A stretch of 64,000 nucleotides of DNA from a virus. Of this stretch, positions 1 to 64,000 are shown piece after piece. Where the stretch lies: the IMG/VR virus record IMGVR_UViG_3300044946_000428, positions 1 to 64,000 of that record. One strand, written 5' to 3'. Every line of letters begins with the position of its first letter. The first letter of the stretch is position 1. Below the pieces are notes generated by a model that saw nothing but the letters and a program-made list of their open reading frames with translations, made no database searches and had not been told where the DNA came from. The translations under genes were made by a program, and so were the position numbers.

Positions 1-1080
1 AACACGGCGGCGCTGTCCACGCGGCTGACGGAGTGGAAGCGCGCCGAGGAGACGGCGTTCCTCGCGGAGGTCTCGTGCGTCCCTTTGCAGCAGGCGCTGC
101 GGCACCTGGACCGGGCGTTCGGGAACTTTTTCGCCAAGCGCGCGAAGTACCCGACATTCAAGTCCAAGAAGAAGTCGAAGCTCTCGGCCGAGTACACGCG
201 TTCCGGATTCCGGTACCGCGACGGGCAACTGATCCTGGCGAAGATGCGCGAGCCGCTCGCGATCGTCTGGTCCCGGCCTCTGCCCGACGGCGTAGAGCCC
301 TCGACGGTCACGGTGTCGCGCGACAGTGCCGGCCGCTACTTCGTCTCGATGCTCTGCGAGGATGTGATCGAGTCGCTGCCCGAGGCTCCGCATGCGGGCG
401 TTGGCGTGGACGTGGGCCTGGCGTCGCTGGTGACGCTGTCGCGCCCGATACCCGGGCTCACCGACGGCGACGGGAAGGTCGCGAACCCGAGGCACGAGAA
501 GCGCGACCGTGCCGCGCTCGCGAAGGCGCAGCGGGCGCTGGCTCGCAAGGAGAAGGGCTCGGCGAACCGCGGCAAGGCCCGGGTGAAGGTCGCCCGCATC
601 CACGCCCGGATCGCCGACCGCAGGCGGGACCACCTGCACCAGCTGACCACTCGGCTCGTTCGCGAGAATCAAGCGATCGTGATCGAGGACCTGGCCGTGA
701 CGAACATGGTCAAGAACCACTCGCTGGCCCGCGCGATCTCCGACGCGAGTTGGGGCGAACTGCGGTCCATGCTCGAGTACAAGTGCGCGTGGTACGGCCG
801 GGACCTGGTCGTGATCGACCGCTGGTTCCCGTCGTCCAAGATGTGCAACGCGTGCGGCGCGCTCGCCGAGAAGATGCCGCTCAACGTCCGCGAGTGGACG
901 TGCGCCTGCGGCGCGACCCACGACCGCGACGTGAACGCAGCCAGAAACCTTCTGACCGCCGCGGGGCTCGCGGTGGACGCCTGTGGAGCCGACGTAAGAC
1001 CGAAGGAGATCCGTCTCCCAAGGCAGTTGGCGACGAAGCAGGAAAACCGACCCGCGAGGGAAGGAATCCCCGCCCTTTAG
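1..1080 (+). CDS. tnpB: TnpB, RNA-guided transposon nuclease (5' end outside window)
   Basis: The reading frame is open from base 1, so the start lies upstream; 359 residues are visible. TnpB is the IS200/IS605 accessory protein, an RNA-guided RuvC-type DNA nuclease related to Cas12. The RuvC acidic residues look intact: D in GVDVGL (codon 409-411), E in VIEDLAV (codon 685-687) and D in HDRDVNAARN (codon 928-930). A zinc ribbon, CNACG then CACG, sits before the last aspartate. No frameshift is seen, so the visible part looks functional. The stop codon TAG forms part of the right-end hairpin loop and stem. Confidence 0.92.
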   Translation, partial: NTAALSTRLTEWKRAEETAFLAEVSCVPLQQALRHLDRAFGNFFAKRAKYPTFKSKKKSKLSAEYTRSGFRYRDGQLILAKMREPLAIVWSRPLPDGVEPSTVTVSRDSAGRYFVSMLCEDVIESLPEAPHAGVGVDVGLASLVTLSRPIPGLTDGDGKVANPRHEKRDRAALAKAQRALARKEKGSANRGKARVKVARIHARIADRRRDHLHQLTTRLVRENQAIVIEDLAVTNMVKNHSLARAISDASWGELRSMLEYKCAWYGRDLVVIDRWFPSSKMCNACGALAEKMPLNVREWTCACGATHDRDVNAARNLLTAAGLAVDACGADVRPKEIRLPRQLATKQENRPAREGIPAL

Positions 1081-1085
1081 GGCGG
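1070..1085 (+). other. IS right-end hairpin overlapping the tnpB stop
   Basis: CCGCCC-TTTA-GGGCGG is a perfect 6-bp stem with a 4-base loop. It contains the tnpB stop and is followed by GGAGGAAGTCAA at 1087-1098. By analogy with other TnpB systems this is the terminal scaffold hairpin of the guide RNA and the recognition structure for TnpA. That role is inferred from position and sequence type. Confidence 0.6.
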
Positions 1086-1098
1086 TGGAGGAAGTCAA

Positions 1099-1336
1099 GT
1101 ACGAGCGCGGCCCGCACCAGACCGAGGCCGCACGCTGGGGCTGGTGCCGGTACGACGAGGCGCGAGTAACGCCGCGCCGGCCGCCGCCGATGGCATACGA
1201 AGGCGCGTGCTGGCACGGCTGGCACGAGGAGAGCCAGCTCAACGTCGCGATCCGGCGCGCTGCCGAGACGCTGCCCGAGGACCTGCGGGACGCCGCGACC
1301 ATGCCCGCCGAGAAACAGGGACCGGCCAGCGAGTAG
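1099..1336 (+). pseudogene. 3' remnant of a gene at the IS right end, unknown function
   Basis: The frame runs from inside the IS right end (a GTG at 1085 lies in the IS) to a TAG at 1334-1336. About 79 codons beyond the IS have a natural composition, with the motifs RWGWCRYDEAR and ACWHGWHEES. There is no ribosome site or start of its own, so the sequence reads as the C-terminal part of a gene cut by the IS. The 5' part would lie left of the window. A short gene starting at the GTG within the IS is possible but less likely. Function is not recognised. Confidence 0.5.
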
Positions 1337-1351
1337 TCTTGGCACAATGCT

Positions 1352-1385
1352 CCCCGTCTTCCGGCAACGGATTGGCGGGGTTTTC
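1352..1385 (+). terminator. Rho-independent terminator candidate
   Basis: CCCCG (1352-1356) pairs with CGGGG (1376-1380). An inner CCG-GCAA-CGG hairpin has a GNRA-type loop, and TTTTC follows. It lies 16 bases after the stop of the gene remnant and just before the end of the leftward gene 1387-1863, so it may serve both directions. Confidence 0.5.
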
Positions 1386-1386
1386 G

Positions 1387-1863
1387 CTATCCGTCGTCAC
1401 GGGCCCCGGCCGCCTGCTGCACGGCGTGGACACGCGCCTCCACCGGGTCGAGCCCGCGCAGCCGCCACGCCAGGTCGGTGCGCTCGCACCTGGTCCACCG
1501 CCCGTGCTCACAGTCGCCGCCCGGTACGCCAGGCGGCGGACACGGGGTGATGTATTCGGCGGCGTCGGCGAGCAGCTCCACGTTGCCTGCCGCATTCGCC
1601 CGCGCGAGCCAGTCCGCGATCGTCACCAGCGTCTCCACCGTCGAGCCCGCCAGCGACCTCAATACAGCCAGGTCGCAGGAGCCGTAGCCCACGCCGGCAT
1701 CAGCGAACGCGTCGAGCAGGAACCGGACCCGGATCCCGGCGCGGGCCCGCTGGGTCGCCGTCGTCAGGATGTTCTCCGGGTCGGCGGCGTGGAGTGCGGC
1801 ACGCAGTGGCCGGGTGGCGGCAGAGAGCTGCTGGGTGGTCTCGAACGGCCCATAGACAGGCAT
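1387..1863 (-). CDS. Hypothetical protein, 158 aa
   Basis: The start is the ATG at 1863, because GGGGG (1870-1874) lies six bases upstream; a longer frame to 1902 has no ribosome site. The product is Ala/Arg/Leu rich and mainly helical, with no signal peptide or membrane segment. A short Cys-containing stretch lies near residues 117-130 (ITPCPPPG, GDCEHG). No family is recognised. It stands alone on the minus strand, convergent with the gene remnant and divergent from the XRE regulator at 2072. Confidence 0.6.
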   Translation of the reverse strand: MPVYGPFETTQQLSAATRPLRAALHAADPENILTTATQRARAGIRVRFLLDAFADAGVGYGSCDLAVLRSLAGSTVETLVTIADWLARANAAGNVELLADAAEYITPCPPPGVPGGDCEHGRWTRCERTDLAWRLRGLDPVEARVHAVQQAAGARDDG

Positions 1864-2071
1864 CAGCATCCCCCACGGATAGCCGGCAGACCGGCAGAAC
1901 ATGCCGGTCTTGAGAAGCCCTCAACGTACCCGCCGTGACGCGCATAGACAAGAGTTGTCCACAGTGCGGCGTGGAATACAGGTGTCATGTCTCGTGATGC
2001 GCCCGTACCGATGAAGAACCGTGAGACACGTGCCCTAGCCTCGGTCCAACTCGAGGAAGAACAGGACGCGG

Positions 2072-2461
2072 ATGGCCACGGAGGACGCCGCCTGGCGGGA
2101 AGTCGGGCACAGGGTAGCCGTCCGCCGGGTCGGCCTCGGCATGACTACCCAGCGCCAACTGGCCGAACGCGCGGGCCTGCACAAGAACACCATCTCGAAA
2201 CTCGAACTCGGGCAACTGCGCCGGGCCGGGAGCAAGTGGGGCAACGTCGAGGACGCGCTCGACTGGCCGAGGGGCAAACTCGTGGCCATGCATCGAGACA
2301 TCGTGGACAACCCGGACCGCGTGCCCGCCGACGTGCTGGAACGGGCCATCCTGGACACTCTGAACGAGGCCGTGCCGCATGTGACGGTGCGACAGGCCCG
2401 CAGGATCGCCGAGGGGATCGCGCGACGGCTCGAACAGGACGGGTACCTGCTCGGCCGGTAG
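2072..2461 (+). CDS. XRE-family helix-turn-helix regulator, 129 aa
   Basis: This is a DNA-binding protein. Residues about 10-60 form a Cro/CI-type helix-turn-helix, with RQLAERAGLHKNTISKLE as the recognition unit. The C-terminal half is helical (LERAILDTL, RQARRIAEGIARRLEQ) and suits dimerisation. The ATG at 2072 is preceded by GAGGAAG at 2053-2059. It is convergent with the leftward cluster 2466-4262 and may control the accessory region or lysogeny; that is inference. The short form suggests a phage or plasmid repressor rather than a metabolic regulator. Confidence 0.75.
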   Translation: MATEDAAWREVGHRVAVRRVGLGMTTQRQLAERAGLHKNTISKLELGQLRRAGSKWGNVEDALDWPRGKLVAMHRDIVDNPDRVPADVLERAILDTLNEAVPHVTVRQARRIAEGIARRLEQDGYLLGR

Positions 2462-2465
2462 TTCC

Positions 2466-2795
2466 TCAGTGTCCCGTTGCCCGCGGCCGGAGGAACTCGA
2501 GTTCGTCGTTCGCGTCCTCAAGCCGGGATTCCAGCTCGGCGATCCGCTTGAGCAGCGTTGTCGTGTCGGGCTGGCCAAGGATGTCGGCGAGGTTGCCTGC
2601 CTGCCGGGTTCGCGCAGGCGTGGTCTCCTTCTTCGGCACGCTGATTGACGACTCGGCCCATGAGCCGCCCGACCACTCGACGCGCAGGTTCGCGTGTCGC
2701 AGTTCGGGGCTGCGTTGAACGCGCGTGCCCTCGATCGTGACCTGCAGGCGTCCGTCGTGCGGATCCCACCAGACGCGGGCCAGGACCTCGCTCAA
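2466..2795 (-). CDS. Hypothetical protein with C-terminal coiled coil, 109 aa
   Basis: Residues 1-50 look like a small beta-rich domain (ARVWWDPHDGRLQVTIEG). Residues 75-100 form a heptad-like coiled coil (LLKRIAELESRLEDANDELE), suggesting oligomerisation. It is the last gene of a four-gene leftward run (4262 to 2466). Its ATG overlaps the stop of the gene upstream by four bases, so translation is probably coupled. Family not recognised. Confidence 0.65.
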   Translation of the reverse strand: MSEVLARVWWDPHDGRLQVTIEGTRVQRSPELRHANLRVEWSGGSWAESSISVPKKETTPARTRQAGNLADILGQPDTTTLLKRIAELESRLEDANDELEFLRPRATGH

Positions 2796-3196
2796 GGCGC
2801 GATCCCTTCGTCCCAGCTGTACGTCTCGGGCCCGTCTTCGCCGTCACGGTACTCACGGATCCACTGCTCGTATCCGTCGCCGGTCAGGATGCGCGCGGCC
2901 TGGTCGATGACCCACGCCTGGTGGTGCGATCCCTCGACCTGTCCGTCGGCGGCGAGCAGGTCGAGTGTGAGCTGCACCCGCTCTGTGTCGGTCTCGGCTT
3001 CCTGGCGTTCGACGATGAGCCACTCGTTCGGCGGGTCGGTGTCGATGTACCAGCGTCCAGGGTTGGGGCTCGCCTGCCACTGCTGCGGGTTTGCGACCTG
3101 GCGTGCGGCTTCGAGCATGGTCGGGTAGGTGCCGTGCTTGTCGGTGAACCCGCGGTTCGGGTTGGAGCGGTGCAGGAGGTCGTAGACGGTCCGCAT
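2792..3196 (-). CDS. Hypothetical protein, 134 aa
   Basis: The ATG at 3196 (MRTVYDLLHRSN) is chosen because GGAAGGGTGG lies just upstream and the preceding gene ends at 3199. The product is acidic and soluble, with an N-terminal TMLEAARQVANPQQW stretch and a central WYIDTDPPNEWLIVERQ strand pair. It resembles small early phage proteins in size and operon setting only. The function is unknown. Confidence 0.65.
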   Translation of the reverse strand: MRTVYDLLHRSNPNRGFTDKHGTYPTMLEAARQVANPQQWQASPNPGRWYIDTDPPNEWLIVERQEAETDTERVQLTLDLLAADGQVEGSHHQAWVIDQAARILTGDGYEQWIREYRDGEDGPETYSWDEGIAP

Positions 3197-3198
3197 GG

Positions 3199-3516
3199 TC
3201 AGATCCACCCTTCCGCGATCCACCCGAGCCCGCTCGCGGATTCGAGCAGGTGGCCGTGGATCTTCGCCCAGTTCTCCTCGTGGTGCTCGACGTCGCCGAC
3301 GAAGCCATTGACGACAGCGGCCATGTCCGCGACCGCATGGGCGAAGTTGCGGACGATCGCGGCTTCGTCGATTGCCATCCCGGGATGGCCGTTCGCGAGG
3401 CTCGAACTGAGCCGGTCGGCGAGTGCCGCGACGATGTCGGACCAGTCTTCAGGCCCGGACGGGTTGACGAGGCGTTCGCGGAGTTCCGCGATGGTGAAGG
3501 TGTCTTCCTCGCTCAT
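3199..3516 (-). CDS. Hypothetical protein, 105 aa
   Basis: It begins MSEEDTFTIAELRERL at the ATG at 3516, which overlaps the stop of the upstream gene by one base (TGATG). The sequence looks all-helical, with several His and Trp residues near the C-terminus (EHHEENWAKIHGHLL). It is translationally coupled within the 4262-2466 run. No conserved family is recognised. Confidence 0.65.
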   Translation of the reverse strand: MSEEDTFTIAELRERLVNPSGPEDWSDIVAALADRLSSSLANGHPGMAIDEAAIVRNFAHAVADMAAVVNGFVGDVEHHEENWAKIHGHLLESASGLGWIAEGWI

Positions 3517-4262
3517 CAGGCGCCCTCTGCTTCCCATGCTTCGACCGCCGCGAGCAATGCTGCCGCGCCATCCCACGAGTCATCGACCTCGAAGAAGCTA
3601 CGACCCTGGAGACGATGGAACGTCTGGCTGGCGACCGCCTGAGGGTGCGCGTAGGCGCCGACGGGCAACGGGTCGAGCCACCGGTTCTCGCGGCCCACGA
3701 TCAGGTTCCAGCCGTGGTTCTGGTCCCAGGCGAGACAGATCCCCTCGGGCCATTCGCCGTCGATCGCGGGGTGGTTGTCGAACGCGAGTACACCATCGAG
3801 CTGCTCGCCGTCCGGGCTCTCGGTCCACCAGTTCGAGGGCTTCACGCCGCGCGCTTCGAGCGCGTCCGCGACCTGGCCCATGTAGCCGTCGTGTGGCAGC
3901 GAGTCGTCGTCGTCCTCGTCGCCGGGCAGCCGGGCGGGCTTGCCGGGCTTGAGGCCGAGTTCCCGCATGACGGTATCGGCGCGGCCCGCGATCTCCTCGG
4001 GGTCGGTGAGGATCGCGAGGATGTCGGTCGGGTTGCGGCATCCGTCGTCGGTAACGCGGCCGGTCCAGCAGCGTCCGCGGGCGAACCAGACGCCGGTTTC
4101 GGTGCCGTCGGCGGCGACGACGTTGACGACGGTGTCGTCCCAGTCGGTGACGTGCCAGTGCTCGTCTTCGAGGTGGCGGGCGATGACGGCGCCGTATCCG
4201 TCGGGCCATTCGTCCCAGTCGGCGGGGTCGCCGTAGTCGATGGTGGTGGTCTCGATCTCCAC
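3516..4262 (-). CDS. Hypothetical acidic protein, 248 aa; first gene of a leftward operon
   Basis: The GTG at 4262 is supported by AGGAGG (complement at 4273-4278) eight to ten bases upstream; the longer open frame to 4562 is not needed. The product is very acidic and Trp-rich, with two similar segments: GYGAVIARHLEDEHWHVTDW near the start, and DGYMGQVADALEARG followed by SNWWTESPDGE in the middle. That may reflect an internal duplication of a small alpha/beta unit. It heads the run 4262-2466. Function unknown. Confidence 0.65.
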   Translation of the reverse strand: MEIETTTIDYGDPADWDEWPDGYGAVIARHLEDEHWHVTDWDDTVVNVVAADGTETGVWFARGRCWTGRVTDDGCRNPTDILAILTDPEEIAGRADTVMRELGLKPGKPARLPGDEDDDDSLPHDGYMGQVADALEARGVKPSNWWTESPDGEQLDGVLAFDNHPAIDGEWPEGICLAWDQNHGWNLIVGRENRWLDPLPVGAYAHPQAVASQTFHRLQGRSFFEVDDSWDGAAALLAAVEAWEAEGA

Positions 4263-4298
4263 GGTGGCGTTTCCTCCTAGTTCGATCAAGTTTGTGTA

Positions 4299-4330
4299 CT
4301 TATAGCCATCATGACACCGTGGTCTGACAA
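4299..4330 (-). promoter_or_regulatory. Candidate promoter for the 4262-2466 operon
   Basis: On the minus strand TTGTCA (4325-4330) is followed after 17 bases by GGCTAT (4302-4307), overlapping TATAAG (4299-4304). Transcription would start near 4294 and leave a leader carrying AGGAGG. Match to consensus is only moderate. Confidence 0.35.
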
Positions 4331-4436
4331 AAGCTGACGATCCCTGACGGCGCACTCGCCTTCGGCATACGATGGCCATGCGAGTAAGGGATCGGCCCGG
4401 GTGCCGCCGGATTCCGGTTTGACCCAGCGATCTACG

Positions 4437-4468
4437 AAGGCCCGCAGTCACAACGGACTGCGGGCCTT
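4437..4468. terminator. Perfect 12-bp inverted repeat, probable bidirectional terminator
   Basis: AAGGCCCGCAGT (4437-4448) pairs perfectly with ACTGCGGGCCTT (4457-4468) around an 8-base loop. It lies in the gene-free gap 4331-4558, downstream of the leftward gene at 4559. The rest of this gap shows no convincing gene; a 16-codon frame from 4373 was considered and not supported. Confidence 0.6.
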
Positions 4469-4558
4469 CTGCTCGCGGTGGATGATGGTGGTCCCGGCAC
4501 GTGGAACGGCCGGCTGGCCCGGCGTATCCGGTGGGACGGACGCCGGGCCCTCGCCGCT

Positions 4559-4894
4559 TCACTGGACGGTCGCAGTCCTGTAGATCGGACTGCAGCCGAG
4601 TGCGATCTCGGCGCAGTAGAACGCGTACTTCGCGGTGTAGTCGACGTGTCCACAGGCGTGCCGCTCGACCTGCTTGACGGCTTCGATCGGCACCTCGGTC
4701 AGTCCGGCGTCGGCGCGGACCCAGTTGACCTCGCGGTGCATGACGGCCCGCTCGTGGAACACCCAGCCGAGTTCGGTCTCGCCGTTGATGGTGGCGAAGT
4801 CGTCCCGCTGGCCGCGCTCTTCCTGCGCGGCGCCCAGGGTGCTGCGAAACCGTGCGGCGAGATCACGGAGGGACTGGTTCAACGCGGCGGGCAT
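4559..4894 (-). CDS. Hypothetical protein, 111 aa
   Basis: It starts MPAALNQSLRDLAARF at 4894, three bases after the upstream gene's stop. Two Cys/His pairs in the second half (VERHACGHVDY and FYCAEIALGC) could bind a metal but do not match a defined zinc finger. It is the last gene of a leftward run 5653-4559. Family not recognised. Confidence 0.6.
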   Translation of the reverse strand: MPAALNQSLRDLAARFRSTLGAAQEERGQRDDFATINGETELGWVFHERAVMHREVNWVRADAGLTEVPIEAVKQVERHACGHVDYTAKYAFYCAEIALGCSPIYRTATVQ

Positions 4895-4896
4895 GG

Positions 4897-5091
4897 TCAG
4901 TCCTGCCTTTCCTGGAACTCGCGGTACTCGTCTTCGGCGTCCTGGAGCCTGTCGCGCAGGGCGTCGACCTCGCGCAGCAGCTCCCGCGCCATGTCCTCCC
5001 AGTCGCCGTCCACGACGTCGCCGTCGTGCTCCTCGGGGATCTCGCCGGCCGCGAGCGCGGCGCGGATCTGGGCTTCACGCTTCGGGTCCAT
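4897..5091 (-). CDS. Small acidic coiled-coil protein, 64 aa
   Basis: The ATG at 5091 has a clear AGGAGG upstream; longer frames read into non-coding composition. The product is almost entirely charged helix: MDPKREAQIRAALAAGEIP, then REVDALRDRLQDAEDEYREF with heptad leucines. Probably an oligomeric or adaptor protein. Function unknown. It sits between two other small leftward genes with gaps of two bases. Confidence 0.6.
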   Translation of the reverse strand: MDPKREAQIRAALAAGEIPEEHDGDVVDGDWEDMARELLREVDALRDRLQDAEDEYREFQERQD

Positions 5092-5093
5092 GG

Positions 5094-5429
5094 TCAAGCC
5101 TCCTTCTCGGCCCGGCGCTGGTCGCGGCCGTACTCGATGATGTCGTTGATGGTGGCGGGGTCGTTGTCGAGGATGCCGGCGATGTCGTCCAAGACAGCGG
5201 CCATGCCATCGCCGTAGCCCGAGACCTCCCAGCCGACACCATCGGCGAGTCGAGCAAGCAGGATGACCCTCAACTCGGCCGGGTCGTCCGGCAGCATCCT
5301 GTGCAGCAGGTCCGCGAGCCATCCTGCCGCGTCGGACACGCCGAGCGCGAAGGCCCCAGTCCCGTCGCCCAACTGCTTCGCACGGTAGGACAGGGCCAGC
5401 AACTGGCGGGTGGACAAGGACTCCGTCAC
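5094..5429 (-). CDS. Hypothetical protein, 111 aa
   Basis: The GTG at 5429 overlaps the previous stop by four bases, typical of coupled translation. The protein is helical and acidic (TRQLLALSYRAKQLG, AAGWLADLLHRMLPDD, VLDDIAGILDNDP). Related wording appears in neighbouring small proteins, so the run may have grown by duplication, but the resemblance is weak. Family not recognised. Confidence 0.6.
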   Translation of the reverse strand: MTESLSTRQLLALSYRAKQLGDGTGAFALGVSDAAGWLADLLHRMLPDDPAELRVILLARLADGVGWEVSGYGDGMAAVLDDIAGILDNDPATINDIIEYGRDQRRAEKEA

Positions 5430-5653
5430 GAGTGCCTCAGGCTGCCACGGTTCGCAAGAACGGCGCGGGCGACGTCGAGGGCGTACGGGTTGATGACGCC
5501 GTGGTCGTCGCCGTCCCAGGCATCTTCGAGCCACGCGGCGAGCGGGCCGCGGACCTCGATATCCACCGACTTGTTGCCGGAACGCAGGGAGTCGACGGCG
5601 AGGCGGACGATGCCAGCCTCCACGTCGTCGGCGGTTATCGCGGTGTGCGCCAT
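5426..5653 (-). CDS. Hypothetical protein, 75 aa
   Basis: Begins MAHTAITADDVEAGIVRLAV at 5653 behind GGAGAC. It is the first gene of the leftward run 5653-4559 and lies just after a hairpin that ends the gene at 5747-6400. The product is small, soluble and acidic. No motif is recognised. Confidence 0.6.
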   Translation of the reverse strand: MAHTAITADDVEAGIVRLAVDSLRSGNKSVDIEVRGPLAAWLEDAWDGDDHGVINPYALDVARAVLANRGSLRHS

Positions 5654-5698
5654 CGTCTAAGTCTCCTTCATGAGTGGGCCGTGCTGGTGCTGGTCGGC

Positions 5699-5738
5699 GC
5701 GCGGCCCGGTTCCCGGGGAGATGGGCACCGGACCGCGC
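5699..5738 (-). terminator. Hairpin downstream of gene 5747-6400
   Basis: GCGCGGCCCGGT (5699-5710) faces ACCGGACCGCGC (5727-5738) with one mismatch, nine bases after the leftward gene's stop. There is no T-run, as often in high-GC actinobacteria. Likely a terminator or mRNA-stabilising hairpin. Confidence 0.45.
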
Positions 5739-5746
5739 GGGGGCGG

Positions 5747-6400
5747 TCAGAGCGACGCGCGGTTGATGACTCGGATGCTGCTGGCGATGACCGCCGTCAC
5801 GCTCTCACCGTCAGAAACAACGGCGGTGTCGAGGCCCGCGCTCATCCACGGCCGACGGTCCACTGTCAGGGTCGTACGGCGGCGGCCGATAAGCACGCCG
5901 TCGGTGTACACGCGGTACCAGGCCTCGACGGCGTCGCCACGCTCGATGGACTCGACGATCTCGATTCCTTTGAGGTGTCCGCGCTCCTGTGCGTCCTGGA
6001 TCAGTTCTCCCTCGGCGGTCAGCAGGTCGCCGAGTTCGGCTCGCGTCTGGCAGCGCCCTTCGGCCGTGCAGGTCTTGCAGTTGGCGATGTGGGCACGTTG
6101 GGCGTCGAACGCGGCCTTGAATTGCGGCTCGGCGATGAAACTCTGCGTGGCGGTGCCGTCGGGCACCTCGTCGCTCGCGCCTGCCTCCTGGCAGTCGGAG
6201 ATGTAGCTGCCGAGGAGCGCTTTGAGGACAACTAGGTCTGCGAGTTCGCCGGTGATGGTGAGGCTGCGCCCGTCGAAGGCTTGAGTCAGGGTGACGGCGT
6301 GGTCGCCGCGGGCGGTGCGCTCGAACCGGATCGAGCCGCGCACGGCGCCGTTCAGGTTGACGGTCTTGTCGTTGACGGTCCGTGTCGTGGTGGCGGTCAT
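5747..6400 (-). CDS. Hypothetical protein, 217 aa, with a Cys cluster
   Basis: The ATG at 6400 (MTATTTRTVNDKT) follows GAGGGAG; a longer frame to 6439 would run through the promoter. The N-terminal third is beta-like (GSIRFERTARGDHAVTL, GRSLTITGELADL). The middle has CKTCTAEGRC, a possible metal site. The C-terminal third is again beta-rich. It is transcribed divergently from the antitoxin-like gene at 6491 across a shared operator. Function unknown. Confidence 0.65.
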   Translation of the reverse strand: MTATTTRTVNDKTVNLNGAVRGSIRFERTARGDHAVTLTQAFDGRSLTITGELADLVVLKALLGSYISDCQEAGASDEVPDGTATQSFIAEPQFKAAFDAQRAHIANCKTCTAEGRCQTRAELGDLLTAEGELIQDAQERGHLKGIEIVESIERGDAVEAWYRVYTDGVLIGRRRTTLTVDRRPWMSAGLDTAVVSDGESVTAVIASSIRVINRASL

Positions 6401-6440
6401 CTTCGGCTCCCTCGGTTGCGACTTCTGCCTACAACTCAAA

Positions 6441-6476
6441 CGTACATCGCGCCTTTCTGTACGTCAAGGCGCGATG
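6441..6476. promoter_or_regulatory. Perfect 11-bp inverted repeat operator in a divergent promoter
   Basis: CATCGCGCCTT (6445-6455) and AAGGCGCGATG (6466-6476) are perfect inverted repeats 10 bases apart. GTAC cores flank the left arm (CGTACA, 6441-6446) and fill the spacer (TGTACG, 6458-6463). On the minus strand TTGACG, 17 bases, then TACGTT gives a promoter for the gene ending at 5747. On the plus strand the repeat abuts the -10 of the gene at 6491. A dimeric regulator bound here would control both; the Phd-like protein is the natural candidate. Confidence 0.6.
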
Positions 6477-6477
6477 C

Positions 6478-6483
6478 TAGAAT
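6478..6483 (+). promoter_or_regulatory. -10 box of a leaderless promoter
   Basis: TAGAAT lies exactly seven bases before the A of the ATG at 6491, so transcription should begin at or next to the start codon. No ribosome site precedes this ATG, which agrees with a leaderless mRNA. Confidence 0.55.
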
Positions 6484-6490
6484 CGGCTCC

Positions 6491-6712
6491 ATGGACACCG
6501 AAGCTGTAGACCAGCAGATCACTGAGGCGCGAGCGAACCTCTCCGAACTCCTCGCCGCCGTCCGCATGCTCAACCGGCTCTACTTCCTGAACAGCCGCAA
6601 CAAGCGCCAGGCCGCAGTCGTGCCGGCGCCGCTCGGTGAACTCATCGAGAGGGTGGGTGGCGTCGAGAGTGCGGCGGAGATCCTCAAGGCAAGGCTCGGA
6701 AATGACTCCTGA
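6491..6712 (+). CDS. Phd/YefM-like antitoxin candidate, 73 aa
   Basis: The N-terminal stretch ITEARANLSELLAAVRML resembles the Phd/YefM antitoxin core (typically xxxEARANLSELLDRV), and the C-terminal part (PAPLGELIERVGGVESAAEI) suits a toxin-binding tail. Phd proteins bind DNA as dimers and repress their own operon, which agrees with the inverted repeat just upstream. The gene overlaps the next gene by 11 bases, so the two are translated together. The usual basic/beta residues between helix and tail are shortened (NSRNKRQAAVV), so the match is suggestive rather than certain. Confidence 0.6.
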   Translation: MDTEAVDQQITEARANLSELLAAVRMLNRLYFLNSRNKRQAAVVPAPLGELIERVGGVESAAEILKARLGNDS

Positions 6713-7175
6713 CGAGGCGACAGCGCTCTATCGGCTGTTCGACGGCAGCGGCATCCTGCTCTACGCCGGGATCTCCAATGAACCGCCTCGTCGCTGGCGA
6801 GAACACGCCTGCTCTGAGAGTTGGTGGTCGGATGTGCAAACGAAGACTGTGGAGTGGTTCGACTCTCGGGCAGCCGCTGGAGTCGCCGAGTCGACGGCAG
6901 TGGAATCGGAGAGACCGATCTACAACTGCACCCTCCCGGCCCGCGATGGATCGCCGAGTTATCGGCTTCTCGTGCCGAAACCCCGAAAGGGGGTAACGCC
7001 AACGCGGACGTTTAGTTCCCCCGACGACCTGTGGGAGCGCTTCGCAGACGCAGTGCGGAACAGCCCAGACCCCGAGGCCGACATGTCCAAGGTCCTGCGA
7101 CAGTTCTGCCGCTGGTATGTCGGCGACCCTGGTGCGGAGTTGCCCAAGCGGCCAACTGATGCGACGGGCCAATAG
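6702..7175 (+). CDS. GIY-YIG nuclease-like protein, possible toxin, 157 aa
   Basis: Residues 9-45 have the start of a GIY-YIG fold: ALYRLFDGSGILLYAGIS followed by RRWREHA, where Y-R-L and Y-A-G take the places of the GIY and YIG motifs and an Arg/His-rich helix follows. GIY-YIG proteins are single-domain nucleases of homing, repair and restriction systems. The C-terminal half has no recognised domain. Start at ATG 6702 inside the antitoxin-like gene. The pairing suggests a nuclease toxin with its antitoxin. A stand-alone mobile nuclease is the alternative. Confidence 0.65.
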   Translation: MTPDEATALYRLFDGSGILLYAGISNEPPRRWREHACSESWWSDVQTKTVEWFDSRAAAGVAESTAVESERPIYNCTLPARDGSPSYRLLVPKPRKGVTPTRTFSSPDDLWERFADAVRNSPDPEADMSKVLRQFCRWYVGDPGAELPKRPTDATGQ

Positions 7176-7279
7176 CGCCACTTCGGTCGAACACCAGGTC
7201 ACAAGTCCGCAAAGCCGTCACGGCCCGTCAGCCCCCCGAGTACGGTCACGCTCGGTGGATTCCAACCTGAGGGGGACTC

Positions 7280-7954
7280 ATGGAACAGCGACCCGACCAG
7301 CAGCCTGAGTACGGCCAGCCCGACCCGTACGAGCCGACGCGCAGCCGTGGCGGTTCGGCCCCGCCGTACACGCCGCAGGACCCGTACGCAGGCCACGCGC
7401 CGTACTCGACGGGCCAGCAGCAGTACTACGCCCAGCCGGCGCCGCCGAAGAAGAAGCGGGGCGCGCAGATCGCGGGGCTCGGGTGCGCAGGCGTGTTCGC
7501 ACTCATCGTGATCATCGTTGTTGCGGCGGCCGTCAGCGGATCGAAGACCGGCAATACCGCCAGTACGGGCACGACCACACCGCCGGCCACGGCCTCCACG
7601 ACGGTCGCCGGACAGGGAGTACTCGCGAACGTCGCGACCACGGCCGCCCCGCCCGCCGCGCCCGCGAAGACGGTCGTGCTGACGAAGTCCGGCGAGGGCA
7701 TCGAACAAACCCGGTCGTTCACCGTCGGGGACAACTGGTCGCTGACCTATACGTTCGACTGCTCGAACTTCGGAATGCAGGGCAACTTCCAGGTCTACGA
7801 GGACTACCCGGACGGTAACGTCCTGGTGAACGCGCTCGCGAAGTCCGGGTCGGACACGACGTATCAGACCGGGGACGCGGGCACGCACTCGCTTAAGATC
7901 AACTCGGAGTGCGCCTGGACCGTCAAGGTCACGGACGGCGACACCGGACAGTAG
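7280..7954 (+). CDS. Membrane-anchored exported protein with Pro/Gln-rich N-terminus, 224 aa
   Basis: Residues 1-58 are cytoplasmic and rich in Pro, Tyr, Gln and Gly. KKKRG is followed by a single transmembrane segment at about 64-86 (GCAGVFALIVIIVVAAAVSG). A Thr/Ala linker leads to an extracellular beta-rich domain (YTFDCSNFGMQGNF, NSECAWTVKV) with two cysteines. Many actinobacteria carry proteins of this plan, with the outer domain of unknown function. GAGGGGG precedes the ATG. It may be a surface protein of the element or a host-derived passenger. Confidence 0.75.
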   Translation: MEQRPDQQPEYGQPDPYEPTRSRGGSAPPYTPQDPYAGHAPYSTGQQQYYAQPAPPKKKRGAQIAGLGCAGVFALIVIIVVAAAVSGSKTGNTASTGTTTPPATASTTVAGQGVLANVATTAAPPAAPAKTVVLTKSGEGIEQTRSFTVGDNWSLTYTFDCSNFGMQGNFQVYEDYPDGNVLVNALAKSGSDTTYQTGDAGTHSLKINSECAWTVKVTDGDTGQ

Positions 7955-8003
7955 GCGTACGCCTCGGCGGGGCGCCACGGGCCTACGGGTTCCGCGGCGC
8001 CCC

Positions 8004-8354
8004 TCAGCCTTCGCGCGGCGGGTGTGACTCCTCAAGCTCCACGATGTCCGGGTGCATCTCCATCTCGTCCCACCCGGCGTACAGCCCGAACGCGCGGGGC
8101 GTCTCGCGCCGTGGCACTAGCCACTTGAGGATCGCGCCGCACGGAAGCCGTTGAAGCATCTCCGCCAACTCCCCGGCGTACAGGGACTCGCTGATCGGGA
8201 TGTCGCGGCGCGGGATATCGATCGCGAGGACCGGGCCGCGCGAGAGCGAGTTCACGGTAGCGCGGACGTCGATGTAGCAGCGGATTTCGGTAAGGATTCG
8301 TTCCCGGTCCGGGCTGCCGCGCACGAGAATGAAGCACGCGGTGAACTCAGGCAT
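8004..8354 (-). CDS. Hypothetical protein, 116 aa
   Basis: Starts MPEFTACFILVRGSPD at 8354 and overlaps the frameshifted gene upstream by eight bases. It has alternating hydrophobic strands (PVLAIDIPRRDIPISES) and ends in an acidic tail. Last gene of the leftward run 10357-8004. Convergent with the exported protein at 7280. Family not recognised. Confidence 0.6.
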   Translation of the reverse strand: MPEFTACFILVRGSPDRERILTEIRCYIDVRATVNSLSRGPVLAIDIPRRDIPISESLYAGELAEMLQRLPCGAILKWLVPRRETPRAFGLYAGWDEMEMHPDIVELEESHPPREG

Positions 8355-8969
8355 CGGTGCTCCTGTAGTTCGCCATCACGCTGATCAGTGCATTGAGGTT
8401 GTCGTTGACGCTGCCGAAGCCGAACAGCGCGCCTTCCCTCGCGGCCTGGTGGATCGCCCGCTTCTGTCCGTCATCGAGCGACTCGAGGAACGCTTCTTCC
8501 GGGGAGACGTATCGGGCGTACGTGATCTCGATCCGTTCCGGGGCACTTCCGAAGCCGGCCGCTTTGACGATTGCCGCCACCCGCTCGGCCATGGTTTGCA
8601 TCGTGGCGCCCGACGCCGACGCCGGGTTCGCCGCGCAGTACGCGTCGACCGCGTCGGAAGCGGCACGGGCAGCCTCGCCCTGGTCCATCAGCGCCCTCCT
8701 CGGCGTGCGATCCTTGCAGTCCCCGCCGTACCGCCCGTCGTCGTACATGGCCAGGAACTCGGCGGCATCGGCCGGCCGGGTTTGCGCGAGGTGCCGCAGT
8801 TCGCCGATACAAGCCGCGGTGGCGCCGTTGCGGCGCCGGAACCAGACCGCACCCACCCGGCCCAGTAGTACGCGCCGTTGACGCCCTGGGACGGCTCCGA
8901 GACGTGCAGACTGGCAAGGTCGACCGCGTAGGGGCGGTGCGACTGGACGAACTTGGCCTCACGCAGCAT
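8347..8969 (-). pseudogene. Hypothetical protein gene broken by a one-base deletion (about 207 codons if intact)
   Basis: An ATG at 8969 with GGGAGG upstream opens a frame (MLREAKFVQSHRPYAVDLAS) that is coding-like until YYWAGW at about 8857. From 8856 downward the coding-like frame is shifted (GAVWFRRRNGATAACIGELR) and runs to 8347. The total length is 623 bases; adding one G in the GGG run near 8860 restores 624 bases and one continuous protein. Either a real one-base deletion, a sequencing error in a G-run, or a recoding site. The combined product is helical with no recognised family. Confidence 0.6.
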
Positions 8970-9483
8970 CGCCCGCACCTCCCTCAGCCGGACTGTCGTC
9001 GACCTTCCGCATCCACTCCTTAACCGGCGCCAGCGCACGGGCCTTGAGTTCGACCATGTACGCGAGGAGATCTTCGGGACGAACCAGGTCGCCATCGCCG
9101 GCCGCCTGCTGGATGTAGCCGAGCAACTCCGCCCACGCGCTGCCCCAGTCCGCACCAGGTGGCTGCCTGTCGAGCCACGCCTTCATGGACGCCTTGTCGA
9201 TGGACGGACTCGTCATCTCGCCGACCGGCGGATCACCCGCCTGCCACGGACCCACCCGGCGCCAGACCACCTCGGAGCGCTCCTCGGCCTGCCAGTGCTC
9301 GTCCTCGTCTGAGATCTCGCCGAGCATCCGCGCCCGGTCCGCCTCCGCGTGGATCCGGTGCGGGGAGGTCCGGCCGAGGGTGACGCCTTCGTCGCTGAAG
9401 TCGCCGTCCCCGTAGATCGCTACGCACCATTCGCGGTGCTGCTCGTCCGCGCCGAGCCACTCGCCTTCGTCGATACGGGGCAT
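8959..9483 (-). CDS. Hypothetical protein, 174 aa
   Basis: The ATG at 9483 (MPRIDEGEWLGADEQHREW) is preceded by GAGGAGG; a longer frame to 9507 would overlap the gene upstream. The product is acidic and Trp-rich, with WCVAIYGDGDFSDEGVTLG near the N-terminus and a helical C-terminal half (EDLLAYMVELKARALAPV). The end overlaps the start of the following gene by 11 bases. Unknown function. Confidence 0.6.
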   Translation of the reverse strand: MPRIDEGEWLGADEQHREWCVAIYGDGDFSDEGVTLGRTSPHRIHAEADRARMLGEISDEDEHWQAEERSEVVWRRVGPWQAGDPPVGEMTSPSIDKASMKAWLDRQPPGADWGSAWAELLGYIQQAAGDGDLVRPEDLLAYMVELKARALAPVKEWMRKVDDSPAEGGAGDAA

Positions 9484-9503
9484 GGTTGCCTCCTCGTTGC
9501 CGG

Positions 9504-9986
9504 TCACTGCTCGCTGTCTTCCTCGCTGATGCCGCCGAGCTCGTCGATCTCCCCGCCGCTGAGGCTCGACAAGGCCGAGACTCGCCCCTTAGCCGTTCCG
9601 TCGAGTGACGCCAACGTGGACTGCACGCGTGCCACGGTCCGCGCATCGAAGTCCGCGAGTGCGCGCCGCTTGTGGAACGCCAGCCGGCCACGTCTGGTCA
9701 ACGCCGCGCGGTCCACGACATCCAGCCCGCCACCGATCCTCCGGTACGGGTTGGTGCCGCCGTTCCGCCCACGCGACCAGAGCGGCTTCCAGCAGTAGAC
9801 GCAGTTCTCGAAGTGCACGTCGGTGTGGTGCGGGACGTGGTAGCCGCGGATCCAGCACATGGGGCGCCAAAGGTGGGTTTGGCCGTGGTCGCTGAAGTGC
9901 CACCAGATCCGGTGGAGCCGTCGTCCGGGTTGCAGGCTTTGAGTAATCCAACTGGTGCCAAGACGATCCCGAGTACTGCCGCTCAC
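9504..9986 (-). CDS. Cys/His-rich hypothetical protein, 160 aa
   Basis: The start at 9986 overlaps the upstream stop by four bases (ATGA). Residues 20-75 hold many His, Trp and Cys residues (RIWWHFSDHG, PMCWIRGYHVPHH, HFENCVYCWKPLW), which could coordinate zinc, including a C-x2-C pair. The C-terminus is acidic. It may be a nucleic-acid-binding protein but no defined finger is seen. Confidence 0.6.
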   Translation of the reverse strand: MSGSTRDRLGTSWITQSLQPGRRLHRIWWHFSDHGQTHLWRPMCWIRGYHVPHHTDVHFENCVYCWKPLWSRGRNGGTNPYRRIGGGLDVVDRAALTRRGRLAFHKRRALADFDARTVARVQSTLASLDGTAKGRVSALSSLSGGEIDELGGISEEDSEQ

Positions 9987-10357
9987 GCCCGCTCTCCCGT
10001 CCCGCCCTGCGCCGCACGGAACGCCATCACGTCGGCGGGCGTCATACCGTTCACCTTCACGTGCGGGGCCGCCTCCCGTGCCAGCTCGAGAGCATCCTCG
10101 AGGCCGAATCGGTGGGTGGCGAGCCAGTCGTCATCGTCGTTGCGGCAGCCCGGGTCGAGGTCCCATGTGCCGCCCGCGTTGAGCGTGAAGATGCCCCGCT
10201 GGGTCACGGCCCACCGGCCGCGCATCCGGTACTCGACGGTGACCGCCCACATGGAGAAGTCGTCGTCCTCCTCGGGCAGGCATGTGATGGTGTACCGGCT
10301 GGTCATCTGATGGGCGACGGTGCCGGGGATTGGCAGTTTCGCGGCAGCTGCGGTCAT
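9983..10357 (-). CDS. Hypothetical protein, 124 aa
   Basis: The ATG at 10357 begins MTAAAAKLPIPGTVAHQM. The middle is beta-rich with alternating charged strands (MWAVTVEYRMRGRWAVTQRG), followed by a DPGCRNDDDDW turn and a helical end. It heads the leftward run down to 8004. The ribosome site is weak (GAGAGA). Family not recognised. Confidence 0.55.
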   Translation of the reverse strand: MTAAAAKLPIPGTVAHQMTSRYTITCLPEEDDDFSMWAVTVEYRMRGRWAVTQRGIFTLNAGGTWDLDPGCRNDDDDWLATHRFGLEDALELAREAAPHVKVNGMTPADVMAFRAAQGGTGERA

Positions 10358-10490
10358 GTTCCATTCTCTCTCAAAGTTGGCTTTGACGTGCGGTTTCTTC
10401 CTAATCGCCGGACCTGCGCCAGCGTCCGTTTCGGTAACAGTCCGGCCCGTCCTCGTGTCCGCGCGACCGTATGGCGGGTACGTTGGGGCT

Positions 10491-10700
10491 ATGACCGCCG
10501 TAACCTTCGACGTCCCCGCGCTCGTCGCCGAGGTCGCCCAGGACCAGGACGGGCGTTGCGCTCTCCAGGCCGCGCTGACCGAGGCCGCGATCGACCACAT
10601 CCGGCGCAACCACCCAGACCAGCTCGCGGACGTCGTCTCCCGGATCGTCGTGGAGATCGACCGGCCAGTCCTCGAGGCCTCCGGCTTCCACGGTGCCTGA
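10491..10700 (+). CDS. Small hypothetical protein, 69 aa, probably leaderless
   Basis: The ATG at 10491 lacks a ribosome site, but TACGTT at 10479-10484 lies six bases upstream and would place the transcription start at the ATG. The product is helical: PALVAEVAQDQDGRCALQAA, then HIRRNHPDQLADVVSRIVVE. Its stop overlaps the start of the gene at 10693. It opens a rightward run of three small genes. Function unknown. Confidence 0.55.
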   Translation: MTAVTFDVPALVAEVAQDQDGRCALQAALTEAAIDHIRRNHPDQLADVVSRIVVEIDRPVLEASGFHGA

Positions 10701-11061
10701 CCGGCCGGCACGCTGGCTGCCGTCCGCAAGGGAGCTCGATGCAATCGCCCGCAACCTCGGGGTGAAGGCTGGGCCCGAACCGGAGGGGATCCTCGCGCAC
10801 CTCGCTGGCGCGGTCGCCGACACGGAAGAGCCGACGACCGTGTACGCGGCCGGGCTCCTGTACAAGCTGGTACTCATGACGCGCCCGTACGGCGGGGACT
10901 CGTGGGCGTACGCACTCGAGGCGGCGCGGGTCGTGCTGCTGGCGAACGGGCATCCGGCGGCCAGGATCAGCCAGGAGCGTTCCGAACGGCTGCGTGCCGA
11001 TGTGGAGTCCGGCGCGCTCACGGCCGCCGTGGAAATCGGGCGAAGACTGCTGGACCTGTAG
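10693..11061 (+). CDS. Hypothetical protein, 122 aa
   Basis: GTG start at 10693, overlapping the previous stop by eight bases. All-helical product (ARELDAIARNLGVKAG, TTVYAAGLLYKLVLM, YALEAARVVLLANG). No signal peptide. Coupled to the gene before it. Family not recognised. Confidence 0.6.
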   Translation: MPDRPARWLPSARELDAIARNLGVKAGPEPEGILAHLAGAVADTEEPTTVYAAGLLYKLVLMTRPYGGDSWAYALEAARVVLLANGHPAARISQERSERLRADVESGALTAAVEIGRRLLDL

Positions 11062-11070
11062 CGCGCCGTC

Positions 11071-11238
11071 GTGGACGAGAGCAAGGTGACTGACGTGGAC
11101 GAGCAGCCGCAACCCGCCGAAGTCCCCGCGTGGGAACTCGAGGCCAAGCCCGATTTCGACGGGCCGATGCGCGCCTTCCTGTGCCCGGCCGACGATGAGG
11201 AACCGCCGGACGGGGCGGCGGTTCCAGCGCTCACGTAG
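11071..11238 (+). CDS. Small acidic hypothetical protein, about 55 aa
   Basis: The frame from GTG 11071 (or GTG 11086 or 11095) to TAG 11238 gives an acidic, Pro-rich peptide with PAEVPAWELEAKPDFDGPM in the middle. Composition and third-position GC look coding. It follows the gene at 10693 after nine bases and ends four bases before the convergent nuclease gene. The start is uncertain. Confidence 0.45.
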   Translation: MDESKVTDVDEQPQPAEVPAWELEAKPDFDGPMRAFLCPADDEEPPDGAAVPALT

Positions 11239-11242
11239 ACGG

Positions 11243-12355
11243 TCACGGCGAGTCGCCGTGCTCGAAGCGGGCCGAGCGTGCGGCGCGATAAGCGTCCGGT
11301 ACGCCAGGGAATCGGTTCATCTGCTGATACGACTCGCAGGGCGTCAGCCAGGGCTCGTCGCCCATTTGGTAGGCAGTGGCCCCGCTGATGTCGAGCTGCT
11401 CAGGGGCACCAAGGTCGACGAACCCGCCGAAGCCCCAGTACGCATCGCCAACACACTCGCTCGCGTCGGAGATGTGGCCCTCTCGGATAGCTTCTTGCGC
11501 CCAGTCCTCGTCCGCCCAGAGGCCGAGCCAACCAAGGTCGCGGTCCTTCGCGGGAGGATTCGGGATCGGGCCAAGCAGCAGGATCGTCGGCGCGTTGGGC
11601 ACGGAAGCACCGGGCAGGTGTACGGCGGCGCGAGCCATCAGGTCGTGGTCAAGGTCCGCCTCGCTGCCCTTCACCTCGACCCATGTGCCGCAGTCCATAA
11701 GGAGAAAGTCGGGCAGGTAGGGCGTGGAGGCACCCAGTGCGCACGGAATCATGAATCCCTGCGGCTCGTACTCCCAGCGAATCCCAAGGGTGTCGAAGAA
11801 CACGGCCCATCGAGCCTCAAGGCGAGAACGGAAGCGGCAGCCGGCATATCGGGTCTCGATCGGCTGGATTGTTGCCGCACTCGGCCGGGACTTGCCCGGG
11901 CGGGTGGGGGCGTCGATGGTCTCGGACGCGACACGGCTGGGATTCATCGAGTCCGCGCTTCCGGTCGGCGGCCATTCGAACAGGATCGCCTCGGAGGCGC
12001 TCGCCAGGGCGCCGATCTCGTTGCGGAGCGTCTCGACGCTGCCGTCCCACCCGATCTGCACTAGTCGATCGAGGCCAGCGCTGATTTCGACGGTGGTCCA
12101 GTGGTCCTGCCTGTAGATCAGGAAGAGCGCATCCAAGACGGACGCCGGATCGATGCTGGGGAACTTGCTCGCGTAGGCCTGAGTGAGTTCGGTTGCGTAT
12201 TTCCGGTTCAAGCTCTCAAGTCCAGCGAGTTGCCTGGCAACCTCTGCCGCGGCTTCGTCCGTCAACTCGCCTGCGGGGTCGCTGTAGCTCTTCCAGGGCG
12301 GGGCCGGAAGGTTCCGAGGAACGTCGGCCTCGTCGGTTGGCTGGGGCGTAGTCAT
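11243..12355 (-). CDS. PD-(D/E)XK nuclease-like protein, 370 aa
   Basis: The C-terminal half has the pattern of a PD-(D/E)XK endonuclease domain: FRSRLEARWAVFFDTLG (catalytic-helix Glu), then YEPQGF, YLPDFLLMD (Asp) and WVEVKGSEADLD (E-x-K). Domains of this kind occur in many phages and actinobacterial elements with DNA-processing or unknown roles. The N-terminal 150 residues are helical and unrecognised. The gene's start faces the repeat block 12390-12580, so its transcription may be controlled there. The catalytic assignment is by motif only. Confidence 0.7.
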   Translation of the reverse strand: MTTPQPTDEADVPRNLPAPPWKSYSDPAGELTDEAAAEVARQLAGLESLNRKYATELTQAYASKFPSIDPASVLDALFLIYRQDHWTTVEISAGLDRLVQIGWDGSVETLRNEIGALASASEAILFEWPPTGSADSMNPSRVASETIDAPTRPGKSRPSAATIQPIETRYAGCRFRSRLEARWAVFFDTLGIRWEYEPQGFMIPCALGASTPYLPDFLLMDCGTWVEVKGSEADLDHDLMARAAVHLPGASVPNAPTILLLGPIPNPPAKDRDLGWLGLWADEDWAQEAIREGHISDASECVGDAYWGFGGFVDLGAPEQLDISGATAYQMGDEPWLTPCESYQQMNRFPGVPDAYRAARSARFEHGDSP

Positions 12356-12397
12356 TGCAGGGTTCCCTTCGGCTCGAGGTATGGACGCGTGGACGAG

Positions 12398-12425
12398 CTA
12401 TGTACGCATGTACGGAAGTACATAG
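12398..12425. repeat. Inverted repeat CTATGTAC / GTACATAG
   Basis: Perfect 8-bp arms at 12398-12405 and 12418-12425 around a 12-base spacer that holds another CATGTAC word. Part of the GTAC repeat block. Confidence 0.7.
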
Positions 12426-12522
12426 CCCCCGGGTTGTGCGCGCCCGTGAAAAGCAGATCATGTCCATTTTCTATATATTTAGAGCGGTTCTGAAGGGCCG
12501 ATTCGATCGCAACCCAGGGGGG

Positions 12523-12558
12523 GCATGTACGCGCGTACATGCGTACATGGCGTACATG
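12523..12558. repeat. 20-bp palindrome plus tandem GCGTACATG units
   Basis: GCATGTACGC/GCGTACATGC is a perfect 20-base palindrome (12523-12542). GCGTACATG occurs at 12533, 12541 and 12550, a near-tandem array with 8-9 base period. A further ATGTACATG follows at about 12569. Confidence 0.75.
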
Positions 12559-12580
12559 CCGACCTCCGATGTACATGAGA

Positions 12581-13993
12581 TCAGCCACGCTCTCCGACGT
12601 AGCCGGGTCCGACGCAGTACTGGTCGCCGTCCTCGGCGATCCAGCCCTGACTGACCGCAAGGTTGATCGCGTCCTCGAGGAGTCCGCGGTCCCGATGCGC
12701 GATCGCCATCCGGATCCCGTTGTACGTCAGGCCGCCGACACCGGCGTCCGCCACCTTGCGCGCCACGTTGCCCGCAACCCGCATCTCGTTCGCCTCGGCA
12801 CTGCGCTTGGCCTTGTGCTCCTGTACGGCAAGCTGGATCTTCTCCTTGGCCTGCTCATCCTTGGAGGCCTGCGCCTCGCGCTTGGCACGTGCAACGAGGG
12901 AATCGCGCACGAGGCACGAGGACTGCCAGGTCATCTCGGCAAGCTTCCAGTCCATGTCGTCGACCGCAAACCGGCCTTCAAGCAGCGCGAGCAGCGCCGC
13001 CATCTTCGCCATCATGAACCGGCGGTGCGCATCCAAAGGCTCGAGCACCAGGTCACCGTTGCCCAGCATGACGCGCTCACGCTTGATCAGATCCCGGACC
13101 TCCGGAGGGAACTCGACGTCGATGAAGTCCTTCGTGTTCTCGATCAGCGGGTGCAGCTTCAACTGCCCCGGATGGCGCGGCGCGTCGAACGGGATCGTGG
13201 GGTCCTCGGCCCAGGACCAGAAGAACCGCTGCGGCGTGCCGCCCCCGCCGTCGGCGAGCAGCTGCGTGACGGTGGTCGGCTGGTAGCCGACGACGAGGCC
13301 GAGGTTGTAGGTCTCCGGTGCGATGTACCGGTTGCGTTCTTCGGTGGCGTTGGTCTGCCCGAGTCCCTCGCCCATGGCGGCACTGCGCAGCGCCGTCATC
13401 AACGTCGAACCCTGGCGCCCGGCGAGCTGGGTGAGCTGCTCGCCCTCGTCGCAGTAGAAGAACACGTTGTTGCGGACCTGCTTGCGCACCTTCGTCATGA
13501 CCGGCTCGCCGCGCCGGGGACCGTTCTCGTAGACCTGGCAGGTCTCCTCGTCCACGGTCCCCATGAAGACCTCGGCCATACCCTCGCCGGATCCCAATGG
13601 GATGCCGTCGCGGAACTCCGGGTCACTGGCCGGGATCAGCCCGCGCGCCCCGGCCGCGCCGGAGGACTTGCCGGCGCCGGGATTGCCGACCAGGGCGACG
13701 TACAGGTTCATCGACCCTCGGCCGAAGATCCCGGTACGCATCTTGATCCGCCAGTTCAGCAGCCCGGACAGCCGCGCCATGGTCGTGTAGAACACGACGT
13801 CGCCCGAGCGGGCGTCGGCGTGCGCGGCATCCCGGATGTGCCTGAGGGTGTCGCGGGTCGCCCAGAACTCCTCAGGCAGCAGGCCCGGCCGGTCCTCGGC
13901 CTTCGGTGTGCCGTCGATGGGCTCGCTGCTGCGGGGGTCCTGTTCGGACCACGCGTCCTGATCCTCGGGCAGCCCGTCGTTGGTGATGGTCAC
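12581..13993 (-). CDS. P-loop ATPase of the replication module (helicase-like), 470 aa
   Basis: GTG start at 13993 with GGAGG upstream, overlapping the primase gene's stop by four bases. Walker A is GNPGAGKSS at residues 103-111 and a Walker B-like VFFYCDEGE lies at 177-185. The overall look is that of the DUF3987/DnaB-like ATPases that accompany primase-polymerases in phages and actinomycete elements. The C-terminus (GGLTYNGIRMAIAHRDRG) suits a winged helix. It probably unwinds DNA for the neighbouring primase. Assignment as a helicase is by context and motif. Confidence 0.75.
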   Translation of the reverse strand: MTITNDGLPEDQDAWSEQDPRSSEPIDGTPKAEDRPGLLPEEFWATRDTLRHIRDAAHADARSGDVVFYTTMARLSGLLNWRIKMRTGIFGRGSMNLYVALVGNPGAGKSSGAAGARGLIPASDPEFRDGIPLGSGEGMAEVFMGTVDEETCQVYENGPRRGEPVMTKVRKQVRNNVFFYCDEGEQLTQLAGRQGSTLMTALRSAAMGEGLGQTNATEERNRYIAPETYNLGLVVGYQPTTVTQLLADGGGGTPQRFFWSWAEDPTIPFDAPRHPGQLKLHPLIENTKDFIDVEFPPEVRDLIKRERVMLGNGDLVLEPLDAHRRFMMAKMAALLALLEGRFAVDDMDWKLAEMTWQSSCLVRDSLVARAKREAQASKDEQAKEKIQLAVQEHKAKRSAEANEMRVAGNVARKVADAGVGGLTYNGIRMAIAHRDRGLLEDAINLAVSQGWIAEDGDQYCVGPGYVGERG

Positions 13994-14964
13994 CGCGATC
14001 CTCCGGCCTTGGCGAGGGCGCTGCGCCACGCCGCGTGGAACTCCTGGTCATAGCCGCGCTGGCTGACCGAATTGCGCGGTCGGCTCGCGCCCGCGTCGAA
14101 CATCGCGTCGCGGGCGTCGATCTCGCTCACCAGGCCCTCCGCAACCAGGTGGGCAGCTGCGGTCGTCAGCCGGCACAGGGCGTCGTGGCCGGTGTGCTCC
14201 GGCGCGCCCGCGAGCTCGTCCGCGAACTTGTCGAGCTGCTGATAACCCCAGTCCCGGCCTCGATCGGGCCGCGGCTCGCGGGGCTTGTGCGGCCGAGGCG
14301 GCTCCGGGAAGTGGCCCGTGACCTTCAGGTGGTGCAGTAGCCACTCGGGCGCCGGGCCCGGGTCCATTACGTCGGTGACGCGCCGGTAGCAGCCGCCCTT
14401 GACCGGAGTGCCCGGCGCGGGGATGTAGCCGTTGGACCCGCGGATGTCGACGAGCCAGCCGAACGAGCCGTCGGAACTGTTCTTGATCCAGGTTCCGGCG
14501 GGGACGCGCCACGTGAGGTGCGCGCCGTCGCTCTTGGTGGACACGTGGAGGCAGTCGGCGGGCCACGGCGCGCTGTAGCGCTCGAGGATGAGCGCGAAGA
14601 CGTCGGCGCCCTCGTTGACGCCGTCGATGTCCTTGTAGGCCTCGGGCTTGGGGCGTCGTTCCTTGTTGACGTCGATGTCGACCGTGACCAGGTTCGACAT
14701 GCCGTTGACGATGCCGAGGTTTGCGTCCGGGCGCCGGTCGAGCAGCCCGAGCACGTGGCCGAGGTTTGTGGACCCGGCCTGCCATCCGTGGCAGAACGCG
14801 GGTGGGTGCGGGCAGTCCTTGATGGCGTGCTGGCCGGGCGGGCACTGGCCGCAGTTGGCGAACGGCTTGCGCCGGTCGTCGATGAGGATCAGCCCGAATC
14901 CGAGGCCGATGAACGCCTCGGCGGCGCGGCGCTTACGAGGCACGTCAGTCAGCGTGGTGCTCAC
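13990..14964 (-). CDS. Bifunctional primase-polymerase (Prim-Pol, AEP family), 324 aa
   Basis: The product has the archaeo-eukaryotic primase signature: VDIDVN at 95-100 supplies the metal-binding aspartates, STKSDGAHL at 142-150 gives the His motif, and VDIRGSNGYIPAPG at 172-185 is the nucleotide-binding motif. An early CGQCPPG...HGW stretch is typical of the N-terminal Prim-Pol domain. It makes primers and copies DNA. Paired with the downstream ATPase it forms the Rep type known from primase-polymerase actinomycete conjugative elements. Confidence 0.88.
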   Translation of the reverse strand: MSTTLTDVPRKRRAAEAFIGLGFGLILIDDRRKPFANCGQCPPGQHAIKDCPHPPAFCHGWQAGSTNLGHVLGLLDRRPDANLGIVNGMSNLVTVDIDVNKERRPKPEAYKDIDGVNEGADVFALILERYSAPWPADCLHVSTKSDGAHLTWRVPAGTWIKNSSDGSFGWLVDIRGSNGYIPAPGTPVKGGCYRRVTDVMDPGPAPEWLLHHLKVTGHFPEPPRPHKPREPRPDRGRDWGYQQLDKFADELAGAPEHTGHDALCRLTTAAAHLVAEGLVSEIDARDAMFDAGASRPRNSVSQRGYDQEFHAAWRSALAKAGGSR

Positions 14965-15022
14965 GGCATCCTCCTTGGTCCGCGCGAGAGGTGGGCTAGC
15001 TCACCTGGGTGATGGAACTGAC

Positions 15023-15054
15023 GCTGTTCGGGGTACTGCACCAGTGCTGTTCGG
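15023..15054. repeat. Direct repeat GCTGTTCGG upstream of the GntR gene
   Basis: GCTGTTCGG occurs at 15023-15031 and 15046-15054, 23 bases apart, about two helical turns. It lies in the divergent region between the primase gene and the GntR gene and may be an operator. Confidence 0.4.
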
Positions 15055-15134
15055 CGATACCGTGTTGGTCTAGCAGGAGCGCGCGACGTTCTTGCAGGTG
15101 CAACGGCAGAACTACCTAGAGGAGTCTCAGATCC

Positions 15135-15890
15135 GTGACCGACGACACGCCGCTCTACCAGCAGATCGCCAACGACCTTCGAAGAGGCGTCGGCGAGGGG
15201 AGATTCGATGCCAATGAAGGCAGGCTCCCCGGCGAGAAGGCTCTGGCCGAGCAATGGAACACGTCCACGGCAACCTCGAGCAAGGCTTTGAAGCTGCTCG
15301 AGCGTGAGGGTGTGATCGAGATCCGCAGGGGCGTCGGTGCTTTCACCCGACGCCGCAAGCCGATCATCCGCGATGCGAACGGCCGACTGTCCCGCGAGCA
15401 GTGGGGCGCGGGTAAGGCGATCTGGCAGTTCGACCTCGGCGACCACTACCCGGTGCCCGAGACTGCGGTCTACCGGGACGGCGAGGAGAAGGCGCCCAAG
15501 GTGCCGGACTTCGTACGAGCCACGCTTCAAGCCGATCGGTACCTGATCCGCGACCGCAGGTACACGGTCGAGGGCTGGCCGATCCAGGTTGCGACCTCGT
15601 TCTTCGATGCGGCAATTGCCGAGGGGACCGAGATCGCAAATCGCGACTCGGGTCCGGGTGGCGTGTACGCACGGCTCGCCGAGCTCGGGCATGAGCCGGT
15701 GGCTTTCCTTGAGCAGGTACGCAGCCGACTTCCGCTCGACGATGAGGCGAAGCGTCTGCGGATCACAACGGACAAGCCCGTTTCGGAGATCGTTCGCCAG
15801 GCGAAGACGGCTGCTGGCCGGGTCGTCGAGGTCAACGTCATGCTGTTGCTGGGCGACGCTTACGTGCTCCAATACGCCTTCTCCTCCTAA
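15135..15890 (+). CDS. GntR-family regulator with UTRA-like domain, 251 aa
   Basis: Residues 1-75 are a GntR winged helix (LYQQIANDLRRGVGEG, LPGEKALAEQWNTSTATSSK, LLEREGVIEIRRGVGAF). The C-terminal part fits a UTRA ligand-binding domain. GntR/UTRA proteins of the KorSA/KorA type control transfer and replication in actinomycete conjugative elements. The GTG at 15135 is preceded by AGAGGAG. It is divergent from the replication genes and upstream of the excisionase-like gene, whose promoter carries a palindrome it could bind. Confidence 0.82.
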   Translation: MTDDTPLYQQIANDLRRGVGEGRFDANEGRLPGEKALAEQWNTSTATSSKALKLLEREGVIEIRRGVGAFTRRRKPIIRDANGRLSREQWGAGKAIWQFDLGDHYPVPETAVYRDGEEKAPKVPDFVRATLQADRYLIRDRRYTVEGWPIQVATSFFDAAIAEGTEIANRDSGPGGVYARLAELGHEPVAFLEQVRSRLPLDDEAKRLRITTDKPVSEIVRQAKTAAGRVVEVNVMLLLGDAYVLQYAFSS

Positions 15891-15903
15891 CTCGCTCGCT
15901 TCC

Positions 15904-15936
15904 AAGCCCCCAACCGAGTCTCGGTTGGGGGCTTTT
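15904..15936 (+). terminator. Strong Rho-independent terminator
   Basis: AAGCCCCCAACCGA (15904-15917) pairs perfectly with TCGGTTGGGGGCTT (15921-15934) around a three-base loop and is followed by T residues. It ends the GntR gene. Confidence 0.9.
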
Positions 15937-15956
15937 TGATTACATGGACCATCCTA

Positions 15957-15970
15957 GAACCAGCTGGTTC
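15957..15970. promoter_or_regulatory. Perfect 14-bp palindromic operator
   Basis: GAACCAGCTGGTTC is a perfect palindrome ending three bases before the -35 box of the next gene. Position and symmetry fit a dimeric regulator; the adjacent GntR protein is the likely one. Confidence 0.6.
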
Positions 15971-15973
15971 CTC

Positions 15974-16003
15974 TTGACAACCATATGGAGCACGCGCTGT
16001 ACT
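15974..16003 (+). promoter_or_regulatory. Promoter of the excisionase-like gene, probably leaderless
   Basis: TTGACA (15974-15979) is a full -35 match. TGTACT (15998-16003) lies 18 bases later as -10, six bases before the ATG at 16010. No ribosome site precedes the ATG. Confidence 0.6.
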
Positions 16004-16009
16004 AGCTAT

Positions 16010-16261
16010 ATGACGACAGCGACCGACACCGCGGCGCCGGCACAGACCGACGAGTTCCTCACCGTCGGCGAGGTCGCCAAGCTGCTCCGGACCACCCCGA
16101 TGACCATCTACACCGAGATCCACGAAGGGCGACTCGACGCGATCCGCGTCGGGCGCCGGACCTACCGGATCCCCGTGGAGTCCTACAACGCGTACAAGGA
16201 GGCGCAGCGCACCACGCCCCGCGCCGAGACCGGCCAGCTCGTCCCGGCCACCGCCGCGTAA
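16010..16261 (+). CDS. Excisionase-like helix-turn-helix protein, 83 aa
   Basis: FLTVGEVAKLLRTTPMTIY followed by RLDAIRVGRRTYRIP is the MerR-like winged helix of the excisionase/HTH_17 family: recognition helix, then a basic wing. Such proteins act as recombination directionality factors of mobile elements or as small regulators. In actinomycete elements xis normally lies next to int, but no integrase follows here, so the role as Xis is uncertain. It is flanked by a palindromic operator and a strong terminator hairpin. Confidence 0.75.
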   Translation: MTTATDTAAPAQTDEFLTVGEVAKLLRTTPMTIYTEIHEGRLDAIRVGRRTYRIPVESYNAYKEAQRTTPRAETGQLVPATAA

Positions 16262-16270
16262 CCACAAGCC

Positions 16271-16311
16271 GCCGGGCCCCGGCCGCGACCGCACAACGGC
16301 CGGGGCCCGGC
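16271..16311 (+). terminator. 15-bp perfect hairpin after the excisionase-like gene
   Basis: GCCGGGCCCCGGCCG (16271-16285) pairs perfectly with CGGCCGGGGCCCGGC (16297-16311) around 11 bases, ten bases after the stop. No T-run. A comparable weaker hairpin lies after the gene at 16438 (about 16699-16740), as part of a duplicated cassette. Confidence 0.65.
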
Positions 16312-16333
16312 AACCAGCCAGCACCACCAGCAA

Positions 16334-16404
16334 GCCCTCGCTCCGGGTCGGGGGGCGCCGCGAACCTCCTCCTCGCGGCTCGGGTTCGAATCCCGAAGAG
16401 GGCA
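16334..16404 (+). tRNA. tRNA-like element, copy 1
   Basis: A 71-base unit folds like a tRNA. The acceptor is GCCCTC/GAGGGC with discriminator A followed by CC. There is a D-arm-like CTCC/GGGG, and an anticodon-arm-like CCGCGA/TCGCGG around a C-rich loop. The T-arm TCGGG-TTCGAAT-CCCGA is perfect. The loop lacks the invariant U33 and bases 8-9 are not canonical; the seven-base loop reads CCTCCTC, with UCC in anticodon position. It may be a degenerate or specialised tRNA or another structured RNA. It lies immediately upstream of the small gene at 16438. Confidence 0.45.
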
Positions 16405-16437
16405 CCTTGATCAGTCGGCTCGACGAAGGAGGAAGTC

Positions 16438-16683
16438 ATGCAGGTCTGGATCCTGATGGAAGGCGAGCTGTGCGAGGGCGGCACCGTCGAGGGCGTTTTC
16501 GCTTCCTGCGAGCTGGGCCACGGCGCGTTCGCGGAGCTCGCCATGAAGCTGTGCGGCTGGTCCGGGATCCGGGAGGCCGACGTGCGTGAGAACGGCGGCC
16601 TGTATTTGGAGGGCGGTCAAGTCTGGATCGAGCTGCGGCCGTTCGACGTGGTCGAGCAGTTGGCGATCGCGCCGGCCGCCTAG
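16438..16683 (+). CDS. Small hypothetical protein, 81 aa
   Basis: ATG at 16438 with GAAGGAGGAAG upstream, 33 bases after the tRNA-like element. The sequence is compact alpha/beta (MQVWILMEGELCEGG, ELAMKLCGWSG, GGQVWIELRPFDVVE). The 5' region resembles that of the gene at 16862, indicating duplicated cassettes, but the two proteins are unrelated. Function unknown. Confidence 0.6.
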   Translation: MQVWILMEGELCEGGTVEGVFASCELGHGAFAELAMKLCGWSGIREADVRENGGLYLEGGQVWIELRPFDVVEQLAIAPAA

Positions 16684-16756
16684 CGCTACCAGCACCATCC
16701 CGGGTTCCGGCGGCCATCTCCCCGGCAACCGGCACCCGGGCGCACAGCACCAGCAA

Positions 16757-16828
16757 GCCCTCGCTCCGGGTCGGGGAGCGCCGCGAACCTCCACTTCGCG
16801 GACGTGGGTTCAACTCCCACAGAGGGCA
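16757..16828 (+). tRNA. tRNA-like element, copy 2
   Basis: It is homologous to copy 1 over its whole length. Arms: acceptor GCCCTC/GAGGGC with discriminator A then CC; D-arm GCTCC/GGAGC; CCGCGAA-CCTCCAC-TTCGCGG anticodon arm with a seven-base loop; and T-arm GTGGG-TTCAACT-CCCAC. Changes from copy 1 keep pairing in the T-stem, which argues for selected RNA structure. The loop again has C in place of U33. Followed after 33 bases by the gene at 16862. Confidence 0.5.
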
Positions 16829-16861
16829 CCACGACCAGTCACTTCAACGAAGGAGGCAGCA

Positions 16862-17479
16862 ATGCAGTTCGAGCGCCGCACAATCACCCAGACCATCAAA
16901 GTCCCGACGAACACGGGCCGCACGGTCGACGAGCACACGAAGGCGTACCTGAACCGGTCGATGGACGTCATGGACTCCATGGGCATCGGCATGTGGCCGG
17001 CGATCGTGTCCGCGTCACAGTTGGGCGCCGACGACGAACTCCAGGAGATCCTCGGCGACGCCATGGTCGGCGACGAGTACGAGGACGGCGACGGCTACAG
17101 CCGCAACGGTCTGCGGCGCGTTGTGGACGACACGGACATCCCCGAGAAGCTGACCGCGTGGCGGGACGCCGCGGTGAAGGCGGCGCTTGAGGGCGCCGGA
17201 CAGGCTGCGCGCCGGTCGGCCTTCACCTCAAGCACGCCGCTAGTCGCAACCGACGAGTGGGGCCGGCCGCGCTGCCAGCAGGTCGGCGTGTACGCGGACG
17301 TGGACGAGTTCTTCCAGTGCGCGATGGTCGCGGACCACGACGGCGACTGCGACCCGCTGCCGATCCAGCCGTCCGCCGATGAGGCCGAGCGGCTCCTCGC
17401 CGACGCGTACGTCACGATCCCGGTCGCGGATGCATCCGGCCTGGCCGCGCAGATGCAGCAGCCGAACAACGAGAACTGA
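16862..17479 (+). CDS. Hypothetical protein, 205 aa
   Basis: ATG at 16862 with AAGGAGG upstream. The N-terminal half is helical with a Met-rich stretch (RSMDVMDSMGIGMW) and an acidic loop (GDEYEDGDGY). The C-terminal half has CQQVGVYADVDEFFQC and a DHDGDCDP acidic motif that might bind metal. It follows the second tRNA-like element. No family recognised. Confidence 0.6.
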   Translation: MQFERRTITQTIKVPTNTGRTVDEHTKAYLNRSMDVMDSMGIGMWPAIVSASQLGADDELQEILGDAMVGDEYEDGDGYSRNGLRRVVDDTDIPEKLTAWRDAAVKAALEGAGQAARRSAFTSSTPLVATDEWGRPRCQQVGVYADVDEFFQCAMVADHDGDCDPLPIQPSADEAERLLADAYVTIPVADASGLAAQMQQPNNEN

Positions 17480-17489
17480 CAGCAAGAAA

Positions 17490-17520
17490 GCCCGGCCGCT
17501 GTTGCACCCAGCGGCCGGGC
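17490..17520 (+). terminator. 12-bp perfect hairpin
   Basis: GCCCGGCCGCTG (17490-17501) pairs with CAGCGGCCGGGC (17509-17520) around seven bases, ten bases after the stop of the previous gene. No T-run; typical of high-GC intergenic terminators. Confidence 0.6.
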
Positions 17521-17559
17521 GGTGTCCAGAGCCCCAGCAAGCAGCGAGAGGAACCAGAC

Positions 17560-17988
17560 ATGCAGCAGTCTACGGCCCGGCGCCGAGGCCATCTGGCGCT
17601 CGCCCCGGAACCCGGCGCCGTCGCCGGGATCCCGGTCCCCGGCAACCTGCCGGACGACCCGACCTACGCCTACCGGCTCGGCCGGATCGCGACGCTCACC
17701 GAGACGCTCGACGAGCAGACCCGGGCCGTGGCGAACTTCGACCGGTTCGAGTCGATGTCCTTCGCCGAGATCAGCACGCTGATCGAAGTCCTGGGTTGGT
17801 TCGCGGACGCCAAGCGCCCGAGCCTGCACCTCGTGGACGAGCAGGGCGACATCGCCCCGATCGTGCAGGCCGCGGTCTCCGAGTTCCGCCCGGTCGACGA
17901 GCCGACCCGCCTGTTCGCCCAGTCCCGGGCCCGGCTGACCACGTTCGTGGAGAGCCACGTCGCGGCCGGTATCGGAGGGGTGTCGTGA
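17560..17988 (+). CDS. Hypothetical protein, 142 aa; first of a coupled small-gene run
   Basis: Starts MQQSTARRRGHLALAPEPG behind GAGAGGAA. The body is helical (LGRIATLTETLDEQTRAV, AEISTLIEVLGWFADAK). Its last bases overlap the next gene's GTG by four. The six genes 17560-19225 are joined by four-base overlaps, so they form one translational unit. Family not recognised, though such runs are usual between the regulatory and transfer genes of actinomycete elements. Confidence 0.65.
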   Translation: MQQSTARRRGHLALAPEPGAVAGIPVPGNLPDDPTYAYRLGRIATLTETLDEQTRAVANFDRFESMSFAEISTLIEVLGWFADAKRPSLHLVDEQGDIAPIVQAAVSEFRPVDEPTRLFAQSRARLTTFVESHVAAGIGGVS

Positions 17989-18158
17989 AGACCGTCCTGC
18001 ACATCGAACTCGACCTCGCCGGCGACCGTGCCGATGCCGCCGCCCGCGTGGACGCCCTGATCGCGGCGCTGACCGCGACCGCCCCGGGCCTCGGCGCCCG
18101 CATCGAGGCCACGCACGTCGACCGGCTCCGGCCGGTCACCGCGGGAGGCGCCCGATGA
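17985..18158 (+). CDS. Small hypothetical protein, 57 aa
   Basis: GTG at 17985 overlaps the upstream stop (GTGA). The peptide is KTVLHIELDLAGDRADAAAR followed by an Ala-rich helix and a short C-terminal strand, a ferredoxin-like beta-alpha-beta pattern. Coupled on both sides by four-base overlaps. Function unknown. Confidence 0.55.
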   Translation: MKTVLHIELDLAGDRADAAARVDALIAALTATAPGLGARIEATHVDRLRPVTAGGAR

Positions 18159-18349
18159 ACGCCGCCGTCCTCGACCCGCGTGCCGCGACCGCGGCCGCCA
18201 TCGCCCGGTCCCAGATGCCGTGGGACGCGGCCCTCGACGGCACCAGCCCGCACCCGCGGGCCGTCAAGGACATCGCCCGCAGCCGGTTCAACCTCGTCCT
18301 GACCGACGACGAGACCCGCGCGGCGATCAAGGCGGCGATGAGCGAATGA
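18155..18349 (+). CDS. Small hypothetical protein, 64 aa
   Basis: ATGA overlap with the gene before and the gene after. Ala/Arg-rich product with ARSQMPWDAALDGTSPHPRA and a helical end (DDETRAAIKAAMSE). No motif recognised. Confidence 0.55.
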   Translation: MNAAVLDPRAATAAAIARSQMPWDAALDGTSPHPRAVKDIARSRFNLVLTDDETRAAIKAAMSE

Positions 18350-18624
18350 GCCACCTGAGCCAGGCCGCGATCCTCAACGAGATCCTCAACGGGAAGACCG
18401 ACCGGGCCACCCTCGCCGCGCTCGTGCGCGAGTACGCGCGCCTCGAGGCCCAGCCCGTCACCGCCGGGACCCGGGTCCGCACCCCGTGGGGCATCGGCAC
18501 CGTCCAGTACCCCGACGCCGTCCCGGTCCGGTTCGACGCCGCCGTGGCGCAGCCGCCCGTGAAAATCGGGCTCGTGCCGGTCGGGCAGCTCGAGTTCATC
18601 GAGAACGGGCGGGTCACGCCATGA
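18346..18624 (+). CDS. Hypothetical protein, 92 aa
   Basis: ATG at 18346 in a four-base overlap. N-terminal helices (QAAILNEILNGK, ATLAALVREYARLEAQ) are followed by a small beta domain (AGTRVRTPWGIGTVQYPD) with a look reminiscent of SH3-like barrels. Ends in a four-base overlap with the ATPase-domain gene. Function unknown. Confidence 0.6.
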   Translation: MSHLSQAAILNEILNGKTDRATLAALVREYARLEAQPVTAGTRVRTPWGIGTVQYPDAVPVRFDAAVAQPPVKIGLVPVGQLEFIENGRVTP

Positions 18625-19028
18625 CCGTCATGCTCGACGCCCCGGCCGTCCAGGCCGCCCCGCCCGCGGCGCTCGTGTTCGACCCGGCCACCCCCGCCTC
18701 GGTCCCGGCCGCCCGGCACTGGACCCGCCAGGTCCTCGGCCTCGGTCCCGGCAGCGACATCGAGATCCTCGTGTCCGAACTCGTCGGCAACGCCGTCGTG
18801 CACGGCGGGCCGCGCGTCGAGCTCGACCTGCGCTACACGGACGGCGGCATCGAGATCACCGTCACCGACAGCGGGACCCGCACCGCCCCGCGCGACCACC
18901 GGCCCGACGGCGAGCACGGACTCGGACTGATCATCGCCCGCGCGCTCGCCGCGCACCTCACCGTCGAGCACGTCCCCGACGGCCGCGCCGCCCGCGCGGT
19001 CCTGCATACGCCCGGAGGTGCGCGGTGA
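18621..19028 (+). CDS. HATPase_c-domain protein, anti-sigma/RsbW-like kinase, 135 aa
   Basis: The whole chain is one histidine-kinase-type ATPase domain. The N-box is VSELVGNAVVHGG, the G1 region is TVTDSGTR and the G2 region is HGLGLIIARALAAH. Short free-standing domains of this type in actinobacteria usually act as anti-sigma-factor or regulatory kinases (RsbW-like). Inside a mobile element it could let the element act on host sigma-factor control, but its partner is not in view. Translationally coupled to both neighbours. Confidence 0.8.
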   Translation: MTVMLDAPAVQAAPPAALVFDPATPASVPAARHWTRQVLGLGPGSDIEILVSELVGNAVVHGGPRVELDLRYTDGGIEITVTDSGTRTAPRDHRPDGEHGLGLIIARALAAHLTVEHVPDGRAARAVLHTPGGAR

Positions 19029-19225
19029 AGACCCCGATCGTGGGCGTGGTCAACGGCACCCCCGTGCACGGACCCGACGCCCAGACCCTCACCGAGTGGG
19101 CGCTCCGGGCGCACCTCGAGACGTGCAGCGCGTGTCGGCACGAGGCGTGCCCGATTGGGATGCACCTCGAGGCCGCGAGCCGCCCTGATCGCAGCTGGAT
19201 TCCCGACCCCAGGACAGGAGACTGA
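19025..19225 (+). CDS. Small Cys/His-rich protein, 66 aa
   Basis: GTG at 19025 in a GTGA overlap. The centre has HLETCSACRHEACPIGMHLE, four Cys/His in a pattern that could bind one zinc. Small proteins of this kind are frequent in actinobacterial elements. Function unknown. Confidence 0.55.
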   Translation: MKTPIVGVVNGTPVHGPDAQTLTEWALRAHLETCSACRHEACPIGMHLEAASRPDRSWIPDPRTGD

Positions 19226-19227
19226 CC

Positions 19228-19596
19228 ATGACCACCACCACGCCCAACGCCAGCGTCGAGGACATCCTCTACGCGCTGCAGTACGCCGACAACGAGGGCA
19301 CCGCCCTCGACGACTGGACCTACAAGACCATCGCCGAGGACCGCGCCAAGCGACTCGAGGCCGCCGCAACTCTGATCACACTCGACCGGGCCGCGCACAA
19401 CCGCGTCCAGGACGGCTACCGCGGCGGCGACGCCGTGTTCGAACTCACCGACCACATCATCGAGTTCGACAAGGAGCACGGCACCACCCGCGGACCGGTA
19501 CCGGCCGACGACCCGCACTGGAACGTCCCCGGCGGCACGGAGGCGTACGTCCTGCAGGAGTGGGACGCGGCCAACACGGCGACGGCAGCGGCCTGA
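19228..19596 (+). CDS. Hypothetical protein, 122 aa
   Basis: ATG at 19228 behind ACAGGAGAC. Product mostly helical and acidic (VEDILYALQYADNEGTALDD, AKRLEAAATLITLDRAAHN). No membrane segment. Follows the coupled run after two bases. Family not recognised. Confidence 0.6.
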   Translation: MTTTTPNASVEDILYALQYADNEGTALDDWTYKTIAEDRAKRLEAAATLITLDRAAHNRVQDGYRGGDAVFELTDHIIEFDKEHGTTRGPVPADDPHWNVPGGTEAYVLQEWDAANTATAAA

Positions 19597-19598
19597 TC

Positions 19599-19772
19599 AT
19601 GAGCCTGCTGCCCGGGCTCAAGCTCGACTGGCGCTCAGGGCGCGGCGCCGACCTTGACGTCACCGAACGCGTCGGACCGCTGCGCGCCTGGAAGGCGATC
19701 CCGCTCACCGGCCGCACCAAGACCGGCAAGCGCCGCAAGCCCCGCAAGGGCGCCAGCATCCGGATCTTCTGA
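19599..19772 (+). CDS. Small basic protein, 57 aa
   Basis: ATG at 19599, two bases after the previous stop. The C-terminal half is strongly basic (TGRTKTGKRRKPRKGASIRI) and could bind nucleic acid. The N-terminal half is LLPGLKLDWRSGRGADLD. Function unknown. Confidence 0.5.
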   Translation: MSLLPGLKLDWRSGRGADLDVTERVGPLRAWKAIPLTGRTKTGKRRKPRKGASIRIF

Positions 19773-19841
19773 CCGACCAGGTGCCGAAGCGCACCCGAGA
19801 GGGCAAGCCACGGCGCCGCAGACCCGAGAGAGGACCGCGCA

Positions 19842-20192
19842 ATGTCAAAGAGCGACAAGACCTACGACGTCACCGTCTACCGCACCGACGGCACCACCAC
19901 CCGCGAGAACGTCGCCAACGACGAGGCCCGCGAACTTCGGGACGCCGGTGGGCGCGGCCAACCGGCCGGGCCCGACACGAAGGAGAACACGGCCATGGGC
20001 ATTCTCAAGACCGCCAAGTGGGCGCTGAGCACGAAGGACGAGCGGCGCTTGAGCGAGGTGCGCGAGCATAAGGGCCGCAAGCCCGCGGGCGGGCGGCGCG
20101 ACAGGGACGTCGACTACACGAACGGGTTCATCGTCAGCGGCAAGGGCCAGGGCACCTCTTACGTCCTCGCCACGCGCCGCAACGGACGCTGA
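19842..20192 (+). CDS. Two small genes apparently fused in frame, 116 aa
   Basis: The ATG at 19842 has GAGAGGA upstream and encodes MSKSDKTYDVTVYRTDG and more. At residues about 37-44 the frame crosses the intergenic-type repeat found elsewhere between small genes (19952-19970). It then passes a second good ribosome site (AAGGAG) and an in-frame ATG at 19995, from which a 65-residue basic protein (MGILKTAKWALSTKDERR) could start on its own. The first gene has probably lost its stop codon. Either a fusion protein or two overlapping products is made. Confidence 0.5.
   Translation: MSKSDKTYDVTVYRTDGTTTRENVANDEARELRDAGGRGQPAGPDTKENTAMGILKTAKWALSTKDERRLSEVREHKGRKPAGGRRDRDVDYTNGFIVSGKGQGTSYVLATRRNGR
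19952..19970 (+). repeat. Intergenic repeat unit, copy 1
   Basis: GCGCGGCCAACCGGCCGGG, followed 11 bases later by a ribosome site and the internal ATG at 19995. Here the unit is translated as part of gene 19842-20192. Confidence 0.65.
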
Positions 20193-20249
20193 CCGCCCGG
20201 CGGGCCACGATCGCCGGCGGCCCTGAGCTCTCCCCAGGACCGCCGGTCC

Positions 20250-20268
20250 GCGCGGCCAACCGGCCGGG
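20250..20268 (+). repeat. Intergenic repeat unit, copy 2, with upstream hairpin
   Basis: GCGCGGCCAACCGGCCGGG, preceded by a hairpin of the type GCCGGCGG...CCGCCGGT (about 20214-20247) and followed by GGAGGGAATCCC and the ATG at 20294. Confidence 0.7.
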
Positions 20269-20293
20269 ACCACAACTGCACGGAGGGAATCCC

Positions 20294-20479
20294 ATGGGCC
20301 TTTTCAGCCGGAACGCCGAGGTCAGCCAGGCGCGCGCCGAGTACCGGGAGGCGAACGCCGCGCAGCAGGAGTACGCGCGCACCAGCGGCAACCGCGACGA
20401 GAACGACGCGACGTACCTCCAGCTCAACGACCGCACGAACGAGACGCTGCACGCACTCAAGGACGCCAAGAAGCGCTGA
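20294..20479 (+). CDS. Small charged helical protein, 61 aa
   Basis: ATG at 20294 behind GGAGGG. One long polar helix (SQARAEYREANAAQQEYART, DENDATYLQLNDRTNETL). No motif recognised. It is one of four small genes each preceded by the same intergenic repeat unit, so it may be an exchangeable cassette. Confidence 0.55.
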   Translation: MGLFSRNAEVSQARAEYREANAAQQEYARTSGNRDENDATYLQLNDRTNETLHALKDAKKR

Positions 20480-20531
20480 CCGGGCGGGCCGCGCCTGCCG
20501 ACAGCCCCCGGCTCAGGGGCCTGCCGGTGGG

Positions 20532-20547
20532 AGCGGCCAACCGGCCA
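20532..20547 (+). repeat. Intergenic repeat unit, copy 3, with upstream hairpin
   Basis: AGCGGCCAACCGGCCA, preceded by GCCGACAG...CTGCCGGT (about 20497-20528, imperfect stem) and followed by AAAGGAG and the ATG at 20583. Confidence 0.7.
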
Positions 20548-20582
20548 CAGCAAAACCTCAGCTCGCAAAGGAGATCAGCACC

Positions 20583-20750
20583 ATGGCGAAGAAGGAATGG
20601 ACCGACGCGGAACGCTGGGAGATCGTCAAGGAGTCCATGGACCACTCCCGCTATTACGAGTCCATCGGAGACCGCAAGAACCGCGACCTGTACAGCGAGA
20701 GCGCGAATCGAGTGCTCGACTCCATGGAGAAGGGCCGCGGGAGCAAGTAG
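20583..20750 (+). CDS. Small charged helical protein, 55 aa
   Basis: ATG at 20583 behind AAAGGAG; ends TAG at 20750. Sequence begins MAKKEWTDAERWEIVKESMD and ends VLDSMEKGRGSK; helical, with no recognised family. It follows intergenic repeat copy 3. Confidence 0.5.
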   Translation: MAKKEWTDAERWEIVKESMDHSRYYESIGDRKNRDLYSESANRVLDSMEKGRGSK

Positions 20751-20801
20751 CCCGACGGGTCACGCCTGCCGACAGTCCACAGCTCAGGGGCCTGTCGGCT
20801 C

Positions 20802-20820
20802 GCGCGGCCAACCGGCCGAG
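20802..20820 (+). repeat. Intergenic repeat unit, copy 4, with upstream hairpin
   Basis: GCGCGGCCAACCGGCCGAG, preceded by a perfect hairpin GCCGACAG...CTGTCGGC (about 20768-20799) and followed by GAAAGG and the ATG at 20845. Confidence 0.7.
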
Positions 20821-20844
20821 ACCAATCCGAGAAAGGTAAACACC

Positions 20845-21018
20845 ATGGGCAAGGTCGAGATCAACGGGGACGTCACCGGATCGAACGTCCAGATCATCAC
20901 CGCCAACGGCACCGTCGCCATCAACGGCCGCGAGATCCCCGACGGCACCTATCAGTCCGGGGACTCGACCGTCACGGTCGACACCGGCCGCGACGCCGGC
21001 AACGGCAAGCGTCGCTGA
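20845..21018 (+). CDS. Small beta-rich protein, 57 aa
   Basis: ATG at 20845 behind GAAAGG. The peptide (KVEINGDVTGSNVQIITANG, then VAINGREIPDGTY) looks like three or four short beta strands, unlike its helical neighbours. Such GDVTGSN-type repeats occur in small actinobacterial element proteins. Function unknown. Confidence 0.55.
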   Translation: MGKVEINGDVTGSNVQIITANGTVAINGREIPDGTYQSGDSTVTVDTGRDAGNGKRR

Positions 21019-21116
21019 CCGCCCGCGGTCCCGGCCGGCCGACATGTCCGGACGGGAGCCGCGGGCGAGAAAGCCCGACGCCAACCACGACCAACCACCG
21101 CCGAAGGAGGCGAGCC

Positions 21117-21371
21117 ATGGCCAGCAACTACGATCGGGCGCTCGAGGAGGACGACGGCGACGGCATTGCCTACGCATTAGTCCTCGCAATGAACCTATCA
21201 ATGTTCGTCGCGGCCACCGCCGGCGATCTGGCCACACCTTTCGTGCCGCACCGCTGGCTGTGGATAGCAGACCTCGCTGCCGCGGCCCCCGTGCTGGCCT
21301 TGGCCGCACGGCGCAGGTGGCAACTGCTCGACGCATGCCTCGAACTCGTGTGGCACGTCAGGAGGCGGTGA
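21117..21371 (+). CDS. Small membrane protein, 84 aa, two predicted TM segments
   Basis: ATG at 21117 behind GAAGGAGG. Hydrophobic stretches lie at about residues 18-38 (IAYALVLAMNLSMFVAATAG) and 47-65 (WLWIADLAAAAPVLALAA), with a basic C-terminus. It may belong to the spread (Spd) proteins that act with TraB in mycelial transfer, given the conjugation module that follows. No specific family match. Confidence 0.55.
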   Translation: MASNYDRALEEDDGDGIAYALVLAMNLSMFVAATAGDLATPFVPHRWLWIADLAAAAPVLALAARRRWQLLDACLELVWHVRRR

Positions 21372-21373
21372 TG

Positions 21374-21721
21374 TCAGCCCTTCAGCTTGCCGCGCGGGCC
21401 CTTCGCGATCGCCTGCGCACTCGCCCGAGTGATCCCGAACCGCTTCGCCACCACCCCGTGCGACCACCGCTCCGGGTCCCCCTCGGCCTGCGCCTGTGCA
21501 CGCAGGCGATCCAGCGCGAGATGACGCACCATCGAGAGCGCCGGGATCGCGTCCAACATCAACCGCACCAGCGAATGTGTCTTATCGAGACGCTCGCAGT
21601 CATCCGCGATCGCCTCGGCATGCCGCTTCAAAGCTCGCACGAACTCCGCGCGCTCCCCCTCATCGGCGCGGGAGACGGCGAGTAGCGCCTCCGCGGCGCG
21701 CTCAATCTCCTCACGCTCCAC
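21374..21721 (-). CDS. Helical protein with C-terminal HTH-like segment, 115 aa; possible transfer-module regulator
   Basis: The GTG at 21721 is preferred because TATGAT lies six bases upstream (leaderless). Residues 1-80 are charged helices (REEIERAAEALLAVSRADE). The end, WSHGVVAKRFGITRASAQAI, reads as a helix-turn-helix. It is the only leftward gene here and faces the start of the conjugation operon, a usual place for a transfer regulator. That role is inference. Confidence 0.6.
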   Translation of the reverse strand: MEREEIERAAEALLAVSRADEGERAEFVRALKRHAEAIADDCERLDKTHSLVRLMLDAIPALSMVRHLALDRLRAQAQAEGDPERWSHGVVAKRFGITRASAQAIAKGPRGKLKG

Positions 21722-21727
21722 ATCCGG

Positions 21728-21765
21728 ATCATATCCACCCCCGAAAGACGTATGACGGGTTATAC
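21728..21765. promoter_or_regulatory. Divergent promoter region of the transfer module
   Basis: On the minus strand TATGAT (21728-21733) is the -10 of a leaderless transcript for the gene starting at 21721. On the plus strand TTATAC-type sequence near 21760 may serve the gene at 21820. The words GTAT (21750-21753) and ATAC (21762-21765) form a short inverted repeat between the two. Confidence 0.4.
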
Positions 21766-21819
21766 ACTGAACCCTGATATGGCACCAGGACACGACACGG
21801 GAAAGGGAGCACACCGACA

Positions 21820-22740
21820 ATGCCCGGCCGGGAGAACACGCCCACCACACCGGAACTCGACGTTCCGGCCGGCGCCGTGCGCGAACTCAGCACAGGCGCC
21901 ACCCTCGCCGTCCTCTTCGCCGAAGCCATGTCATCCGTGCGGCTGTTCGGACTCGGCGAGCGCGTCGGGTTCGCCTGGTACCTCGCCTGGCTCCTGCCGG
22001 GCGCGCTCGACGTCTACGCCCTGACGATGCTCCGCTTCTCCTCCCGCATCCCAGACGGCCACCGCCTGCGCCACAAGGCCATGCGCGAGGCGATTCTCGC
22101 GCTCGCCATCACCGTCGGGTGCAACGCCCTCTACGAGGCCGTCACCGCGTTCGCCCGTCAACTGCCCGTCTGGGCACCGGGCGCGCTCTTCGTCCTCGTC
22201 TCCGCGCTCGCCCCGTTCGTCGCCGGACGGATCATCCACTTCCACGCGGGCATCGGACGCTCCACCCCCGCGAGCGCCAGGACGCCCGAGACCGCGAGCG
22301 GTAGCGACGAGCGCCAGGGCGCTGCCGAAGAGCGCGAGCACCGCGAGCCGGAAGCGCTCGTGGCCGAGAAGCGGCCGAGCGCTCCCGCCGCCCCGCAAGC
22401 GCTCGTGGTCGAGCGCAAGCCGATCGCGAGCACGGTGCGCGAGCGCGCCCTGCGCACCCCGGCCGCGAGCGTTACCGAGATCGGCGCCGCGGGCGGCCTG
22501 AGCCGCGAGCAGTGGGGCGAGCGTGGCGCCCCCGTCTACCGCGAACTCATGGACCGCGACGGCACCGGCCCCTCCGCCCCCAAGCTCCTCGACGCCCTCG
22601 TCACCCGGGGGCTGGCCCAGTCCGTCTCCCCGGCCCGCGCCCGCGTCATCCGCAAGGCGGCGGAAGACCACCTCGGCCTCACCGGCGACCCCGACGACGG
22701 CTCGGCAGGAGACGAACCCGACGCGGACGCCGTGGCCTGA
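21820..22740 (+). CDS. DUF2637-type membrane protein, Spd-like, 306 aa
   Basis: The N-terminal half has about four membrane helices (FAWYLAWLLPGALDVYALTM, AILALAITVGCNALYEAV, PGALFVLVSALAPFVAG). The wording LLPGALDVYAL matches the DUF2637 proteins of actinomycete plasmids and integrative elements. The C-terminal 150 residues are charged and end in a helical DNA-binding-like tail (RARVIRKAAEDHLGLTG). These proteins accompany the TraB translocase and are thought to help plasmid spread in mycelium. ATG at 21820 behind AAAGGGAG. Confidence 0.75.
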   Translation: MPGRENTPTTPELDVPAGAVRELSTGATLAVLFAEAMSSVRLFGLGERVGFAWYLAWLLPGALDVYALTMLRFSSRIPDGHRLRHKAMREAILALAITVGCNALYEAVTAFARQLPVWAPGALFVLVSALAPFVAGRIIHFHAGIGRSTPASARTPETASGSDERQGAAEEREHREPEALVAEKRPSAPAAPQALVVERKPIASTVRERALRTPAASVTEIGAAGGLSREQWGERGAPVYRELMDRDGTGPSAPKLLDALVTRGLAQSVSPARARVIRKAAEDHLGLTGDPDDGSAGDEPDADAVA

Positions 22741-22766
22741 TCCGTGAACTTCTCCGTGAACTTCAC
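22741..22766 (+). repeat. Tandem TCCGTGAACTTC repeat with palindrome
   Basis: TCCGTGAACTTC occurs twice in tandem (22741-22752, 22753-22764); the second continues into the palindrome GTGAACTTCAC (22756-22766). It starts right after the stop of the Spd-like gene. Possible operator or transfer-locus element. Confidence 0.55.
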
Positions 22767-22823
22767 GTCAACCAGCACCATCCGCAGCGCCGACCAGCGC
22801 AAACGGACACCAGGCCCCGAACC

Positions 22824-22849
22824 GTGAAAACCGAAACAGTGAAAACCGA
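22824..22849 (+). repeat. Direct repeat GTGAAAACCGA, 15-base period
   Basis: GTGAAAACCGA at 22824-22834 and 22839-22849, just upstream of the gene at 22865. It shares the GTGAA core with the repeat at 22741. Confidence 0.55.
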
Positions 22850-22864
22850 CTCCCGGAGACTCCC

Positions 22865-23440
22865 GTGACCCTCACCGCCACCGCATCCCCGCCGCTGCAC
22901 GACGCGGCCCTGACCGCCACCCAGGCCCACGTGTCGCTGCTCGGCGCCACGGCCCTGTGCCTGATCTTCGCGTTCTTCCTGCGCCGCCGCGCCGCCGGCA
23001 TCACCTCCTCGATCGAGCGCCGCGGCCTCGTGCGCCGCTCCAACGGCGCCGTCAAGACCGTGCGCCACAGCCGCACTGTCCTGGAGTGGGCCGCGTTCCT
23101 GCTGTTCGCCGCCGCCGGGGTGTGCGCCTCCGGCACGTTCGTCGGTTCCCTCGTGCTCTGGTTCGCCCGCCAGGTCCAGCACCTGTTCGACCTGCTGCCG
23201 GTCAAGGGGCAGCTCGGCGTCAACGCCGGCCTGCTGATCGTCGGGCTGTTCTTCCTGCACAAGGGCCTGCACCTGCTCGGCGACGTCCTCGAGGGCAAGG
23301 CGCACCAGGGCGGCGCGGACTGGCTCGCGTTCCTCGGCCCGATGGTCTTCACCCTCGTGCCCGGCTATTTCGGCGAGGGCGCCGCCTGGGTGTACTCGGG
23401 CATGGCCACGCACATCGTCCCGCTCGTCGAGCACCTGTGA
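22865..23440 (+). CDS. Multi-pass membrane protein of the transfer module, 191 aa
   Basis: GTG at 22865. Four hydrophobic stretches at about residues 23-41, 76-104, 118-136 and 155-180 (for example LGATALCLIFAFFL and GLLIVGLFFLHKGLHLLG), with a basic loop between the first two. It lies directly upstream of the next spread-type gene and TraB, so it is probably part of the conjugation pore or spread apparatus. No specific family recognised. Confidence 0.65.
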   Translation: MTLTATASPPLHDAALTATQAHVSLLGATALCLIFAFFLRRRAAGITSSIERRGLVRRSNGAVKTVRHSRTVLEWAAFLLFAAAGVCASGTFVGSLVLWFARQVQHLFDLLPVKGQLGVNAGLLIVGLFFLHKGLHLLGDVLEGKAHQGGADWLAFLGPMVFTLVPGYFGEGAAWVYSGMATHIVPLVEHL

Positions 23441-23450
23441 GGGCCGGGCG

Positions 23451-24650
23451 ATGACCGACCTCTTCGATGCGATCTTCGCGTACTACCTGATGATGCTCGG
23501 CGCGGGAGCGGTCGCCGGGGTGCGCTCGTCGCTGCGCTCGGCGACGCCCGCAGGCGCCCCTGCGCTCGCCGGCGCGAGCGACGGCGCCCCCGACCCCGCG
23601 AGCGGCGCGCCCGGCGCGGGGCGCTCGCCCGCGCCTGCCGCGAGCGCTACCCGTGCGGCGCTCGGCGCCCGCTTGTACGCGGCGGGACAGCGAGCGGCGC
23701 GAGCGGCCGTAAGCGCGGGCCGGCATCCGCGGACGGCGTCGATCGCCGGGTGGGCGAGCGGCGCCCGCTTCTACCGGGGCTCGCGCCGCGGCATGCGCGT
23801 CGTGACGGCCCGCGTGATCGCGCGCCGCGTCCTGGCGCCGCAGGCGCCTGCCGCGCCCATGCAGCCGCAGCCTGCGGGGTCCGACCCCGCCGCGCCCGGT
23901 TCCGCCGCGCCCGTTCCGCCGGCCGGGGCGCCCGGCCCCGGCCCGACGCCGCCCCAGGCTCCCGGACCCACCCCGAACGCGCCGCCCCCGCCGGGCCCCC
24001 CGAGCGGGGACGACCTGCTCTACATCTGGCAGGGCGTCTTCGAAAATCCCGACCCGGCGCCCGCCGCACCCGCAAGGCCCGTCCTGTTTCTCGTCCCGCA
24101 GCTGAAGGAGTACCCGAGCATGAGCGAAATCCACGACTACGAATCCGCGCAGTCATTCACCGGGGAGGCGTCCGCGACCGCCGCCATGGAAGCCGAAGAC
24201 GCCGTATCCGCCGCGGAATCCACCGCCGCCGCCGCGGAATTCTCCAGCCAGACCGCCGCGCGGGTCGACGTGGAAATCCAGACCATCGAGGCCGGCATCG
24301 CCACGATGACGGTTCTCGGCGTCGATGAGAACAGCCTCGCCGCGTATCACCAGTTCCTCGAGGGCGGCCTCGCCTACCGGGAGTTGGCCGCCACGTTCGC
24401 GGCCGGACTCGCCGACCTCACGGGCCTGGCCGCGGCCATGTCCGCCGCAGCCGTCGCCTACCACGAGCTCGGCGCCAACGCCCTGGAGACGATCACGGCG
24501 GAGCAGGGCCTGCACGACGAGGCCGCGAAGGCCACCGGCCACGGCGGCGCCGACGGCTCGTTCTTCGGCGTCGCGTCCACCACCGGCATCGCCGCGCCCG
24601 CGCCCGCCCCGGCACTCGCCGCCGCGGCCCCCGCGCCGCCCGCGAACTGA
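23451..24650 (+). CDS. Spread-type protein with long Pro/Ala linker, 399 aa
   Basis: A short hydrophobic N-terminus (DAIFAYYLMMLGAGAVAGV) is followed by an Ala/Arg region, a Pro/Gly/Ala linker at about 130-200 and a C-terminal Ala/Glu helical domain (TAAMEAEDAVSAAESTAAAA) to the end. Genes of this plan often lie just upstream of traB in actinomycete integrative elements. A possible internal start is the Met in SMSEIHDYES (codon at 24121), which has AAGGAG upstream, so the helical domain may also be made alone. Function in transfer is inferred. Confidence 0.65.
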   Translation: MTDLFDAIFAYYLMMLGAGAVAGVRSSLRSATPAGAPALAGASDGAPDPASGAPGAGRSPAPAASATRAALGARLYAAGQRAARAAVSAGRHPRTASIAGWASGARFYRGSRRGMRVVTARVIARRVLAPQAPAAPMQPQPAGSDPAAPGSAAPVPPAGAPGPGPTPPQAPGPTPNAPPPPGPPSGDDLLYIWQGVFENPDPAPAAPARPVLFLVPQLKEYPSMSEIHDYESAQSFTGEASATAAMEAEDAVSAAESTAAAAEFSSQTAARVDVEIQTIEAGIATMTVLGVDENSLAAYHQFLEGGLAYRELAATFAAGLADLTGLAAAMSAAAVAYHELGANALETITAEQGLHDEAAKATGHGGADGSFFGVASTTGIAAPAPAPALAAAAPAPPAN

Positions 24651-24684
24651 CCGGCGACCCGCACCTTTGAAGAAAGGAACGACG

Positions 24685-26733
24685 ATGCCCGACCCCGACG
24701 GCTACCGGCCGCCCGGCACCCCGCCGCCCCCAAGCCGCCTGCGCACGCAGGTGAGCGCGGACGTGCGCGGCGGCCTCGACGCCGTCGGGCTCAAGGCGTG
24801 GAACCTGGCCAAGAAGGGCGCGGCCGGCGCGGCCCGCCACCCCGCCGAGTTCGCCCCCCTGCTCGGCGGCGCCCTGCTCGAGGCCGCATGCATCGCGCAG
24901 GCGGACGTGCCCGACGCGTGGATGTTCATCTGGTCCGCCGTGATCCTCGCCGGATTCCTGCTCTACCGGATCCCGCGTTCCCGCAAGGCCCGCGCCCGCG
25001 CCGCGTCCCGGCTGCGCCGCGCCTACTACACGGCCGCGTGCGCCGCCGCCGTGATCTGCCTTGCGATCGCGGGCATCGCCGGACCCGCGAGCGCCCTCGC
25101 GATTCAGGCCTCGGGCTCCGCGACCGCCGCCGCGACCGGCACCTGGTGGGCGCGGCACGCAAGGCGCCGGCTGCGCGCACGCAAGGGCCACGCCCCGGCG
25201 CCTGCGGAGCCCGAGGCCCCCGCCGATCCGTACGCCGCGGCCCGCGCGGAGATCACCGAGTGGTTCACCAGCCGCTACACCCACCCCCGGGGCCCGCTCG
25301 CCGGAGGCCGCCTGCTCGAGGCCACCGCGAACGACCTGTTCTGCCGCCTGCACGTGCAGGTCGACGGCGACACCCACTCCTTCGGCAACATCCTCGCGCT
25401 CGCCGACCGCATGGTCGCCTCCCGCGGCACCTCCCTGTTCAACATCCAGATCGAGCCCACCCTCGACCAGCGCCGCGACCAGGGCATCATCACGATTTTC
25501 CACCGGAACCCGCTGCCCGAGCAGGTCCCGTTCCCCGGGCCCACCATCGACACCGCCACCGGCTGCGCGACCGTCGGGCGCTGCGCCGACCTGAGCCCGG
25601 CCCTGATCCGGTTCTGGGAACCGGGATCCGGCGCATGGCACGAACTCGTCTCCGGCGCGTCGGGTACCGGCAAATCCCGGTACCTCGACCAGGCGCTGAT
25701 CAACGAGCGGCACGCCCTCGACTCCGACGGCCGGCACCTGATCGTCTCGTGGATCTGCGACCCGCAGATGGGCCAGTCCCTCCCGGACTGGCAGGACAAG
25801 GTCGACCGGTTCGCCCGCACCCCCGCCGAGTGCCTCGCGCTGCTCGAGGACGCGCTCGCCGAGATGTTCGCGCGCAACGACAAACTCTCGAAGATCCAGT
25901 GGACCGACCGCAAGGGCCGCATCCGCACCGGCGTCGACCACTTCACCCCCACCGCCGAGATGCCGCTGCTGTCGGTCACCCTCGAAGAGGCGCCGATGCT
26001 GCTGGGCGCTGACCGCCGCTTCAAAGTCATCGTCAAGCGGATCCTGTCGATGGGCCGCAAGTGCGGCGTCCGGCTGCGCCTGGTCACCCAGGTCCCCTCG
26101 ATCGCGGAGCTCGGCAACGACTTCGCGATCCGCCCGCTGCTCGCCTCCATGAGCGTCGTGTGCCTGCGCACCACCGAGCCGATCACCGGCACCGCGATCC
26201 CCGGCCTGCCCGGCGACCCCAAAAACATCGAGGAGCGCTTCCCCGACGGCTCGCGCACCGTCGGGCTCGGCTACATCCTCGGCGCGGTCAAGCCCGCGAA
26301 GATGCGCACCTTCACCCTCGACGAACTCGTCGTCTACGACTGGGCGTCCGCCGGCACCACCGCGCACCTGACCCCGCTCGCCCATGTACCGGCCGCGCCC
26401 GATCCGGCCGCGCAGGCCGGCGACGCCAGCCCCGTTCCGTCCGCAGCCACGAGCGCGGGGTTCGAGGCCGCCGCGCCCGCGCAGTACGCCGAAGCGCTCG
26501 GCGCCCGCCGGGCCCGCGACGCGATCTGCGGGTACGTCAACGCGCAGGACCGGCCGGTCACCTCCGGGCAGATCGTGCGCGAACTCGGCCTGGCGAACTC
26601 GGCCGTATCCCAGGCCATCAAGCGCGAACTCGTCTCGAAGGCCCCGCGCCTCGCGAAGATCTCCCACGGCCTCTACGCCGCCCCCGGCCGCGACGCCGGG
26701 TTCTGGGGCGACCGCGCCCAGACCGCCGCCTAG
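24685..26733 (+). CDS. traB: TraB/FtsK-like DNA translocase, conjugative transfer, 682 aa
   Basis: Two membrane helices (about 74-94 and 113-139) are followed by a cytoplasmic FtsK/SpoIIIE-type ATPase. Walker A is SGASGTGKS at about 323-331 and Walker B is LLSVTLEEAP at about 428. A C-terminal winged-helix lies at about 610-665 (DRPVTSGQIVRELGLANSAV), the place where TraB proteins read their 8-bp transfer repeats. In actinomycetes one such protein moves double-stranded DNA between mycelia without relaxase or type IV secretion. ATG at 24685 with GAAAGGA upstream. Confidence 0.9.
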   Translation: MPDPDGYRPPGTPPPPSRLRTQVSADVRGGLDAVGLKAWNLAKKGAAGAARHPAEFAPLLGGALLEAACIAQADVPDAWMFIWSAVILAGFLLYRIPRSRKARARAASRLRRAYYTAACAAAVICLAIAGIAGPASALAIQASGSATAAATGTWWARHARRRLRARKGHAPAPAEPEAPADPYAAARAEITEWFTSRYTHPRGPLAGGRLLEATANDLFCRLHVQVDGDTHSFGNILALADRMVASRGTSLFNIQIEPTLDQRRDQGIITIFHRNPLPEQVPFPGPTIDTATGCATVGRCADLSPALIRFWEPGSGAWHELVSGASGTGKSRYLDQALINERHALDSDGRHLIVSWICDPQMGQSLPDWQDKVDRFARTPAECLALLEDALAEMFARNDKLSKIQWTDRKGRIRTGVDHFTPTAEMPLLSVTLEEAPMLLGADRRFKVIVKRILSMGRKCGVRLRLVTQVPSIAELGNDFAIRPLLASMSVVCLRTTEPITGTAIPGLPGDPKNIEERFPDGSRTVGLGYILGAVKPAKMRTFTLDELVVYDWASAGTTAHLTPLAHVPAAPDPAAQAGDASPVPSAATSAGFEAAAPAQYAEALGARRARDAICGYVNAQDRPVTSGQIVRELGLANSAVSQAIKRELVSKAPRLAKISHGLYAAPGRDAGFWGDRAQTAA

Positions 26734-26746
26734 CCCAAGGAACACG

Positions 26747-26947
26747 ATGACCATGGAGCATGAAGACCTCGCCCGCGGCGCCCGCGTCGAGATCGCCGTC
26801 AGGGCCGCCAGCAAGGGAGATCTCGCGACGGCCGCCGGGATCCTCGCCGGAATGAGCGCGGAGGAACGCGACCAGTTCGGCCCGCTCGTGGCCGCGAGTT
26901 TCCCCGTTTCCGCCCCCGGGCGGCCGTTCGGTGCCGGGACCCCGTGA
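26747..26947 (+). CDS. Small hypothetical protein, 66 aa
   Basis: ATG at 26747 behind AAGGAAC, 13 bases after traB. Helical (DLARGARVEIAVRAASKGDL, GILAGMSAEERDQF). Overlaps the next gene by four bases. Probably part of the transfer operon. Family not recognised. Confidence 0.55.
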   Translation: MTMEHEDLARGARVEIAVRAASKGDLATAAGILAGMSAEERDQFGPLVAASFPVSAPGRPFGAGTP

Positions 26948-27354
26948 GCGCGGCCCCGCTCATCCTCGGTGCCGCCGCAGCCGTCGCGGTGGCCGCCGCC
27001 CGCAGGCGCAGGGACCCGTCGCGCCCGAGCTGGGACGTGCCCGCGGTCCAGCGCCAGCAGGCCGACCGGATCCTCGAGGCCGCCGCGCTCTACCGGGCCG
27101 GGCGCGACGGCGATGCGCGGATCGCGCTGCGCGACCGCGCCCTGGACTGGGGCCTGATCGCCCGTGCCGCGTCGGCTCGCCCGCTCGACCCGGTCGCCCA
27201 CCGCATCGGCGCCGCGATCGGACGCGACGGGAGCGGGATGTTCCTCGGCGAACTGCACTCCCGGCTCGCCCCGGCCGACCGCGAGCGGGCCCTGGCCACC
27301 CTCGCCCAGGCGCTGCTGGACTACACCGGACCCGCCGACGAAGGAGCGCGCTGA
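26944..27354 (+). CDS. Hypothetical protein, 136 aa, possible N-terminal membrane anchor
   Basis: GTG at 26944 in a GTGA overlap. A short hydrophobic N-terminus (APLILGAAAAVAVAAA) is followed by RRRRD and a helical body (QADRILEAAALYRAGRDGDA). Coupled to the membrane protein downstream by TGATG. Transfer-operon member of unknown role. Confidence 0.55.
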   Translation: MSAAPLILGAAAAVAVAAARRRRDPSRPSWDVPAVQRQQADRILEAAALYRAGRDGDARIALRDRALDWGLIARAASARPLDPVAHRIGAAIGRDGSGMFLGELHSRLAPADRERALATLAQALLDYTGPADEGAR

Positions 27355-28004
27355 TGCTCGGCCGAACCCACGCCCTGTCGGGCGCGACCGCTTTCGCCTC
27401 CCTCTCCTGCGCCGCGCCCCTGGTCGGCGTGCATCCGCATTGGGGTGCGATCACGGCCGGGCTGCTTTCCACGGCAGGCGCGGCGCTCCTGCCCGACCTC
27501 GATCATCCACAGGCCACGATCGCGCATTCCTTCGGCCCCGCCACCAAAACCCTGACCCGGATCGTGCACCGGGTCTCCGGCGGCCACCGGCACGCCACGC
27601 ACTCGCTCGCGTTCACCGCCGCGATGCCGCTGCTCACCTGGGCCGGGGACGCGGCGTTCGGTCGCCGGTTCGCCCTGGCCGTCGTCTACGTCCTGTTCGC
27701 GTTCGGGCTCCGCGCGCTGCACCTGGCCCGTGGGCTCGCCCCGGCGGTCGCGCTCGTCCTTACCGTGGTCGTCGGTTGCACGATGCCGCACGACCTCGGC
27801 TGGCTGCCGTTCTCCGTCGGCGTCGGGATAGCCGCGCACCTGGTCGGGGACTGTCTGACGAAGGAGGGCTGCCCGCTGATGTGGCCCCGTCGCGGGCACT
27901 ACATGCTGCCGATCGTGCAGCGGACGGGTAATCGGGTGGAGACGATGCTCGTCGCGCCGCTGTGCATGGCGGGCGCGGTCGCGCTGCTGGTGTTCGCGCG
28001 CTGA
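27354..28004 (+). CDS. DUF457/YdjM-type membrane metal-dependent hydrolase, 216 aa
   Basis: The opening MLGRTHALSGATAFAS, the segment LLPDLDHPQATIA and the motif HRHATHSL are the hallmarks of the YdjM/DUF457 family of multi-pass inner-membrane proteins annotated as metal-dependent hydrolases. His and Asp residues in these motifs would bind metal. About five hydrophobic segments follow. Its role in an element is unknown; homologues often accompany TraB in actinomycete integrative elements. ATG overlaps the previous stop by one base. Confidence 0.75.
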   Translation: MLGRTHALSGATAFASLSCAAPLVGVHPHWGAITAGLLSTAGAALLPDLDHPQATIAHSFGPATKTLTRIVHRVSGGHRHATHSLAFTAAMPLLTWAGDAAFGRRFALAVVYVLFAFGLRALHLARGLAPAVALVLTVVVGCTMPHDLGWLPFSVGVGIAAHLVGDCLTKEGCPLMWPRRGHYMLPIVQRTGNRVETMLVAPLCMAGAVALLVFAR

Positions 28005-28155
28005 ACCGGACCGTCGCCGTTTCCGGGCCCGTGGCGCACGGGCGCGTCCCGCGGCGCGCATTCGGCTTGACCACGCGCCCCGGCAGCCTCAAACTCGCGA
28101 TAGACGATCACGGCCGCCCAGGGCACCAACCCGGACGGCCTGAGCGATCGCTGAC

Positions 28156-28184
28156 GACTCCCATATCGTACGACCTCGGGAGTC
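28156..28184 (+). promoter_or_regulatory. Hairpin overlapping the ribosome site of gene 28189
   Basis: GACTCCC (28156-28162) pairs with GGGAGTC (28178-28184). The right arm contains the GGGAG ribosome site four bases before the ATG at 28189, so the hairpin could hide it or act as an operator. The rest of the gap 28005-28155 has no visible gene. Confidence 0.4.
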
Positions 28185-28188
28185 CTGC

Positions 28189-29007
28189 ATGCCGAAATAC
28201 CAAGGACCGTACTGGCCGCACTCGGCACCCGACGCCGAAACCCCCGAGATTCACACCCCGTCCGCCGGTCCTTGCCCGTCGAGGTGCAACCATCGCTGGC
28301 GCCAGGCGGTCGCGGCGTACAACGTGGCCCTCGCGAAATGGGTCGAACGCGGCTGCAACGGCACCGAGCCCACCCCCGTTGAGACCGAGCCCTGGCCTGG
28401 GGAACCCGTCCTGTGCCGCAAATGCGCGTCCATCGCCCGCGGCGCACTGCGGGAACTCCCGCTCGCCTACACGGCGCTCGCGTCCACGAAATACCTCACC
28501 CGCACCGCCTCCGCCGACGACGAACGCCGCGGACGCTCCGACGTCCCGCCCTCCCCCAGCCCCGGCGCCGACCAGCAGGACGAGATCTGCCGCACCGTCA
28601 CCGCGTGGGAAGACGATCTGCGACAGCACCTGCGGCACGTCGCAGCCCACGACACCGGCGACCACACCGCCGACCTCGCCGCATCCGTCGAGTACCTCAA
28701 CCGCAACTGGCAGGCCATGGTCGAGCGGGTCGAGTGCGCCGGCGACTTCGCGGACGAGATCAGCAGACTGCACCGGGTCGCCGTCGCCATGTGCAAGAAC
28801 AAGCCGGGCCGCAAGCACCTGCCAGCGCCGTGTCCGTCGTGCGACATGATGGCCCTCGTCCAGGAAGAGGGGTTCGCAGGAAAGCCCTGGTACGTTGAGT
28901 GCGAGGAGCGAGTCGGCGGCTGCGGCAGGTTGTATCAAGAGTCTGAATACAGTTGGCTCGTTCAGCTGCTCAGCGGCGGGCACGTCCCCACCGGTGCGTC
29001 CTCGTGA
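28189..29007 (+). CDS. Zinc-finger-like hypothetical protein, 272 aa
   Basis: Cys pairs occur in CPSRCNHRW and CRKCASIARGALRELP near the start, and CPSCDMMALV with CEERVGGCGRLY near the end, which fits zinc binding at both termini. The middle is helical and acidic. Proteins of this plan are common next to small HTH genes in actinobacterial phages and elements. It overlaps the HTH gene at 29004. Possibly a DNA-binding adaptor. Function unknown. Confidence 0.65.
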   Translation: MPKYQGPYWPHSAPDAETPEIHTPSAGPCPSRCNHRWRQAVAAYNVALAKWVERGCNGTEPTPVETEPWPGEPVLCRKCASIARGALRELPLAYTALASTKYLTRTASADDERRGRSDVPPSPSPGADQQDEICRTVTAWEDDLRQHLRHVAAHDTGDHTADLAASVEYLNRNWQAMVERVECAGDFADEISRLHRVAVAMCKNKPGRKHLPAPCPSCDMMALVQEEGFAGKPWYVECEERVGGCGRLYQESEYSWLVQLLSGGHVPTGASS

Positions 29008-29255
29008 CCGAGCCGACGACTTACCTCACCGTCGCCGACGCGGCACTTTGGCTCGGCAAGGGCGAACGCACCATCAGGCGGTGGATGACAGCGCGCCTCG
29101 TCACGATCTACAAGCGCGGCGACGGGATGACCGTCCTCGACATCACGGAACTCATTCGTGTCGAACGCGAGCAGCGGCACCGGAACCCCGTTCGGCACGC
29201 CAAGCGTGCTCAGATGTTTGCGCAGGTCGCGTCGATGACCTATTCTCGGCAGTAG
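29004..29255 (+). CDS. Excisionase-like helix-turn-helix protein, 83 aa
   Basis: GTG at 29004 in a GTGA overlap. YLTVADAALWLGKGERTIRR followed by RLVTIYKRGDGM is a MerR/Xis-type winged helix with wing. A second such protein lies at 16010. It is coupled to the zinc-finger-like protein. Either a regulator or a recombination directionality factor; it sits at the possible junction between the conjugative and phage modules. Confidence 0.7.
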   Translation: MTEPTTYLTVADAALWLGKGERTIRRWMTARLVTIYKRGDGMTVLDITELIRVEREQRHRNPVRHAKRAQMFAQVASMTYSRQ

Positions 29256-29357
29256 CTTGAGCGCAGAGCGCCCAACAGAAGGATTGCCTGGCCGGTTTGG
29301 CTGGGAAGCGGTGCTCGCCTCGGTTCCGGCCGGACCTGGCTGAGCGCCCGCCTTGAG

Positions 29358-29380
29358 AGCCCGCCCACGTGGCGGGCTTT
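29358..29380 (+). terminator. Rho-independent terminator
   Basis: AGCCCGCC (29358-29365) pairs with GGCGGGCT (29371-29378), five-base loop, then TT. It closes the upstream transcription unit within the gene-free stretch 29256-29616. Confidence 0.7.
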
Positions 29381-29406
29381 CGGCTTGCACGTACCCTGTA
29401 CCTGTC

Positions 29407-29437
29407 GGCGGAGACGCAGGTTCGAATCCTTGCCGCC
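29407..29437 (+). other. tRNA 3'-end-like sequence in a gene-free stretch
   Basis: GGTTCGAATCC sits in a T-arm-like fold (GCAGG-TTCGAAT-CCTTGC with a bulge) enclosed by GGCGG (29407-29411) and CCGCC (29433-29437). No complete tRNA can be folded. tRNA 3' ends are common attachment sites for actinomycete elements, so this may be an att relic. The rest of 29256-29616 shows no convincing gene. Confidence 0.35.
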
Positions 29438-29616
29438 TGCCGGTACCCAGCCCGGCTCCGGCGCAGCTCGCCCAGGTCGAGCGCCGCCGACTCCTAAGGC
29501 AGGGCCGTCGCCTCCGGGCTGCGGTCCGCCGTCGGCCCCGTGTCGTTGCCGGGGCCGCAACACCAAGACGTCCGCCCCGTTCGTAGGGCGGCTCTCCGCG
29601 ATGGAGTCACGGCGAG

Positions 29617-29967
29617 ATGCCGAAGGAACAGATCAACTTCCCTGCGCCGTTCGAGCCGCGCTGCACCTGCAGCGGCAACGACGGGTGCACCAACTGCCCG
29701 CCCGCGATCCACGGCGAGGCATGGCCCGAGCCCGAACTCAACATCGGGTGGGGCAAGGCCAACGACTACGGTCCGGGCCACGTACAGGTGTCCATGCTTC
29801 TGCCCGTCGGCTACCTCAAGCACCTGGCCGCCAGTCTGGCGAGCGCCGACGCCGCCGCACCGGCCGGCATCGCGGCTTTCTCCCCGGCGCTGTCGCGTGA
29901 CGAGTTGAACCGCCTCATCCGGATGGCGCGCAAGGCCCGCGACGAGGCGTTCGGCCGCGACGAGTAG
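29617..29967 (+). CDS. Hypothetical protein, 116 aa, N-terminal Cys cluster
   Basis: ATG at 29617; a CTCCGCGATGGAG hairpin precedes it. CTCSGNDGCTNCPP near residues 15-28 holds four cysteines that could bind zinc or iron. The rest is alpha/beta with a helical end (RDELNRLIRMARKARDEAF). First gene of the rightward phage-type run. Family not recognised. Confidence 0.6.
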   Translation: MPKEQINFPAPFEPRCTCSGNDGCTNCPPAIHGEAWPEPELNIGWGKANDYGPGHVQVSMLLPVGYLKHLAASLASADAAAPAGIAAFSPALSRDELNRLIRMARKARDEAFGRDE

Positions 29968-30026
29968 CCCACTGTCTTCCCGCGCGCCGTTCGAGGGAGT
30001 GGCGCGCGGGGATCCACGCCGAGGCG

Positions 30027-30308
30027 GTGACGGTGGCCGTCGCCGAGCAGCCAGCGAGCGTCCCGGCCGCCGCGTACGAGGTCTACTACAGCGGCGACAC
30101 GCCCAGCCCGGCCAGTGTCCGGTGGACGCACCAGCGAGCCGACGGCACCTGGTGCGCGGCCACCTTCCCGTTCCGTGGGCACGGCAACGGACGCGGCGAG
30201 TGGACGGTCATTCTCGCCGAGCCGCTGACCGCGACTCCCGTGCTGAGGTGTCCTGTCTGTAGATCAAAGGCTTGGCTGGATGGCGGAAAGCTGAGGGCCG
30301 CGAAGTGA
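30027..30308 (+). CDS. Hypothetical protein with C-terminal CxxC, 93 aa
   Basis: GTG at 30027. A small beta-rich body (YEVYYSGDTPSPASVRWTHQ, TWCAATFPFRGHGN) ends in VLRCPVCRSKAWLDGG, a C-x2-C knuckle. It ends in a four-base overlap with the nucleotidyltransferase-like gene. Function unknown. Confidence 0.6.
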   Translation: MTVAVAEQPASVPAAAYEVYYSGDTPSPASVRWTHQRADGTWCAATFPFRGHGNGRGEWTVILAEPLTATPVLRCPVCRSKAWLDGGKLRAAK

Positions 30309-30748
30309 GCGACGAACCCGAAGCGGCAGCGGATCGGCCGATCATCCTCATCGGCACCGGCATGCCCGAGACTACCCTCCTCGAGGCCTTCGGCCAGTGG
30401 ATCTACGACGCGTTCGGTGAAACCGCCTACCACGTCGGATCCTCCACCCAGAGCAAGCAGTGGCGCGATGTCGACGTCCGCCTGATGCTCGACGACGACG
30501 AGTTCCACGCGCTGTTTCCTGGCTACGAAGCTGCCCGACAGCGGGACGCGAAGTGGGCGTTGATGTGCGCCGCGATCAGCGAACTCGGCAAGCGGCTGAC
30601 CGGGTTGCCGATCGATTTCCAGTTCCAGTCTGTCAGTGGCGGCAACGGGACTTATGGCGGTCAGTTCCGCAACCCGCTGTGGCTCTACAACCACTCCAGC
30701 GTCCAAGCCGCGAAGAAGCGCGCCGAGGACCGGGAGGACGCGGAGTGA
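30305..30748 (+). CDS. Nucleotidyltransferase-fold-like protein, 147 aa
   Basis: GTG at 30305 (GTGA overlap). The stretch YHVGSSTQSKQWRDVDVRLM resembles the GS...DxD core of polymerase-beta-type nucleotidyltransferases: Gly-Ser on a helix, then two aspartates on a strand (D-V-D). It continues DDDEFHALF and a helical region. Minimal nucleotidyltransferases modify proteins or RNA, for example in toxin systems and phage defence, but substrate and partner are unknown here. Motif-based call only; no antitoxin-like neighbour is visible. Confidence 0.5.
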   Translation: MSDEPEAAADRPIILIGTGMPETTLLEAFGQWIYDAFGETAYHVGSSTQSKQWRDVDVRLMLDDDEFHALFPGYEAARQRDAKWALMCAAISELGKRLTGLPIDFQFQSVSGGNGTYGGQFRNPLWLYNHSSVQAAKKRAEDREDAE

Positions 30749-30896
30749 CGCACTTGGATCCAGTCGGGCGCTTCGGCGCCTGCTCCTGCACGGACTGATC
30801 GTCATCGGCGTCCTCGCGCTCGTCTGCGAAGGACTCGCGATCGCGATCCTGATCCGCACCGCGTGGACGCTCGCCCAGATCCTCGCCACGTTCTGA
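30745..30896 (+). pseudogene. Small membrane protein gene, apparently frameshifted
   Basis: A GTG at 30745 in a GTGA overlap starts a frame that stops after 17 codons. An overlapping frame encodes a clear transmembrane helix (LLLHGLIVIGVLALVCEGLA) up to a stop at 30896 but has no proper start. The span is 152 bases; one extra base would join start and helix. Either a one-base deletion or sequencing error has broken a small membrane protein, or a non-standard start is used. Confidence 0.4.
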
Positions 30897-30986
30897 ACCG
30901 CCAGCACGACGGAGACCAGCGCCATCAGCACCGCAGTACTCGAACGACCAGCGCCGCCCTGCACCCGAGACCTCGGGGACCGTGCT

Positions 30987-31184
30987 ATGCGATACCGGCC
31001 CCCGCGCGTCGGCGACATCCTCGCCGTCCGGTCCACGGATCCGCACCTCGACGAGGCCAGCGTTCTGATCCACACGGTCGCCGATACCGGCGACTACCTC
31101 CTCCTCGCCGGCCGCTGGGGCAAGCACGACCTTGAGATCGTGCTGCGCCGCGTCGGTGACCACCACCTTCAAAACCAGGAGTAA
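30987..31184 (+). CDS. Small hypothetical protein, 65 aa
   Basis: Begins MRYRPPRVGDILAVRSTDPH at 30987; compact beta-type sequence ending EIVLRRVGDHHLQNQE. Ribosome site weak (GGGGACC). It precedes the Ala-rich gene by three bases. Function unknown. Confidence 0.5.
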   Translation: MRYRPPRVGDILAVRSTDPHLDEASVLIHTVADTGDYLLLAGRWGKHDLEIVLRRVGDHHLQNQE

Positions 31185-31187
31185 CGC

Positions 31188-31517
31188 ATGTCTGCCGTCT
31201 TCGAGCACCTCCACGCCCTCCTCGACGAGGCCCGGGCCGAGTTCGCGAAGCTGTTCAGCCACGGCGACGCCGAGGTCGAGGCTGCCGCGAAGGCCGGCGC
31301 GGAGAAGATCGACGCGGCCAAGTCCGTCGTCGAGGCCGACCTGCCCGTGGTCGAGCATGACGCCCAGGGTGACGCGGAGACCGTCGCGCGCGACGCGGAG
31401 ACCGCCGCGGCCCCGGTCGTCGCGGAAGCCGAGCATGACGCCGAGACCGTCGCCACCGAAGCGAAGACCGACGCCACGACCGCCGTCGAAACCCCCGCCC
31501 AGGACGCCCACGCCTGA
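31188..31517 (+). CDS. Ala/Glu-rich helical protein, 109 aa
   Basis: ATG at 31188 behind CAGGAG. After MSAVFEHLHALLDEARAEFA the chain is almost all Ala, Glu, Asp, Thr and Val, with repeated DAET and EHDAE words, which suggests a long helical rod. Possibly a minor structural or assembly protein of the phage. It is coupled to the next gene by TGATG. Confidence 0.55.
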   Translation: MSAVFEHLHALLDEARAEFAKLFSHGDAEVEAAAKAGAEKIDAAKSVVEADLPVVEHDAQGDAETVARDAETAAAPVVAEAEHDAETVATEAKTDATTAVETPAQDAHA

Positions 31518-32044
31518 TGAGCGACCGCGGACGCCAGCGCGCCACAGCACTCAACGCCGCCGTCGCCGCCATGCCCGCCGAACACGCCGACGACCGCGAA
31601 ACCCACGAGCGGCGCCGCCACCAGATCCTGCGCGACGCAGACGAGTTCTACGCCTGGCTCGCCGCGCCCGCACCCGTAGCGCGCCTCATCGGCCACGTCG
31701 GGCCGCCCACTCCCATTGCGGAAGGAAACCCCATGTCGAACCCCCAGATCCCCGCCGGCTACTCGGTCACCATCACCATCGAGCCGGAGGACATCGACGG
31801 CAACGCCGTCACCGACACCCTCACCTGGACCTCGAGCGACCCGACCGACGTCACCGTCACCGCCGACACCACCACCCTGATCGGCACCGTCGCGGTCCTC
31901 AACCCGGCCGTCGATGTCACCGTCACCGCGACCGACGGCACGAACACCTACACGTACGAGCTCGACGGCGTGGCCGACGCCCCCGTCAACCTCGTCGCCA
32001 CGGTCAGCGCCCCCTTCAAGACCCCCGCCGCGCCGAGCGCCTGA
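31517..32044 (+). CDS. Hypothetical protein with Ig-like C-terminal part, possibly two in-frame genes
   Basis: The ATG at 31517 encodes a helical N-terminal part (MSDRGRQRATALNAAVAAMP). At 31733 an in-frame ATG has a good ribosome site (GGAAGGAAA) and begins MSNPQIPAGYSVTITIEPED, a beta-sandwich-like domain of about 103 residues, typical of small Ig-like phage proteins. Either one 175-residue fusion or a second product from the internal start is made. Virion decoration is a possible role for the beta domain. Confidence 0.55.
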   Translation: MSDRGRQRATALNAAVAAMPAEHADDRETHERRRHQILRDADEFYAWLAAPAPVARLIGHVGPPTPIAEGNPMSNPQIPAGYSVTITIEPEDIDGNAVTDTLTWTSSDPTDVTVTADTTTLIGTVAVLNPAVDVTVTATDGTNTYTYELDGVADAPVNLVATVSAPFKTPAAPSA

Positions 32045-32082
32045 ACCACCCCCACCCACCACCAACCCTGAGACGAGCAACC

Positions 32083-32346
32083 ATGAGCACCACCGAGGAC
32101 CGCGAATACCGCGTCACCTGGCGATCCATCCCCGGGCTCGCCACCAGCAACGGCACCATCATCGTCGGGGCCGCACCGCTGCCCGGCGAAGTCCTCGTCG
32201 CCAAGACGCTGATCGCGGCGTACTACCGGCGTGAGGACGACAGGTTCGTGTTCAAGCGCGCGGACGGCATGCAGGCGTTCGACGTGGCCGCCGCGCTCGT
32301 CGAGACGATCGAAGTTCTCGAGGACGCCGAGGTGGCGGCATGCTGA
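32083..32346 (+). CDS. Small hypothetical protein, 87 aa
   Basis: ATG at 32083. Sequence YRVTWRSIPGLATSNGTIIV then AKTLIAAYYRREDDRFVFKR, a small alpha/beta protein. It ends in a seven-base overlap with the next gene. Function unknown. Confidence 0.55.
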   Translation: MSTTEDREYRVTWRSIPGLATSNGTIIVGAAPLPGEVLVAKTLIAAYYRREDDRFVFKRADGMQAFDVAAALVETIEVLEDAEVAAC

Positions 32347-32687
32347 CCGGACGCGCGGCCGAGCTCCGGCCCGACATCAACGATCTCCGCGTCACCCCCG
32401 TCATGCTGCTCTCCCGCGACGACGCGCCCGGGCCGTACATGGCGCCGGGCGAGTACGCGGGGCTACTCCGGGACTGGTCCCGGCTGAGTAACACCAAGCG
32501 GATCCAGACCAGTCGGGCACGCAACGCCGGCCGCGACATCCCCACCTCCGGAGCCGTGCGCCGTCGCGCCAAGCAGCACCGCAACCGCGGACTCTGCCTC
32601 GAACGGGGCGCCGACGGGCGGTGCATGCTCGCAGCGGCCGACGGAACCGGGCGCTGCGAGCATCACACCCCGAGCGAGGACGCGTGA
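32340..32687 (+). CDS. Hypothetical protein with Cys/His cluster, 115 aa
   Basis: ATG at 32340. The C-terminal third is basic, then GLCLERGADGRCM and GRCEHHTPS, with three Cys and two His that could form a zinc site. Similar small basic Cys/His proteins are frequent in phage gene runs. Overlaps the next gene by four bases. Confidence 0.55.
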   Translation: MLTGRAAELRPDINDLRVTPVMLLSRDDAPGPYMAPGEYAGLLRDWSRLSNTKRIQTSRARNAGRDIPTSGAVRRRAKQHRNRGLCLERGADGRCMLAAADGTGRCEHHTPSEDA

Positions 32688-33091
32688 GCGTCGAGATGCT
32701 CGACGACGAGGACTACCGCCGCGTCATCATCACCTGGCCCGCGCCGACAACCGTGGGCGTGCTGCCGATCCGGGGCGTGACCCTCACCGACGCCGACAGC
32801 GGCGAGCAGATCGTAACCGGCCTCAAACTCGGCCTCACGCTCGGCACCGACACCGGCTACGAGGGCAGCGTCATCGAGGCCGAAATCACCGCGCTCGTTG
32901 ACGCGGACGGCCACCTGCTGCCCGCCGGCAAGCAACCGGTCCGGGTGGATGCCGCGCCCGCGGATGTCGCCGAGTCGTTCACGCCCGAGCAGTGGGCCGA
33001 GCGGGAGCAGGCCATCGCGTCCGCGCCGTTCGAGTTCCGCACTGGCGTGTTCCGGTGGCTGGTGGCCGAGATGCGGATCGCAGGGCCGTGA
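32684..33091 (+). CDS. Hypothetical beta-rich protein, 135 aa
   Basis: GTG at 32684 (GTGA overlap). Strand-rich N-terminus (YRRVIITWPAPTTVGVLPIR, GLTLGTDTGYEGSVIEAEIT) with helical C-terminus (PEQWAEREQAIASAPFEF). Possibly a small virion or tail-associated protein given the neighbouring tail-spike gene. Overlaps the next gene by four bases. Confidence 0.55.
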   Translation: MSVEMLDDEDYRRVIITWPAPTTVGVLPIRGVTLTDADSGEQIVTGLKLGLTLGTDTGYEGSVIEAEITALVDADGHLLPAGKQPVRVDAAPADVAESFTPEQWAEREQAIASAPFEFRTGVFRWLVAEMRIAGP

Positions 33092-33402
33092 CCGCAGCAG
33101 CCGACTTCAACCCGCACTCGCCCCAGGCCCTGCGCGCCAAGAAGCGGCTGCGAGCCCTCGGCATCGACCCCGACGCCGCAGACCTCGAAGACGTCCGGCA
33201 GTGGTACGAGGCCCGGCGCGAGTACTACATCAACCTCGCCGAAGAAGGCCTCCACATGGCGCCCACCCACGCGCTGCACGGCATGTCGGTCGATGCTCTG
33301 AAGACGGCGTTCGGGTGGACCGACCTGCCCGAGGGCTGGTCCAGCGCGCAGGTCGAATGGCCCGATTACGCCGAGCGGCTCCGTGGCGCACGAGGGAAGT
33401 AA
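33088..33402 (+). CDS. Hypothetical protein, 104 aa; paralogue of 35952-36302
   Basis: GTG at 33088. Shares the order RLRALGID, YYINLAEEGLHM, EGWSSAQVEWP and a terminal RGK with the protein at 35952 (RLKALGID, YIDMAEAGAHM, EGWSPPRITWP, RGK). The two copies flank the papain-like and tail-spike genes. Function unknown. Confidence 0.6.
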   Translation: MTAAADFNPHSPQALRAKKRLRALGIDPDAADLEDVRQWYEARREYYINLAEEGLHMAPTHALHGMSVDALKTAFGWTDLPEGWSSAQVEWPDYAERLRGARGK

Positions 33403-33420
33403 GGGCGCGGAGGTGATGCC

Positions 33421-33906
33421 GTGATCGAGCCCCAGCAGGGCGACATCGGCTGCGTCACCATCCGGGGCGACGTCGGCCAGCTCATCCGCATCGGCGAGTT
33501 CATGCTCGGCTGCGGCTACCGCAACGTCGAGCACGCCTTCACCTACGTCGGCGACGGCCAGATCGTCGAGGCCGAACCGGGCGGCGCACGCCTCGCGGAC
33601 CTTGGCGAGTACGACCCGCGCACCGTCGTGTGGGTCCGCTGCCCCGACGGACACCGGCAGGCCGTGGCGCAGGCCGCGCGCGCACTGATCGGCACCCCGT
33701 ACAGCGCCGCAGACTATTTCGCGCTCGCCGCCCACCGCTTCCACATCCCCGGGATGAGACGCATCGCGCTGAGCACGGGATCGATGATCTGCTCGCAGTT
33801 GGCGACCGTCGCCGCCCGCCGCGGCGGCTGGCCGCTGCTCATGCCGAAGCCTGCGGGGTACGTCGTCCCCGACGATCTCGCGGCGCTGGCCGAGCCGCCC
33901 GCGTAG
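33421..33906 (+). CDS. Permuted papain-like (YiiX/NlpC-P60-like) cysteine protein, 161 aa
   Basis: The order is His in NVEHAFTYVGDG (about residue 42), a conserved QIVEAEPGGARLADL, GTPYSAADYFALAAHRF in the middle, and Cys in GSMICSQLATVAA (about 124). This His-first, Cys-last order fits the circularly permuted NlpC/P60 group (YiiX-like), which hydrolyse or transfer amide bonds. In a phage setting it could cut cell-wall peptides, but substrate is unknown. GGAGGTG precedes the start; it lies just upstream of the tail-spike-like gene. Confidence 0.6.
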   Translation: MIEPQQGDIGCVTIRGDVGQLIRIGEFMLGCGYRNVEHAFTYVGDGQIVEAEPGGARLADLGEYDPRTVVWVRCPDGHRQAVAQAARALIGTPYSAADYFALAAHRFHIPGMRRIALSTGSMICSQLATVAARRGGWPLLMPKPAGYVVPDDLAALAEPPA

Positions 33907-33921
33907 GCCGGAGGTGACGCG

Positions 33922-35955
33922 GTGTCGCTGACCACCATCACCGTCACCGGCTCATACCCCGCCGGGGCCGGCGGCCGCCTCGCGACCGGGTTCGTCACGT
34001 TCGCCCCGACGGCGCGGGTCGTCAACGCCACCGGACACGCGATCATCCCGCAGCTCCCGATCCAGGTCCCGCTGCAACTCGGCGCGTTCAGCCTCCCCGA
34101 CGTCGTCTGCACTGACAACGCCGGCCTGCTGCCCTCGGGCTGGGCATGGCAGGTCACGGAGTACATCGACGGCGTTCCCGCCGACCCGTACACCGTCGAC
34201 ATCCCGTCCAGTTACGGCGCGAGCGTCGACCTGGCGCAGCTCAGCCCCGTCACCCCCGCGCCGACGAGCGCGTCGTTCGTGCAACTCGGCGGCCAGATCG
34301 GCGGCACCAGCACCACCCCGGAAGTCCTCGCCGTCGGGATCACCCCGTCCGGCGATACGACCGGCACGGCGGACACCGCGACGATCCAGGCCGAGATCAA
34401 CGCCGCGTCCGGAGCCGGCGGCGGCACCGTCTACCTCGCGGCCGGCACCTTCACCACCCGGCTGCTGACGCTCCCGGCGAACGTGGCGCTTCAAGGCGCA
34501 GGCAGCGCGGCCACCGCGGTCCAGTTGGCGGCGGCCCAGAACACGGACCTGATCCAGACCGCCGGGTTCAGCAGCCTGACCGGCACCGACACCGCGGCCA
34601 CCCCGTACGGCGTGCAGGTGCGCGGCCTCACCCTCGACGGCAACAAGAGCGGGCAGAGCGCGGGCTCCGGGAACTGCCTCGCGTTCTACGCGTACGGCTG
34701 CGTGTTCGAGGACCTGGTGTGCCGCAACGCGCGGGGGGTCGGGTTCTGGTCGGAGTGGGGTTCGGCCAGCGCTTTCCTGGGTCCGAACGGCATGGAGTCG
34801 TTCGTGGCGCACCTGAAGTGCCACGACAACGACGGCGGCGCGATGACCTTCATCGGTCCGCACGACTCACAGGTCAGCGACGCGATCCTGGTGCAGAACT
34901 CGGGCTACGAGTCCGGCCGCGTGGCGTTCAGCGTGCCGACCGACGGCCGCGCCAACGGATCGATCTTCCGCGGCGTGCACGTGTACGGCGGCGCCTACGA
35001 CTACGGCGTCCTGGCCGCGTCGGCGGGCGTCACGTTCGAGGGCTGCCAGCTCGAGGGTGCGCAGGTCGCCCAGGCGAAGGTCGATGCCAGCCAGGTCAAC
35101 TTCGCCGACTGCCGCTGGTTCTGGGGCTCGTCCGGGTCGAACACGGCCAAGGGCGTCGTCCTCGGCGACGGCGGCCACGCCGGGCTCAACGGGCTGCGCC
35201 TGACGGGCAAGATCGAGAACTGCAGTGGCGGCGCCATCGACCTCACCTACGCCACCGGCGGATCCGGGCATTACGACCTGCTCGCCACGTACGTCTCCCC
35301 GTACACGGTGCCGTCCCCGGCCGTCATCGGGACGCTCGCCGCCAGCGACTACGCCGCGATCACCGTCACGAACAACAGCGGACAGGCCACCGGCGACAGC
35401 GTCCTGCAGATGCCCGGCGCCGCGAACGTCGGCACCCTGACCATTGCCGGCGTCACGATCCCGAGCGTCGTCGACCAGGACCCGCTTGCCCTCGGGTTCG
35501 CCACCACGCACCCGTGGGCCGCCGAGGCCAACGGGACGCAGGGCGTCTACCAGGCCGGCTACGCGTACTACATGCGCCTCGTCGGCTACGGCATGACCGT
35601 CAGCGCCCTGCGGATCTACGTCGGGGCGCAGTCCGGGAACATCTGCGTGGGGGTCTACGGGTCCCAGGGGTCCGGGTCGAGCGCCGCGCCGTACAACCTC
35701 AAGGCCACCACCGGTTCGATCCCGTGCCCCGCGCCCGGCGAGCAGGCCGTCGCCCTCACCTCAAGCGTGACCATCGCCCGCGGAGACTGGGTCGCCATCG
35801 CGGTCGACAACACCGGCGCGTCGTTCCTCAGGAGCGCGCCCACGACCGCGGTAACCAACGGGGCCGCAGCCAACCAGGCGAGCGCGTTCCCGCTTCCCGG
35901 CACCGCGGACGCAGCCAACGGATCCGGCACCTGCTTCTGGATCGCGAGCCCGTGA
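33922..35955 (+). CDS. Pectate-lyase-like beta-helix tail spike, 677 aa
   Basis: The N-terminal 130 residues look like a tail-attachment domain (TTITVTGSYPAGAGGRLATG). A right-handed parallel beta-helix follows, with the typical entry DTATIQAEINAASGAGGGTV then YLAAGTFTTRLLTLPANVAL, and later repeating coils (VRGLTLDGNKSG, FEDLVCRNARGVGFW). Such pectate-lyase or GH28-like helices bind and often cut host surface sugar. The last 150 residues are a separate beta domain. GTG at 33922 behind GGAGGTG. Unusually it lies upstream of the terminase genes. Confidence 0.75.
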   Translation: MSLTTITVTGSYPAGAGGRLATGFVTFAPTARVVNATGHAIIPQLPIQVPLQLGAFSLPDVVCTDNAGLLPSGWAWQVTEYIDGVPADPYTVDIPSSYGASVDLAQLSPVTPAPTSASFVQLGGQIGGTSTTPEVLAVGITPSGDTTGTADTATIQAEINAASGAGGGTVYLAAGTFTTRLLTLPANVALQGAGSAATAVQLAAAQNTDLIQTAGFSSLTGTDTAATPYGVQVRGLTLDGNKSGQSAGSGNCLAFYAYGCVFEDLVCRNARGVGFWSEWGSASAFLGPNGMESFVAHLKCHDNDGGAMTFIGPHDSQVSDAILVQNSGYESGRVAFSVPTDGRANGSIFRGVHVYGGAYDYGVLAASAGVTFEGCQLEGAQVAQAKVDASQVNFADCRWFWGSSGSNTAKGVVLGDGGHAGLNGLRLTGKIENCSGGAIDLTYATGGSGHYDLLATYVSPYTVPSPAVIGTLAASDYAAITVTNNSGQATGDSVLQMPGAANVGTLTIAGVTIPSVVDQDPLALGFATTHPWAAEANGTQGVYQAGYAYYMRLVGYGMTVSALRIYVGAQSGNICVGVYGSQGSGSSAAPYNLKATTGSIPCPAPGEQAVALTSSVTIARGDWVAIAVDNTGASFLRSAPTTAVTNGAAANQASAFPLPGTADAANGSGTCFWIASP

Positions 35956-36302
35956 CCGACACCCAGCCGGACGACCCCGAGACCCGGCGCCGTCGAGCCC
36001 GCGGACGAGCCCGCCTGAAAGCCCTCGGCATCGACGTCGACACCCTCGACCACGAACAGATCCGCGACGCCTACGAGACACTGCGCGCCGCGTACATCGA
36101 CATGGCCGAGGCCGGAGCGCACATGGAACCGATCCGGATCGACGGAGACCCCCTGTACGGGGCCTGCCTCCACAGCCGCTACGGCCAACTCGTCGATGCG
36201 ATCCGAGACTGGAACGAAGGCCGCCACCCCGAAGGCTGGTCACCGCCGCGGATCACATGGCCCACGCATCAAGAACGCGCCGCCGGGATGCGCGGGAAGT
36301 AG
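35952..36302 (+). CDS. Hypothetical protein, 116 aa; paralogue of 33088-33402
   Basis: GTG at 35952 overlaps the tail-spike stop by four bases. Basic start (RRRRARGRARLKALGID), then the segments shared with the protein at 33088, with an added DGDPLYGACLHSRYGQLVDA. Ends RGK. Function unknown. Confidence 0.6.
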   Translation: MTDTQPDDPETRRRRARGRARLKALGIDVDTLDHEQIRDAYETLRAAYIDMAEAGAHMEPIRIDGDPLYGACLHSRYGQLVDAIRDWNEGRHPEGWSPPRITWPTHQERAAGMRGK

Positions 36303-36309
36303 AAGCCAG

Positions 36310-36343
36310 ATAGGCGAGAACCGCAGGCAATAGGCGAGAACCG
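36310..36343 (+). repeat. Direct repeat ATAGGCGAGAACCG upstream of terminase
   Basis: Perfect 14-base copies at 36310-36323 and 36330-36343, spaced 20 bases, about two helical turns, in the only gap before the small terminase gene. It may be a terminase (cos/pac) binding site or an operator. Confidence 0.6.
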
Positions 36344-36351
36344 GGGGTGCC

Positions 36352-36882
36352 ATGCCGGCCTCGAAGGGCAAGCAGGACGAAGTCGCCGAGCGCCGCGAGA
36401 AAGTCCTCGCCCGACGCGCCATCGGAGTACCGCCCGCCGTCATCGCCGCCGAACTCGGCATCAGCGAACAGACCGTCTACGACGACGTGCACCGCATGCT
36501 CAAAGCCCGGCGCGAAACCCTCAACCGCGACAAGGACCTCCTCGTCGTCCTCGAAGCCGAGGAACTCGACGCGATCAAGCGCGCCGCCTGGGAAGCCGCC
36601 TCCACCGTGCACCTGCACGTCTCAGCCTCCGGCCGCGTCAGCACCCACCCCGAGACCGGCGAGCCCCTGCGCGACTTCGCGCCCACCGTCCAAGCCCTCG
36701 GCGTACTCCTGCGCACCCAGGACCGGCGCACCAAACTCCTCGGCCTCGACAGCGCCCAGAAACTCGAGATGCGCGCCGAGGTGGTCACCCTCGATGCCAT
36801 CGACGCTGCTATCGCCGGGCTCCGTCAGCAGATCGACGCGCTCCCTGCACCCGCTCGAACCGGAATACCGGGCGAGGCGTGA
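36352..36882 (+). CDS. Terminase small subunit-like DNA-binding protein, 176 aa
   Basis: N-terminal helix-turn-helix (LARRAIGVPPAVIAAELGIS followed by EQTVYDDVHRML), then long helices (KARRETLNRDKDLLVVLEAE). This is the plan of small terminase subunits, which recognise the packaging site and hand DNA to the large subunit. Position directly before the large terminase supports the call. The ATG at 36352 follows GGGGGTG and lies right after a 14-base direct repeat. Confidence 0.7.
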   Translation: MPASKGKQDEVAERREKVLARRAIGVPPAVIAAELGISEQTVYDDVHRMLKARRETLNRDKDLLVVLEAEELDAIKRAAWEAASTVHLHVSASGRVSTHPETGEPLRDFAPTVQALGVLLRTQDRRTKLLGLDSAQKLEMRAEVVTLDAIDAAIAGLRQQIDALPAPARTGIPGEA

Positions 36883-38509
36883 CGAGTACCAGGCGCTGAG
36901 CCTGGAACTCGCCGAGCGGCGGGCACTCGCGCGCTTCCCCACCCCGGGCGCGCTGGCCAAGGCGATCGACCCGGCAACCGTGCAGACCGCCGCGCTCGAT
37001 GTGATCGACGAAGCGGTCGTCGAAGCATGGCGGACCCCGAACGCCAGGCTCATCATCGCGATGCCGCCGCAGGAGGGGAAATCGGAGCGCGTCACCAAGA
37101 CCGCTTCGCTCTGGCGCCTGATCCAGAACCCCGAGACTCGCCTGGGCATCGTCTCCTACGCCCAGGCGCTGGCCGAGGGGTTCAGCCGCGAGGTACGCAA
37201 CCGGATCACCAGCAACGACGGCGACGAGGGCAGCCTCGACCTGGAACTGCGTATCGCCCGCGACAACGGCTCCGCGCGCCGCTGGCAGTTGTCGGGACAC
37301 CGCGGCGGCATCGTCGCGGTCGGCGCCGGCTCCGGCATCACGGGGCGCCCGCTCGACGGCCTGATCATCGACGACCCGTTCGCCGACGACAAGCAGGCCG
37401 ATTCCGCGTACTTCCGCGACCAGGTGTGGGGCCGGTGGCGCTCGACCTGGTCCACGCGCCTCGCCCCAGGCGCACCCGTCATCGTGATCAATACGCGGTG
37501 GCATGAGGATGACCTGACCGGCCGGCTCGTCGCCGCGGAGGACGGGCACCGCTGGCGCCTGATCAACATTCCGGCGCTCGCCGACCACGACCCCGCCAAG
37601 GGCGAGAGCGACGTCCTGGGCCGCGAACCGGGCCAATGGCTCGACTCCGCCCGCGGGCGTACCCCGGCCGACTGGGAAGCCATCCGGATCCAGGTCGGCT
37701 CCCGCGTGTTCAACGCCCTGTACCAAGGACGCCCGTCGCCTGCGACCGGCAACGTCTGGCGCCGCCCCTGGTGGCGGTTTTACGAGCAGATGCTGTGGAC
37801 CCTCGGCCCGGACGGCGCCTACCGGGTCGAGGCCGACGAGGTCATCCAATCCTGGGACATGGCGTTCAAGGACACCAAGGGAAGCGACTTCGTGGTCGGC
37901 ACCGTGTGGGCGCGGCGCGGCGCGGACGTCTACCTCCTCGACAAGGTCCACAAGAGGCTGACGTTCACCGAGACCCTCACCGCGTTCCAGGCGCTCACCG
38001 CCCGCTGGCCCCAGGCCACCGCGAAGTACGTCGAAGACAAGGCGAACGGCACTGCCGTCATCGACACCCTCAAGAAGAAGATCCCGGGCATCGTCGCGGT
38101 CAACCCGACCGAGTCCAAGTACGCCCGCGCCAACGCCGTCGCGCCGTTCATCGAAGCCGGCAACGTCCACCTCCCGGCGCCGCACGTCGCACTCCCCGAC
38201 GTCGACCCCGACTCCCTCATCGAGGAGGCCGCGGGGTTCCCCAACGCGGCCCACGACGACCAAGTCGACTCCACAAGCCAGGCCCTTGCGAGGCTCCTCT
38301 TGGACGGAACCGGGGCGCAGGCCTGGATCGAGTGGGCCAAGCGCCGCGCTGCCGAAGCCGGCATGACGCCACGTGTCGCCGCGGTGCCCGAACCGGACGC
38401 GCCGGCCGAGCCGGAACCCGAGGCTGAGCCCGACGACCCGGTCGCCCGGCTGCGGGCCGCCCGCACCGCCGCATTAAGAGCCAACCGGTTCACCGCGTCC
38501 TCGAGATAG
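36794..38509 (+). CDS. terL: Terminase large subunit (packaging ATPase/nuclease), about 571 aa
   Basis: ATPase motifs: Walker A-like MPPQEGKSE at about residues 90-98 and Walker B LIIDDPF at about 189. Nuclease motifs: SWDMAFKDTKGSDF near 353 and AAHDDQVDSTSQAL near 485, the acidic RNase H-like site, with VEDKANGTA between. It cuts and pumps phage DNA into proheads. The ATG at 36794 overlaps the small subunit by 89 bases; a later non-ATG start near 36850 would leave less overlap, so the first 20-30 residues are uncertain. The C-terminus has a Pro/Glu linker and basic tail. Confidence 0.9.
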   Translation: MPSTLLSPGSVSRSTRSLHPLEPEYRARRDEYQALSLELAERRALARFPTPGALAKAIDPATVQTAALDVIDEAVVEAWRTPNARLIIAMPPQEGKSERVTKTASLWRLIQNPETRLGIVSYAQALAEGFSREVRNRITSNDGDEGSLDLELRIARDNGSARRWQLSGHRGGIVAVGAGSGITGRPLDGLIIDDPFADDKQADSAYFRDQVWGRWRSTWSTRLAPGAPVIVINTRWHEDDLTGRLVAAEDGHRWRLINIPALADHDPAKGESDVLGREPGQWLDSARGRTPADWEAIRIQVGSRVFNALYQGRPSPATGNVWRRPWWRFYEQMLWTLGPDGAYRVEADEVIQSWDMAFKDTKGSDFVVGTVWARRGADVYLLDKVHKRLTFTETLTAFQALTARWPQATAKYVEDKANGTAVIDTLKKKIPGIVAVNPTESKYARANAVAPFIEAGNVHLPAPHVALPDVDPDSLIEEAAGFPNAAHDDQVDSTSQALARLLLDGTGAQAWIEWAKRRAAEAGMTPRVAAVPEPDAPAEPEPEAEPDDPVARLRAARTAALRANRFTASSR

Positions 38510-38521
38510 GGGGACGTCCGG

Positions 38522-41500
38522 GTGGCCGTGCGCGACGAAGTACGAGACCAGCCCGGCGCCATGGGTCCGAGCCGTGCGCTTCAGGCCCGCGCCCGCGCCG
38601 ACCTCGTGCGCAAGGTCGGCGGCAGCACGCAGGCGTCGGCGCTCAAGCCGGTTGAGAGCCCGGCCGTGACACGCCAGCGCAGCCGTGCCCAGCGCGCCCA
38701 GGGTGCGGAACTCGCGCCGGTGTCGAAGGTATTCGGTACCGCGGTGCCCGCGGACATCGCCGCAGCCGAGGTCGCCTCCGGCATGGACTCGACGACGCCG
38801 TTCTCCCCGGGCGCCCCCCTCAGTCCTTACGACGGGTTCTCGCGCACCCCGCGGTCACGCAACTTCGTCCCGCAATACAACGCCTCCGCCCGGCCCAGGT
38901 CGAATGAGCGCGTCTCGTTCGACACGCTCCGCGGCCTGATCGAGTCCTACGACTTCGCACAGATCTGCATCTGGCACCGCATCGACTCGCTGCGCGCCCT
39001 CGAATGGTCGCTCGTCGCAGCAGACGGTCACGAGGGAGACGTGTCGGACGCGGTCGCGGCCGGCATGGCGGTGCTGAAGAAGCCGGACCGCAAGACGCCG
39101 TTCGACGCGTGGCTCGCGAAGTTCGCCTACGACATCCTCGCGTTCGACGCGGGCGCCCTGTGGCGCATGCGAAACCGGGCCGGACAAGTCGTCGGGATCA
39201 AGACGGTCGACGGGACCACCCTGGCTCCGCTGCTCGACGACTGGGGCGACACGCCCGAGGACGGCGCGCCCGCATTCGTCCAGTACGTCAACGGCTTGCC
39301 CTGGAACTGGCTGACGACCGACGACCTGATCTACCAGCCGTTCCGGCAGCGCACGAACACGATCTACGGCACGGCGCCGCTCGAGTCCATCCTGCTCAAC
39401 GCGAACACCGACCTGCGGTTTCAGGCCTACTTCCTGCAGCGCTTCACCGAGGGCAACCTGCCGGCCGCGTTCGCCAGCGCCCCGAGCGAGTGGACCCCGC
39501 AGCAGATCGAGCAGTTCCAGGAGTACTGGGACGGATTCATCCTCGGCGACCAGTCCTTCAAGAGCCAGGTCCGGTGGATCCCGCCAGGCAGCAAGATCGA
39601 GTGGAGTAACGAGAAGGACTTCACCGACGCGTTCTCGCTGTTCATGATGCGCAAGACGGCGAGCGCCTACCACGTCGTGCCCGCCGACCTCGGGTTCACC
39701 GAGAACGTCAACAAGTCCAGCGGCGAGACCCAGTCGGACGTACAGCATCGTGTCGGGGACGTCCCGCTCGCCAAGCACATCGCCTCGATCCTCACCGCGT
39801 TCCTCCAAGACGACCTGCACCTGCCGGTCAAGTTCCTCTACGACTTCGGTGAGGAACAGGACGACCGGTACCAGACGGCGCAGGCCGACGACCTGTACAT
39901 CAAGAACGGCACCGTCTCCAACTCCGACATCAGGGAGTTGCGCTTCGGCCTGTCGGAGCCCGACGGCAAGCGCACCCCGCGGTTCATCTACTCCAACCGC
40001 AGCGGGCCCGTCCCGCTGTCCGCGCTCGAAGCGGTCGCCGGGCCGATCGACCCCGAGTCCGGCGCCCCCGAGCCGGGCGCGCCGCTGCCCCACACCGTGT
40101 TCCAGCCCGTCGAAGGCGTCGAAGGCAACCCGCCGACGCCCCGGCCGCCGCTCGCCGTCGAGCAGTACGGTCCGGGCGCGCTACCGGTTGCGGCACCCCA
40201 GTCGGTGCCCGCGCTGCCGCCCGCGCCAGTCCAGGCCGCGCTGACCCCCGCCCTGGTGGCGAAGGACGGCGACGGCGGTGGCGCACCCACCGCCGGAATC
40301 ACCTCGGCAACCGGGATCACTTCCTACGACCTCGTCGGCCACCACCAGGGCAACGAGGACGACGACGAGACCCCGGCGCCGAGGATGACCGTCACCAAGG
40401 GTGCCGAAGCCCGCGCAGCCGAACTTGCCGCATTCCGCACCTTCCTCAAGGGGCGTAGGCGCGACGGCCGCTGGCGCGACTTCACCTTCACCGCCATCGA
40501 CCCCGTCAAGGCGCACCGGCTCAACGACACTGGGCGCCTCGCCGTACGCAAGGCCGTGGGCCAGGTCGCGGTCGCAGGGCTCGCGGTTCTCGCCGCGGAC
40601 ACCGGGCGCGTCCTCATGCTCCAGCGGGCGCTGGACGAAGACGACCCGGCATCCGGCACCTGGGAGATGCCCGGCGGCCACATCGAAGGCGACGAAACAC
40701 CGCTCGAAGGCGCAGCCCGCGAGTGGGCCGAGGAAACCGGCTGCACACCGCCCGCCGGAATCCAAGTCGCCACGTGGACCAGCCCCGACGGCATCTACCA
40801 GGGCATCGTGTGGCTCATCGGCCGCGAAGCCGACGTGCCCGTCTTCGACGGGCGCGACCAGGTCACCAACCCGGACGACCCCGACGGGGACAAGATCGAA
40901 GCGATCGCCTGGTGGAACCCGAGCCAGCTGCCGGACAACCCGGCCGTGCGCCCGGAACTACTGGACTCGATCGACGCGGTCATGGACGCACTCGGGCGCG
41001 TCACGGTAGTCAAGGCGACCGGCGGTGACCCCAGCGGCCCAAAAGCTGACGCCTCCGCCAAGGAGGCGTCCAGCCGCTGGCCCGGATGGGACCACGACGA
41101 AGCCACCGCCGAGCACTGGGCGCGCAAACTCACCGACGGCTACACCGCCGCGCTAAGCCGGGCCCACGCCGAACGGATCGCATCCTCGTTCCTCGCCGCG
41201 CACCCGGCCGACGGCGCCAAGCGCACCAAGGCCGAGACCGCCGCCCTCGCAGCCGCGCTCACCGCTGCGGCCCTCGCGCACCTCGAGGACCAAGGCCTCG
41301 ACCTCACGGGCCCCGCCGCCGCCACGCTGCAAGGCCTCTACGCCGACGCGTACCTCATCGGCGCAGCCAGCGGCAACGCAGTCATCGACGGCGGCAAGCC
41401 CACACTCACCGGATGGAAGCCCGGCGACACCGACCAGGCACACCACCTGATCGAGGCGCTCGCGCTCGGCACCGGCCTCGCCGCGCTCCTCATGCGGGCG

Positions 41501-41872
41501 CCCGAAACCGCAGCAGCCATGTCGAACACGCGCATGGCCGCGCTCGCCGCGGCCCTCGCTACCGGCGCGGCCAGCGGCCAGTCCGCCGCCATCATCGCCG
41601 GGTCGCTCATCGCAGTCCTCGGCGCGGCGTGGCGGTCGCTGACCGCCGCGGTCAGCGAAGTCACCAGCGGATCCAGCGCCGGAGCATCCGACACCTACCA
41701 GAGGCGCGACGTGACGCTCGTGCGCTGGGCGCTCGACCCCTCAAGCAAAAGCTGCCCCGTCTGCATCGGCAACGCCAACGCGCAGCCCAGAGCCCTCGGG
41801 CGGACATGGCCCAGCGGCGACGCGAACCCGCCCATCCACGGCCGGTGCCGCTGCTCGCTCATCCCGGCCTAG
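38522..41872 (+). CDS. Portal - Nudix - MuF head protein fusion, 1116 aa
   Basis: Residues about 100-540 are a phage portal of the DUF935/Mu gp29-like type (FDTLRGLIESYDFAQICIWH, YLQRFTEGNLPAAFASAP, FSLFMMRKTASAYHVVPADL). After a Pro-rich linker, residues about 678-823 are a Nudix hydrolase with a complete Nudix box (GHIEGDE..., then REWAEETGC). From about 853 to the end is an Ala-rich helical region closing in SCPVCIGNANAQ and HGRCRCSL, the C-terminal pattern of MuF-type head morphogenesis proteins. Portal and MuF normally are separate genes; an inserted intact Nudix domain is very unusual. The gene's TAG shares CTAG with the convergent endonuclease gene's stop. Confidence 0.8.
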   Translation: MAVRDEVRDQPGAMGPSRALQARARADLVRKVGGSTQASALKPVESPAVTRQRSRAQRAQGAELAPVSKVFGTAVPADIAAAEVASGMDSTTPFSPGAPLSPYDGFSRTPRSRNFVPQYNASARPRSNERVSFDTLRGLIESYDFAQICIWHRIDSLRALEWSLVAADGHEGDVSDAVAAGMAVLKKPDRKTPFDAWLAKFAYDILAFDAGALWRMRNRAGQVVGIKTVDGTTLAPLLDDWGDTPEDGAPAFVQYVNGLPWNWLTTDDLIYQPFRQRTNTIYGTAPLESILLNANTDLRFQAYFLQRFTEGNLPAAFASAPSEWTPQQIEQFQEYWDGFILGDQSFKSQVRWIPPGSKIEWSNEKDFTDAFSLFMMRKTASAYHVVPADLGFTENVNKSSGETQSDVQHRVGDVPLAKHIASILTAFLQDDLHLPVKFLYDFGEEQDDRYQTAQADDLYIKNGTVSNSDIRELRFGLSEPDGKRTPRFIYSNRSGPVPLSALEAVAGPIDPESGAPEPGAPLPHTVFQPVEGVEGNPPTPRPPLAVEQYGPGALPVAAPQSVPALPPAPVQAALTPALVAKDGDGGGAPTAGITSATGITSYDLVGHHQGNEDDDETPAPRMTVTKGAEARAAELAAFRTFLKGRRRDGRWRDFTFTAIDPVKAHRLNDTGRLAVRKAVGQVAVAGLAVLAADTGRVLMLQRALDEDDPASGTWEMPGGHIEGDETPLEGAAREWAEETGCTPPAGIQVATWTSPDGIYQGIVWLIGREADVPVFDGRDQVTNPDDPDGDKIEAIAWWNPSQLPDNPAVRPELLDSIDAVMDALGRVTVVKATGGDPSGPKADASAKEASSRWPGWDHDEATAEHWARKLTDGYTAALSRAHAERIASSFLAAHPADGAKRTKAETAALAAALTAAALAHLEDQGLDLTGPAAATLQGLYADAYLIGAASGNAVIDGGKPTLTGWKPGDTDQAHHLIEALALGTGLAALLMRAPETAAAMSNTRMAALAAALATGAASGQSAAIIAGSLIAVLGAAWRSLTAAVSEVTSGSSAGASDTYQRRDVTLVRWALDPSSKSCPVCIGNANAQPRALGRTWPSGDANPPIHGRCRCSLIPA

Positions 41873-43104
41873 TCCCAGAGGGCCATCTGTCCTTTGACTG
41901 GGCGGATCGCGCCGCGAGCTCCGCGATTGAACTTCAATCGAACTCGCCTGCTGCGGGCAATGGACGCCCCGGCGACATCAGCCAACTCAAGCCCCGTGGC
42001 TGCACGCAAACGGGCAAGGATGAACTGGCCGAGATCGGCAGCGCCGTTCACGTCAGACTCGGCGAGCCGGACGACCGTCCATCCGGCAGCATTCATCGCC
42101 GCGTCGCGCCTGGCGTCCCGGTCCGCAAGGATCGCGTGCCAGTAGTCCCCGTCGGCTTCGATAGCTATCTTGCGCTCCGGGATGGCGAAGTCGATCGACC
42201 AGCGGCGGAATGGGTACTCCTGAGTGAATCCGACGCCCAGGGCTTCGAGCGCCACCCGGACCCGAGCCTCCAGTTGCGTCTCGCCCACGTGCTGGCGGAC
42301 GCACGGTATCGAACAGAACCGCGTGCTATCGCAGGCTGACTTGCGGAACTCCTTGCCGCAGTTCTGGCAGGCGACCATCAGTGGCGGCCGACGGCATGCC
42401 TCGGAGCAGTAGTGCCGGTTCCAGCGCTGACGGACATCGTCGGTGAACCGCTTACCGCACCGCTTGCAGTTGATGTACACCGTGTCCACGTTCTTGCAGG
42501 CCATTGAGCACGTCTGGTAGCGGCCGTCGTTGGAGCGCGCGATGGTGAAGTCCTTGCCGCATACGGGGCACGTCTTGGTAATCATGCGCGCGCCGCTGAT
42601 GCACTTCATGGAGCAGAAGGCTCGACCGTTTGCGGCCGGGCGCGTCCTGATGACCGGAGCGCCGCACCTCGCACAGTCGTAGGCGTAGCGCTGCGGGGCG
42701 TCGCAAATGGCGACGTGCCGGGGGTTCACGCAACTGCGATGCGGATCGCCGTCGCCAGGCGTCGAGCAGTCATCGGTGCAGCAGGCGTGACCAACCTCGC
42801 GCCCATCGGGTATGGGGCCCACGAAGTGCTCATATGCGAAGCGGTGGGCCGTCCGGAGCTTCGGGTGTTCAAAGATGTAGCCGAAGCCGGTTTTCGGGTG
42901 AACGGTGCTGAGCCACGGCCAGCATGCGTCTGGGCCGCCAGACCTGTCGCTGTAGGCGAGAAATCGGATGATGGGCTCAACGTGGGCCTTCGGCTTGAAC
43001 GCCGCAACGCGAGGCAGTAGGGATTCGATGTAGTGCTCAAGGCACAGGCCGTCCATCGTCGGCCCGTCGACACAACCGGGCCCTGAGCATGTAGATTCGG
43101 ACAC
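41869..43104 (-). CDS. Free-standing homing endonuclease: HNH, four zinc ribbons and Vsr-like nuclease, 411 aa
   Basis: The only minus-strand gene of the head operon. Residues 61-135 are an HNH domain of the phage type (CWPWLSTVHPKTGFGY, HRFAYEHFVGPIPDG, CVNPRHVAI). Residues 144-268 hold four C-x2-C...C-x3-C ribbons (CARC/CSMKC, CPVC/CSMAC, CKRC/CSEAC, CQNC/CSIPC). Residues 276-355 are a Vsr/DUF559-type PD-(D/E)XK domain (LEARVRVALEALG, SIDFAIPERKIAIEADGDYW). The GTG at 43104 has AGGAG upstream; a TTG at 43176 would lengthen it. Likely a mobile gene inserted between portal and protease genes. Confidence 0.78.
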   Translation of the reverse strand: MSESTCSGPGCVDGPTMDGLCLEHYIESLLPRVAAFKPKAHVEPIIRFLAYSDRSGGPDACWPWLSTVHPKTGFGYIFEHPKLRTAHRFAYEHFVGPIPDGREVGHACCTDDCSTPGDGDPHRSCVNPRHVAICDAPQRYAYDCARCGAPVIRTRPAANGRAFCSMKCISGARMITKTCPVCGKDFTIARSNDGRYQTCSMACKNVDTVYINCKRCGKRFTDDVRQRWNRHYCSEACRRPPLMVACQNCGKEFRKSACDSTRFCSIPCVRQHVGETQLEARVRVALEALGVGFTQEYPFRRWSIDFAIPERKIAIEADGDYWHAILADRDARRDAAMNAAGWTVVRLAESDVNGAADLGQFILARLRAATGLELADVAGASIARSRRVRLKFNRGARGAIRPVKGQMALWD

Positions 43105-43172
43105 GTCGGCTCCTATCCAGTCGGCCACGCCCCCGGACGGTGACAGCCGTTGCGGGGGTCTCGCGCACTCAT

Positions 43173-43195
43173 TCAATTCTACCGGAATGAATTGA
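43173..43195. promoter_or_regulatory. Inverted repeat and -10 box at the endonuclease 5' end
   Basis: TCAATTC (43173-43179) and GAATTGA (43189-43195) are perfect inverted repeats. Read leftward, TAGAAT (43176-43181) is a good -10 box for the endonuclease gene. This AT-rich patch stands out from the surrounding GC and marks the probable insertion edge. Confidence 0.5.
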
Positions 43196-43214
43196 CCGAA
43201 GGGCGTGATCTACG

Positions 43215-45620
43215 GTGCCCGAAGAGCAAAGATTCGTTTTGGGAATCGCTTATCAGGCTGGCCCCGACCCTCGCATTAAAAGAGGGATGGATGGCGGTCG
43301 TGACTGGATAAGTAAGGCCGACTTAGAGCGCGCGGCCTGGAGTTACATGCGCTCTGGCTGCCCTCAGATAAACGCCTTCCACATCGATGGCACGGAGGAC
43401 TGCGCCGAGCCTGTCGAGTCGTTCATCTGGCGCTGGCCTGACTGGGATGTTGGCGACGGCATCGTCGTGAAGGACGGCGACTGGTGTTTGGGCGCGATCC
43501 TGAGCCCGCACATGTGGGACCTCCACAAGCAGGGCAAGGTCAACGGGCTGTCCCCTCAGGGCACTGCCCGGCGCCTCCGAGTACAGAAGGAGGGCGCCGT
43601 GGCGCTCGCGAAGACCTCGGCCGATGCGCTGGACGATCCGGACGATGACGGCGAGTTCACGCAGATCACGGAAGCAACCATCCCCACTGTGGCGCTGGTC
43701 GGCAATGGTGCGAACGGAATTCCGAGGTTCCTGATGAGCAAGCAGGAAGGCGCTGTCGGACTGCTCGACGCGGACTACGTGCGCGACCTGATCGCGAAGT
43801 CGGAACCCGAGACCACGGAGAGGGTGACCATGACTGGCAGCCCGGCCGCGATCGCGGCACTCATCCACGGCGCACCGATCCGCAAGGCGGACCCGGCGAA
43901 GGCGCGGGAGCCGGGCGAGGTCGAGAAGGCCGAGGCCTCAGCCCAGTCCATGAACGACAGGCCTGACAGCGACTTCGCGTATGTCGAGGCCGGCGGCAAG
44001 AAGGACGAGTCCGGCAAGACCGTGCCCCGCTCCCTGCGCCACTTCCCGATCTACGACGCCGCGCACGTGCGCAACGCCCTGTCTCGCGCGCCGCAGTCCC
44101 CGTTCGGCGACAAGGCCATGCCGAAGATCCGGTCCGCGGCCAAGAAGTTCAACATCGACGTGTCCAAGGAGACCGCCGACGCCCCCGAGCAGACCGAGGT
44201 GACCAAGGACATGGACGACATGCCGATGGACGACGAGGGCGGCATGGACCCGTGCATCGTCCTGGCCGAACCCGAGGACGAGGCGCCCGGCGACGCGGGC
44301 GACCCCGGCTCCCCGGCGTGGGAAGCCATCGATGCCGCCACCGCCCGAAAGTGGACCGGCATCGCCTCGCGCCTGCGATCCACCCTCGGCGTGATGTCGG
44401 ACCGCGAGTCCCTCGAGGCCGCCACCGTCGACCCTGACGACGCCGAAGCCGCGATGGATCTCGCCGATGCCGCATGTGCCATGGACTACGTCATCTCCGT
44501 GCTCGCCTGCTTCGCGGCCGACGAGCAGGCCGAGGTCGACGACGCCGTCATGGCGATGGTCGGCAAGTCCATCGGCGCCCTCGACCCGGCGCACCTCGAC
44601 ACCGTCGAGTCCCTCGGCGCCGTCCGCAAGGCCGGCCGGACCCTCTCGGCCGCCAACGAATCCGCGCTGCGCGCCGCGATCCAGGCCCTGCAGCAGATCC
44701 TCGCGAGCCTCCCGCCCGCACCCGTCACGAAGGAGGCCGGGGAGCCGGTCGCCAAGACCGCCAACGAGGAGAGCGACATGCCGACCCCCACCCCGTCCGA
44801 GGACGTTACCGCCGCGTCCGGCCAGGAGCCCGCCATGGGCGCCGCCGACGCCGCGCCGAAGCCCATCGCGGGCGTCGCCGTCACCGACGTGACCAAGGCC
44901 GCCGACGAGGCCACGCCGGTCGCGAAGGCCGAGAAGACCCCGCAGGTCGCGATCTACGACGCGAACGGCAACCTGGTCGGCACCGTCGACCCCGCCGAGA
45001 TCACGATGCTCGCCCCCGCGAAGGCCCCCGAAGCCGCCGCTAAGGCCGACGACATGCTGGACGAGCCCGCGGCCCCCGCCGCCGAGGCCCCGGCCGCCCC
45101 CACAGACCTGACGCCGGCACCCCCGGCGTCCGTCGGCACCCCCGCCGACGCCGTACCGGCCGACGACGATTCTGTCGCCAAGGCCGCCGAGACGACCGGA
45201 AACAACGAGGCACCACAGGACGTGCTCAAGGGCAGCATCCAGGAACTGGTCAAGGCAGCGATCGCCGAGCACAGCGCCCCCCAGGGCGAGCTCATCAAGT
45301 CGCTGGAGGCCCAGAACCTTGAGCTGAAGGAGCGCAACGAGGCCCTCGCCAAGCAGGCCGCCGAACTCGGCGACCGCCTGACCAAGGTCGAGAACCAGCC
45401 CGCCGTCATGGCCATCGCCTCCAACGGCGCCATCCCGCCCGCGCACCAGATGCGAGGGCAGAACCGCGGCGCCGGCGTCGACATGACCCAGGGCCAGATC
45501 CTCAAGGCTCGCCTTGCCGCCTCCGACGACGCCGTCGAGAAGAAGGACATCGCCAACCAGATGCAGGACCTGGCGTTCGCCCGCTTCCAGGAGATGCAGC
45601 AGGCCGCCCGCGCCCGATAG
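43215..45620 (+). CDS. XkdF-like prohead protease with scaffold region, 801 aa
   Basis: Residues 1-130 match XkdF-type phage proteases (RFVLGIAYQAGPDPRIKRGM, KADLERAAWSYMRSG, DWCLGAILSPHMWDLHKQGK). A second segment at about 250-310 (RSLRHFPIYDAAHVRNALSR, KIRSAAKKFNI) is a short conserved unit seen in head proteins. The rest is Ala/Pro/Asp-rich, with a coiled coil at about 692-730 (SLEAQNLELKERNEALAKQA), as expected for scaffold. Protease and scaffold in one chain cut themselves during head maturation. GTG at 43215; the endonuclease insertion just upstream may have altered the extreme N-terminus. Confidence 0.72.
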   Translation: MPEEQRFVLGIAYQAGPDPRIKRGMDGGRDWISKADLERAAWSYMRSGCPQINAFHIDGTEDCAEPVESFIWRWPDWDVGDGIVVKDGDWCLGAILSPHMWDLHKQGKVNGLSPQGTARRLRVQKEGAVALAKTSADALDDPDDDGEFTQITEATIPTVALVGNGANGIPRFLMSKQEGAVGLLDADYVRDLIAKSEPETTERVTMTGSPAAIAALIHGAPIRKADPAKAREPGEVEKAEASAQSMNDRPDSDFAYVEAGGKKDESGKTVPRSLRHFPIYDAAHVRNALSRAPQSPFGDKAMPKIRSAAKKFNIDVSKETADAPEQTEVTKDMDDMPMDDEGGMDPCIVLAEPEDEAPGDAGDPGSPAWEAIDAATARKWTGIASRLRSTLGVMSDRESLEAATVDPDDAEAAMDLADAACAMDYVISVLACFAADEQAEVDDAVMAMVGKSIGALDPAHLDTVESLGAVRKAGRTLSAANESALRAAIQALQQILASLPPAPVTKEAGEPVAKTANEESDMPTPTPSEDVTAASGQEPAMGAADAAPKPIAGVAVTDVTKAADEATPVAKAEKTPQVAIYDANGNLVGTVDPAEITMLAPAKAPEAAAKADDMLDEPAAPAAEAPAAPTDLTPAPPASVGTPADAVPADDDSVAKAAETTGNNEAPQDVLKGSIQELVKAAIAEHSAPQGELIKSLEAQNLELKERNEALAKQAAELGDRLTKVENQPAVMAIASNGAIPPAHQMRGQNRGAGVDMTQGQILKARLAASDDAVEKKDIANQMQDLAFARFQEMQQAARAR

Positions 45621-45644
45621 GCGCACCCCTTCAGCCCACCACCG

Positions 45645-45680
45645 AAGCCCCCGTAGACCCCACGCGGTCCGGGGGCTTTC
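45645..45680 (+). terminator. Terminator between scaffold and major capsid genes
   Basis: AAGCCCCCG (45645-45653) pairs with CGGGGGCTT (45670-45678), loop 16 bases. It probably tunes the ratio of scaffold to capsid transcripts. Confidence 0.65.
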
Positions 45681-45704
45681 GCATGCCCGAAAGCAGGTAC
45701 GCAC

Positions 45705-47195
45705 GTGAGCGCAATGCTCGAAGACACCACCGAGGAGACCCTCGCCGCCATCACCAAGGCGCAGACCACGGGCATCCTCGAGTCCACCGGCATCTACAGC
45801 TACGACCTGTCCGAGCTCGTCAGCCTGATTCCGGTCGTCACCCCGTTCCGCGACAAGGTGACCCGCAAGACCAGCCCTGACGGGAATCCGTTCGCGGTCT
45901 GGCGGGCGATTATGAACCTGACTGACTCGCAGCCGGACCCGTCCATGGGCTTCGACTACGCGGCCAACGAGGTCCTCTTCTCCGAGCAGGACTTCCAGTC
46001 CAAGTACAAGCCGACCGGCCTCGCGTACAGCGTCACCCAGGACGCCTTCGACCTCGCCAAGGGCTATGCCGACCCCTACGCCGTCGCCACGTTCCAGACC
46101 CTCAACCAGGTCCTGATCGCGGACGACCGCAAGCTCCTCGGCGCTCAGTCCTTCGCCCTCGCCGCCGCCACTGCGCCCACCCTGACGCAGCACACCACCG
46201 GCGGCACCATCGGCGCCGTCACTGCCTACATCGGCGTCGCCGGCCGCACCGGCAGCGGCTACTACTACGGCTCCGGCAACAGCCAGGGCGCGAACGCGAG
46301 CACCGTATTCGGCTCCGGCACCACGAACTCGATCACTGCGACCACCGCGGCGATCCGCGGCGCCGTCGCCTACGACTGGTTCTACAGCGCCAACGGCACC
46401 ACCTGGTACTACTACACCACCACGACCACGAACACGGTCACCGTCACCTCGACGATCTCGTCCAACAACTCGCTGCCCACCACACTTCCGGACCTCACCA
46501 GCAACTGGAAGGGCTCCGCCAACACGGTCCCGACCTACAACGGCAGCGCGGACAACGGCAGCGCGAACGCAAACGACTACGACGGCTTCCTCGCCTCGCT
46601 CACCGGCGACTACAGCAGCACCGGCCAGTGGGTGCAGCCCGGCACCGCCACCGCGAACCCGTCCGTGTTCAACTCCCTCAACGGCGCGGCCCTGACCCTG
46701 TCCGGCGGCTCCATCGCCGAGATCGAGAACCTGCTGTTCCTGCCGCTGTGGAACCAGGTCAAGTGCTCCCCGACCGCGATCATGTGCAATGCGGCGCAGG
46801 CTCAGGAGATCGCGAACCTCGTCCTCGGCAGCAACTCCGCGACCACGTTCCTGAACACCGACGCGTCCGGCCGTATCTCCGTGACCGCCGGTGGCCGGGT
46901 CGGCGAGATCGTGAACGCGCCCGCTGGCGGAGTTACGGTTCCGATCGAGGTCCACGTCTCCCTCCCGCCGGGCACCATCATCGCCCGGTCCGACCGGGTC
47001 CCGTTCCCGCAGGCCAACATCAGCTCCGTGCTCGAGTACCGCAACCTGCGCGACATGGCCCAGTTCGACTACGGCATCTCCCGGATCGCGAACACCGCTG
47101 GTGGAGGCCCGAGGCGCGAGGCGGAAATCCGATCTGTGGGAGCTCTGGTGAATAGGGCACCCGTCGCGGCCGGGGTGCTTAGCTGCGTCGCGTAG
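45705..47195 (+). CDS. Major capsid protein (HK97-like), 496 aa
   Basis: Position after protease/scaffold, length and sequence type fit a major capsid protein. N-terminal helix (TEETLAAITKAQTTGILEST), body strands (PVVTPFRDKVTRKTSPDGNP, AVWRAIMNLTDS) and a typical C-terminal strand pattern (EIRSVGALVNRAPVAAGVLS). Between about residues 150 and 310 is a Thr/Tyr/Ser/Gly-rich insertion (DWFYSANGTTWYYYTTTTTN) that looks like an Ig-type or insertion domain on the capsid surface. GTG at 45705. The second homing endonuclease gene follows directly. Confidence 0.78.
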   Translation: MSAMLEDTTEETLAAITKAQTTGILESTGIYSYDLSELVSLIPVVTPFRDKVTRKTSPDGNPFAVWRAIMNLTDSQPDPSMGFDYAANEVLFSEQDFQSKYKPTGLAYSVTQDAFDLAKGYADPYAVATFQTLNQVLIADDRKLLGAQSFALAAATAPTLTQHTTGGTIGAVTAYIGVAGRTGSGYYYGSGNSQGANASTVFGSGTTNSITATTAAIRGAVAYDWFYSANGTTWYYYTTTTTNTVTVTSTISSNNSLPTTLPDLTSNWKGSANTVPTYNGSADNGSANANDYDGFLASLTGDYSSTGQWVQPGTATANPSVFNSLNGAALTLSGGSIAEIENLLFLPLWNQVKCSPTAIMCNAAQAQEIANLVLGSNSATTFLNTDASGRISVTAGGRVGEIVNAPAGGVTVPIEVHVSLPPGTIIARSDRVPFPQANISSVLEYRNLRDMAQFDYGISRIANTAGGGPRREAEIRSVGALVNRAPVAAGVLSCVA

Positions 47196-47253
47196 GCTTC
47201 GGCCTGTGGCTTTCTCTGCGTCGCCCCGACGGGATGGCAGAAGCCTGTGGTAC

Positions 47254-47294
47254 GATGTAGAGAACGAAATCGACTTGATTTCGTTCTCTACATC
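47254..47294. repeat. Perfect 18-bp inverted repeat upstream of the HNH gene
   Basis: GATGTAGAGAACGAAATC (47254-47271) is the exact reverse complement of 47277-47294, with a five-base loop GACTT. The right arm ends two bases before the ribosome site GGAGGGAAG (47293-47303 region). TACGAT overlapping the left arm may be a -10. It could be a cleavage-target relic, an operator or an mRNA hairpin hiding the start. Confidence 0.85.
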
Positions 47295-47303
47295 GGAGGG
47301 AAG

Positions 47304-48329
47304 ATGACGGTCCACACCGGCGGAATCTGCTCGATCGAAGAGTGCCCAAAGCCCATGTTCGGCCGCACGTGGTGTTCCGCCCACTATGCGCTCTGGCGAA
47401 AGTACGGCGACCCACGGTCCCCCGTGCGCGCCTACGCGAAGCAAGGGCCCACGTGTACCGAAGACGGCTGCGACAGCCCACCCAAGTCCGGCGGCCTGTG
47501 CGTAAAGCACCGCCACCTAATGGACCGTCACGGAACGACCGAGGATTCTCGGTCGCGCCGCTTCTGGCAGAAGGTCAACAAGGACGGGCCCATTCCCGCC
47601 AGCCGACCCGAGCTGGGGCCGTGCTGGATATGGACGGGCTATGTAGCCCCAAAGACGGGATACGGCCAGTACGGCGGCCATGGGTCGGGCAGGTCGCGGC
47701 TGGTACATCGGGTCGCCTACGAGTACCTCGTTGGGCCGATACCTGAGGGCATGCACCTGGACCACCTGTGCAGGAATCGGCAATGCGTCAACGCGCTCCA
47801 GCACTTGGAGCCCGTGCCCCCGCGCGAGAACATCCTTCGCGGGGATCAGGGCGCCTTCTGGGGCTACGTTCCCGAGGTAGTGCCCCCGGCGCCCAGGAGC
47901 GAGAAGCCCGAGATCTGCTCCGAACCGGGCTGCTCGCGCCGCGCAGCCAATCCGTCCAAGCGCGGCATGTGCCGTCCCTGCTACCGGGTGTGGCTCAAGC
48001 GCGAGGACCGCCCTGTGCCCCTTACGGTCGAAGAACGGTTCTGGGCGAAGGTCGACAAGGACGGGCCCATCCCGGAGCATAAGCCCGAGTTGGGGCCCTG
48101 CTGGGTATGGACCGCAGGCATCAACTCGAAGACGGGATACGGGCGCTTCGGCGTGAAGCACGGGCACATGATGGACGCCCACCGCTATGCCTACCTCCTG
48201 GAGCACGGCTCGATTCCCGAGGGCTTCGAAGTGCACCACGAATGCCACCGTCGCCGTTGCCTCCGCATAGATCACCTACGAGCCGTGTCTCGCGCGGAGA
48301 ACGTGGCCGAGCGCAAAGTGCGCCGTTAG
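47304..48329 (+). CDS. Homing endonuclease with duplicated zinc-finger/HNH unit, 341 aa
   Basis: Two halves repeat each other. Half one has Cys-His fingers (CSIEEC...CSAH, CTEDGC...CVKH) and an HNH domain at 86-180 (CWIWTGYVAPKTGYGQYG, HLDHLCRNRQCVN). Half two has CSEPGC...CRPC and an HNH domain at 245-335 (CWVWTAGINSKTGYGRFG, VHHECHRRRC). HNH enzymes nick or cut DNA and spread as mobile genes. The ATG at 47304 follows GGAGGGAAG. It lies between the major capsid gene and the next head gene, and is related in its HNH type to the gene at 41869. Confidence 0.85.
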   Translation: MTVHTGGICSIEECPKPMFGRTWCSAHYALWRKYGDPRSPVRAYAKQGPTCTEDGCDSPPKSGGLCVKHRHLMDRHGTTEDSRSRRFWQKVNKDGPIPASRPELGPCWIWTGYVAPKTGYGQYGGHGSGRSRLVHRVAYEYLVGPIPEGMHLDHLCRNRQCVNALQHLEPVPPRENILRGDQGAFWGYVPEVVPPAPRSEKPEICSEPGCSRRAANPSKRGMCRPCYRVWLKREDRPVPLTVEERFWAKVDKDGPIPEHKPELGPCWVWTAGINSKTGYGRFGVKHGHMMDAHRYAYLLEHGSIPEGFEVHHECHRRRCLRIDHLRAVSRAENVAERKVRR

Positions 48330-48348
48330 TGGGACTCAAGAACATCCG

Positions 48349-48375
48349 AGGCCCGGACCACTGCGGTCCGGGCCT
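48349..48375 (+). terminator. 11-bp hairpin after the HNH gene
   Basis: AGGCCCGGACC (48349-48359) pairs with GGTCCGGGCCT (48365-48375), five-base loop, then TTCG. Probable terminator, either of the capsid operon or of the endonuclease gene. Confidence 0.6.
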
Positions 48376-48411
48376 TCGCCTTTCCCAAACTACTGACCGA
48401 GGAGCGCGCTG

Positions 48412-48849
48412 ATGCGCCTTTACAACACTGAGGGCGCGGCTCAGGTCGACGACCCGGAATACGGAACGTTCAAGCCGGGTGAGTCGGGCGCGTTCGATGG
48501 CCTGCCGGACGGCATGTACGCGAAGCTTCACGGCCGGCCGGGCTGGGAGAACGAGGCGGAGCGAGCGGCGCGGCTCACGGCGGAGCAGATGGAGAAGCTG
48601 CGAGACCCGGCAACGATGCTCGCGGAACTTCAGAAGATGACGGCCAATCAGAGCGAGTTCACGTCGCTGCTGGCGAACGCGCTCGGCATGGCGAAGTCGG
48701 CCGACGCCGAGGCCCTGACGCCGCCCGCGCCCGCCGCATCCACCGCTCCGGCCGCCACCACTCCGGACGAGACGCCCACTTCGACTCCTGCGCCCGTGAA
48801 GCCCACGCGGACCTCGAAGAAGGCTGCTGCCGCGCCGCCCGCCGCCTGA
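48412..48849 (+). CDS. Small head-region protein, 145 aa
   Basis: ATG at 48412 behind GAGGAG. N-terminal MRLYNTEGAAQVDDPEYGTF and a helical middle (ARLTAEQMEKLRDPATMLAE), then a Pro/Ala/Thr-rich basic tail ending in KPTRTSKKAAAAPPAA. Genes of this size and plan commonly lie between the major capsid and connector genes; role unknown. Confidence 0.6.
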   Translation: MRLYNTEGAAQVDDPEYGTFKPGESGAFDGLPDGMYAKLHGRPGWENEAERAARLTAEQMEKLRDPATMLAELQKMTANQSEFTSLLANALGMAKSADAEALTPPAPAASTAPAATTPDETPTSTPAPVKPTRTSKKAAAAPPAA

Positions 48850-48895
48850 TCCTCTGCCCGCTTTGAACGCCTCCTGACTGATCGGCCGGGCGGGG

Positions 48896-49882
48896 GTGGT
48901 CGGCGTGGGGCTTGGAACGCCGTATGTGACAGGGGCCGTGCTTCAGAATGCCCCGACGGGATCGGCGTGGTCGTCGATTCCTACGCCGCAGTCTTCGCTT
49001 CCCGCGCAGGAGGCTGAGGCGACCAACGTGTGCTGGCGGGCCACGTCGATCGTGGACTCGTATTGCCACCAGGTTCTTCGCGCGACGGTCGCTAACGAGC
49101 AGCTGACTGGCCCGGGTGCGCCGCGCTTCGGGTTCATGCCCGGCACCGACCAGTACATGCTGACGATGCGCCAGTGGCCGATCTCGGAGATCCTCGCGAT
49201 CCAGTACGCGGCCAACCGTCCGCCGCTGACGTGGAACACGGTCGCCTCGGACAAATACCTGATCAACCATCCACTGATCGGGCAGTACACGGACACGGCG
49301 TCGGCTACCGCGCCAGACGGCGGCTGGTCGATCCAGGTGGACCCGTGCGCGATCAACGCGAGCTCGGGCGGCGTGTATGGGCCGGCGCGTGGCGGCCGGT
49401 GGCGGCGTAATGGCCTGCGGCTGTTGGTGTCGTATACGAACGGCTGGCCGCACACGTCGCTTACCGCGCCTGTCGAGGCGGATGCCACCACGATCGAGGT
49501 GGACGACGTTACCGGCTGGGTGGGGGCGTCGGGGTTCTGCTACGACGGTTCGTTCACGGAGCAGGTCGCGGTTACGGATGTCGCCGCGAACAGTCCGCTT
49601 GCGCTGCCGAACGGCGTCGGGACGGCGCAGACGGGGCCGGGCACGGTGACGTTGTCGTCGCCGCTCGCTTTCGCGCACGACGAGGGGACGCTGGTCTCTG
49701 CGCTGCCCGCGAATGTCATGCAGGCGACGATCCTGGTGGCGACGTCGCAGGTGCTGGATTCGGGGATCGAGTCGATCAGTGCGCAGACGCTGTCGGGCTC
49801 GACGTCGCTGGGCGGCACGGGCGTCGCGGACCTGATCGGGCAGATCAAGGATCTGCTCAACCCGTACCGGCGGGTGGTCTAG
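48896..49882 (+). CDS. Head-tail connector-like protein, 328 aa
   Basis: GTG at 48896. The opening region has helices and strands typical of connector/adaptor proteins (EATNVCWRATSIVDSYCHQV, MTMRQWPISEILAIQYAANR). A later insertion (TTIEVDDVTGWVGASGFC and VTLSSPLAFAHDEGTLV) looks like a small beta domain seen in actinophage structural proteins. The end is helical (VADLIGQIKDLLNPYRRVV). Assigned by position between head and tail genes and by general pattern. Confidence 0.6.
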   Translation: MVGVGLGTPYVTGAVLQNAPTGSAWSSIPTPQSSLPAQEAEATNVCWRATSIVDSYCHQVLRATVANEQLTGPGAPRFGFMPGTDQYMLTMRQWPISEILAIQYAANRPPLTWNTVASDKYLINHPLIGQYTDTASATAPDGGWSIQVDPCAINASSGGVYGPARGGRWRRNGLRLLVSYTNGWPHTSLTAPVEADATTIEVDDVTGWVGASGFCYDGSFTEQVAVTDVAANSPLALPNGVGTAQTGPGTVTLSSPLAFAHDEGTLVSALPANVMQATILVATSQVLDSGIESISAQTLSGSTSLGGTGVADLIGQIKDLLNPYRRVV

Positions 49883-50365
49883 TTGGCCCTCAACGCGGTC
49901 CAATCGTACGTATACGGCTTGATTAACGGGCTCCAGATCCCGTGGGACGGCATCCCGCCGGTCACCGCGTACATCACCCCTCCGGCGCCGGGCGCGTTCA
50001 ACGGCCCGATCGCCCTGATTGCCGGTGCCCGCGCCCAGGCATCGCGAGAGACGATGCCGCGAGGCATGGGTTTCAAGAACCTGGTCTGGACGGTCGAGGT
50101 CTACCTGCACTACCAGTCGCCGCCCACGGCGCCGAACCTGGACCAGGTCTTCCCGATCATCGTGGACGCGGTCATGGCGGTGATGTGGAGCACGACGATG
50201 CCCAAGCCGATCGAGGACCCGACGACGGGCGCGAAGTCGAGTGTGATGAGCGTCGGCGAGCGGTTCACGGTGGACTACCCGCCGGTGCGCACCGCGAACA
50301 AGTCCCAGACATACGTCTACGTGGCGCGGATCCAGTTCGAGGTCAAGGAACTGCTGCAGGCGTGA
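49883..50365 (+). CDS. Neck/tail-completion protein, 160 aa
   Basis: TTG start at 49883, directly after the previous stop. Alpha/beta pattern NAVQSYVYGLINGLQIPWDG, then RGMGFKNLVWTVEVYLHYQS and VARIQFEVKELLQA. Size and place match the stopper or tail-completion proteins of siphophages. No catalytic motif. Function by context. Confidence 0.6.
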   Translation: MALNAVQSYVYGLINGLQIPWDGIPPVTAYITPPAPGAFNGPIALIAGARAQASRETMPRGMGFKNLVWTVEVYLHYQSPPTAPNLDQVFPIIVDAVMAVMWSTTMPKPIEDPTTGAKSSVMSVGERFTVDYPPVRTANKSQTYVYVARIQFEVKELLQA

Positions 50366-50377
50366 CGGAGGTGCGCG

Positions 50378-50818
50378 GTGCCCGACTCGTTCTTCTCGGC
50401 CGCCCTGGAAGGGGATTCGTCGAAACTCGCCGGTCTCGATGTGACGGCCGAGATGGCCGCCTGGGCGAAGAAGTGGTCCTCGGTGGTCACGGGCGAACTG
50501 GCCGGCGCGGCCCCGGTGGGTCAGGGCGAGAACGCGGGCGCACTACGGGACTCGATCGGCGCACCGGCGATCGAGGCCGGTGCGGGCCGGGTGTCGATGA
50601 CGTGGACGTCGGACGCGCCGTACGCCGGGTTCGTGATCGCGGGTACGTCGCCGCATCCGATCTACCCGAAGAACGTCAAGGCGCTGCACTGGGACGACGT
50701 GTTCGCCCTGCACGTCAACCATCCGGGCACGCAGCCGGATCCGTTCCCGCAGCGCGCGATCGATCACCTGTTGCCGGAACTGACCGCGTCGCTCGCGGCA
50801 ATTTTCGAGGAGATGTAG
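50378..50818 (+). CDS. HK97 gp10-like neck protein, 146 aa
   Basis: GTG at 50378 behind ACGGAGGTG. The segment SDAPYAGFVIAGTSPHPIYP followed by VNHPGTQPDPFPQRAIDHLL is the conserved core of the HK97 gp10-like family, which acts at the head-tail joint in siphophages. N-terminal helices precede it. It is followed without gap by the next gene. Confidence 0.8.
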   Translation: MPDSFFSAALEGDSSKLAGLDVTAEMAAWAKKWSSVVTGELAGAAPVGQGENAGALRDSIGAPAIEAGAGRVSMTWTSDAPYAGFVIAGTSPHPIYPKNVKALHWDDVFALHVNHPGTQPDPFPQRAIDHLLPELTASLAAIFEEM

Positions 50819-51118
50819 ATGCCTGCCTCCACGCGTAAGACCGCCGATGCCACACCCGCTGACGAGGCCGAGGCCGCCGTTGTGCCGGTCGCGGAGTCGG
50901 AGGCGTCGGTGGCCGAGGAGGCGCCCGCCGCGGACGCTCCCGCGTCGCCGTCCGTCGAGGATTTCCGGGAGCCGGTGATGGTCGTGTTCAACGGGCAGGC
51001 GCAGTCGGCGGTGGCCGGCGTGGGCCTGTGTGACCCGGGTGTCGCGTACCTGCTGCCCGCGGCGGTCGCGGACGACGTGTGCCGGGGCGGGCTGTTCACC
51101 CTCGTTGAGTCCGCCTGA
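50819..51118 (+). CDS. Small neck-region protein, 99 aa
   Basis: ATG at 50819 immediately after the previous stop. Ala/Glu-rich disordered first half, then a compact domain (EPVMVVFNGQAQSAVAGVGL, GVAYLLPAAVADDVCRGG). Last gene before a strong terminator and the major tail gene. Possibly a tail terminator or accessory protein; not certain. Confidence 0.55.
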   Translation: MPASTRKTADATPADEAEAAVVPVAESEASVAEEAPAADAPASPSVEDFREPVMVVFNGQAQSAVAGVGLCDPGVAYLLPAAVADDVCRGGLFTLVESA

Positions 51119-51136
51119 CCCACCCGATCTACCTGC

Positions 51137-51160
51137 GCCCCGCCTCATGCGGGGCTTTTT
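51137..51160 (+). terminator. Strong Rho-independent terminator
   Basis: GCCCCGC (51137-51143) pairs with GCGGGGC (51149-51155), five-base loop, followed by TTTTT and more T-rich sequence. It separates head/neck from tail genes. Confidence 0.9.
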
Positions 51161-51224
51161 CTTTCTCGCCTGCGCTGCACGGCGAGCACCTGTTGATGCC
51201 TAAGCGCAGAAAGGCGGCGGCGCC

Positions 51225-52451
51225 ATGACCACGGCGGTGACGGCGAAGTTCGGTGCCCTCTCGGACACGGGGATGGCGCAGGAGGCGGTGTACGGCCAGC
51301 CGCTGTCTGCGACGACGTATTTCCCGATGACCGGCAACGGGATGAACATCGACCCGGGGCTGTTCTCCCCGACGTTGATGTTCGGGCACCGGGACAAGAA
51401 CTCGTTCGCGCTCAACGGCCAGTTCAAGAATGCGGGGACGCTGGCGGGCCCGGTGTGGCCGACGAACGCGGCCAGTCTGATTCCGGGCGCGATCGGAGCG
51501 GACGCGCAGGCCGGGTATGGGGTTGTGGGCACGGCCGCTTCGGGCTCGACGACGCTCTCGGGCGGCGTTTCGGCCGGGGCGACCACTATCACGGTGGCGT
51601 CGGCGACGGGCTTCACGACCGGGCAGATCATCCAGCTGGACGTGAACAACACGGCGACGCCGACGACCTCGGAATGCCGGAAGATCACCGTCTCGGGCAG
51701 CACGTTCACGCTGGACAAGCCGCTCGCCTACGCGCACCTGACGGGTGTGGCCGTGGTGGGGGTGCAGGCGCCGTACACGCACTCGATCCAGCAGGCCGTC
51801 GCGCTCCCGTCCTACACAGTGGAGAAGTGCCTCGGCGGCCCCGCGTCGCTGGGCGGCCAGTCGATTCTGTTCGCCGGTTCCCGCGTGAACAAGCTGTCGA
51901 TCAATGTGACGGCGACGGACGCGGAGGCGGCGCTTTCGGCGGACATGGTGGCGCAGTCGGCGGCGGTGCTCGACTCGCCGACGACCGTCGCCGTGATCAA
52001 CGAGATGCCGTACGTGTTTGCCGAGGGCACGCTCAGCCTGTTCGGGCAGACGGTGGCGCAGGCCTCCGGGTTCACCATGGACATCGACAACCACCTGATC
52101 TCGACGTACACGTTCAACCAGTCGCACAACCTGCAGTTCCTGACCCCCGGCATGCTCGAGGTCAGCGGGAAGATCGACCTGGTGTGGCAGTCGTTCGACG
52201 ACGCCACCTGGGGCTACTGGACCCAGGCGCTCAACGGCGGCCACGGCGTGCTCTCCTTCACGCTCGCGCACCCGACGAACGGCGGCTCGGTCTCCTTCTC
52301 GTGCCCGAACGTGTACATCAAGACGGATGCCGACGACCCGAAGCCCGAGGACATCGTCATGGAGTCCCTCAACTACCTGGCGTTCCTGAACTTCGCGACG
52401 AACAACACGATCTCCGCGACGATCATCGACTCCTCTTACCTGCCGCTCTGA
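51225..52451 (+). CDS. Major tail (tube) protein, 408 aa
   Basis: ATG at 51225 behind AGAAAGG. The start (GALSDTGMAQEAVYGQPLSA) and later NKLSINVTATDAEAALSADM, GTLSLFGQTVAQASGFTMDI and FLTPGMLEVSGKIDLVWQSF match the beta-barrel pattern of siphophage major tail proteins. An inserted segment at about 108-165 (TTLSGGVSAGATTITVASAT) resembles a decoration domain. Position just before the tail chaperones and tape measure agrees. Confidence 0.78.
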   Translation: MTTAVTAKFGALSDTGMAQEAVYGQPLSATTYFPMTGNGMNIDPGLFSPTLMFGHRDKNSFALNGQFKNAGTLAGPVWPTNAASLIPGAIGADAQAGYGVVGTAASGSTTLSGGVSAGATTITVASATGFTTGQIIQLDVNNTATPTTSECRKITVSGSTFTLDKPLAYAHLTGVAVVGVQAPYTHSIQQAVALPSYTVEKCLGGPASLGGQSILFAGSRVNKLSINVTATDAEAALSADMVAQSAAVLDSPTTVAVINEMPYVFAEGTLSLFGQTVAQASGFTMDIDNHLISTYTFNQSHNLQFLTPGMLEVSGKIDLVWQSFDDATWGYWTQALNGGHGVLSFTLAHPTNGGSVSFSCPNVYIKTDADDPKPEDIVMESLNYLAFLNFATNNTISATIIDSSYLPL

Positions 52452-52522
52452 CCGGCCCCACCTCCCACGCCGCGCCCGCGCATACCCGCGCCGGGCGCTT
52501 CACTGTTTCTAAGGACACGCAC

Positions 52523-53110
52523 ATGGGTTTCATGAGCCGCTATGCCGGGACCGAGCGGGTCGATGTGACCGACCTCGGGCCCGACGACGGCACCGAGTAC
52601 TGGGTCGAGATCCGCTCGTCGCTCTCCGGGGACGAGTGGGACCGCGCGGACGCGCTGCACGTGAAGACGGCCGCGAACATGAAGATGGGCGCCGGCAAGG
52701 CGGCCCGTCAGGCTGCCGCGAAGCGCCGGGCCGCGATGGCGAACGGCGCGCAGCCGGAGGACGACGACGACCTGACCGCGCTGCTGTCCTTCGACACGGT
52801 CGCCTACCGGCGGGCGCTGCTCGAGGCCGCGATCGTCTCCTGGAACCTCACGGACCAGCACGGCCGCCCGCTCCCTCTCAAGGACAAGGAGGGTCGGGCC
52901 GCGTCGATCCGGGTGCTGCCCGGGGAGGTGCGGGACCGGCTGTTCGAGCGGATCGAGGAGGGCCGGCCGAAGAAGCGCACCAAGGACGAGGACGCCGACT
53001 TTCCAGGCGACGTGCCGGTCGGCGGCGAGGCGCGGGAAATCGGAGCATCCGCTGATCCAGGAAATCTGGATGCGTCAGATCTGGTGGTCGCGAACTGGGC
53101 TGACGCTTGA
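52523..53110 (+). CDS. Tail assembly chaperone G-like protein, 195 aa
   Basis: ATG at 52523. Acidic start (ERVDVTDLGPDDGTEYWVEI), a helical middle (GKAARQAAAKRRAAMANG, YRRALLEAAIVSWNLTDQHG) and a basic/acidic end. Its place between major tail and tape measure genes is that of gpG, the chaperone that coats the tape measure during tail assembly. A ribosomal frameshift near 53030 would join it to the following frame. Confidence 0.75.
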   Translation: MGFMSRYAGTERVDVTDLGPDDGTEYWVEIRSSLSGDEWDRADALHVKTAANMKMGAGKAARQAAAKRRAAMANGAQPEDDDDLTALLSFDTVAYRRALLEAAIVSWNLTDQHGRPLPLKDKEGRAASIRVLPGEVRDRLFERIEEGRPKKRTKDEDADFPGDVPVGGEAREIGASADPGNLDASDLVVANWADA

Positions 53111-53285
53111 GCAGGCCCGAGCCCGGCATGACCCGCAGGAGTTCGCGGACGCGCTGACGTTCTGGCGGATCGAGGCCGAGGAGCGAAACGCCAAGGGCGG
53201 CTCCGGTGGCGGCCAGGACCCCGAGGCGGTGGACGCCGCGTTCGCACGGCTGCCGAGGATCGAACGGCCCCCGACGGCCGGCTGA
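53031..53285 (+). CDS. Frameshifted T part of tail chaperone (G-T fusion)
   Basis: This frame has no start of its own but shows strong tail-chaperone-like sequence: GKSEHPLIQEIWMRQIWWSR, then DPQEFADALTFWRIEAEERN. It is in the +1 (equally -2) frame relative to the gene 52523-53110, with overlap around GCGCGGGAAATCGG (53030-53043). A shift there would give a G-T fusion of about 253 residues (763 bases minus one). Most siphophages use such recoding. An internal ATG at 53070 could give a short product but would lack the conserved N-terminal part. Confidence 0.65.
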   Translation, partial: RGKSEHPLIQEIWMRQIWWSRTGLTLEQARARHDPQEFADALTFWRIEAEERNAKGGSGGGQDPEAVDAAFARLPRIERPPTAG

Positions 53286-53309
53286 CGTGCACGGGGCGGA
53301 GGTGGCCTC

Positions 53310-56300
53310 GTGGCGGACTCGGTCACCGTCCTGCTGATGCTCGAGGCGATCGACAAGGCCTCGCAGATCATCGAGCGGATCTCGGGGAAGCTCGACGCGC
53401 TCGGCGAGAAGGCGCAGGCCGCAGCCGACAAGGCCGGCATGACCGGCGAGGAGCTTGAGGCCGCGCAGGTCAAGGCCGAGGCTGCCGCGAACGCGTATGC
53501 CGCCGCGGTGGACGAGCAGGACGCGGCGCAGGCCCGGCTGCTCGAGTCCACGCAGGCCGTCAGGGACGCGCAGAGTGCGGCGGCCGAGTCTGCGGCCCGG
53601 CTCGCGGAGGCGGATGCGGCCGTGGCCTCCGGAGTGGAGGAGGCGGCGACCGCCGCGCAGGCCTCGTATGCGGACATCGCGGCTGCCGCCGACGCGTCGT
53701 CGGCGGCAGTGAAGGCCGCGATCGCCGAGCAGGTCGTCGCGCTCGATGCGCTCGGTGTCGCGCAGAAGGAAGCGGCGGCGCGGGCGGATGAGTCGGCGGC
53801 GGCGCAGGACGCGGCGTCCACCTCGACGGACCTGTCTGGGATGGCTCTCAAGGGCCTGGCTATCGGGGCCGCGGCGACGGCGGCGGCTGTGGCGGGCATC
53901 GGCTACGAGTCCGTCAAGGCTGCGGCGAACTTCCAGTCAGCCACCACGGTGCTGGTGACGTCCGGGGGCGAGACTGCGCAGAACATCGAGATGGTGCGTC
54001 AGGGGATTCTGGGCCTGGCCTCATCCACGGGTACCGCGACGCAGCAGTTGATCAACGGCATGTACCTGATCGGCAGCGCGGGCTACACGGGCGCACAGGG
54101 CCTGAACGTCCTCAGGGCCGCGGCGCAGGGCGCGAAAGCGGAGAACGCGGACCTCGGCACCGTGTCCAACGCGCTGACCACCGTCATGCACGACTACGGA
54201 CACGGTGCCTCGAGCGCGACGGCCGACATGGATGAACTGATCACCACGGTCCAGAACGGCAAGACCACCACGGAGGCGCTCGCGTCGTCGCTTTCCACGG
54301 TGCTGCCGATCGCCGCCAAGGCCGGGCTGAATTACGCGCAGGTCGGCGGCGCGCTGGCGACGATGACCGCCGAGGGCATGAGCGCGCAGAACGCGTCGCG
54401 CGACCTGGCGAACACGATCACCAATCTGCAGGGCCCGAGCCAGATCGCATCCAAGGAGATGGCCCAGATGGGCCTGAACTCCAACGACCTGTCTAAGAAC
54501 CTCGGCAAGGTCGGGCTCGCCGGGACGATCGAAGAGGTCACGAACGCGATCCAGCAGCACATGGGCCCGGCCGGCCTGGTCGTGGTCAGCGCGTTCCAGA
54601 ACTCGGCCGCCGCGACGCAGAACCTTCAGACGATCATGTCGAAGATGCCGGCGGACCTGAAGTCCCTGGCGACCGAGATCGTGAACGGCACGATCAGCAC
54701 CAAGGATCTGCGGACCGCGACCTACGGACTCAACACCGAGCAGGCGAAGCAGATCAGCCAGCTCGAGACTGTGGTCGGGCAGACCCACGAGTTCAACAGC
54801 GCCCTGACGTCCGGGACCCCGGCGCAGATCACGGCCGCGAAGGCCCTGCAGACGATGCTCGGGGGCCAGGTCGGGCTGAACTCGGCCCTGATGATCTCCT
54901 CCGACAAGTACAGGACGGTGACCGGCGACACGAACGCGATTGCCGCGGCCGGTAAGACGGCGGGGGCGAACGTCGAGGGCTGGGCCGAGATCCAGGGCAA
55001 CATGAATCAGAAACTTGACGAGCTCAGGCAGACGGTGGAGGCCGCCTGCATCCAGCTCGGTACGGCGCTGCTGCCGATGGTCACGAAGATCCTCGACGTC
55101 GTCATGAAGATCGTGGCGCCGATCGCGGACTGGATCGAGCACAACAAGACGTTGGCCGCCGGGATCCTGCTGGTCGTCGGCGGCCTGGCGATCCTGGTGA
55201 CGACGATGGTCATAGTCGCCAAGATCATAAAGACGGTGCGCGATGCGTGGAGCATACTCGGCAGCGCACTCGACCTGGTTACGGGCAAGACCGCCAGGGC
55301 CGCTGCCGCAGCCAAGGCCGCCGCCGCGGAATCGGAGGCGGCCGGGGAAGGGGTCGCCGCGGAAGCCGCCGCGGCCGACGCCGCCAGCGGGAGCATGGAG
55401 GCGCTCGCGGAGACCACCGAGGCCGCCGCGACGGCAGCGGACGACAGTGCGGTCGCGGCCGACGCGTCGGCGCTGGCGTGGGTCCGCTCGGGGCTCGCCG
55501 CCGCGGCTTCGGCGGTGAAATTCGTTGTGATGCAGGCCGCGCAGCTTGCCGCGGCAGCGGCTTCGAAGGCCGTCGCGGCCGCGCAGTGGCTGGTGAACGC
55601 GGCGATGAAAGCGGACCCGATCACCCTGATCATCATCGCGATCGTGGCGCTGGTCGCGGCGTTCGTCCTGCTGTGGAACGAGTCGGCGGGGTTCCGCGAC
55701 TTCTGGATCGGCGCCTGGTCGGACATCGAGGGCGCGGCCGAGGCAGTCTGGCGTTTCCTCGAGACCGTCTGGGCCGCCATTGTCGCAGGGTTCGAACTCG
55801 TTGTCGACGGCGCCGAGAGCGCGGTCTCGTGGTTCGAATCGCTCCCCGGCAAGTTCGCCGCGTGGATGGCCGGCGTCCTGAGTGCGGTGGCCGGCGACGG
55901 CGCGAAAATCCTCTCGTGGTTCACGTCCCTGCCGGGGGAGATCCTCTCGGCGCTCGGCAGCCTCGGAGGGCTGCTCGTCAGGGCGGGCCAAGATGTGATC
56001 TCCGGACTGCTCAACGGGATCAAGAACATCGCGGCGTCGGTAACATCGTTCTTCGCCGGCATCCCGGGCTACATCGAGGGGTTCTTCGCGGGCGCGGGGA
56101 CGTGGCTGTTCGACATCGGCAAAAGCATCCTCGAGGGCCTGGTCAACGGGGCGAAGTCCGCGTGGAGCGATGTGACGGGGTTCTTCGGCGGCATCGGATC
56201 GGCGATCATCAATATGAAGGGGCCGCCGGAGTACGACAGGGTGATGCTGGTCGGCAACGGGCAGTTGATCATGCAGGGCCTTATGGCCGGGTTCGACTCC

Positions 56301-56570
56301 CAGGTCCCCGCGCTGCACGCGAAACTCGGATCGATCACCACAAGCATCAAAACGGACATGACCGGGCCGCAGAACCTCAGCCAATCGTTCGCCGCGGGGC
56401 TCGGCGGGGCCGCTTCGCCGGGCGCCGGCGGCGGCACGCTCGTGCAGCAGACGTTCACCGGGAACTACCTGATGTCCGACTCGGACATGACCAAGTTCGC
56501 GAACTTCGTCGGGAACAAAGTCGTCACGCAGCTCGCGCCGCAGGGCGGCGTCAAGACGTTGCTGAGGTGA
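53310..56570 (+). CDS. Tape measure protein, 1086 aa
   Basis: GTG at 53310 behind GGAGGTG. Longest gene of the tail module. Residues 1-190 are Ala/Glu coiled coil. The middle has the TP901-type tape measure segment (LASSTGTATQQLINGMYLIG, SAGYTGAQGLNVLRAAAQGA, MTAEGMSAQNASRDLANTIT). Membrane-like helices lie at about 615-640 and 770-790. The C-terminal third is Gly/Trp/Phe-rich. It sets tail length and is ejected with the DNA. No lytic transglycosylase motif is seen. Confidence 0.9.
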   Translation: MADSVTVLLMLEAIDKASQIIERISGKLDALGEKAQAAADKAGMTGEELEAAQVKAEAAANAYAAAVDEQDAAQARLLESTQAVRDAQSAAAESAARLAEADAAVASGVEEAATAAQASYADIAAAADASSAAVKAAIAEQVVALDALGVAQKEAAARADESAAAQDAASTSTDLSGMALKGLAIGAAATAAAVAGIGYESVKAAANFQSATTVLVTSGGETAQNIEMVRQGILGLASSTGTATQQLINGMYLIGSAGYTGAQGLNVLRAAAQGAKAENADLGTVSNALTTVMHDYGHGASSATADMDELITTVQNGKTTTEALASSLSTVLPIAAKAGLNYAQVGGALATMTAEGMSAQNASRDLANTITNLQGPSQIASKEMAQMGLNSNDLSKNLGKVGLAGTIEEVTNAIQQHMGPAGLVVVSAFQNSAAATQNLQTIMSKMPADLKSLATEIVNGTISTKDLRTATYGLNTEQAKQISQLETVVGQTHEFNSALTSGTPAQITAAKALQTMLGGQVGLNSALMISSDKYRTVTGDTNAIAAAGKTAGANVEGWAEIQGNMNQKLDELRQTVEAACIQLGTALLPMVTKILDVVMKIVAPIADWIEHNKTLAAGILLVVGGLAILVTTMVIVAKIIKTVRDAWSILGSALDLVTGKTARAAAAAKAAAAESEAAGEGVAAEAAAADAASGSMEALAETTEAAATAADDSAVAADASALAWVRSGLAAAASAVKFVVMQAAQLAAAAASKAVAAAQWLVNAAMKADPITLIIIAIVALVAAFVLLWNESAGFRDFWIGAWSDIEGAAEAVWRFLETVWAAIVAGFELVVDGAESAVSWFESLPGKFAAWMAGVLSAVAGDGAKILSWFTSLPGEILSALGSLGGLLVRAGQDVISGLLNGIKNIAASVTSFFAGIPGYIEGFFAGAGTWLFDIGKSILEGLVNGAKSAWSDVTGFFGGIGSAIINMKGPPEYDRVMLVGNGQLIMQGLMAGFDSQVPALHAKLGSITTSIKTDMTGPQNLSQSFAAGLGGAASPGAGGGTLVQQTFTGNYLMSDSDMTKFANFVGNKVVTQLAPQGGVKTLLR

Positions 56571-56574
56571 CATC

Positions 56575-57963
56575 GTGGTCGCCGCCCCGCACCTGACCCT
56601 GACCGTGACGCCGCCGGGCGGCTCGCCCACCGACTACACCACGCACCTCGCGTGGGCGGGCGCCCAGCAGCAGATGACGGTCACGCAGAATTTCGGGCGT
56701 CAGGGCGACACGGCGACGCTCGCGATCATCGAGGACTACGCCGCAGCAGGCACCCCGACCATCGCGATCCACGGCATGTCGCAGGTCTCGCTCTACGACA
56801 ACACCGCCGCGGCGAGTCTGTTCGCGGGGGTCGCGAACTCCGTGACCCAATCCGTGATCGTCAACAAGGCGCTCAACGAGTGGGACCTCGGCGCCGTCGA
56901 CTACACCCTGTACGCCGACAACAAAGACGTCCACGGAATCTTCTACGGCTGGACCGTCGATCAGATCGTCGTCAGCCTGGTCCAGCAGGCGAACTGCGGG
57001 ATCACCGCCGCGACGGTCGCGAACGGCGGGTACGTCGAGCCCGGCCCCCAGCTGGCCAGCTACGTGCTCAATTTCAACCCGCTGTCCACGGCGTGGCGGC
57101 AGCTTGCGAACCTCGCCGGCTCCACCACCCCGTGGGGCTGGTATGTGGACCAGAACCTCGAATTGCATTTCTTCCCCGGCACCGAGGCGCTCTCCTCCGG
57201 GGTCACGTTCACCACCTCCGCGACCGCGTCCGGTTCCCTGACCGAGGGCCACATCCTCCTCGACAGCCAGAACGCCTACCAGCAGGACGGCACCAGCCTC
57301 TCGAACGTGATCCTCGTGCAGGGCGCGAACCAGACCATCTCCTACGGGTCCACGACCAGCACCCCGACGGATACGTGGCTCGCCGACGGCACGGCCTCGG
57401 CGTGGCCGCTGCGCTACACCGTCTCCGGCACGCCCGTCCTGCACATCGGCGGCGTCGTCACGGCCGTCGTGGTGGCGACGTCCGGGACGACCGCGTCCGG
57501 GCCCTGGGTCGTCGAACAGAACTCGATCGGCCAGTATTTCCTGGTCGCCGCGACCGCCCCGGCCGCGGGCACCGAGATCCAGATCTGGTACACCTACCTC
57601 GTGCCGGTGGTCGCGCAGGCCTCCGACCAGGCGTCGATCAGCGAGTACACGGGGCCGAACGGCGGGGTCTACTCCCAGTTCGTCTCGGACTCGTCGCTCA
57701 CGACCGTGCCGATGGCGCTCGCCAGGGCGATGCAGATGCGCTCCGAGTACGCGTTCGTCGTCGAACGCTTCACGTTCAACACGTCCCCCGACTTCATCGG
57801 GTGGGTGCGCGCGGGCTGGACGTGCGTCGTGGTCGACATGTTCGCCTACGACATCCAGAACAGTGTTTTCGGACTCACGGACACGTTCGTGATCGTTGCG
57901 AACACGGTCACGTTCGGCGACGGCGGCTACCGGTCGATGCAGGTCACGGCCGTGCGTATCTAA
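56575..57963 (+). CDS. Tail hub/baseplate protein (Dit- or gp27-like), 462 aa
   Basis: GTG at 56575, five bases after the tape measure stop. Beta-rich, with a start like tail hub proteins (APHLTLTVTPPGGSPTDYTT) and blocks such as VHGIFYGWTVDQIVVSLVQQ and WRQLANLAGSTTPWGWYVDQ, a pattern found in baseplate hub proteins that bind the tail tip. Order after the tape measure supports the assignment; which hub protein it is remains open. Confidence 0.68.
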   Translation: MVAAPHLTLTVTPPGGSPTDYTTHLAWAGAQQQMTVTQNFGRQGDTATLAIIEDYAAAGTPTIAIHGMSQVSLYDNTAAASLFAGVANSVTQSVIVNKALNEWDLGAVDYTLYADNKDVHGIFYGWTVDQIVVSLVQQANCGITAATVANGGYVEPGPQLASYVLNFNPLSTAWRQLANLAGSTTPWGWYVDQNLELHFFPGTEALSSGVTFTTSATASGSLTEGHILLDSQNAYQQDGTSLSNVILVQGANQTISYGSTTSTPTDTWLADGTASAWPLRYTVSGTPVLHIGGVVTAVVVATSGTTASGPWVVEQNSIGQYFLVAATAPAAGTEIQIWYTYLVPVVAQASDQASISEYTGPNGGVYSQFVSDSSLTTVPMALARAMQMRSEYAFVVERFTFNTSPDFIGWVRAGWTCVVVDMFAYDIQNSVFGLTDTFVIVANTVTFGDGGYRSMQVTAVRI

Positions 57964-57972
57964 GGGGGCCGC

Positions 57973-58188
57973 ATGCCGTCGGGTGTATACCGGCCGATGA
58001 CGTGGGCGGACCTGCTCAACTCGATCAACGGGCAGAACTCCGCGAGCGTCGACACCGCCACCTCGGGCCTCGGGTACGTCGCCGAGGCCGACGAGCAGAC
58101 CGCGTGGGCGGACGCGGCCACGGGGATCGTCTTCACCGGCTACCCCGGCTGGGACCAGGAGGTGTGGGGTGCCACCGCTTGGCAGTGA
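57973..58188 (+). CDS. Small tail protein, 71 aa
   Basis: ATG at 57973 behind AAGGGGGC. MPSGVYRPMTWADLLNSING then YVAEADEQTAWADAATG. It overlaps the next gene's start by 20 bases. Small proteins at this place are usual in actinophage tail-tip operons; function unknown. Confidence 0.55.
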   Translation: MPSGVYRPMTWADLLNSINGQNSASVDTATSGLGYVAEADEQTAWADAATGIVFTGYPGWDQEVWGATAWQ

Positions 58189-58828
58189 AATGCGGGGCGC
58201 CGCCGCCGCCCACGCGTCCGAGTCTCTCGCGCTGCGTGGACGCCTTGCCGCGACCGTCGTGCGCGGCAGCGACCGCCTTGCCGCAGCGGACCTCGCCGAG
58301 TACCTCGAGTTGACGATGCGCCAAGGACTCACGGGCGCCGACGCGCTGGCCCGGATCACCGGCGAACCGGACACGGCCGGCGAGCACCGCGAGGGCGGCA
58401 ACGTCATGTGCACCACCGGATACAGCGCCCTCGCCGCCGCGCTCGTGTGGTCCGGGCTCCAGGACCAGGCCTCGAGCCTGGGGTTGGCCTCGGCGACCTT
58501 TCTCACGCCCCTGTACGGCGCGGTCGGCTCGGGCACCGGGACTCCGGCGAAGAGCGATACGGCGCTGTTCGCGGAGCTCGGCCGGCAGACGGTCGGAGCG
58601 GGCGCATCGAACCCGGCGTCGTCGAGCATCGCCGCGTACTGCACGTGGCTGTTCTATTTCACCTCTCCCGCGACAGCCTGGACGGTGGCGGAGGCGGGAC
58701 TGTTCGCGAGTGCATCCTCCACGACCAACAGCGGCACGATGATCGACCACTGGTCGTTCTCGCCGACCTTGTCCGTTCCGACGAACGACTCGCTGCTGTT
58801 GCAAATCAGCCTGCTCCTCGGACCGTAG
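58169..58828 (+). CDS. Tail-tip protein, 219 aa
   Basis: GTG at 58169 has AGGAGG six bases upstream, inside the previous gene; an ATG at 58190 is an alternative. The first 80 residues are helical (ESLALRGRLAATVVRGSDRL), the rest is Ser/Thr/Ala/Gly-rich beta sequence (TSPATAWTVAEAGLFASASS) with a pattern frequent in tail appendages. Probably a structural tail-fibre protein. Translationally coupled. Confidence 0.55.
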   Translation: MPPLGSEMRGAAAAHASESLALRGRLAATVVRGSDRLAAADLAEYLELTMRQGLTGADALARITGEPDTAGEHREGGNVMCTTGYSALAAALVWSGLQDQASSLGLASATFLTPLYGAVGSGTGTPAKSDTALFAELGRQTVGAGASNPASSSIAAYCTWLFYFTSPATAWTVAEAGLFASASSTTNSGTMIDHWSFSPTLSVPTNDSLLLQISLLLGP

Positions 58829-58837
58829 GGAGGCGGC

Positions 58838-59566
58838 GTGGCAACTCCCGCATGGCTGGGGGCGACCTCCGGGCAGCGCCCGCAGGCCTCCCAGGTCAAC
58901 CAGTTCCTCGGCGCCCACGCGGTCTCGTACCTCTACACGGGCGCGCTCATCGGCAGTCAGACGACGCTGGGCTCCGGTTCGGCGACGACCGCGACGACGT
59001 ACGTCGCGCAGAGTTTCACGACCCCGGCGAGCACCGTGGCGCTCGGGCGGATCGTGCTGGACCTGACCTCCACGGGCAGTCCGCCCCCGGTCTCGATCTC
59101 GATCCAGGCGGCGGTCGGCGCGGCGCCGTCGGGCACGCCGCTGGTGACGACCTCGGTGCCCGCGGACTACGTGGGCGGGATCGTCTCGATCCCGGTGCCG
59201 TACGCCAGTCTCGCGGCGAGCACGCAGTACTGGATCGTCGCGGCGATCGGGACGTCGGGCAGCTACTTCTCCTGGCTCAAGAGCAATCAGACGTCGGGAG
59301 CCAGCGCTTCGACGAACGGCACGTCGTGGACGGCGCAGACGTACGGGCTCTACTACGCGTACTACGACCAGACGGTGACCGCGCCGCTGACCCACACGTG
59401 GGAGGACGCGGGCGCGCGCTGGACCGCACCGACGTACAACGCGAACGGAACGCCGGCGAGCCTGCGGGAGTACACGGTGGCTCAGGGCACCGGTGGATAC
59501 GTGTATTCGCTGCGTTCTTTCGCCTATGGCGGCGCCGGCTCCGGCTACCTCATCTCGATCACGTAG
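58838..59566 (+). CDS. Tail-fibre-like protein, 242 aa; short paralogue of the next gene
   Basis: GTG at 58838. The N-terminal ATPAWLGATSG...QVNQFLGAHAVSYLYTGA and the C-terminal PLTHTWEDAGARWTAPTYN match the ends of the next protein (QVDQFLGTHADTIVYQGA; PLHTWEDSGARVTTIVRS). The middle is a beta-sandwich type (ISIQAAVGAAPSGTPLVTTS). It could share an attachment role with, or compete with, the larger protein. Confidence 0.65.
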   Translation: MATPAWLGATSGQRPQASQVNQFLGAHAVSYLYTGALIGSQTTLGSGSATTATTYVAQSFTTPASTVALGRIVLDLTSTGSPPPVSISIQAAVGAAPSGTPLVTTSVPADYVGGIVSIPVPYASLAASTQYWIVAAIGTSGSYFSWLKSNQTSGASASTNGTSWTAQTYGLYYAYYDQTVTAPLTHTWEDAGARWTAPTYNANGTPASLREYTVAQGTGGYVYSLRSFAYGGAGSGYLISIT

Positions 59567-59575
59567 GGGGTGGCG

Positions 59576-61855
59576 GTGGCGACTCCCGTTTACAGCGCGG
59601 CGCAGGCCGGCATCGTCGGCAACGCCGGTGCCATCGCGGCGTCCGCGCAGGTCGACCAGTTCCTCGGGACGCACGCCGACACGATCGTGTACCAGGGCGC
59701 TTCGATCCTGACGCCGAACGGCACGGGCGGCACCGCGTGGAACTATCAACTTTCCACGCAGGACATCGACCAGCCGTTCGCAATGTCCGGCACGGCGATC
59801 GGGCGCGTCGCGATTCCGCTGCTGCCAGTGGGGAATGGTGCCGACCTGCTCGTCAGCCTGTGCGCGGACAACTCCGGCACGCCCGGCACGATGCTCAGCC
59901 AAACCCGCGTTCCGGCATCGTGGATCACGCAACTTGCTGCCGTCTCCGGCAGCTCCGGGCCGTCCAACGGCAGCCCTTCCGTGCAGTACACGGGCAACCC
60001 GCTGGCCGCAGCACAGTTCAACTCGTTCCACATGTCGGCCCCGGCCACCAAGTCATGGCCGTACCCAACGAGCGGTACCGGCGGCCCGTCCACATTCCCC
60101 TCCTCCACCTATGTCGGCGACGAGTTCGTCCAGGTCGGCGGGAGTGTCGGCTCCACCCTGTACAACAACGTGTACACGATCCCGTATAACGCGAACGGGA
60201 CCCTCGCGCCGGCGGTTGTCCAGCCCGCGTTCCCCTCCGTCACCGACGGGTCGGCGACCGGCGCCGCCTATACAGACTCCAGTGGAAACCAGACCCTGTT
60301 CGTCGTCGGCGGCTGCGAGACGCCCAACGTGCCCGTATCCGCCGTCTACGCCGCCAGCATGGACGCCTCGACCGGCAACATCAACTCGTGGTCGCAGCAG
60401 ACCTCCCTGCCGTACGCCACGAACCTCGCTGGCGCTGTCGCCAGCAACGGATATCTCTACGTCCTCGGCGGCCCGTTCAGCACGACGCCGACGACCAACG
60501 TCTACTACGCGGCGATATCCAACGGCCAGATCGGGTCATGGACCGCGACGACGCCGCTCCCGCTGGCGCTTTCTGCATTCTTCACCGTCGTGTCGAACGG
60601 ATTCCTGTTCATCATCGGCGGAGTGACCCCCAGCACCATCGGGCTGTCCACCGTCTACTATGCCCCGCTGCTGGCCAACGGCGCGATCGGGGCGTGGCGC
60701 GCGGGGCCGCCGCTGTCGGTGACGCTGTATCAGGCGAGCGGACTGCCGGTGATCACGGCGGGCGGCTATGGGATCATCGTCAACGGCAGCGCGACACTGT
60801 CCATGCTCGGGGTGGGGCCGGGCGGCCCCGATTCCGCATGGCAGACCGCGAACCTGTTCCTGGGCGGCGACTTCATCGCCGCCGCCGGCTCCAGCGCCGG
60901 GCTGTGGCAGTACTACGGCCTGTACCAGTCGTCGTACACGACGATGCCGATCAGCCTTACGCCTCGGATCTCAGTCCCGCTGCCCGCCACGGGCCTGACC
61001 AGCGGCGGGACCTACCACATCCTTATGCAGCAGCAGGGCGGGGATCCGAACGACTATCTGCGCACGCACCTCGACGTGGACGTCTTCACCGGAAATCCGA
61101 CGCTGCAGACGTCACCGAGGGGCACGTACACGTGGACGGCCGCTGCCGCAGGCAATGCCGTGCCGATCCAGATCTACGACCAGACCGCGTTCGGCCTGCC
61201 GCTGCATACGTGGGAAGACTCGGGCGCCCGCGTCACCACGATCGTGCGCTCCACGACCCCGGACCAGCGGGTGCTCGGCCTGTGCGAGGCGACCCGCATG
61301 GGGCTCGGCCTCAACCAGAACCAGGGCTTCGAGTCCGGGCTGACCCCGTGGACGGTTTCGGGCGGCACGCTCTCGCAGTCCACCGCCCAGTCCTACGCCG
61401 GGATCCACTCCGCGCAGATCACCCCGTCCGGGTCCAGCGCGCAGGTCGGGCTGAGCTCCGAGACCCTCGCCTGCCTGCCCGGGCAGTCGGTCACCGTGGC
61501 CGCGCGGTTGTGGTTCACCTCCGCCGTCACGACGAACGCGTCGATATCCGTCAACTGGTTCACATCCGGCGGGGCGTACATCACGACCTCGTACAACGAA
61601 GTCTCCGTGGCGGCCACGACATGGACGCAGATCGCGAACACGTTCACCGCCCCGGCCACCGCCTACGGCTTCACGATCAACCCGACGCTCGGCGGCACCC
61701 CCGCCGCAACACAGATCTGGTACGTCGACAACATCATCGCGACCTACACGTACACCGGGGCGCAGCAGTCCTCGGTCACCGAGTTCTCCTACGCCAGCGT
61801 CTGGCCGGCGACCGGCGCGGCACCCGTCCTGACGTCCACGACAGTCCTGGCCTGA
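59576..61855 (+). CDS. Receptor-binding tail protein with kelch-like propeller and CBM-like domain, 759 aa
   Basis: GTG at 59576 has AGGGGG at the right spacing; another GTG lies at 59570. Residues 1-160 share homology with the preceding protein. Residues about 177-375 contain kelch-like blades, each with a hydrophobic strand ending GG and then a tail like NGQIGSWTATTPLP or NGAIGAWRAGPPL. Residues about 490-560 hold the shared HTWEDSGAR segment. Residues about 581-725 resemble a carbohydrate-binding module (NQGFESGLTPWTVSGGTLSQ). It most likely binds host surface sugar. Confidence 0.7.
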   Translation: MATPVYSAAQAGIVGNAGAIAASAQVDQFLGTHADTIVYQGASILTPNGTGGTAWNYQLSTQDIDQPFAMSGTAIGRVAIPLLPVGNGADLLVSLCADNSGTPGTMLSQTRVPASWITQLAAVSGSSGPSNGSPSVQYTGNPLAAAQFNSFHMSAPATKSWPYPTSGTGGPSTFPSSTYVGDEFVQVGGSVGSTLYNNVYTIPYNANGTLAPAVVQPAFPSVTDGSATGAAYTDSSGNQTLFVVGGCETPNVPVSAVYAASMDASTGNINSWSQQTSLPYATNLAGAVASNGYLYVLGGPFSTTPTTNVYYAAISNGQIGSWTATTPLPLALSAFFTVVSNGFLFIIGGVTPSTIGLSTVYYAPLLANGAIGAWRAGPPLSVTLYQASGLPVITAGGYGIIVNGSATLSMLGVGPGGPDSAWQTANLFLGGDFIAAAGSSAGLWQYYGLYQSSYTTMPISLTPRISVPLPATGLTSGGTYHILMQQQGGDPNDYLRTHLDVDVFTGNPTLQTSPRGTYTWTAAAAGNAVPIQIYDQTAFGLPLHTWEDSGARVTTIVRSTTPDQRVLGLCEATRMGLGLNQNQGFESGLTPWTVSGGTLSQSTAQSYAGIHSAQITPSGSSAQVGLSSETLACLPGQSVTVAARLWFTSAVTTNASISVNWFTSGGAYITTSYNEVSVAATTWTQIANTFTAPATAYGFTINPTLGGTPAATQIWYVDNIIATYTYTGAQQSSVTEFSYASVWPATGAAPVLTSTTVLA

Positions 61856-61865
61856 GGAGGTAGCG

Positions 61866-62354
61866 ATGGCCTCCACGTTCGAAGCGGAACTGCTGGCGAG
61901 CACGGCGCAGCTCGCGGTCCCCGTGATCGCGACGCCGACTTCCACGAACTCCACGGGCAGCGTGACGTCCGGCACCACCGAGACTTTCGACACGGTCCTC
62001 GGCTACTACCAGGCGAGCCTCATCGCCGGGCGCCGGTACATGGCCGTCATGAACGGCTACGTCGCCGGCGGCACGGCGGCCGCCGACCTCTTCGACATCC
62101 GGATCCGCAACTCGGGGTCCTCGTCCAATCCGACGACGAGTTCGACGATCGTCGCCATGACGCAGTTTTACGTCTCGGCCACCGGCGGCCCTGGCCAGGT
62201 GACCGTCTACATCCAGGCGTCTTTCCTCGCACCGGCCACCGGCCTCAATACGTTCGGCGTCAGCGCGCAGAGGATCGTCGGATCCGGCACCCTCACCCCC
62301 TTCAGTTCCGGCGTCCCTCGCGAGCTGTATGTCATGTACCTCGGCGCCGTCTGA
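61866..62354 (+). CDS. Small tail-fibre-type protein, 162 aa
   Basis: ATG at 61866 behind GAGGAGG. Thr/Ser/Val-rich beta sequence (FEAELLASTAQLAVPVIATP, YYQASLIAGRRYMAVMNGYV, QVTVYIQASFLAPATGLNTF), like jelly-roll appendage or fibre-knob proteins. No catalytic motif. Likely part of the virion tip. Confidence 0.6.
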   Translation: MASTFEAELLASTAQLAVPVIATPTSTNSTGSVTSGTTETFDTVLGYYQASLIAGRRYMAVMNGYVAGGTAAADLFDIRIRNSGSSSNPTTSSTIVAMTQFYVSATGGPGQVTVYIQASFLAPATGLNTFGVSAQRIVGSGTLTPFSSGVPRELYVMYLGAV

Positions 62355-62398
62355 TCCACCACCGGCGCCTCGCGCGCCCGACTTTCGAGAGGGGGCAT

Positions 62399-62878
62399 AT
62401 GACCGCCGCCCACGACCACCCGACGCCCCTGCCGCACGAGGCGGGCCCGGAGGAGATCGCCGCGCACCGGCAGGCCGAGACCCACCGGTACACCGTCAGC
62501 TACCCGGCGCACGGCGACGGCCGGGACACGGACCCGCACTACAGGGCCTTCCACGCCTACCACCGCAAGTTCGGTCCCACGGCGCGCTGCTACGTCGGCG
62601 AGCACGTCGGATTCGAGCACTGCTCGAAGGGCCCGCTCCAACTCCACCACGCGTTCCTGGAGTGGTCGATGCAGAACGCCGCGTCCGCCGAGGCGCTGCA
62701 CCGCGAGTTCCCGGCGATCCGGCCCGACGCGACGCAGGACGAGATCGACGCGTGGGTGGAGCAGGACTCGAATTTTCGCTGGCTTTGCACGTTCCATCAC
62801 ATCGGCCACGGCGGGGCGCACGTCGCCTCGCACTCGGACTGGACGGCGCAGTTGTTCGTCCCCGGACTGATCACGTAA
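62399..62878 (+). CDS. HNH-like endonuclease, 159 aa
   Basis: ATG at 62399 behind AGAGGGGG. CYVGEHVGFEHCSKG is followed by LQLHHAFLEWSMQN and NFRWLCTFHHIGHGGAHVAS, with the Cys pair, double His and closing His-Gly-Gly-His that fit a His-metal finger HNH nuclease. Small HNH genes are frequent near tail and packaging modules; those near terminase can be part of packaging, but this one lies far away, so it may be a free-standing nuclease. Catalysis is inferred from motif spacing. Confidence 0.6.
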   Translation: MTAAHDHPTPLPHEAGPEEIAAHRQAETHRYTVSYPAHGDGRDTDPHYRAFHAYHRKFGPTARCYVGEHVGFEHCSKGPLQLHHAFLEWSMQNAASAEALHREFPAIRPDATQDEIDAWVEQDSNFRWLCTFHHIGHGGAHVASHSDWTAQLFVPGLIT

Positions 62879-62888
62879 GGCGGCGCAC

Positions 62889-63269
62889 ATGAGCACTGAC
62901 ATCGCTGCAGAGTCTCTGCCTCACCCGGCGGTCGTACACCCCCATGCCTCGCTCAACGAAGAGATCGGCGACCGGATCTCCGGCGTCTTCGGGTCGATGC
63001 GCACGTTCTGGATCCTGGTGGGCTGGCAGATCGGGTGGATGGTCCTGGCAACGGCGGGCGCGCCGCTGCTGCGGCGCGACCCGTACCCGTTCACGTTCTG
63101 CCTCTTCCTCAGCAACTTGATTCAGTTGTGGGCGCTCCCGGTGCTCGGCAACACCCAGAACCGGGCCGACCTCAAGCGGTCGCTCAAGGCCGACGCGGAC
63201 CACCAGGCGCTGACCTACATCGCCACCGCGGTCGACGAGATCCGCCGCAACACCGCACCTGACGCGTAG
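62889..63269 (+). CDS. DUF1003-family membrane protein, 126 aa
   Basis: ATG at 62889. NEEIGDRISGVFGSMRTFWI followed by two membrane helices (about 41-58 and 68-86) and the sequence NTQNRADLKRSLKADADHQA is the DUF1003 signature. The family is of unknown function, often near phage lysis genes or in host chromosomes. Here it follows the tail genes, where holins usually lie, so a membrane role in lysis is possible but not shown. Confidence 0.75.
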   Translation: MSTDIAAESLPHPAVVHPHASLNEEIGDRISGVFGSMRTFWILVGWQIGWMVLATAGAPLLRRDPYPFTFCLFLSNLIQLWALPVLGNTQNRADLKRSLKADADHQALTYIATAVDEIRRNTAPDA

Positions 63270-63317
63270 GCCGGCCGGATCGACCACCTCGCATGTACGA
63301 CCGAGCCGGGGGTGATC

Positions 63318-63677
63318 GTGGCCGATGAGCCACTCAGCAACCGCGAGATCCTCTCCAGGTTCGACGACGAACGCGCCAACAGAAAAGCCATCGACGACCG
63401 GCTGACCCAGGTCGCGCAGAACTCAGTCACGGTCGACGCGTGGACCCGTGAAAACGGCCACCTGCAGCGCGACATCGCCGAGGTCGACGACCACTGCGAG
63501 GAACGCCACCAGGTCGCGATGGGCGCCCTCGAGGAACTCCGCAAATCCCTCGGCGAGGTGAAGTCGGCGGTGGAGAAACGCTCCGAGCTCACGTGGCAGC
63601 GGGTCCTGACGGTCGCGGGGATCCTCGTGGCGCTGGGCGCGGCCTGGTATTCCGCAGTGCACCAGGGGGTGCGGTGA
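63318..63677 (+). CDS. Coiled-coil protein with C-terminal membrane helix, 119 aa
   Basis: GTG at 63318 is preferred (GGGGG five bases upstream); GTG 63312 is possible. Residues 1-85 are charged coiled coil (SNREILSRFDDERANRKAID, LEELRKSLGEVKSAVEKRSE), residues about 92-110 a TM helix (VLTVAGILVALGAAWYSAV). This plan is common for phage holin-like or spanin-like membrane proteins after DUF1003 genes. Function by context only. Confidence 0.6.
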   Translation: MADEPLSNREILSRFDDERANRKAIDDRLTQVAQNSVTVDAWTRENGHLQRDIAEVDDHCEERHQVAMGALEELRKSLGEVKSAVEKRSELTWQRVLTVAGILVALGAAWYSAVHQGVR

Positions 63678-64000
63678 ATGCCTGACCGGCTTCGTGCCCG
63701 CTGGTTCCCGTCTGCACTCATGCTGTGCGCGCTGCTCGGGCTCGGACTGCTCGCGTACCTGCTGCTGATGCTGCATACCGCCTCGACTCAGATCAGTGGG
63801 CTCAGCTCGGCGCGCGCGACGCAGGACGCGCAGATCAACGGTCTCGCCGCCGCAGTGGACTCGGCCAGGGCGCAGATCCGAGGCCTGGGCGGGACGCCGG
63901 TCGTGCCCGCGCCGAGCCAGATCCTGGAGACGATCCAGGTTCCCGGGCCGCCGGGACCCGCGGGCGTCGGAGCTACCGGGCCTGCGGGCGCTCCTGGTTC
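63678..64000 (+). CDS. Membrane-anchored collagen-like protein (3' end outside window)
   Basis: ATG at 63678, one base after the previous stop; open to the window edge. A membrane helix at about residues 12-32 (SALMLCALLGLGLLAYLLLM) is followed by a coiled segment and then Gly-x-Pro/Ala triplets (PGPPGPAGVGATGPAGAPG) at the edge. Collagen-like repeats form triple-helical stalks in phage fibres and surface proteins. Whether this is a lysis-cassette or surface protein is open. Confidence 0.65.
   Translation, partial: MPDRLRARWFPSALMLCALLGLGLLAYLLLMLHTASTQISGLSSARATQDAQINGLAAAVDSARAQIRGLGGTPVVPAPSQILETIQVPGPPGPAGVGATGPAGAPG

Follow-up and report, generated by a model that had tools for sequence, protein, structure and literature searches.

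A temperate siphovirus-type actinomycete element that probably also carries a plasmid-type DNA transfer cassette

Introduction

Does a stretch of actinomycete DNA in which genes for plasmid-type transfer run directly into genes for a virion represent one element or two? We consider this question for the first 64 kb (the window) of a 111,156 bp virus record in IMG/VR without terminal overlap, where a sequence-only reading had seen a conjugation module joined to a siphovirus module. Based on gene content and on comparison with related records, above all a second metagenome record, IMGVR_UViG_3300005436_000501 (127 kb, hereafter G006), we think it probable (roughly 75%) that the window belongs to one temperate siphovirus-type actinomycete element equipped, in addition, with a plasmid-type cassette for dsDNA transfer. 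The host would be an actinomycete, probably a streptomycete.

Gene content of the record

The proposed gene set is present, i.e., Prim-Pol, a helicase partner, GntR-UTRA, TraB, YdjM and genes for packaging, head, tail and lysis. The modules had also been placed on the same strand, which holds for everything from the GntR gene onward, phage genes included, but not for Prim-Pol and helicase, found on the minus strand. Likewise, virion genes do occupy the 36.3-58 kb assigned to them, but virion and lysis genes extend past 58 kb.

36347-38509, plus strand: terminase large subunit TerL (phrog_38, E 3.9e-102; Terminase_6C)
38522-41872, plus strand: portal protein with an embedded NUDIX domain
43215-45620, plus strand: head maturation protease (phrog_3017, E 2.1e-13; Peptidase_S78_2)
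45705-47195, plus strand: probable major capsid protein, from position and conservation (phrog_13692, unknown function, E 4.5e-47)
48896-50818, plus strand: head-tail connector genes (phrog_442, phrog_5, HK97-gp10_like)
51225-52451, plus strand: minor tail protein family, possibly the tail tube (phrog_290, E 2.7e-32)
53310-56570, plus strand: tape measure protein (phrog_2723, E 9.9e-62)
59570-61855, plus strand: probable tail tip/fibre protein with kelch-like and carbohydrate-binding regions
64235-65488 of the contig: endolysin
65697-65722 of the contig: attP core, identical over 26 bp to the 3' end of tRNA-Cys
65853-67265 of the contig: tyrosine integrase
70.5-72.5 kb of the contig: YqaJ exonuclease and ERF recombinase
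88.7-90.8 kb of the contig: DnaC-like loader and DnaB
99 kb of the contig: SSB

Terminase, portal, protease, tape measure, endolysin and integrase complete a temperate siphophage gene set, in which TerL, portal, protease, minor tail and tape-measure proteins are well supported by PHROG or domain matches. The protein in the capsid slot is 76-85% identical to those of several relatives and 76-81% to proteins in several Streptomyces genomes. The true start of TerL lies 3' of the ORF start. Beyond the window (64-111 kb) the record is phage-like throughout, and no flanking chromosome was recognised in its 111,156 bp, which form a contig that is not closed. The attP core occurs once in the contig, 130 bp upstream of the integrase gene, and its 26 bp match was found in all eight actinomycete genomes searched (within tRNA-Cys in the four loci read). 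As this attP is internal and unsplit, we take the record to be the unintegrated form.

Replication unit and candidate origin

12397-12578, no strand: candidate iteron origin, CGTACATG copies in both orientations around an AT-rich stretch
12581-14029, minus strand: replication helicase/primase partner, DUF3987-like, with Walker A (DUF3987 E 6.2e-6, below the cut-off)
13990-14964, minus strand: Prim-Pol primase-polymerase (PF09250, E 6.5e-21)

The Prim-Pol and helicase genes are divergent from the GntR-UTRA gene, and both products also match phage polymerase/primase families (the helicase partner phrog_11515, E 2.6e-43); the unit could serve either plasmid replication or lytic replication. Adjoining the helicase gene are seven copies of CGTACATG, exact or with one mismatch. 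Nowhere else in the 111 kb contig is an 8-mer present at least five times within 200 bp, and we regard this array as a candidate replication origin. Arrays of like design lie beside the helicase gene in G006 (TATGGACA-type) and in the Nonomuraea element PhiNon1 (TGTGGACATG-type); the iteron sequences differ among the three, and all flank an AT-rich core. An element that may replicate as an episome in the manner of phage-plasmids would thus have Prim-Pol/helicase and an iteron-like origin, next to an integrase, and we saw no partition genes: a ParA-type Walker motif is absent from the 111 kb, i.e., from an unclosed contig in whose missing stretch parA could sit.

Regulator, membrane proteins and TraB

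15135-15890, plus strand: GntR-UTRA (KorSA-like) regulator (PF00392 and PF07702)
15944-16261, plus strand: HTH_17 (excisionase-like) protein (PF12728, E 7.2e-10)
21820-22740, plus strand: membrane protein in the SpdB (DUF2637) slot, so placed by position and without a Pfam match
22865-23440, plus strand: membrane protein, first transfer-adjacent (42% to G006, order kept)
23451-24650, plus strand: 399 aa membrane/coiled protein, second transfer-adjacent (47% to G006)
about 24679-26733, plus strand: TraB/FtsK-family dsDNA translocase (tblastn, family profile, motifs)

A GntR gene is found at the matching place in G006 and also in G008 (36%), a close virion relative. The earlier description of Spd-like membrane proteins stands for the slot, which in G006 is filled by a DUF2637 gene (E 7.4e-20), but not for the 21820-22740 protein itself, whose Spd label is thus positional. 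The second transfer-adjacent protein gave a weak profile match to same-slot Kitasatospora/HUAS proteins (hhalign prob 57), and homology between the membrane proteins and plasmid proteins in the corresponding slots could not be established.

The translation of 24325-26733 is an uninterrupted protein, with a start near 24679, that has hydrophobic/membrane segments at its N-terminus, the P-loop GASGTGKS and, at the C-terminus, a winged-helix-like region. Taken alone it matched no Pfam model, PF01580 included, and AlphaFold with two sequences gave an unusable model (mean pLDDT 36). Its proposed identity as a TraB/FtsK translocase is nevertheless borne out by tblastn, which found plasmid TraB homologues in 55 records (Streptomyces, Kitasatospora, Nonomuraea, Micromonospora and Embleya; best E about 1e-40), and by a nine-member family profile, which finds FtsK structures in PDB (E 8.8e-13). 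For streptomycetes, the accepted model of how this class works is TraB-type transfer of dsDNA (PMC3218068, PMC3583192). TraB queries against 50,697 phage records gave zero matches, with no Streptomyces phage among them, and a search of viral contigs for further TraB relatives returned none with the window protein and G006 only with the alignment. For clt/TRS, we saw no tandem 8-mer cluster of the pSVH1 type, copies of GACCCGGA being scattered.

Known systems

The novelty implied for such a combination was too strong, given that at least 19 publicly available plasmids of Streptomyces have TraB beside TerL and that pZL12-type plasmid-phages and PhiNon1 are precedents. The count comes from comparing TraB and TerL match lists for PLSDB, in 19 records of which TraB is 1-3.5 kb upstream of TerL on one strand; the gap in the window is 9.6 kb.

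We compared four pZL12/PhiZL12-type Streptomyces plasmid-phages of about 84-94 kb, i.e., pZL12, pSLE1, pSAM1 and the S. decoyicus NBC_01584 plasmid. For pZL12, whose tra locus works in transfer, the title of its paper and the papers that cite it speak of replication and transfer, with a plasmid/lytic phage cycle; pSLE1 is described as syntenic with it, both carrying ParA/ParB. The pSLE1, pSAM1 and S. decoyicus plasmids have small genes, membrane proteins, TraB, terminase and head genes in the same order as the window, in pSLE1 and pSAM1 with GntR ahead of them, again as in the window. However, the pZL12-type TraB and TerL are only 22-23% and about 29-31% identical to those of the window, which falls outside both of their clades (each 100% supported), and where pSLE1 and pZL12 have ParA/ParB, the window record, an unclosed contig, shows no ParA motif. 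It also shows an attP.

PhiNon1 of Nonomuraea gerenzanensis, found both circular and integrated at tRNA-Val (PMC5431353), shares with the window element a helicase (41% over 438 aa), TraB (33%), an iteron array beside the helicase, an integrase, tRNA integration and virion genes, but it is 59 kb long, has another gene order, uses tRNA-Val and gives no TerL match to the window. AICEs of the Prim-Pol class combine a tyrosine integrase acting at a tRNA, Prim-Pol replication and an FtsK-type Tra (PMC3218068). The window element has a tRNA-att integrase, a Prim-Pol (PF09250) and, by homology and profile, an FtsK-type Tra, and unlike AICEs it has a full virion and lysis set.

The known roles of Spd and TraB in streptomycetes extend to spread within the mycelium, and the TraB cassette might on that account mediate no inter-strain conjugation, spreading or segregating phage or episome DNA across septa in the lysogen's own mycelium. 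The lack of a visible clt-like cluster fits such a role, and diverse FtsK-family ATPases in other TerL relatives (in G011, G013 and G017, some 8-12 kb upstream of TerL, with less sure assignment to TraB) suggest a phage-related one. Still, outside viral contigs TraB has its closest relatives on Streptomyces/Kitasatospora plasmids, and transfer by the tra locus of the plasmid-phage pZL12 also speaks against a purely septal function, which we judge unlikely.

One element or two

27354-28004, plus strand: YdjM-like membrane protein, start approximate (PF04307, E 2.9e-21; 63% to G006)
28189-29007, plus strand: phage-type junction protein (phrog_1467, E 1.6e-22; phrog_1568, DNA-binding, E 3.1e-18)
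33421-33906, plus strand: conserved pre-terminase protein (56% to G006; 52% to Streptomyces NRRL S-350)

The transfer and phage genes had been said to adjoin with no host gene between them, and indeed no housekeeping gene was seen at 28-36 kb, where the 28189-29007 protein belongs to phage families (70% identical to its counterpart in G006, 67% in G013). Neither did we find an att site at 28-36 kb. Two tRNA-like stretches, one at 16.3-16.8 kb and one at 29.4 kb, were considered as att sites and rejected, having no exact tRNA match in eight genomes. A scan for relatives with the junction genes gave a single 16-residue match.

In G006 the genes run helicase, Prim-Pol, divergent GntR, DUF2637, two membrane proteins, TraB, YdjM, junction genes, TerL and portal, i.e., the whole helicase-to-TerL block as in the window, with Prim-Pol and helicase on the opposite strand in both. 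From 22.8 kb to the portal the two are colinear at amino acid identities of 27-70% (53% for TraB), with common junction genes at 28.2, 30.9, 32.6 and 33.4 kb. G006 differs in its TerL, which groups with Microbispora/Sphaerisporangium phages, and in its portal, only about 27% identical to that of the window. Thus, a related genome holds both modules together, and because it keeps the same order at such identities an assembly chimera is very unlikely. With the helicase-portal block kept in an independent record, one attP/int pair and no refuting observation at 28-36 kb, the idea of a single element is supported.

Two abutting elements, e.g., an AICE or plasmid beside a prophage, might be suspected because the TraB and TerL phylogenies disagree, and also because Tra occurs on plasmids without a listed terminase match and virion genes occur in genomes where linked TraB was not found. 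We nevertheless discarded this explanation, together with that of a chimera, as highly improbable in view of the gene order and conserved junction in independent G006, the single internal attP and the lack of an att site between the modules.

Histories of the transfer and virion modules

In the TraB tree the window and G006 are sisters (100/100), and pSLE1, pSAM1, S. decoyicus and G003 form a separate 100/100 clade. In the TerL tree the window groups with L006, L043 and G008, away from the phage group that takes in G006, and the pZL12-type plasmids form a separate 100/100 clade. This disagreement between the trees for the window and G006 means that the pairing of TraB and TerL is not strictly vertical. 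G003, moreover, couples a pZL12-type TraB (100/100) with a window-like TerL, and G008, nearest by head genes, has a TerL 66-86% identical to that of the window (in pieces) and keeps GntR and junction genes, with no TraB detected. Taken together, the discordance, the G003 pairing and the lack of a detected TraB in G008 indicate that transfer and virion modules are exchangeable. G008 could also be cited for a decaying hybrid in which the Tra block is a functionless relic, but this seems most improbable, as the TraB ORFs are intact in the window and in G006, retain Walker motifs and are 53% identical.

Many viral contigs contain TerL relatives, as do genomes of Streptomyces, Microbispora, Sphaerisporangium and Nocardioides; a TerL search of 394 Streptomyces genomes matched only the genome on which it was centred. 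Some TerL relatives matched the TraB profile weakly (E about 1e-9 to 1e-13), but ordinary chromosomal proteins of FtsK or EccC size reach the same scores, and we did not accept these matches as TraB from the score alone. The window/G006 TraB is found with two virion types and the pZL12-type TraB of G003 with a window-like TerL. One may tentatively propose that TraB cassettes recur as an exchangeable part in large actinomycete phages of one widespread family, where the slot upstream of TerL would be retained and the types of both TraB and virion would be swapped, and that mycelial spread, i.e., translocation of DNA through the mycelium, would be a regular part of their life cycle; we hold this broader reading to be somewhat doubtful.

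A possible life cycle and its meaning

The single temperate element would be inserted by Int at the 3' end of tRNA-Cys or persist as an episome via Prim-Pol and helicase, and GntR would restrain the transfer genes. TraB and the adjacent proteins could then pump unprocessed dsDNA between hyphae or across septa, and upon induction TerL would package the same DNA into siphovirus particles, to be freed by the endolysin, the Tra cassette being an exchangeable module within the phage family. Dual-mode spread, by particles and by cell-to-cell DNA transfer, is plausible by precedent, and a fair inference because pZL12 and other published plasmid-phages combine a transfer locus with a lytic phage cycle.

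If this is true, the virus would escape both the receptor-range limit on its particles and the contact limit on transfer. The combination itself is known from pZL12-type plasmid-phages and PhiNon1, and the window element belongs to a different lineage, which contributes an integrating form whose attP is defined, a candidate origin design common to three elements, and evidence for independent swapping of transfer and virion modules. With these additions, it becomes directly testable why phages retain a motor for conjugation.

Repeats and accessory genes of the phage genome

The left end of the contig (the whole 111,156 bp record) carries a gene for a TnpB-like transposase (window 85-1080). Further in, two tRNA-like copies lie in tandem at window 16322-16446 and 16745-16870 as repeat blocks of 57-65 nt, and for one of the two ARAGORN called a tRNA-Gly(TCC). 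tRNA genes adjoin the gene for a TROVE/Ro60-like protein in the phage genome (contig 103932-105602; loci L004/L005), those nearby being tRNA-Gln and tRNA-Arg.

Four exact copies of GGCCAACCGGCC, spaced about 270-300 bp apart, are found in the leaders of small genes at window 19956-20817; with at most one mismatch allowed, seven copies were observed in the whole window versus 1.2 expected. This repeat could be an operator or other regulatory repeat.

The portal and head-gene region includes the following features:

38522-41872, portal polypeptide of 1116 aa with a NUDIX domain at residues 687-807 (E 8.2e-19)
41869-43176, strand opposite to that of the HNH endonuclease below, Vsr/DUF559-like plus HNH protein
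47247-48329, plus strand, HNH endonuclease among the head genes

Relatives of TerL and TraB

In the closest relatives of the terminase large subunit (TerL), loci L044 and L043, the TerL match falls into parts separated by several hundred inserted bp, which may represent an intein or intron.

A 154 kb contig of Streptomyces NRRL S-350 (G046:C13; loci L190 and L128) encodes TraB (E 5.5e-102), and a TerL relative lies about 68 kb away in the opposite orientation. This contig may represent a further element combining TraB with TerL.

Follow-up and report, generated by a model that had tools for sequence, protein, structure and literature searches.

A portal-Nudix-MuF fusion protein of a phage head operon and the apparently exchangeable slot between its structural domains

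What might a nucleotide hydrolase do in a phage head protein, and how firmly is it tied to the structural domains around it? This question is raised by a gene in the window, by which we mean the whole stretch of 64,000 nucleotides analyzed here (positions 1 to 64,000 of IMG/VR record IMGVR_UViG_3300044946_000428). The source record, of a soil bacteriophage, is a virus contig of 111,156 bases. A preliminary description had read the gene as portal, Nudix and MuF in one uninterrupted frame with a complete Nudix box, and had taken its product for a virion-borne nucleotide hydrolase, a sensible reading.

Domains of the fusion protein

The features of the locus are collected in Table 1. An AGGGGGA stretch was seen 7 nt 5' of the GTG start. 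In most relatives from a first IMG/VR scan, homology begins at residues 45 to 68 of the 1,116-amino-acid chain, so that the exact start of the fusion is unproven. Pfam assigned residues 154 to 473 to Phage_portal (46.5 bits against a cutoff of 39.1) and residues 687 to 807 to NUDIX (68.4 bits against 21.1), and PHROGs added a match to a portal family and, at residues 1012 to 1115, one to a minor head protein family. Searched against Pfam, residues 855 to 1116 matched no family at an E value of ≤0.01, and PF04233 was not reached. This MuF family was, however, matched by 9 of 15 aligned relatives (best E value, 6.9e-10) and by the protein of phage Sonali (2.2e-9). The MuF identity of the C terminus thus appears secured through the relatives and the motif, while it is weak on the domain's own sequence. 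Taken together, the single frame and the three domains were borne out.

Table 1. Coordinates of the fusion gene, its parts and neighboring head genes in the window
Feature	Positions	Strand	Basis
Terminase large subunit	36347..38509	+	phrog_38 3.9e-102; Terminase_6C 8.8e-20; real start probably downstream
Portal-Nudix-MuF fusion gene	38522..41872	+	1116 codons, GTG start, uninterrupted frame
Portal domain (residues 85-500)	38774..40021	+	PF04860 3.8e-12 and phrog_2662 5e-54, both independent; local portal HMM (window sequence among those used to build it) E 3.2e-233
Pro/Ala/Asp-rich linker	40022..40527	+	Ends in conserved connector (about residues 633-675)
Exchangeable cassette (putative)	40528..41035	+	Not shared with sister phage L007, where a 2H cassette of 550 nt (L007 6800-7349) takes its place
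Nudix domain (residues 687-807)	40580..40942	+	PF00293 8.2e-19; AlphaFold2 and fold comparison
Nudix box G-x5-E-x7-REWAEETGC (residues 719-741)	40676..40744	+	Catalytic positions of GX5EX7REUXEEXGU invariant in 71/71
MuF-like minor head protein domain (residues 855-1116)	41084..41869	+	phrog_115 E 0.0029; aligned family PF04233 9/15
MuF C-terminal motif C-x2-C ... P-x-H-x2-CRC	41753..41854	+	Invariant in 15/15
XkdF-type prohead protease with long C-terminal extension	43215..45620	+	Peptidase_S78_2 3.9e-6; phrog_3017 head maturation protease 2.1e-13

The gene sits in a head operon, with the large terminase upstream and the XkdF-type prohead protease downstream. One mark of virion-borne (polyvalent) effectors, an enzyme fused to a head component within a head operon, was thus found here. 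Homologues with the same domain order, for which the preliminary description had suggested a search, were found in many viral contigs, in two Arthrobacter phages, Sonali and Mufasa8, and in genomes of Streptomyces, Kitasatospora and Catenulispora. Most of the 34 loci of the first IMG/VR scan encoded the same three-part chain. In a deduplicated set of 141 loci untruncated by contig ends, which was enriched through Nudix and 2H queries and was excluded from the slot frequencies given below, 55 carried portal, Nudix and MuF in a single frame. In relatives L016, L019, L029, L046, L074 and L189, MuF is encoded by a gene of its own, with overlap.

The Nudix box of the window is complete except for a Cys at the final hydrophobic place of the consensus. 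Indeed, its catalytic G, E, R, E, E and E were intact in all 71 aligned relatives, as claimed for the window, and its last G was present in the window and in 59 of the 71 aligned sequences. All 71 matched PF00293, and in a following segment, N-P-D-D-x-D-x-D, the six named places were invariant. A Nudix fold at residues 678 to 823, on which the preliminary description had staked its reading, was predicted by AlphaFold2 from the 71-sequence alignment (residues 672 to 833; mean pLDDT, 89.8; pTM, 0.84). Fold comparison of this model with Foldseek and VIA-align led to Nudix hydrolases, with 676 of 995 PDB chains at a Z score of ≥8. The best match was mycobacterial RenU (6uuf_A; Z, 16.2; rmsd, 3.2; 143 aligned residues; 19% identity), with RppH and Ap4A hydrolases behind it at a Z score of about 13.4. 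Passages of PMC4401782 describe RenU as hydrolyzing preferentially ADP-ribose, FAD and NADH, with low activity on nucleoside triphosphates. The likeness of the predicted model to RenU would be one of common fold and assigns no substrate to the window domain. Similarly, no NCBIfam model or substrate equivalog exceeded its cutoff (MutT-type models matched weakly), PADLOC returned one weak Nudix model (PDC-S07), and, as regards the T4 NudE-like clade used in PMC9503650, a BFVD search placed NudE of phage IME08 at rank 22 (E value, 4.8e-6), with no special closeness. Median dN/dS was 0.368 for the portal, 0.603 for the linker and 0.315 for the Nudix part (66 sequences; 1985 to 1991 of 1991 pairs), values that are only relative given a nearly saturated dS and GC-biased codons. 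By this measure, the linker appears less constrained than the portal and Nudix parts, which resemble each other.

Contents of the slot in related phages

The preliminary description had missed that Nudix is one option of a slot. For a census of slot contents, loci were found by the portal alone (the best 80 of 236 portal relatives) and the window was added, giving 87 loci with 76 distinct portals; L043, L066, L072 and L109 were dropped, since their contigs end too early, leaving 72 readable portals. Among these, the slot held Nudix in 59, a 2H phosphoesterase in 8, both in 1 (L042) and neither in 4, frequencies valid for portals near that of the window. The scan through Nudix likewise covered the best 80 of 274. 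The census HMMs were for Nudix and 2H only, so that other domains could escape, and the four empty slots were checked by eye. A connector at about residues 633 to 675 was common to Nudix, 2H and empty-slot relatives, and in the four empty-slot proteins it led directly into MuF, indicating that the enzyme is dispensable for both portal and MuF. Within the same sample, 4 of the 59 Nudix-slot relatives had an interrupted Nudix; to look for group I or II introns in interrupted Nudix genes, five loci and the window were searched against Rfam at gathering thresholds, with no match.

We then mapped the slot state on a portal tree of the 72 rows. It required 12 changes, compared to a mean of 12.6 with shuffled labels, a count as low being reached in 67 of 200 shuffles. 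Slot state was thus no more clustered than under shuffled labels. All 8 of the 2H rows needed separate changes, which were forced by well-supported branches.

The closest relative of the window among the matches listed, phage L007, carries a 2H phosphoesterase in the slot (PF13563 E value, 5.2e-8; AlphaFold2 pLDDT, 91.6). Amino acid identity between the two was 81% in the portal, 88% in the linker and 78% in MuF, compared to 22%, the noise level, in the slot. By blastn, window positions 38726 to 40527 aligned at 79.9% and positions 41036 to 41888 at 80.9%, with the stretch from 40528 to 41035 unaligned. The edges of the cassette were thus clean on both sides. The next relative of this pair on the portal tree is the tandem L042 (portal-Nudix-2H-MuF), which aligned as L007 plus one Nudix or as the window plus one 2H. 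A sister grouping of the Nudix domains of the window and L042 was not rejected in an AU test (P = 0.848), and the 2H cassettes of L007 and L042 were sisters (support, 79.9). Loss from a tandem ancestor would therefore explain this trio as well as a swap does. Either way, enzyme content appears to turn over while the structural parts persist.

Further arrangements were seen elsewhere. In the first IMG/VR scan, L030, L031 and L035 had 2H instead of Nudix (PF13563 E values, 1.5e-7, 5.7e-8 and 2.4e-7). Among the loci of the wider, biased set, L250 combines all four domains (portal, Nudix, 2H and MuF, by Pfam) in one 1,282-amino-acid chain, and 2H or Nudix also occurred after MuF or in reverse order. 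The same type of Nudix is fused to MuF in cyanophage Pam4 and to the S78 protease in Streptomyces phage Gilgamesh and in L273. Six named genomes with the portal gave one match each at an E value of ≤1e-20 among 113 to 149 first-look candidates. Across 297 Streptomycetaceae genomes, with 12 first-look candidates scored per genome, six places in five genomes reached this threshold, each a fusion to a head protein (the portal in five cases and the S78 protease in one), which makes Streptomycetaceae or related Actinomycetota likely hosts of the phage group, though not necessarily of the window's own phage. The record of the window contains a single Nudix and gave no match to 2H in a search run without a positive control. 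Two of nine records of 2H-slot phages had a Nudix elsewhere, neither of the slot type. A Nudix tree with outgroups, in which 14 of 103 inner branches were starred and several were long, was too weakly resolved to address a single origin of the head-fused Nudix.

In conclusion, Nudix appears to be the occupant of an exchangeable cassette between portal and MuF. The sequences show a three-part fusion with an intact Nudix box, and a cassette that in close relatives is replaced, doubled or absent with portal and MuF kept, the alternative being a 2H phosphoesterase that mostly retains its HxT/HxT tetrad. This suggests an interchangeable tool borne by the virus particle.

Possible roles of the enzyme

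The reading that we tentatively favor, at somewhat less than even confidence, is an accessory, virion-mounted Nudix cassette that cleaves NDP-X molecules or RNA ends and most plausibly blunts a nucleotide-based host response. The chain would be incorporated in the virion, each portal ring contributing up to 12 copies. The C-terminal crown of portals points inside the capsid, and from this general topology, which is no result of the present analysis, the enzyme, tethered by a long and flexible linker, would point into the capsid. It may then be cut loose and accompany the DNA into the cell, or it may act from the particle or procapsid. Cutting is proposed because the next head gene encodes an XkdF-type protease. 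Against delivery, portals are not known to be ejected, so that it would depend on such cleavage. Candidate substrates are NDP-X compounds (ADP-ribose, NADH or FAD-like) and capped RNA ends, and the alternation of Nudix and 2H would mirror different signals or RNA ends across hosts. The two enzymes share a theme of nucleotide-type phosphodiester and pyrophosphate chemistry, which fits counter-signaling and also RNA-end processing. Passages of PMC9503650 propose counter-signaling for both Nudix and 2H, and passages of PMC5512222 do so for 2H. A bolder form of the favored reading, possible if doubtful, makes the portal vertex of this actinobacterial phage group a standard docking slot for interchangeable counterdefense enzymes. 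Nudix and 2H would hit different nucleotide immune signals and be exchanged, stacked or dropped according to host defenses, and the prohead protease would cut them from the ring of 12 subunits for entry along with the DNA.

RNA-end processing alone, by a Nudix decapper or pyrophosphohydrolase and a 2H 2',3'-cyclic phosphodiesterase delivered early or acting late on host or phage RNA, is rather unlikely. The Nudix model also matched BdRppH, E. coli RppH and Dcp2 (Z, 12.4 to 13.4), and the 2H model matched best drCPDase (Z, 15.7), LigT (Z, 14.5) and Usb1 (overall range, 14.3 to 15.7). Both are RNA-end enzyme classes, which would explain why they alternate. The predicted 2H occupant is indeed nearer to RNA 2',3'-cyclic phosphodiesterases and LigT (Z, 14 to 15.7) than to the anti-CBASS protein Acb1 (Z, 10.8), so that RNA ends are favored as much as immune signals. 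The Acb1 Pfam model, PF23474, was matched by 2 of 62 2H slot domains. However, the top Nudix match, RenU (Z, 16.2 against 13.4), is described in the passages cited above as an NDP-X enzyme with low NTP activity, and the slot showed no RNA ligase in any of the Pfam-scanned proteins.

We regard late housekeeping as quite improbable. Here, the enzyme would sanitize or recycle nucleotides, either close to the packaging vertex or in the cell at a late stage, the portal being a carrier that fixes dose and timing. The strongly conserved catalytic residues, the single Nudix of the record and the weak MutT-type matches agree with this, but empty-slot relatives occur, 2H with its unrelated chemistry replaces Nudix, and there was no hint of NTP specificity. 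A nonenzymatic module, serving as a structural spacer or as a portal-borne sensor that binds a ligand, is very improbable: the slot accepts different folds, and NrtR-type Nudix domains, named in passages of PMC9503650, are sensors, but the metal-binding E and R residues were invariant (71/71) and the HxT/HxT tetrad of the 2H replacement was kept in 59 of 62 slot domains. Finally, a frame error or assembly artefact uniting separate genes, a possibility already raised in the preliminary description, is hardly credible despite the separate MuF genes of some relatives, being ruled out by the same frame in independent genomes, isolated phages included.

If the virion-mounted cassette is the correct reading, the slot could reveal host molecules that phages neutralize in the first moments of infection, and it could show how structural genes serve as platforms for accessory enzymes. 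The idea of virion-carried effectors has so far drawn on domain fusions found here and there. It becomes testable by comparing close relatives that share one orthologous portal-MuF backbone and differ among four natural slot states, with the isolated phages Sonali and Mufasa8 and the Streptomyces and Kitasatospora genomes as starting points.

Comparison with known systems

The fusion had been thought not to be described as a system, a claim that did not hold. Passages of Iyer et al. 2022 (PMC9503650, section 3.5.2) report fusions of Nudix with MuF, portal and prohead protease and raise the possibility that it is packaged and injected. Domain pairing and proposal are the same as for the window, but these passages contain no three-in-one chain, no Nudix/2H alternation and no tandem or empty slots. 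Three-in-one chains are found in gp3 of Sonali (MK411746) and of Mufasa8 (NC_049478), in which Pfam identified portal, Nudix and MuF beside terminase and head protease. Their portals are 42 to 43% identical to that of the window, and, in contrast to the window, the NPDDPDG segment behind the Nudix box is missing from them, as is most of the connector at residues 633 to 675. They are annotated as a portal and MuF-like fusion (Sonali) and as a MutT/NUDIX hydrolase (Mufasa8). The deposited gp17 of Burkholderia phage Bcep781 (Naesvirus), and with it PHROG family phrog_15528, likewise joins a portal to a C-terminal Nudix and is followed by a head morphogenesis gene, but its MuF is unfused and its Nudix is 32% identical to that of the window.

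Fusions of 2H to portal and to MuF have been published as well (Iyer 2017, PMC5512222; PMC9503650). They involve the same enzyme class as the alternative to Nudix in the slot, but passages of the two papers do not mention alternation in one orthologous slot. In Microbacterium phages, portal-MuF fusions occur in clusters EA and EB, and the VIP2 enzyme fused to MuF in Percival is absent from the homologue in Floof, according to passages of PMC7302621. As in the window family, an accessory enzyme on a head protein is present or absent between homologues; here, however, it is an ADP-ribosyltransferase, and Nudix is mentioned 0 times in those passages. RyR-domain phage proteins that reportedly degrade ADPR signals are the subject of PMC13232231. 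Acb1 (PMC9117128) is a proven anti-CBASS 2H phosphoesterase with the 2H fold and HxT/HxT tetrad also present in the slot domains. The fold match of the slot 2H to Acb1 is, however, weaker than that to CPDase and LigT. Acb1 is not known to be fused to a head protein. In the open-licence PMC literature, a scope that leaves most subscription journals outside, no account was found of an orthologous portal slot that alternates between Nudix, 2H, both and empty. Thus, fusions of Nudix to MuF, portal or protease, portal-MuF fusions and 2H fusions are already known, and what appears to be new is the alternating slot.

Nuclease-like frame beside the portal fusion

A nuclease-like frame on the minus strand was found between the portal-Nudix-MuF fusion gene and the protease gene. 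Since DNA comparison with the window showed that the corresponding interval is short in its closest relative, L007, this frame appears to be a homing-type nuclease gene that was inserted recently.

Features in the window and in related loci
Feature	Location	Strand	Remark
YdjM membrane protein	window 26931-28004		
Nuclease-like frame	window 41869-43176	-	HNH_3, Zn-ribbon, DUF559/Vsr-like nuclease matches
HNH_3 endonuclease	window 47247-48329		
Kelch + CBM_4_9 protein	window 59570-61855		
HNH-like gene interrupting Nudix coding region	L026 4692-5014		same contig as L117
Separate free Nudix, L267	L007's record 55283-55609	-	
First 2H domain	L247 3939-4439		
Second 2H domain	L247 4974-5465		

Interruptions and inserts in related loci

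The Nudix coding region is broken up in the related loci L026, L084, L099, L103 and L025. In L084, L099 and L103 it is split by inserts other than the HNH-like gene of L026, and in L025 a frame change occurs at the same spot as the interruption. An intron search with Rfam in L084, L099, L103 and L117 found none. In L035, L036, L011, L150 and L226, intein-like or LAGLIDADG/Hint inserts lie either inside the portal or MuF part or following it.

Nudix and 2H domains in other arrangements

The phage of L007, which carries a 2H phosphoesterase in the slot between the portal and MuF parts, also has a free Nudix apart from the portal chain, which by eye resembles ADP-ribose pyrophosphatases. Locus L247 has two 2H domains, the first of which is divergent and lacks part of the catalytic HxT/HxT tetrad. 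A 2H-like stretch was also observed within Arthrobacter phage Edmundo gp18 (L265), annotated as a capsid maturation protease; gp18 would be another head protein bearing the 2H enzyme class.
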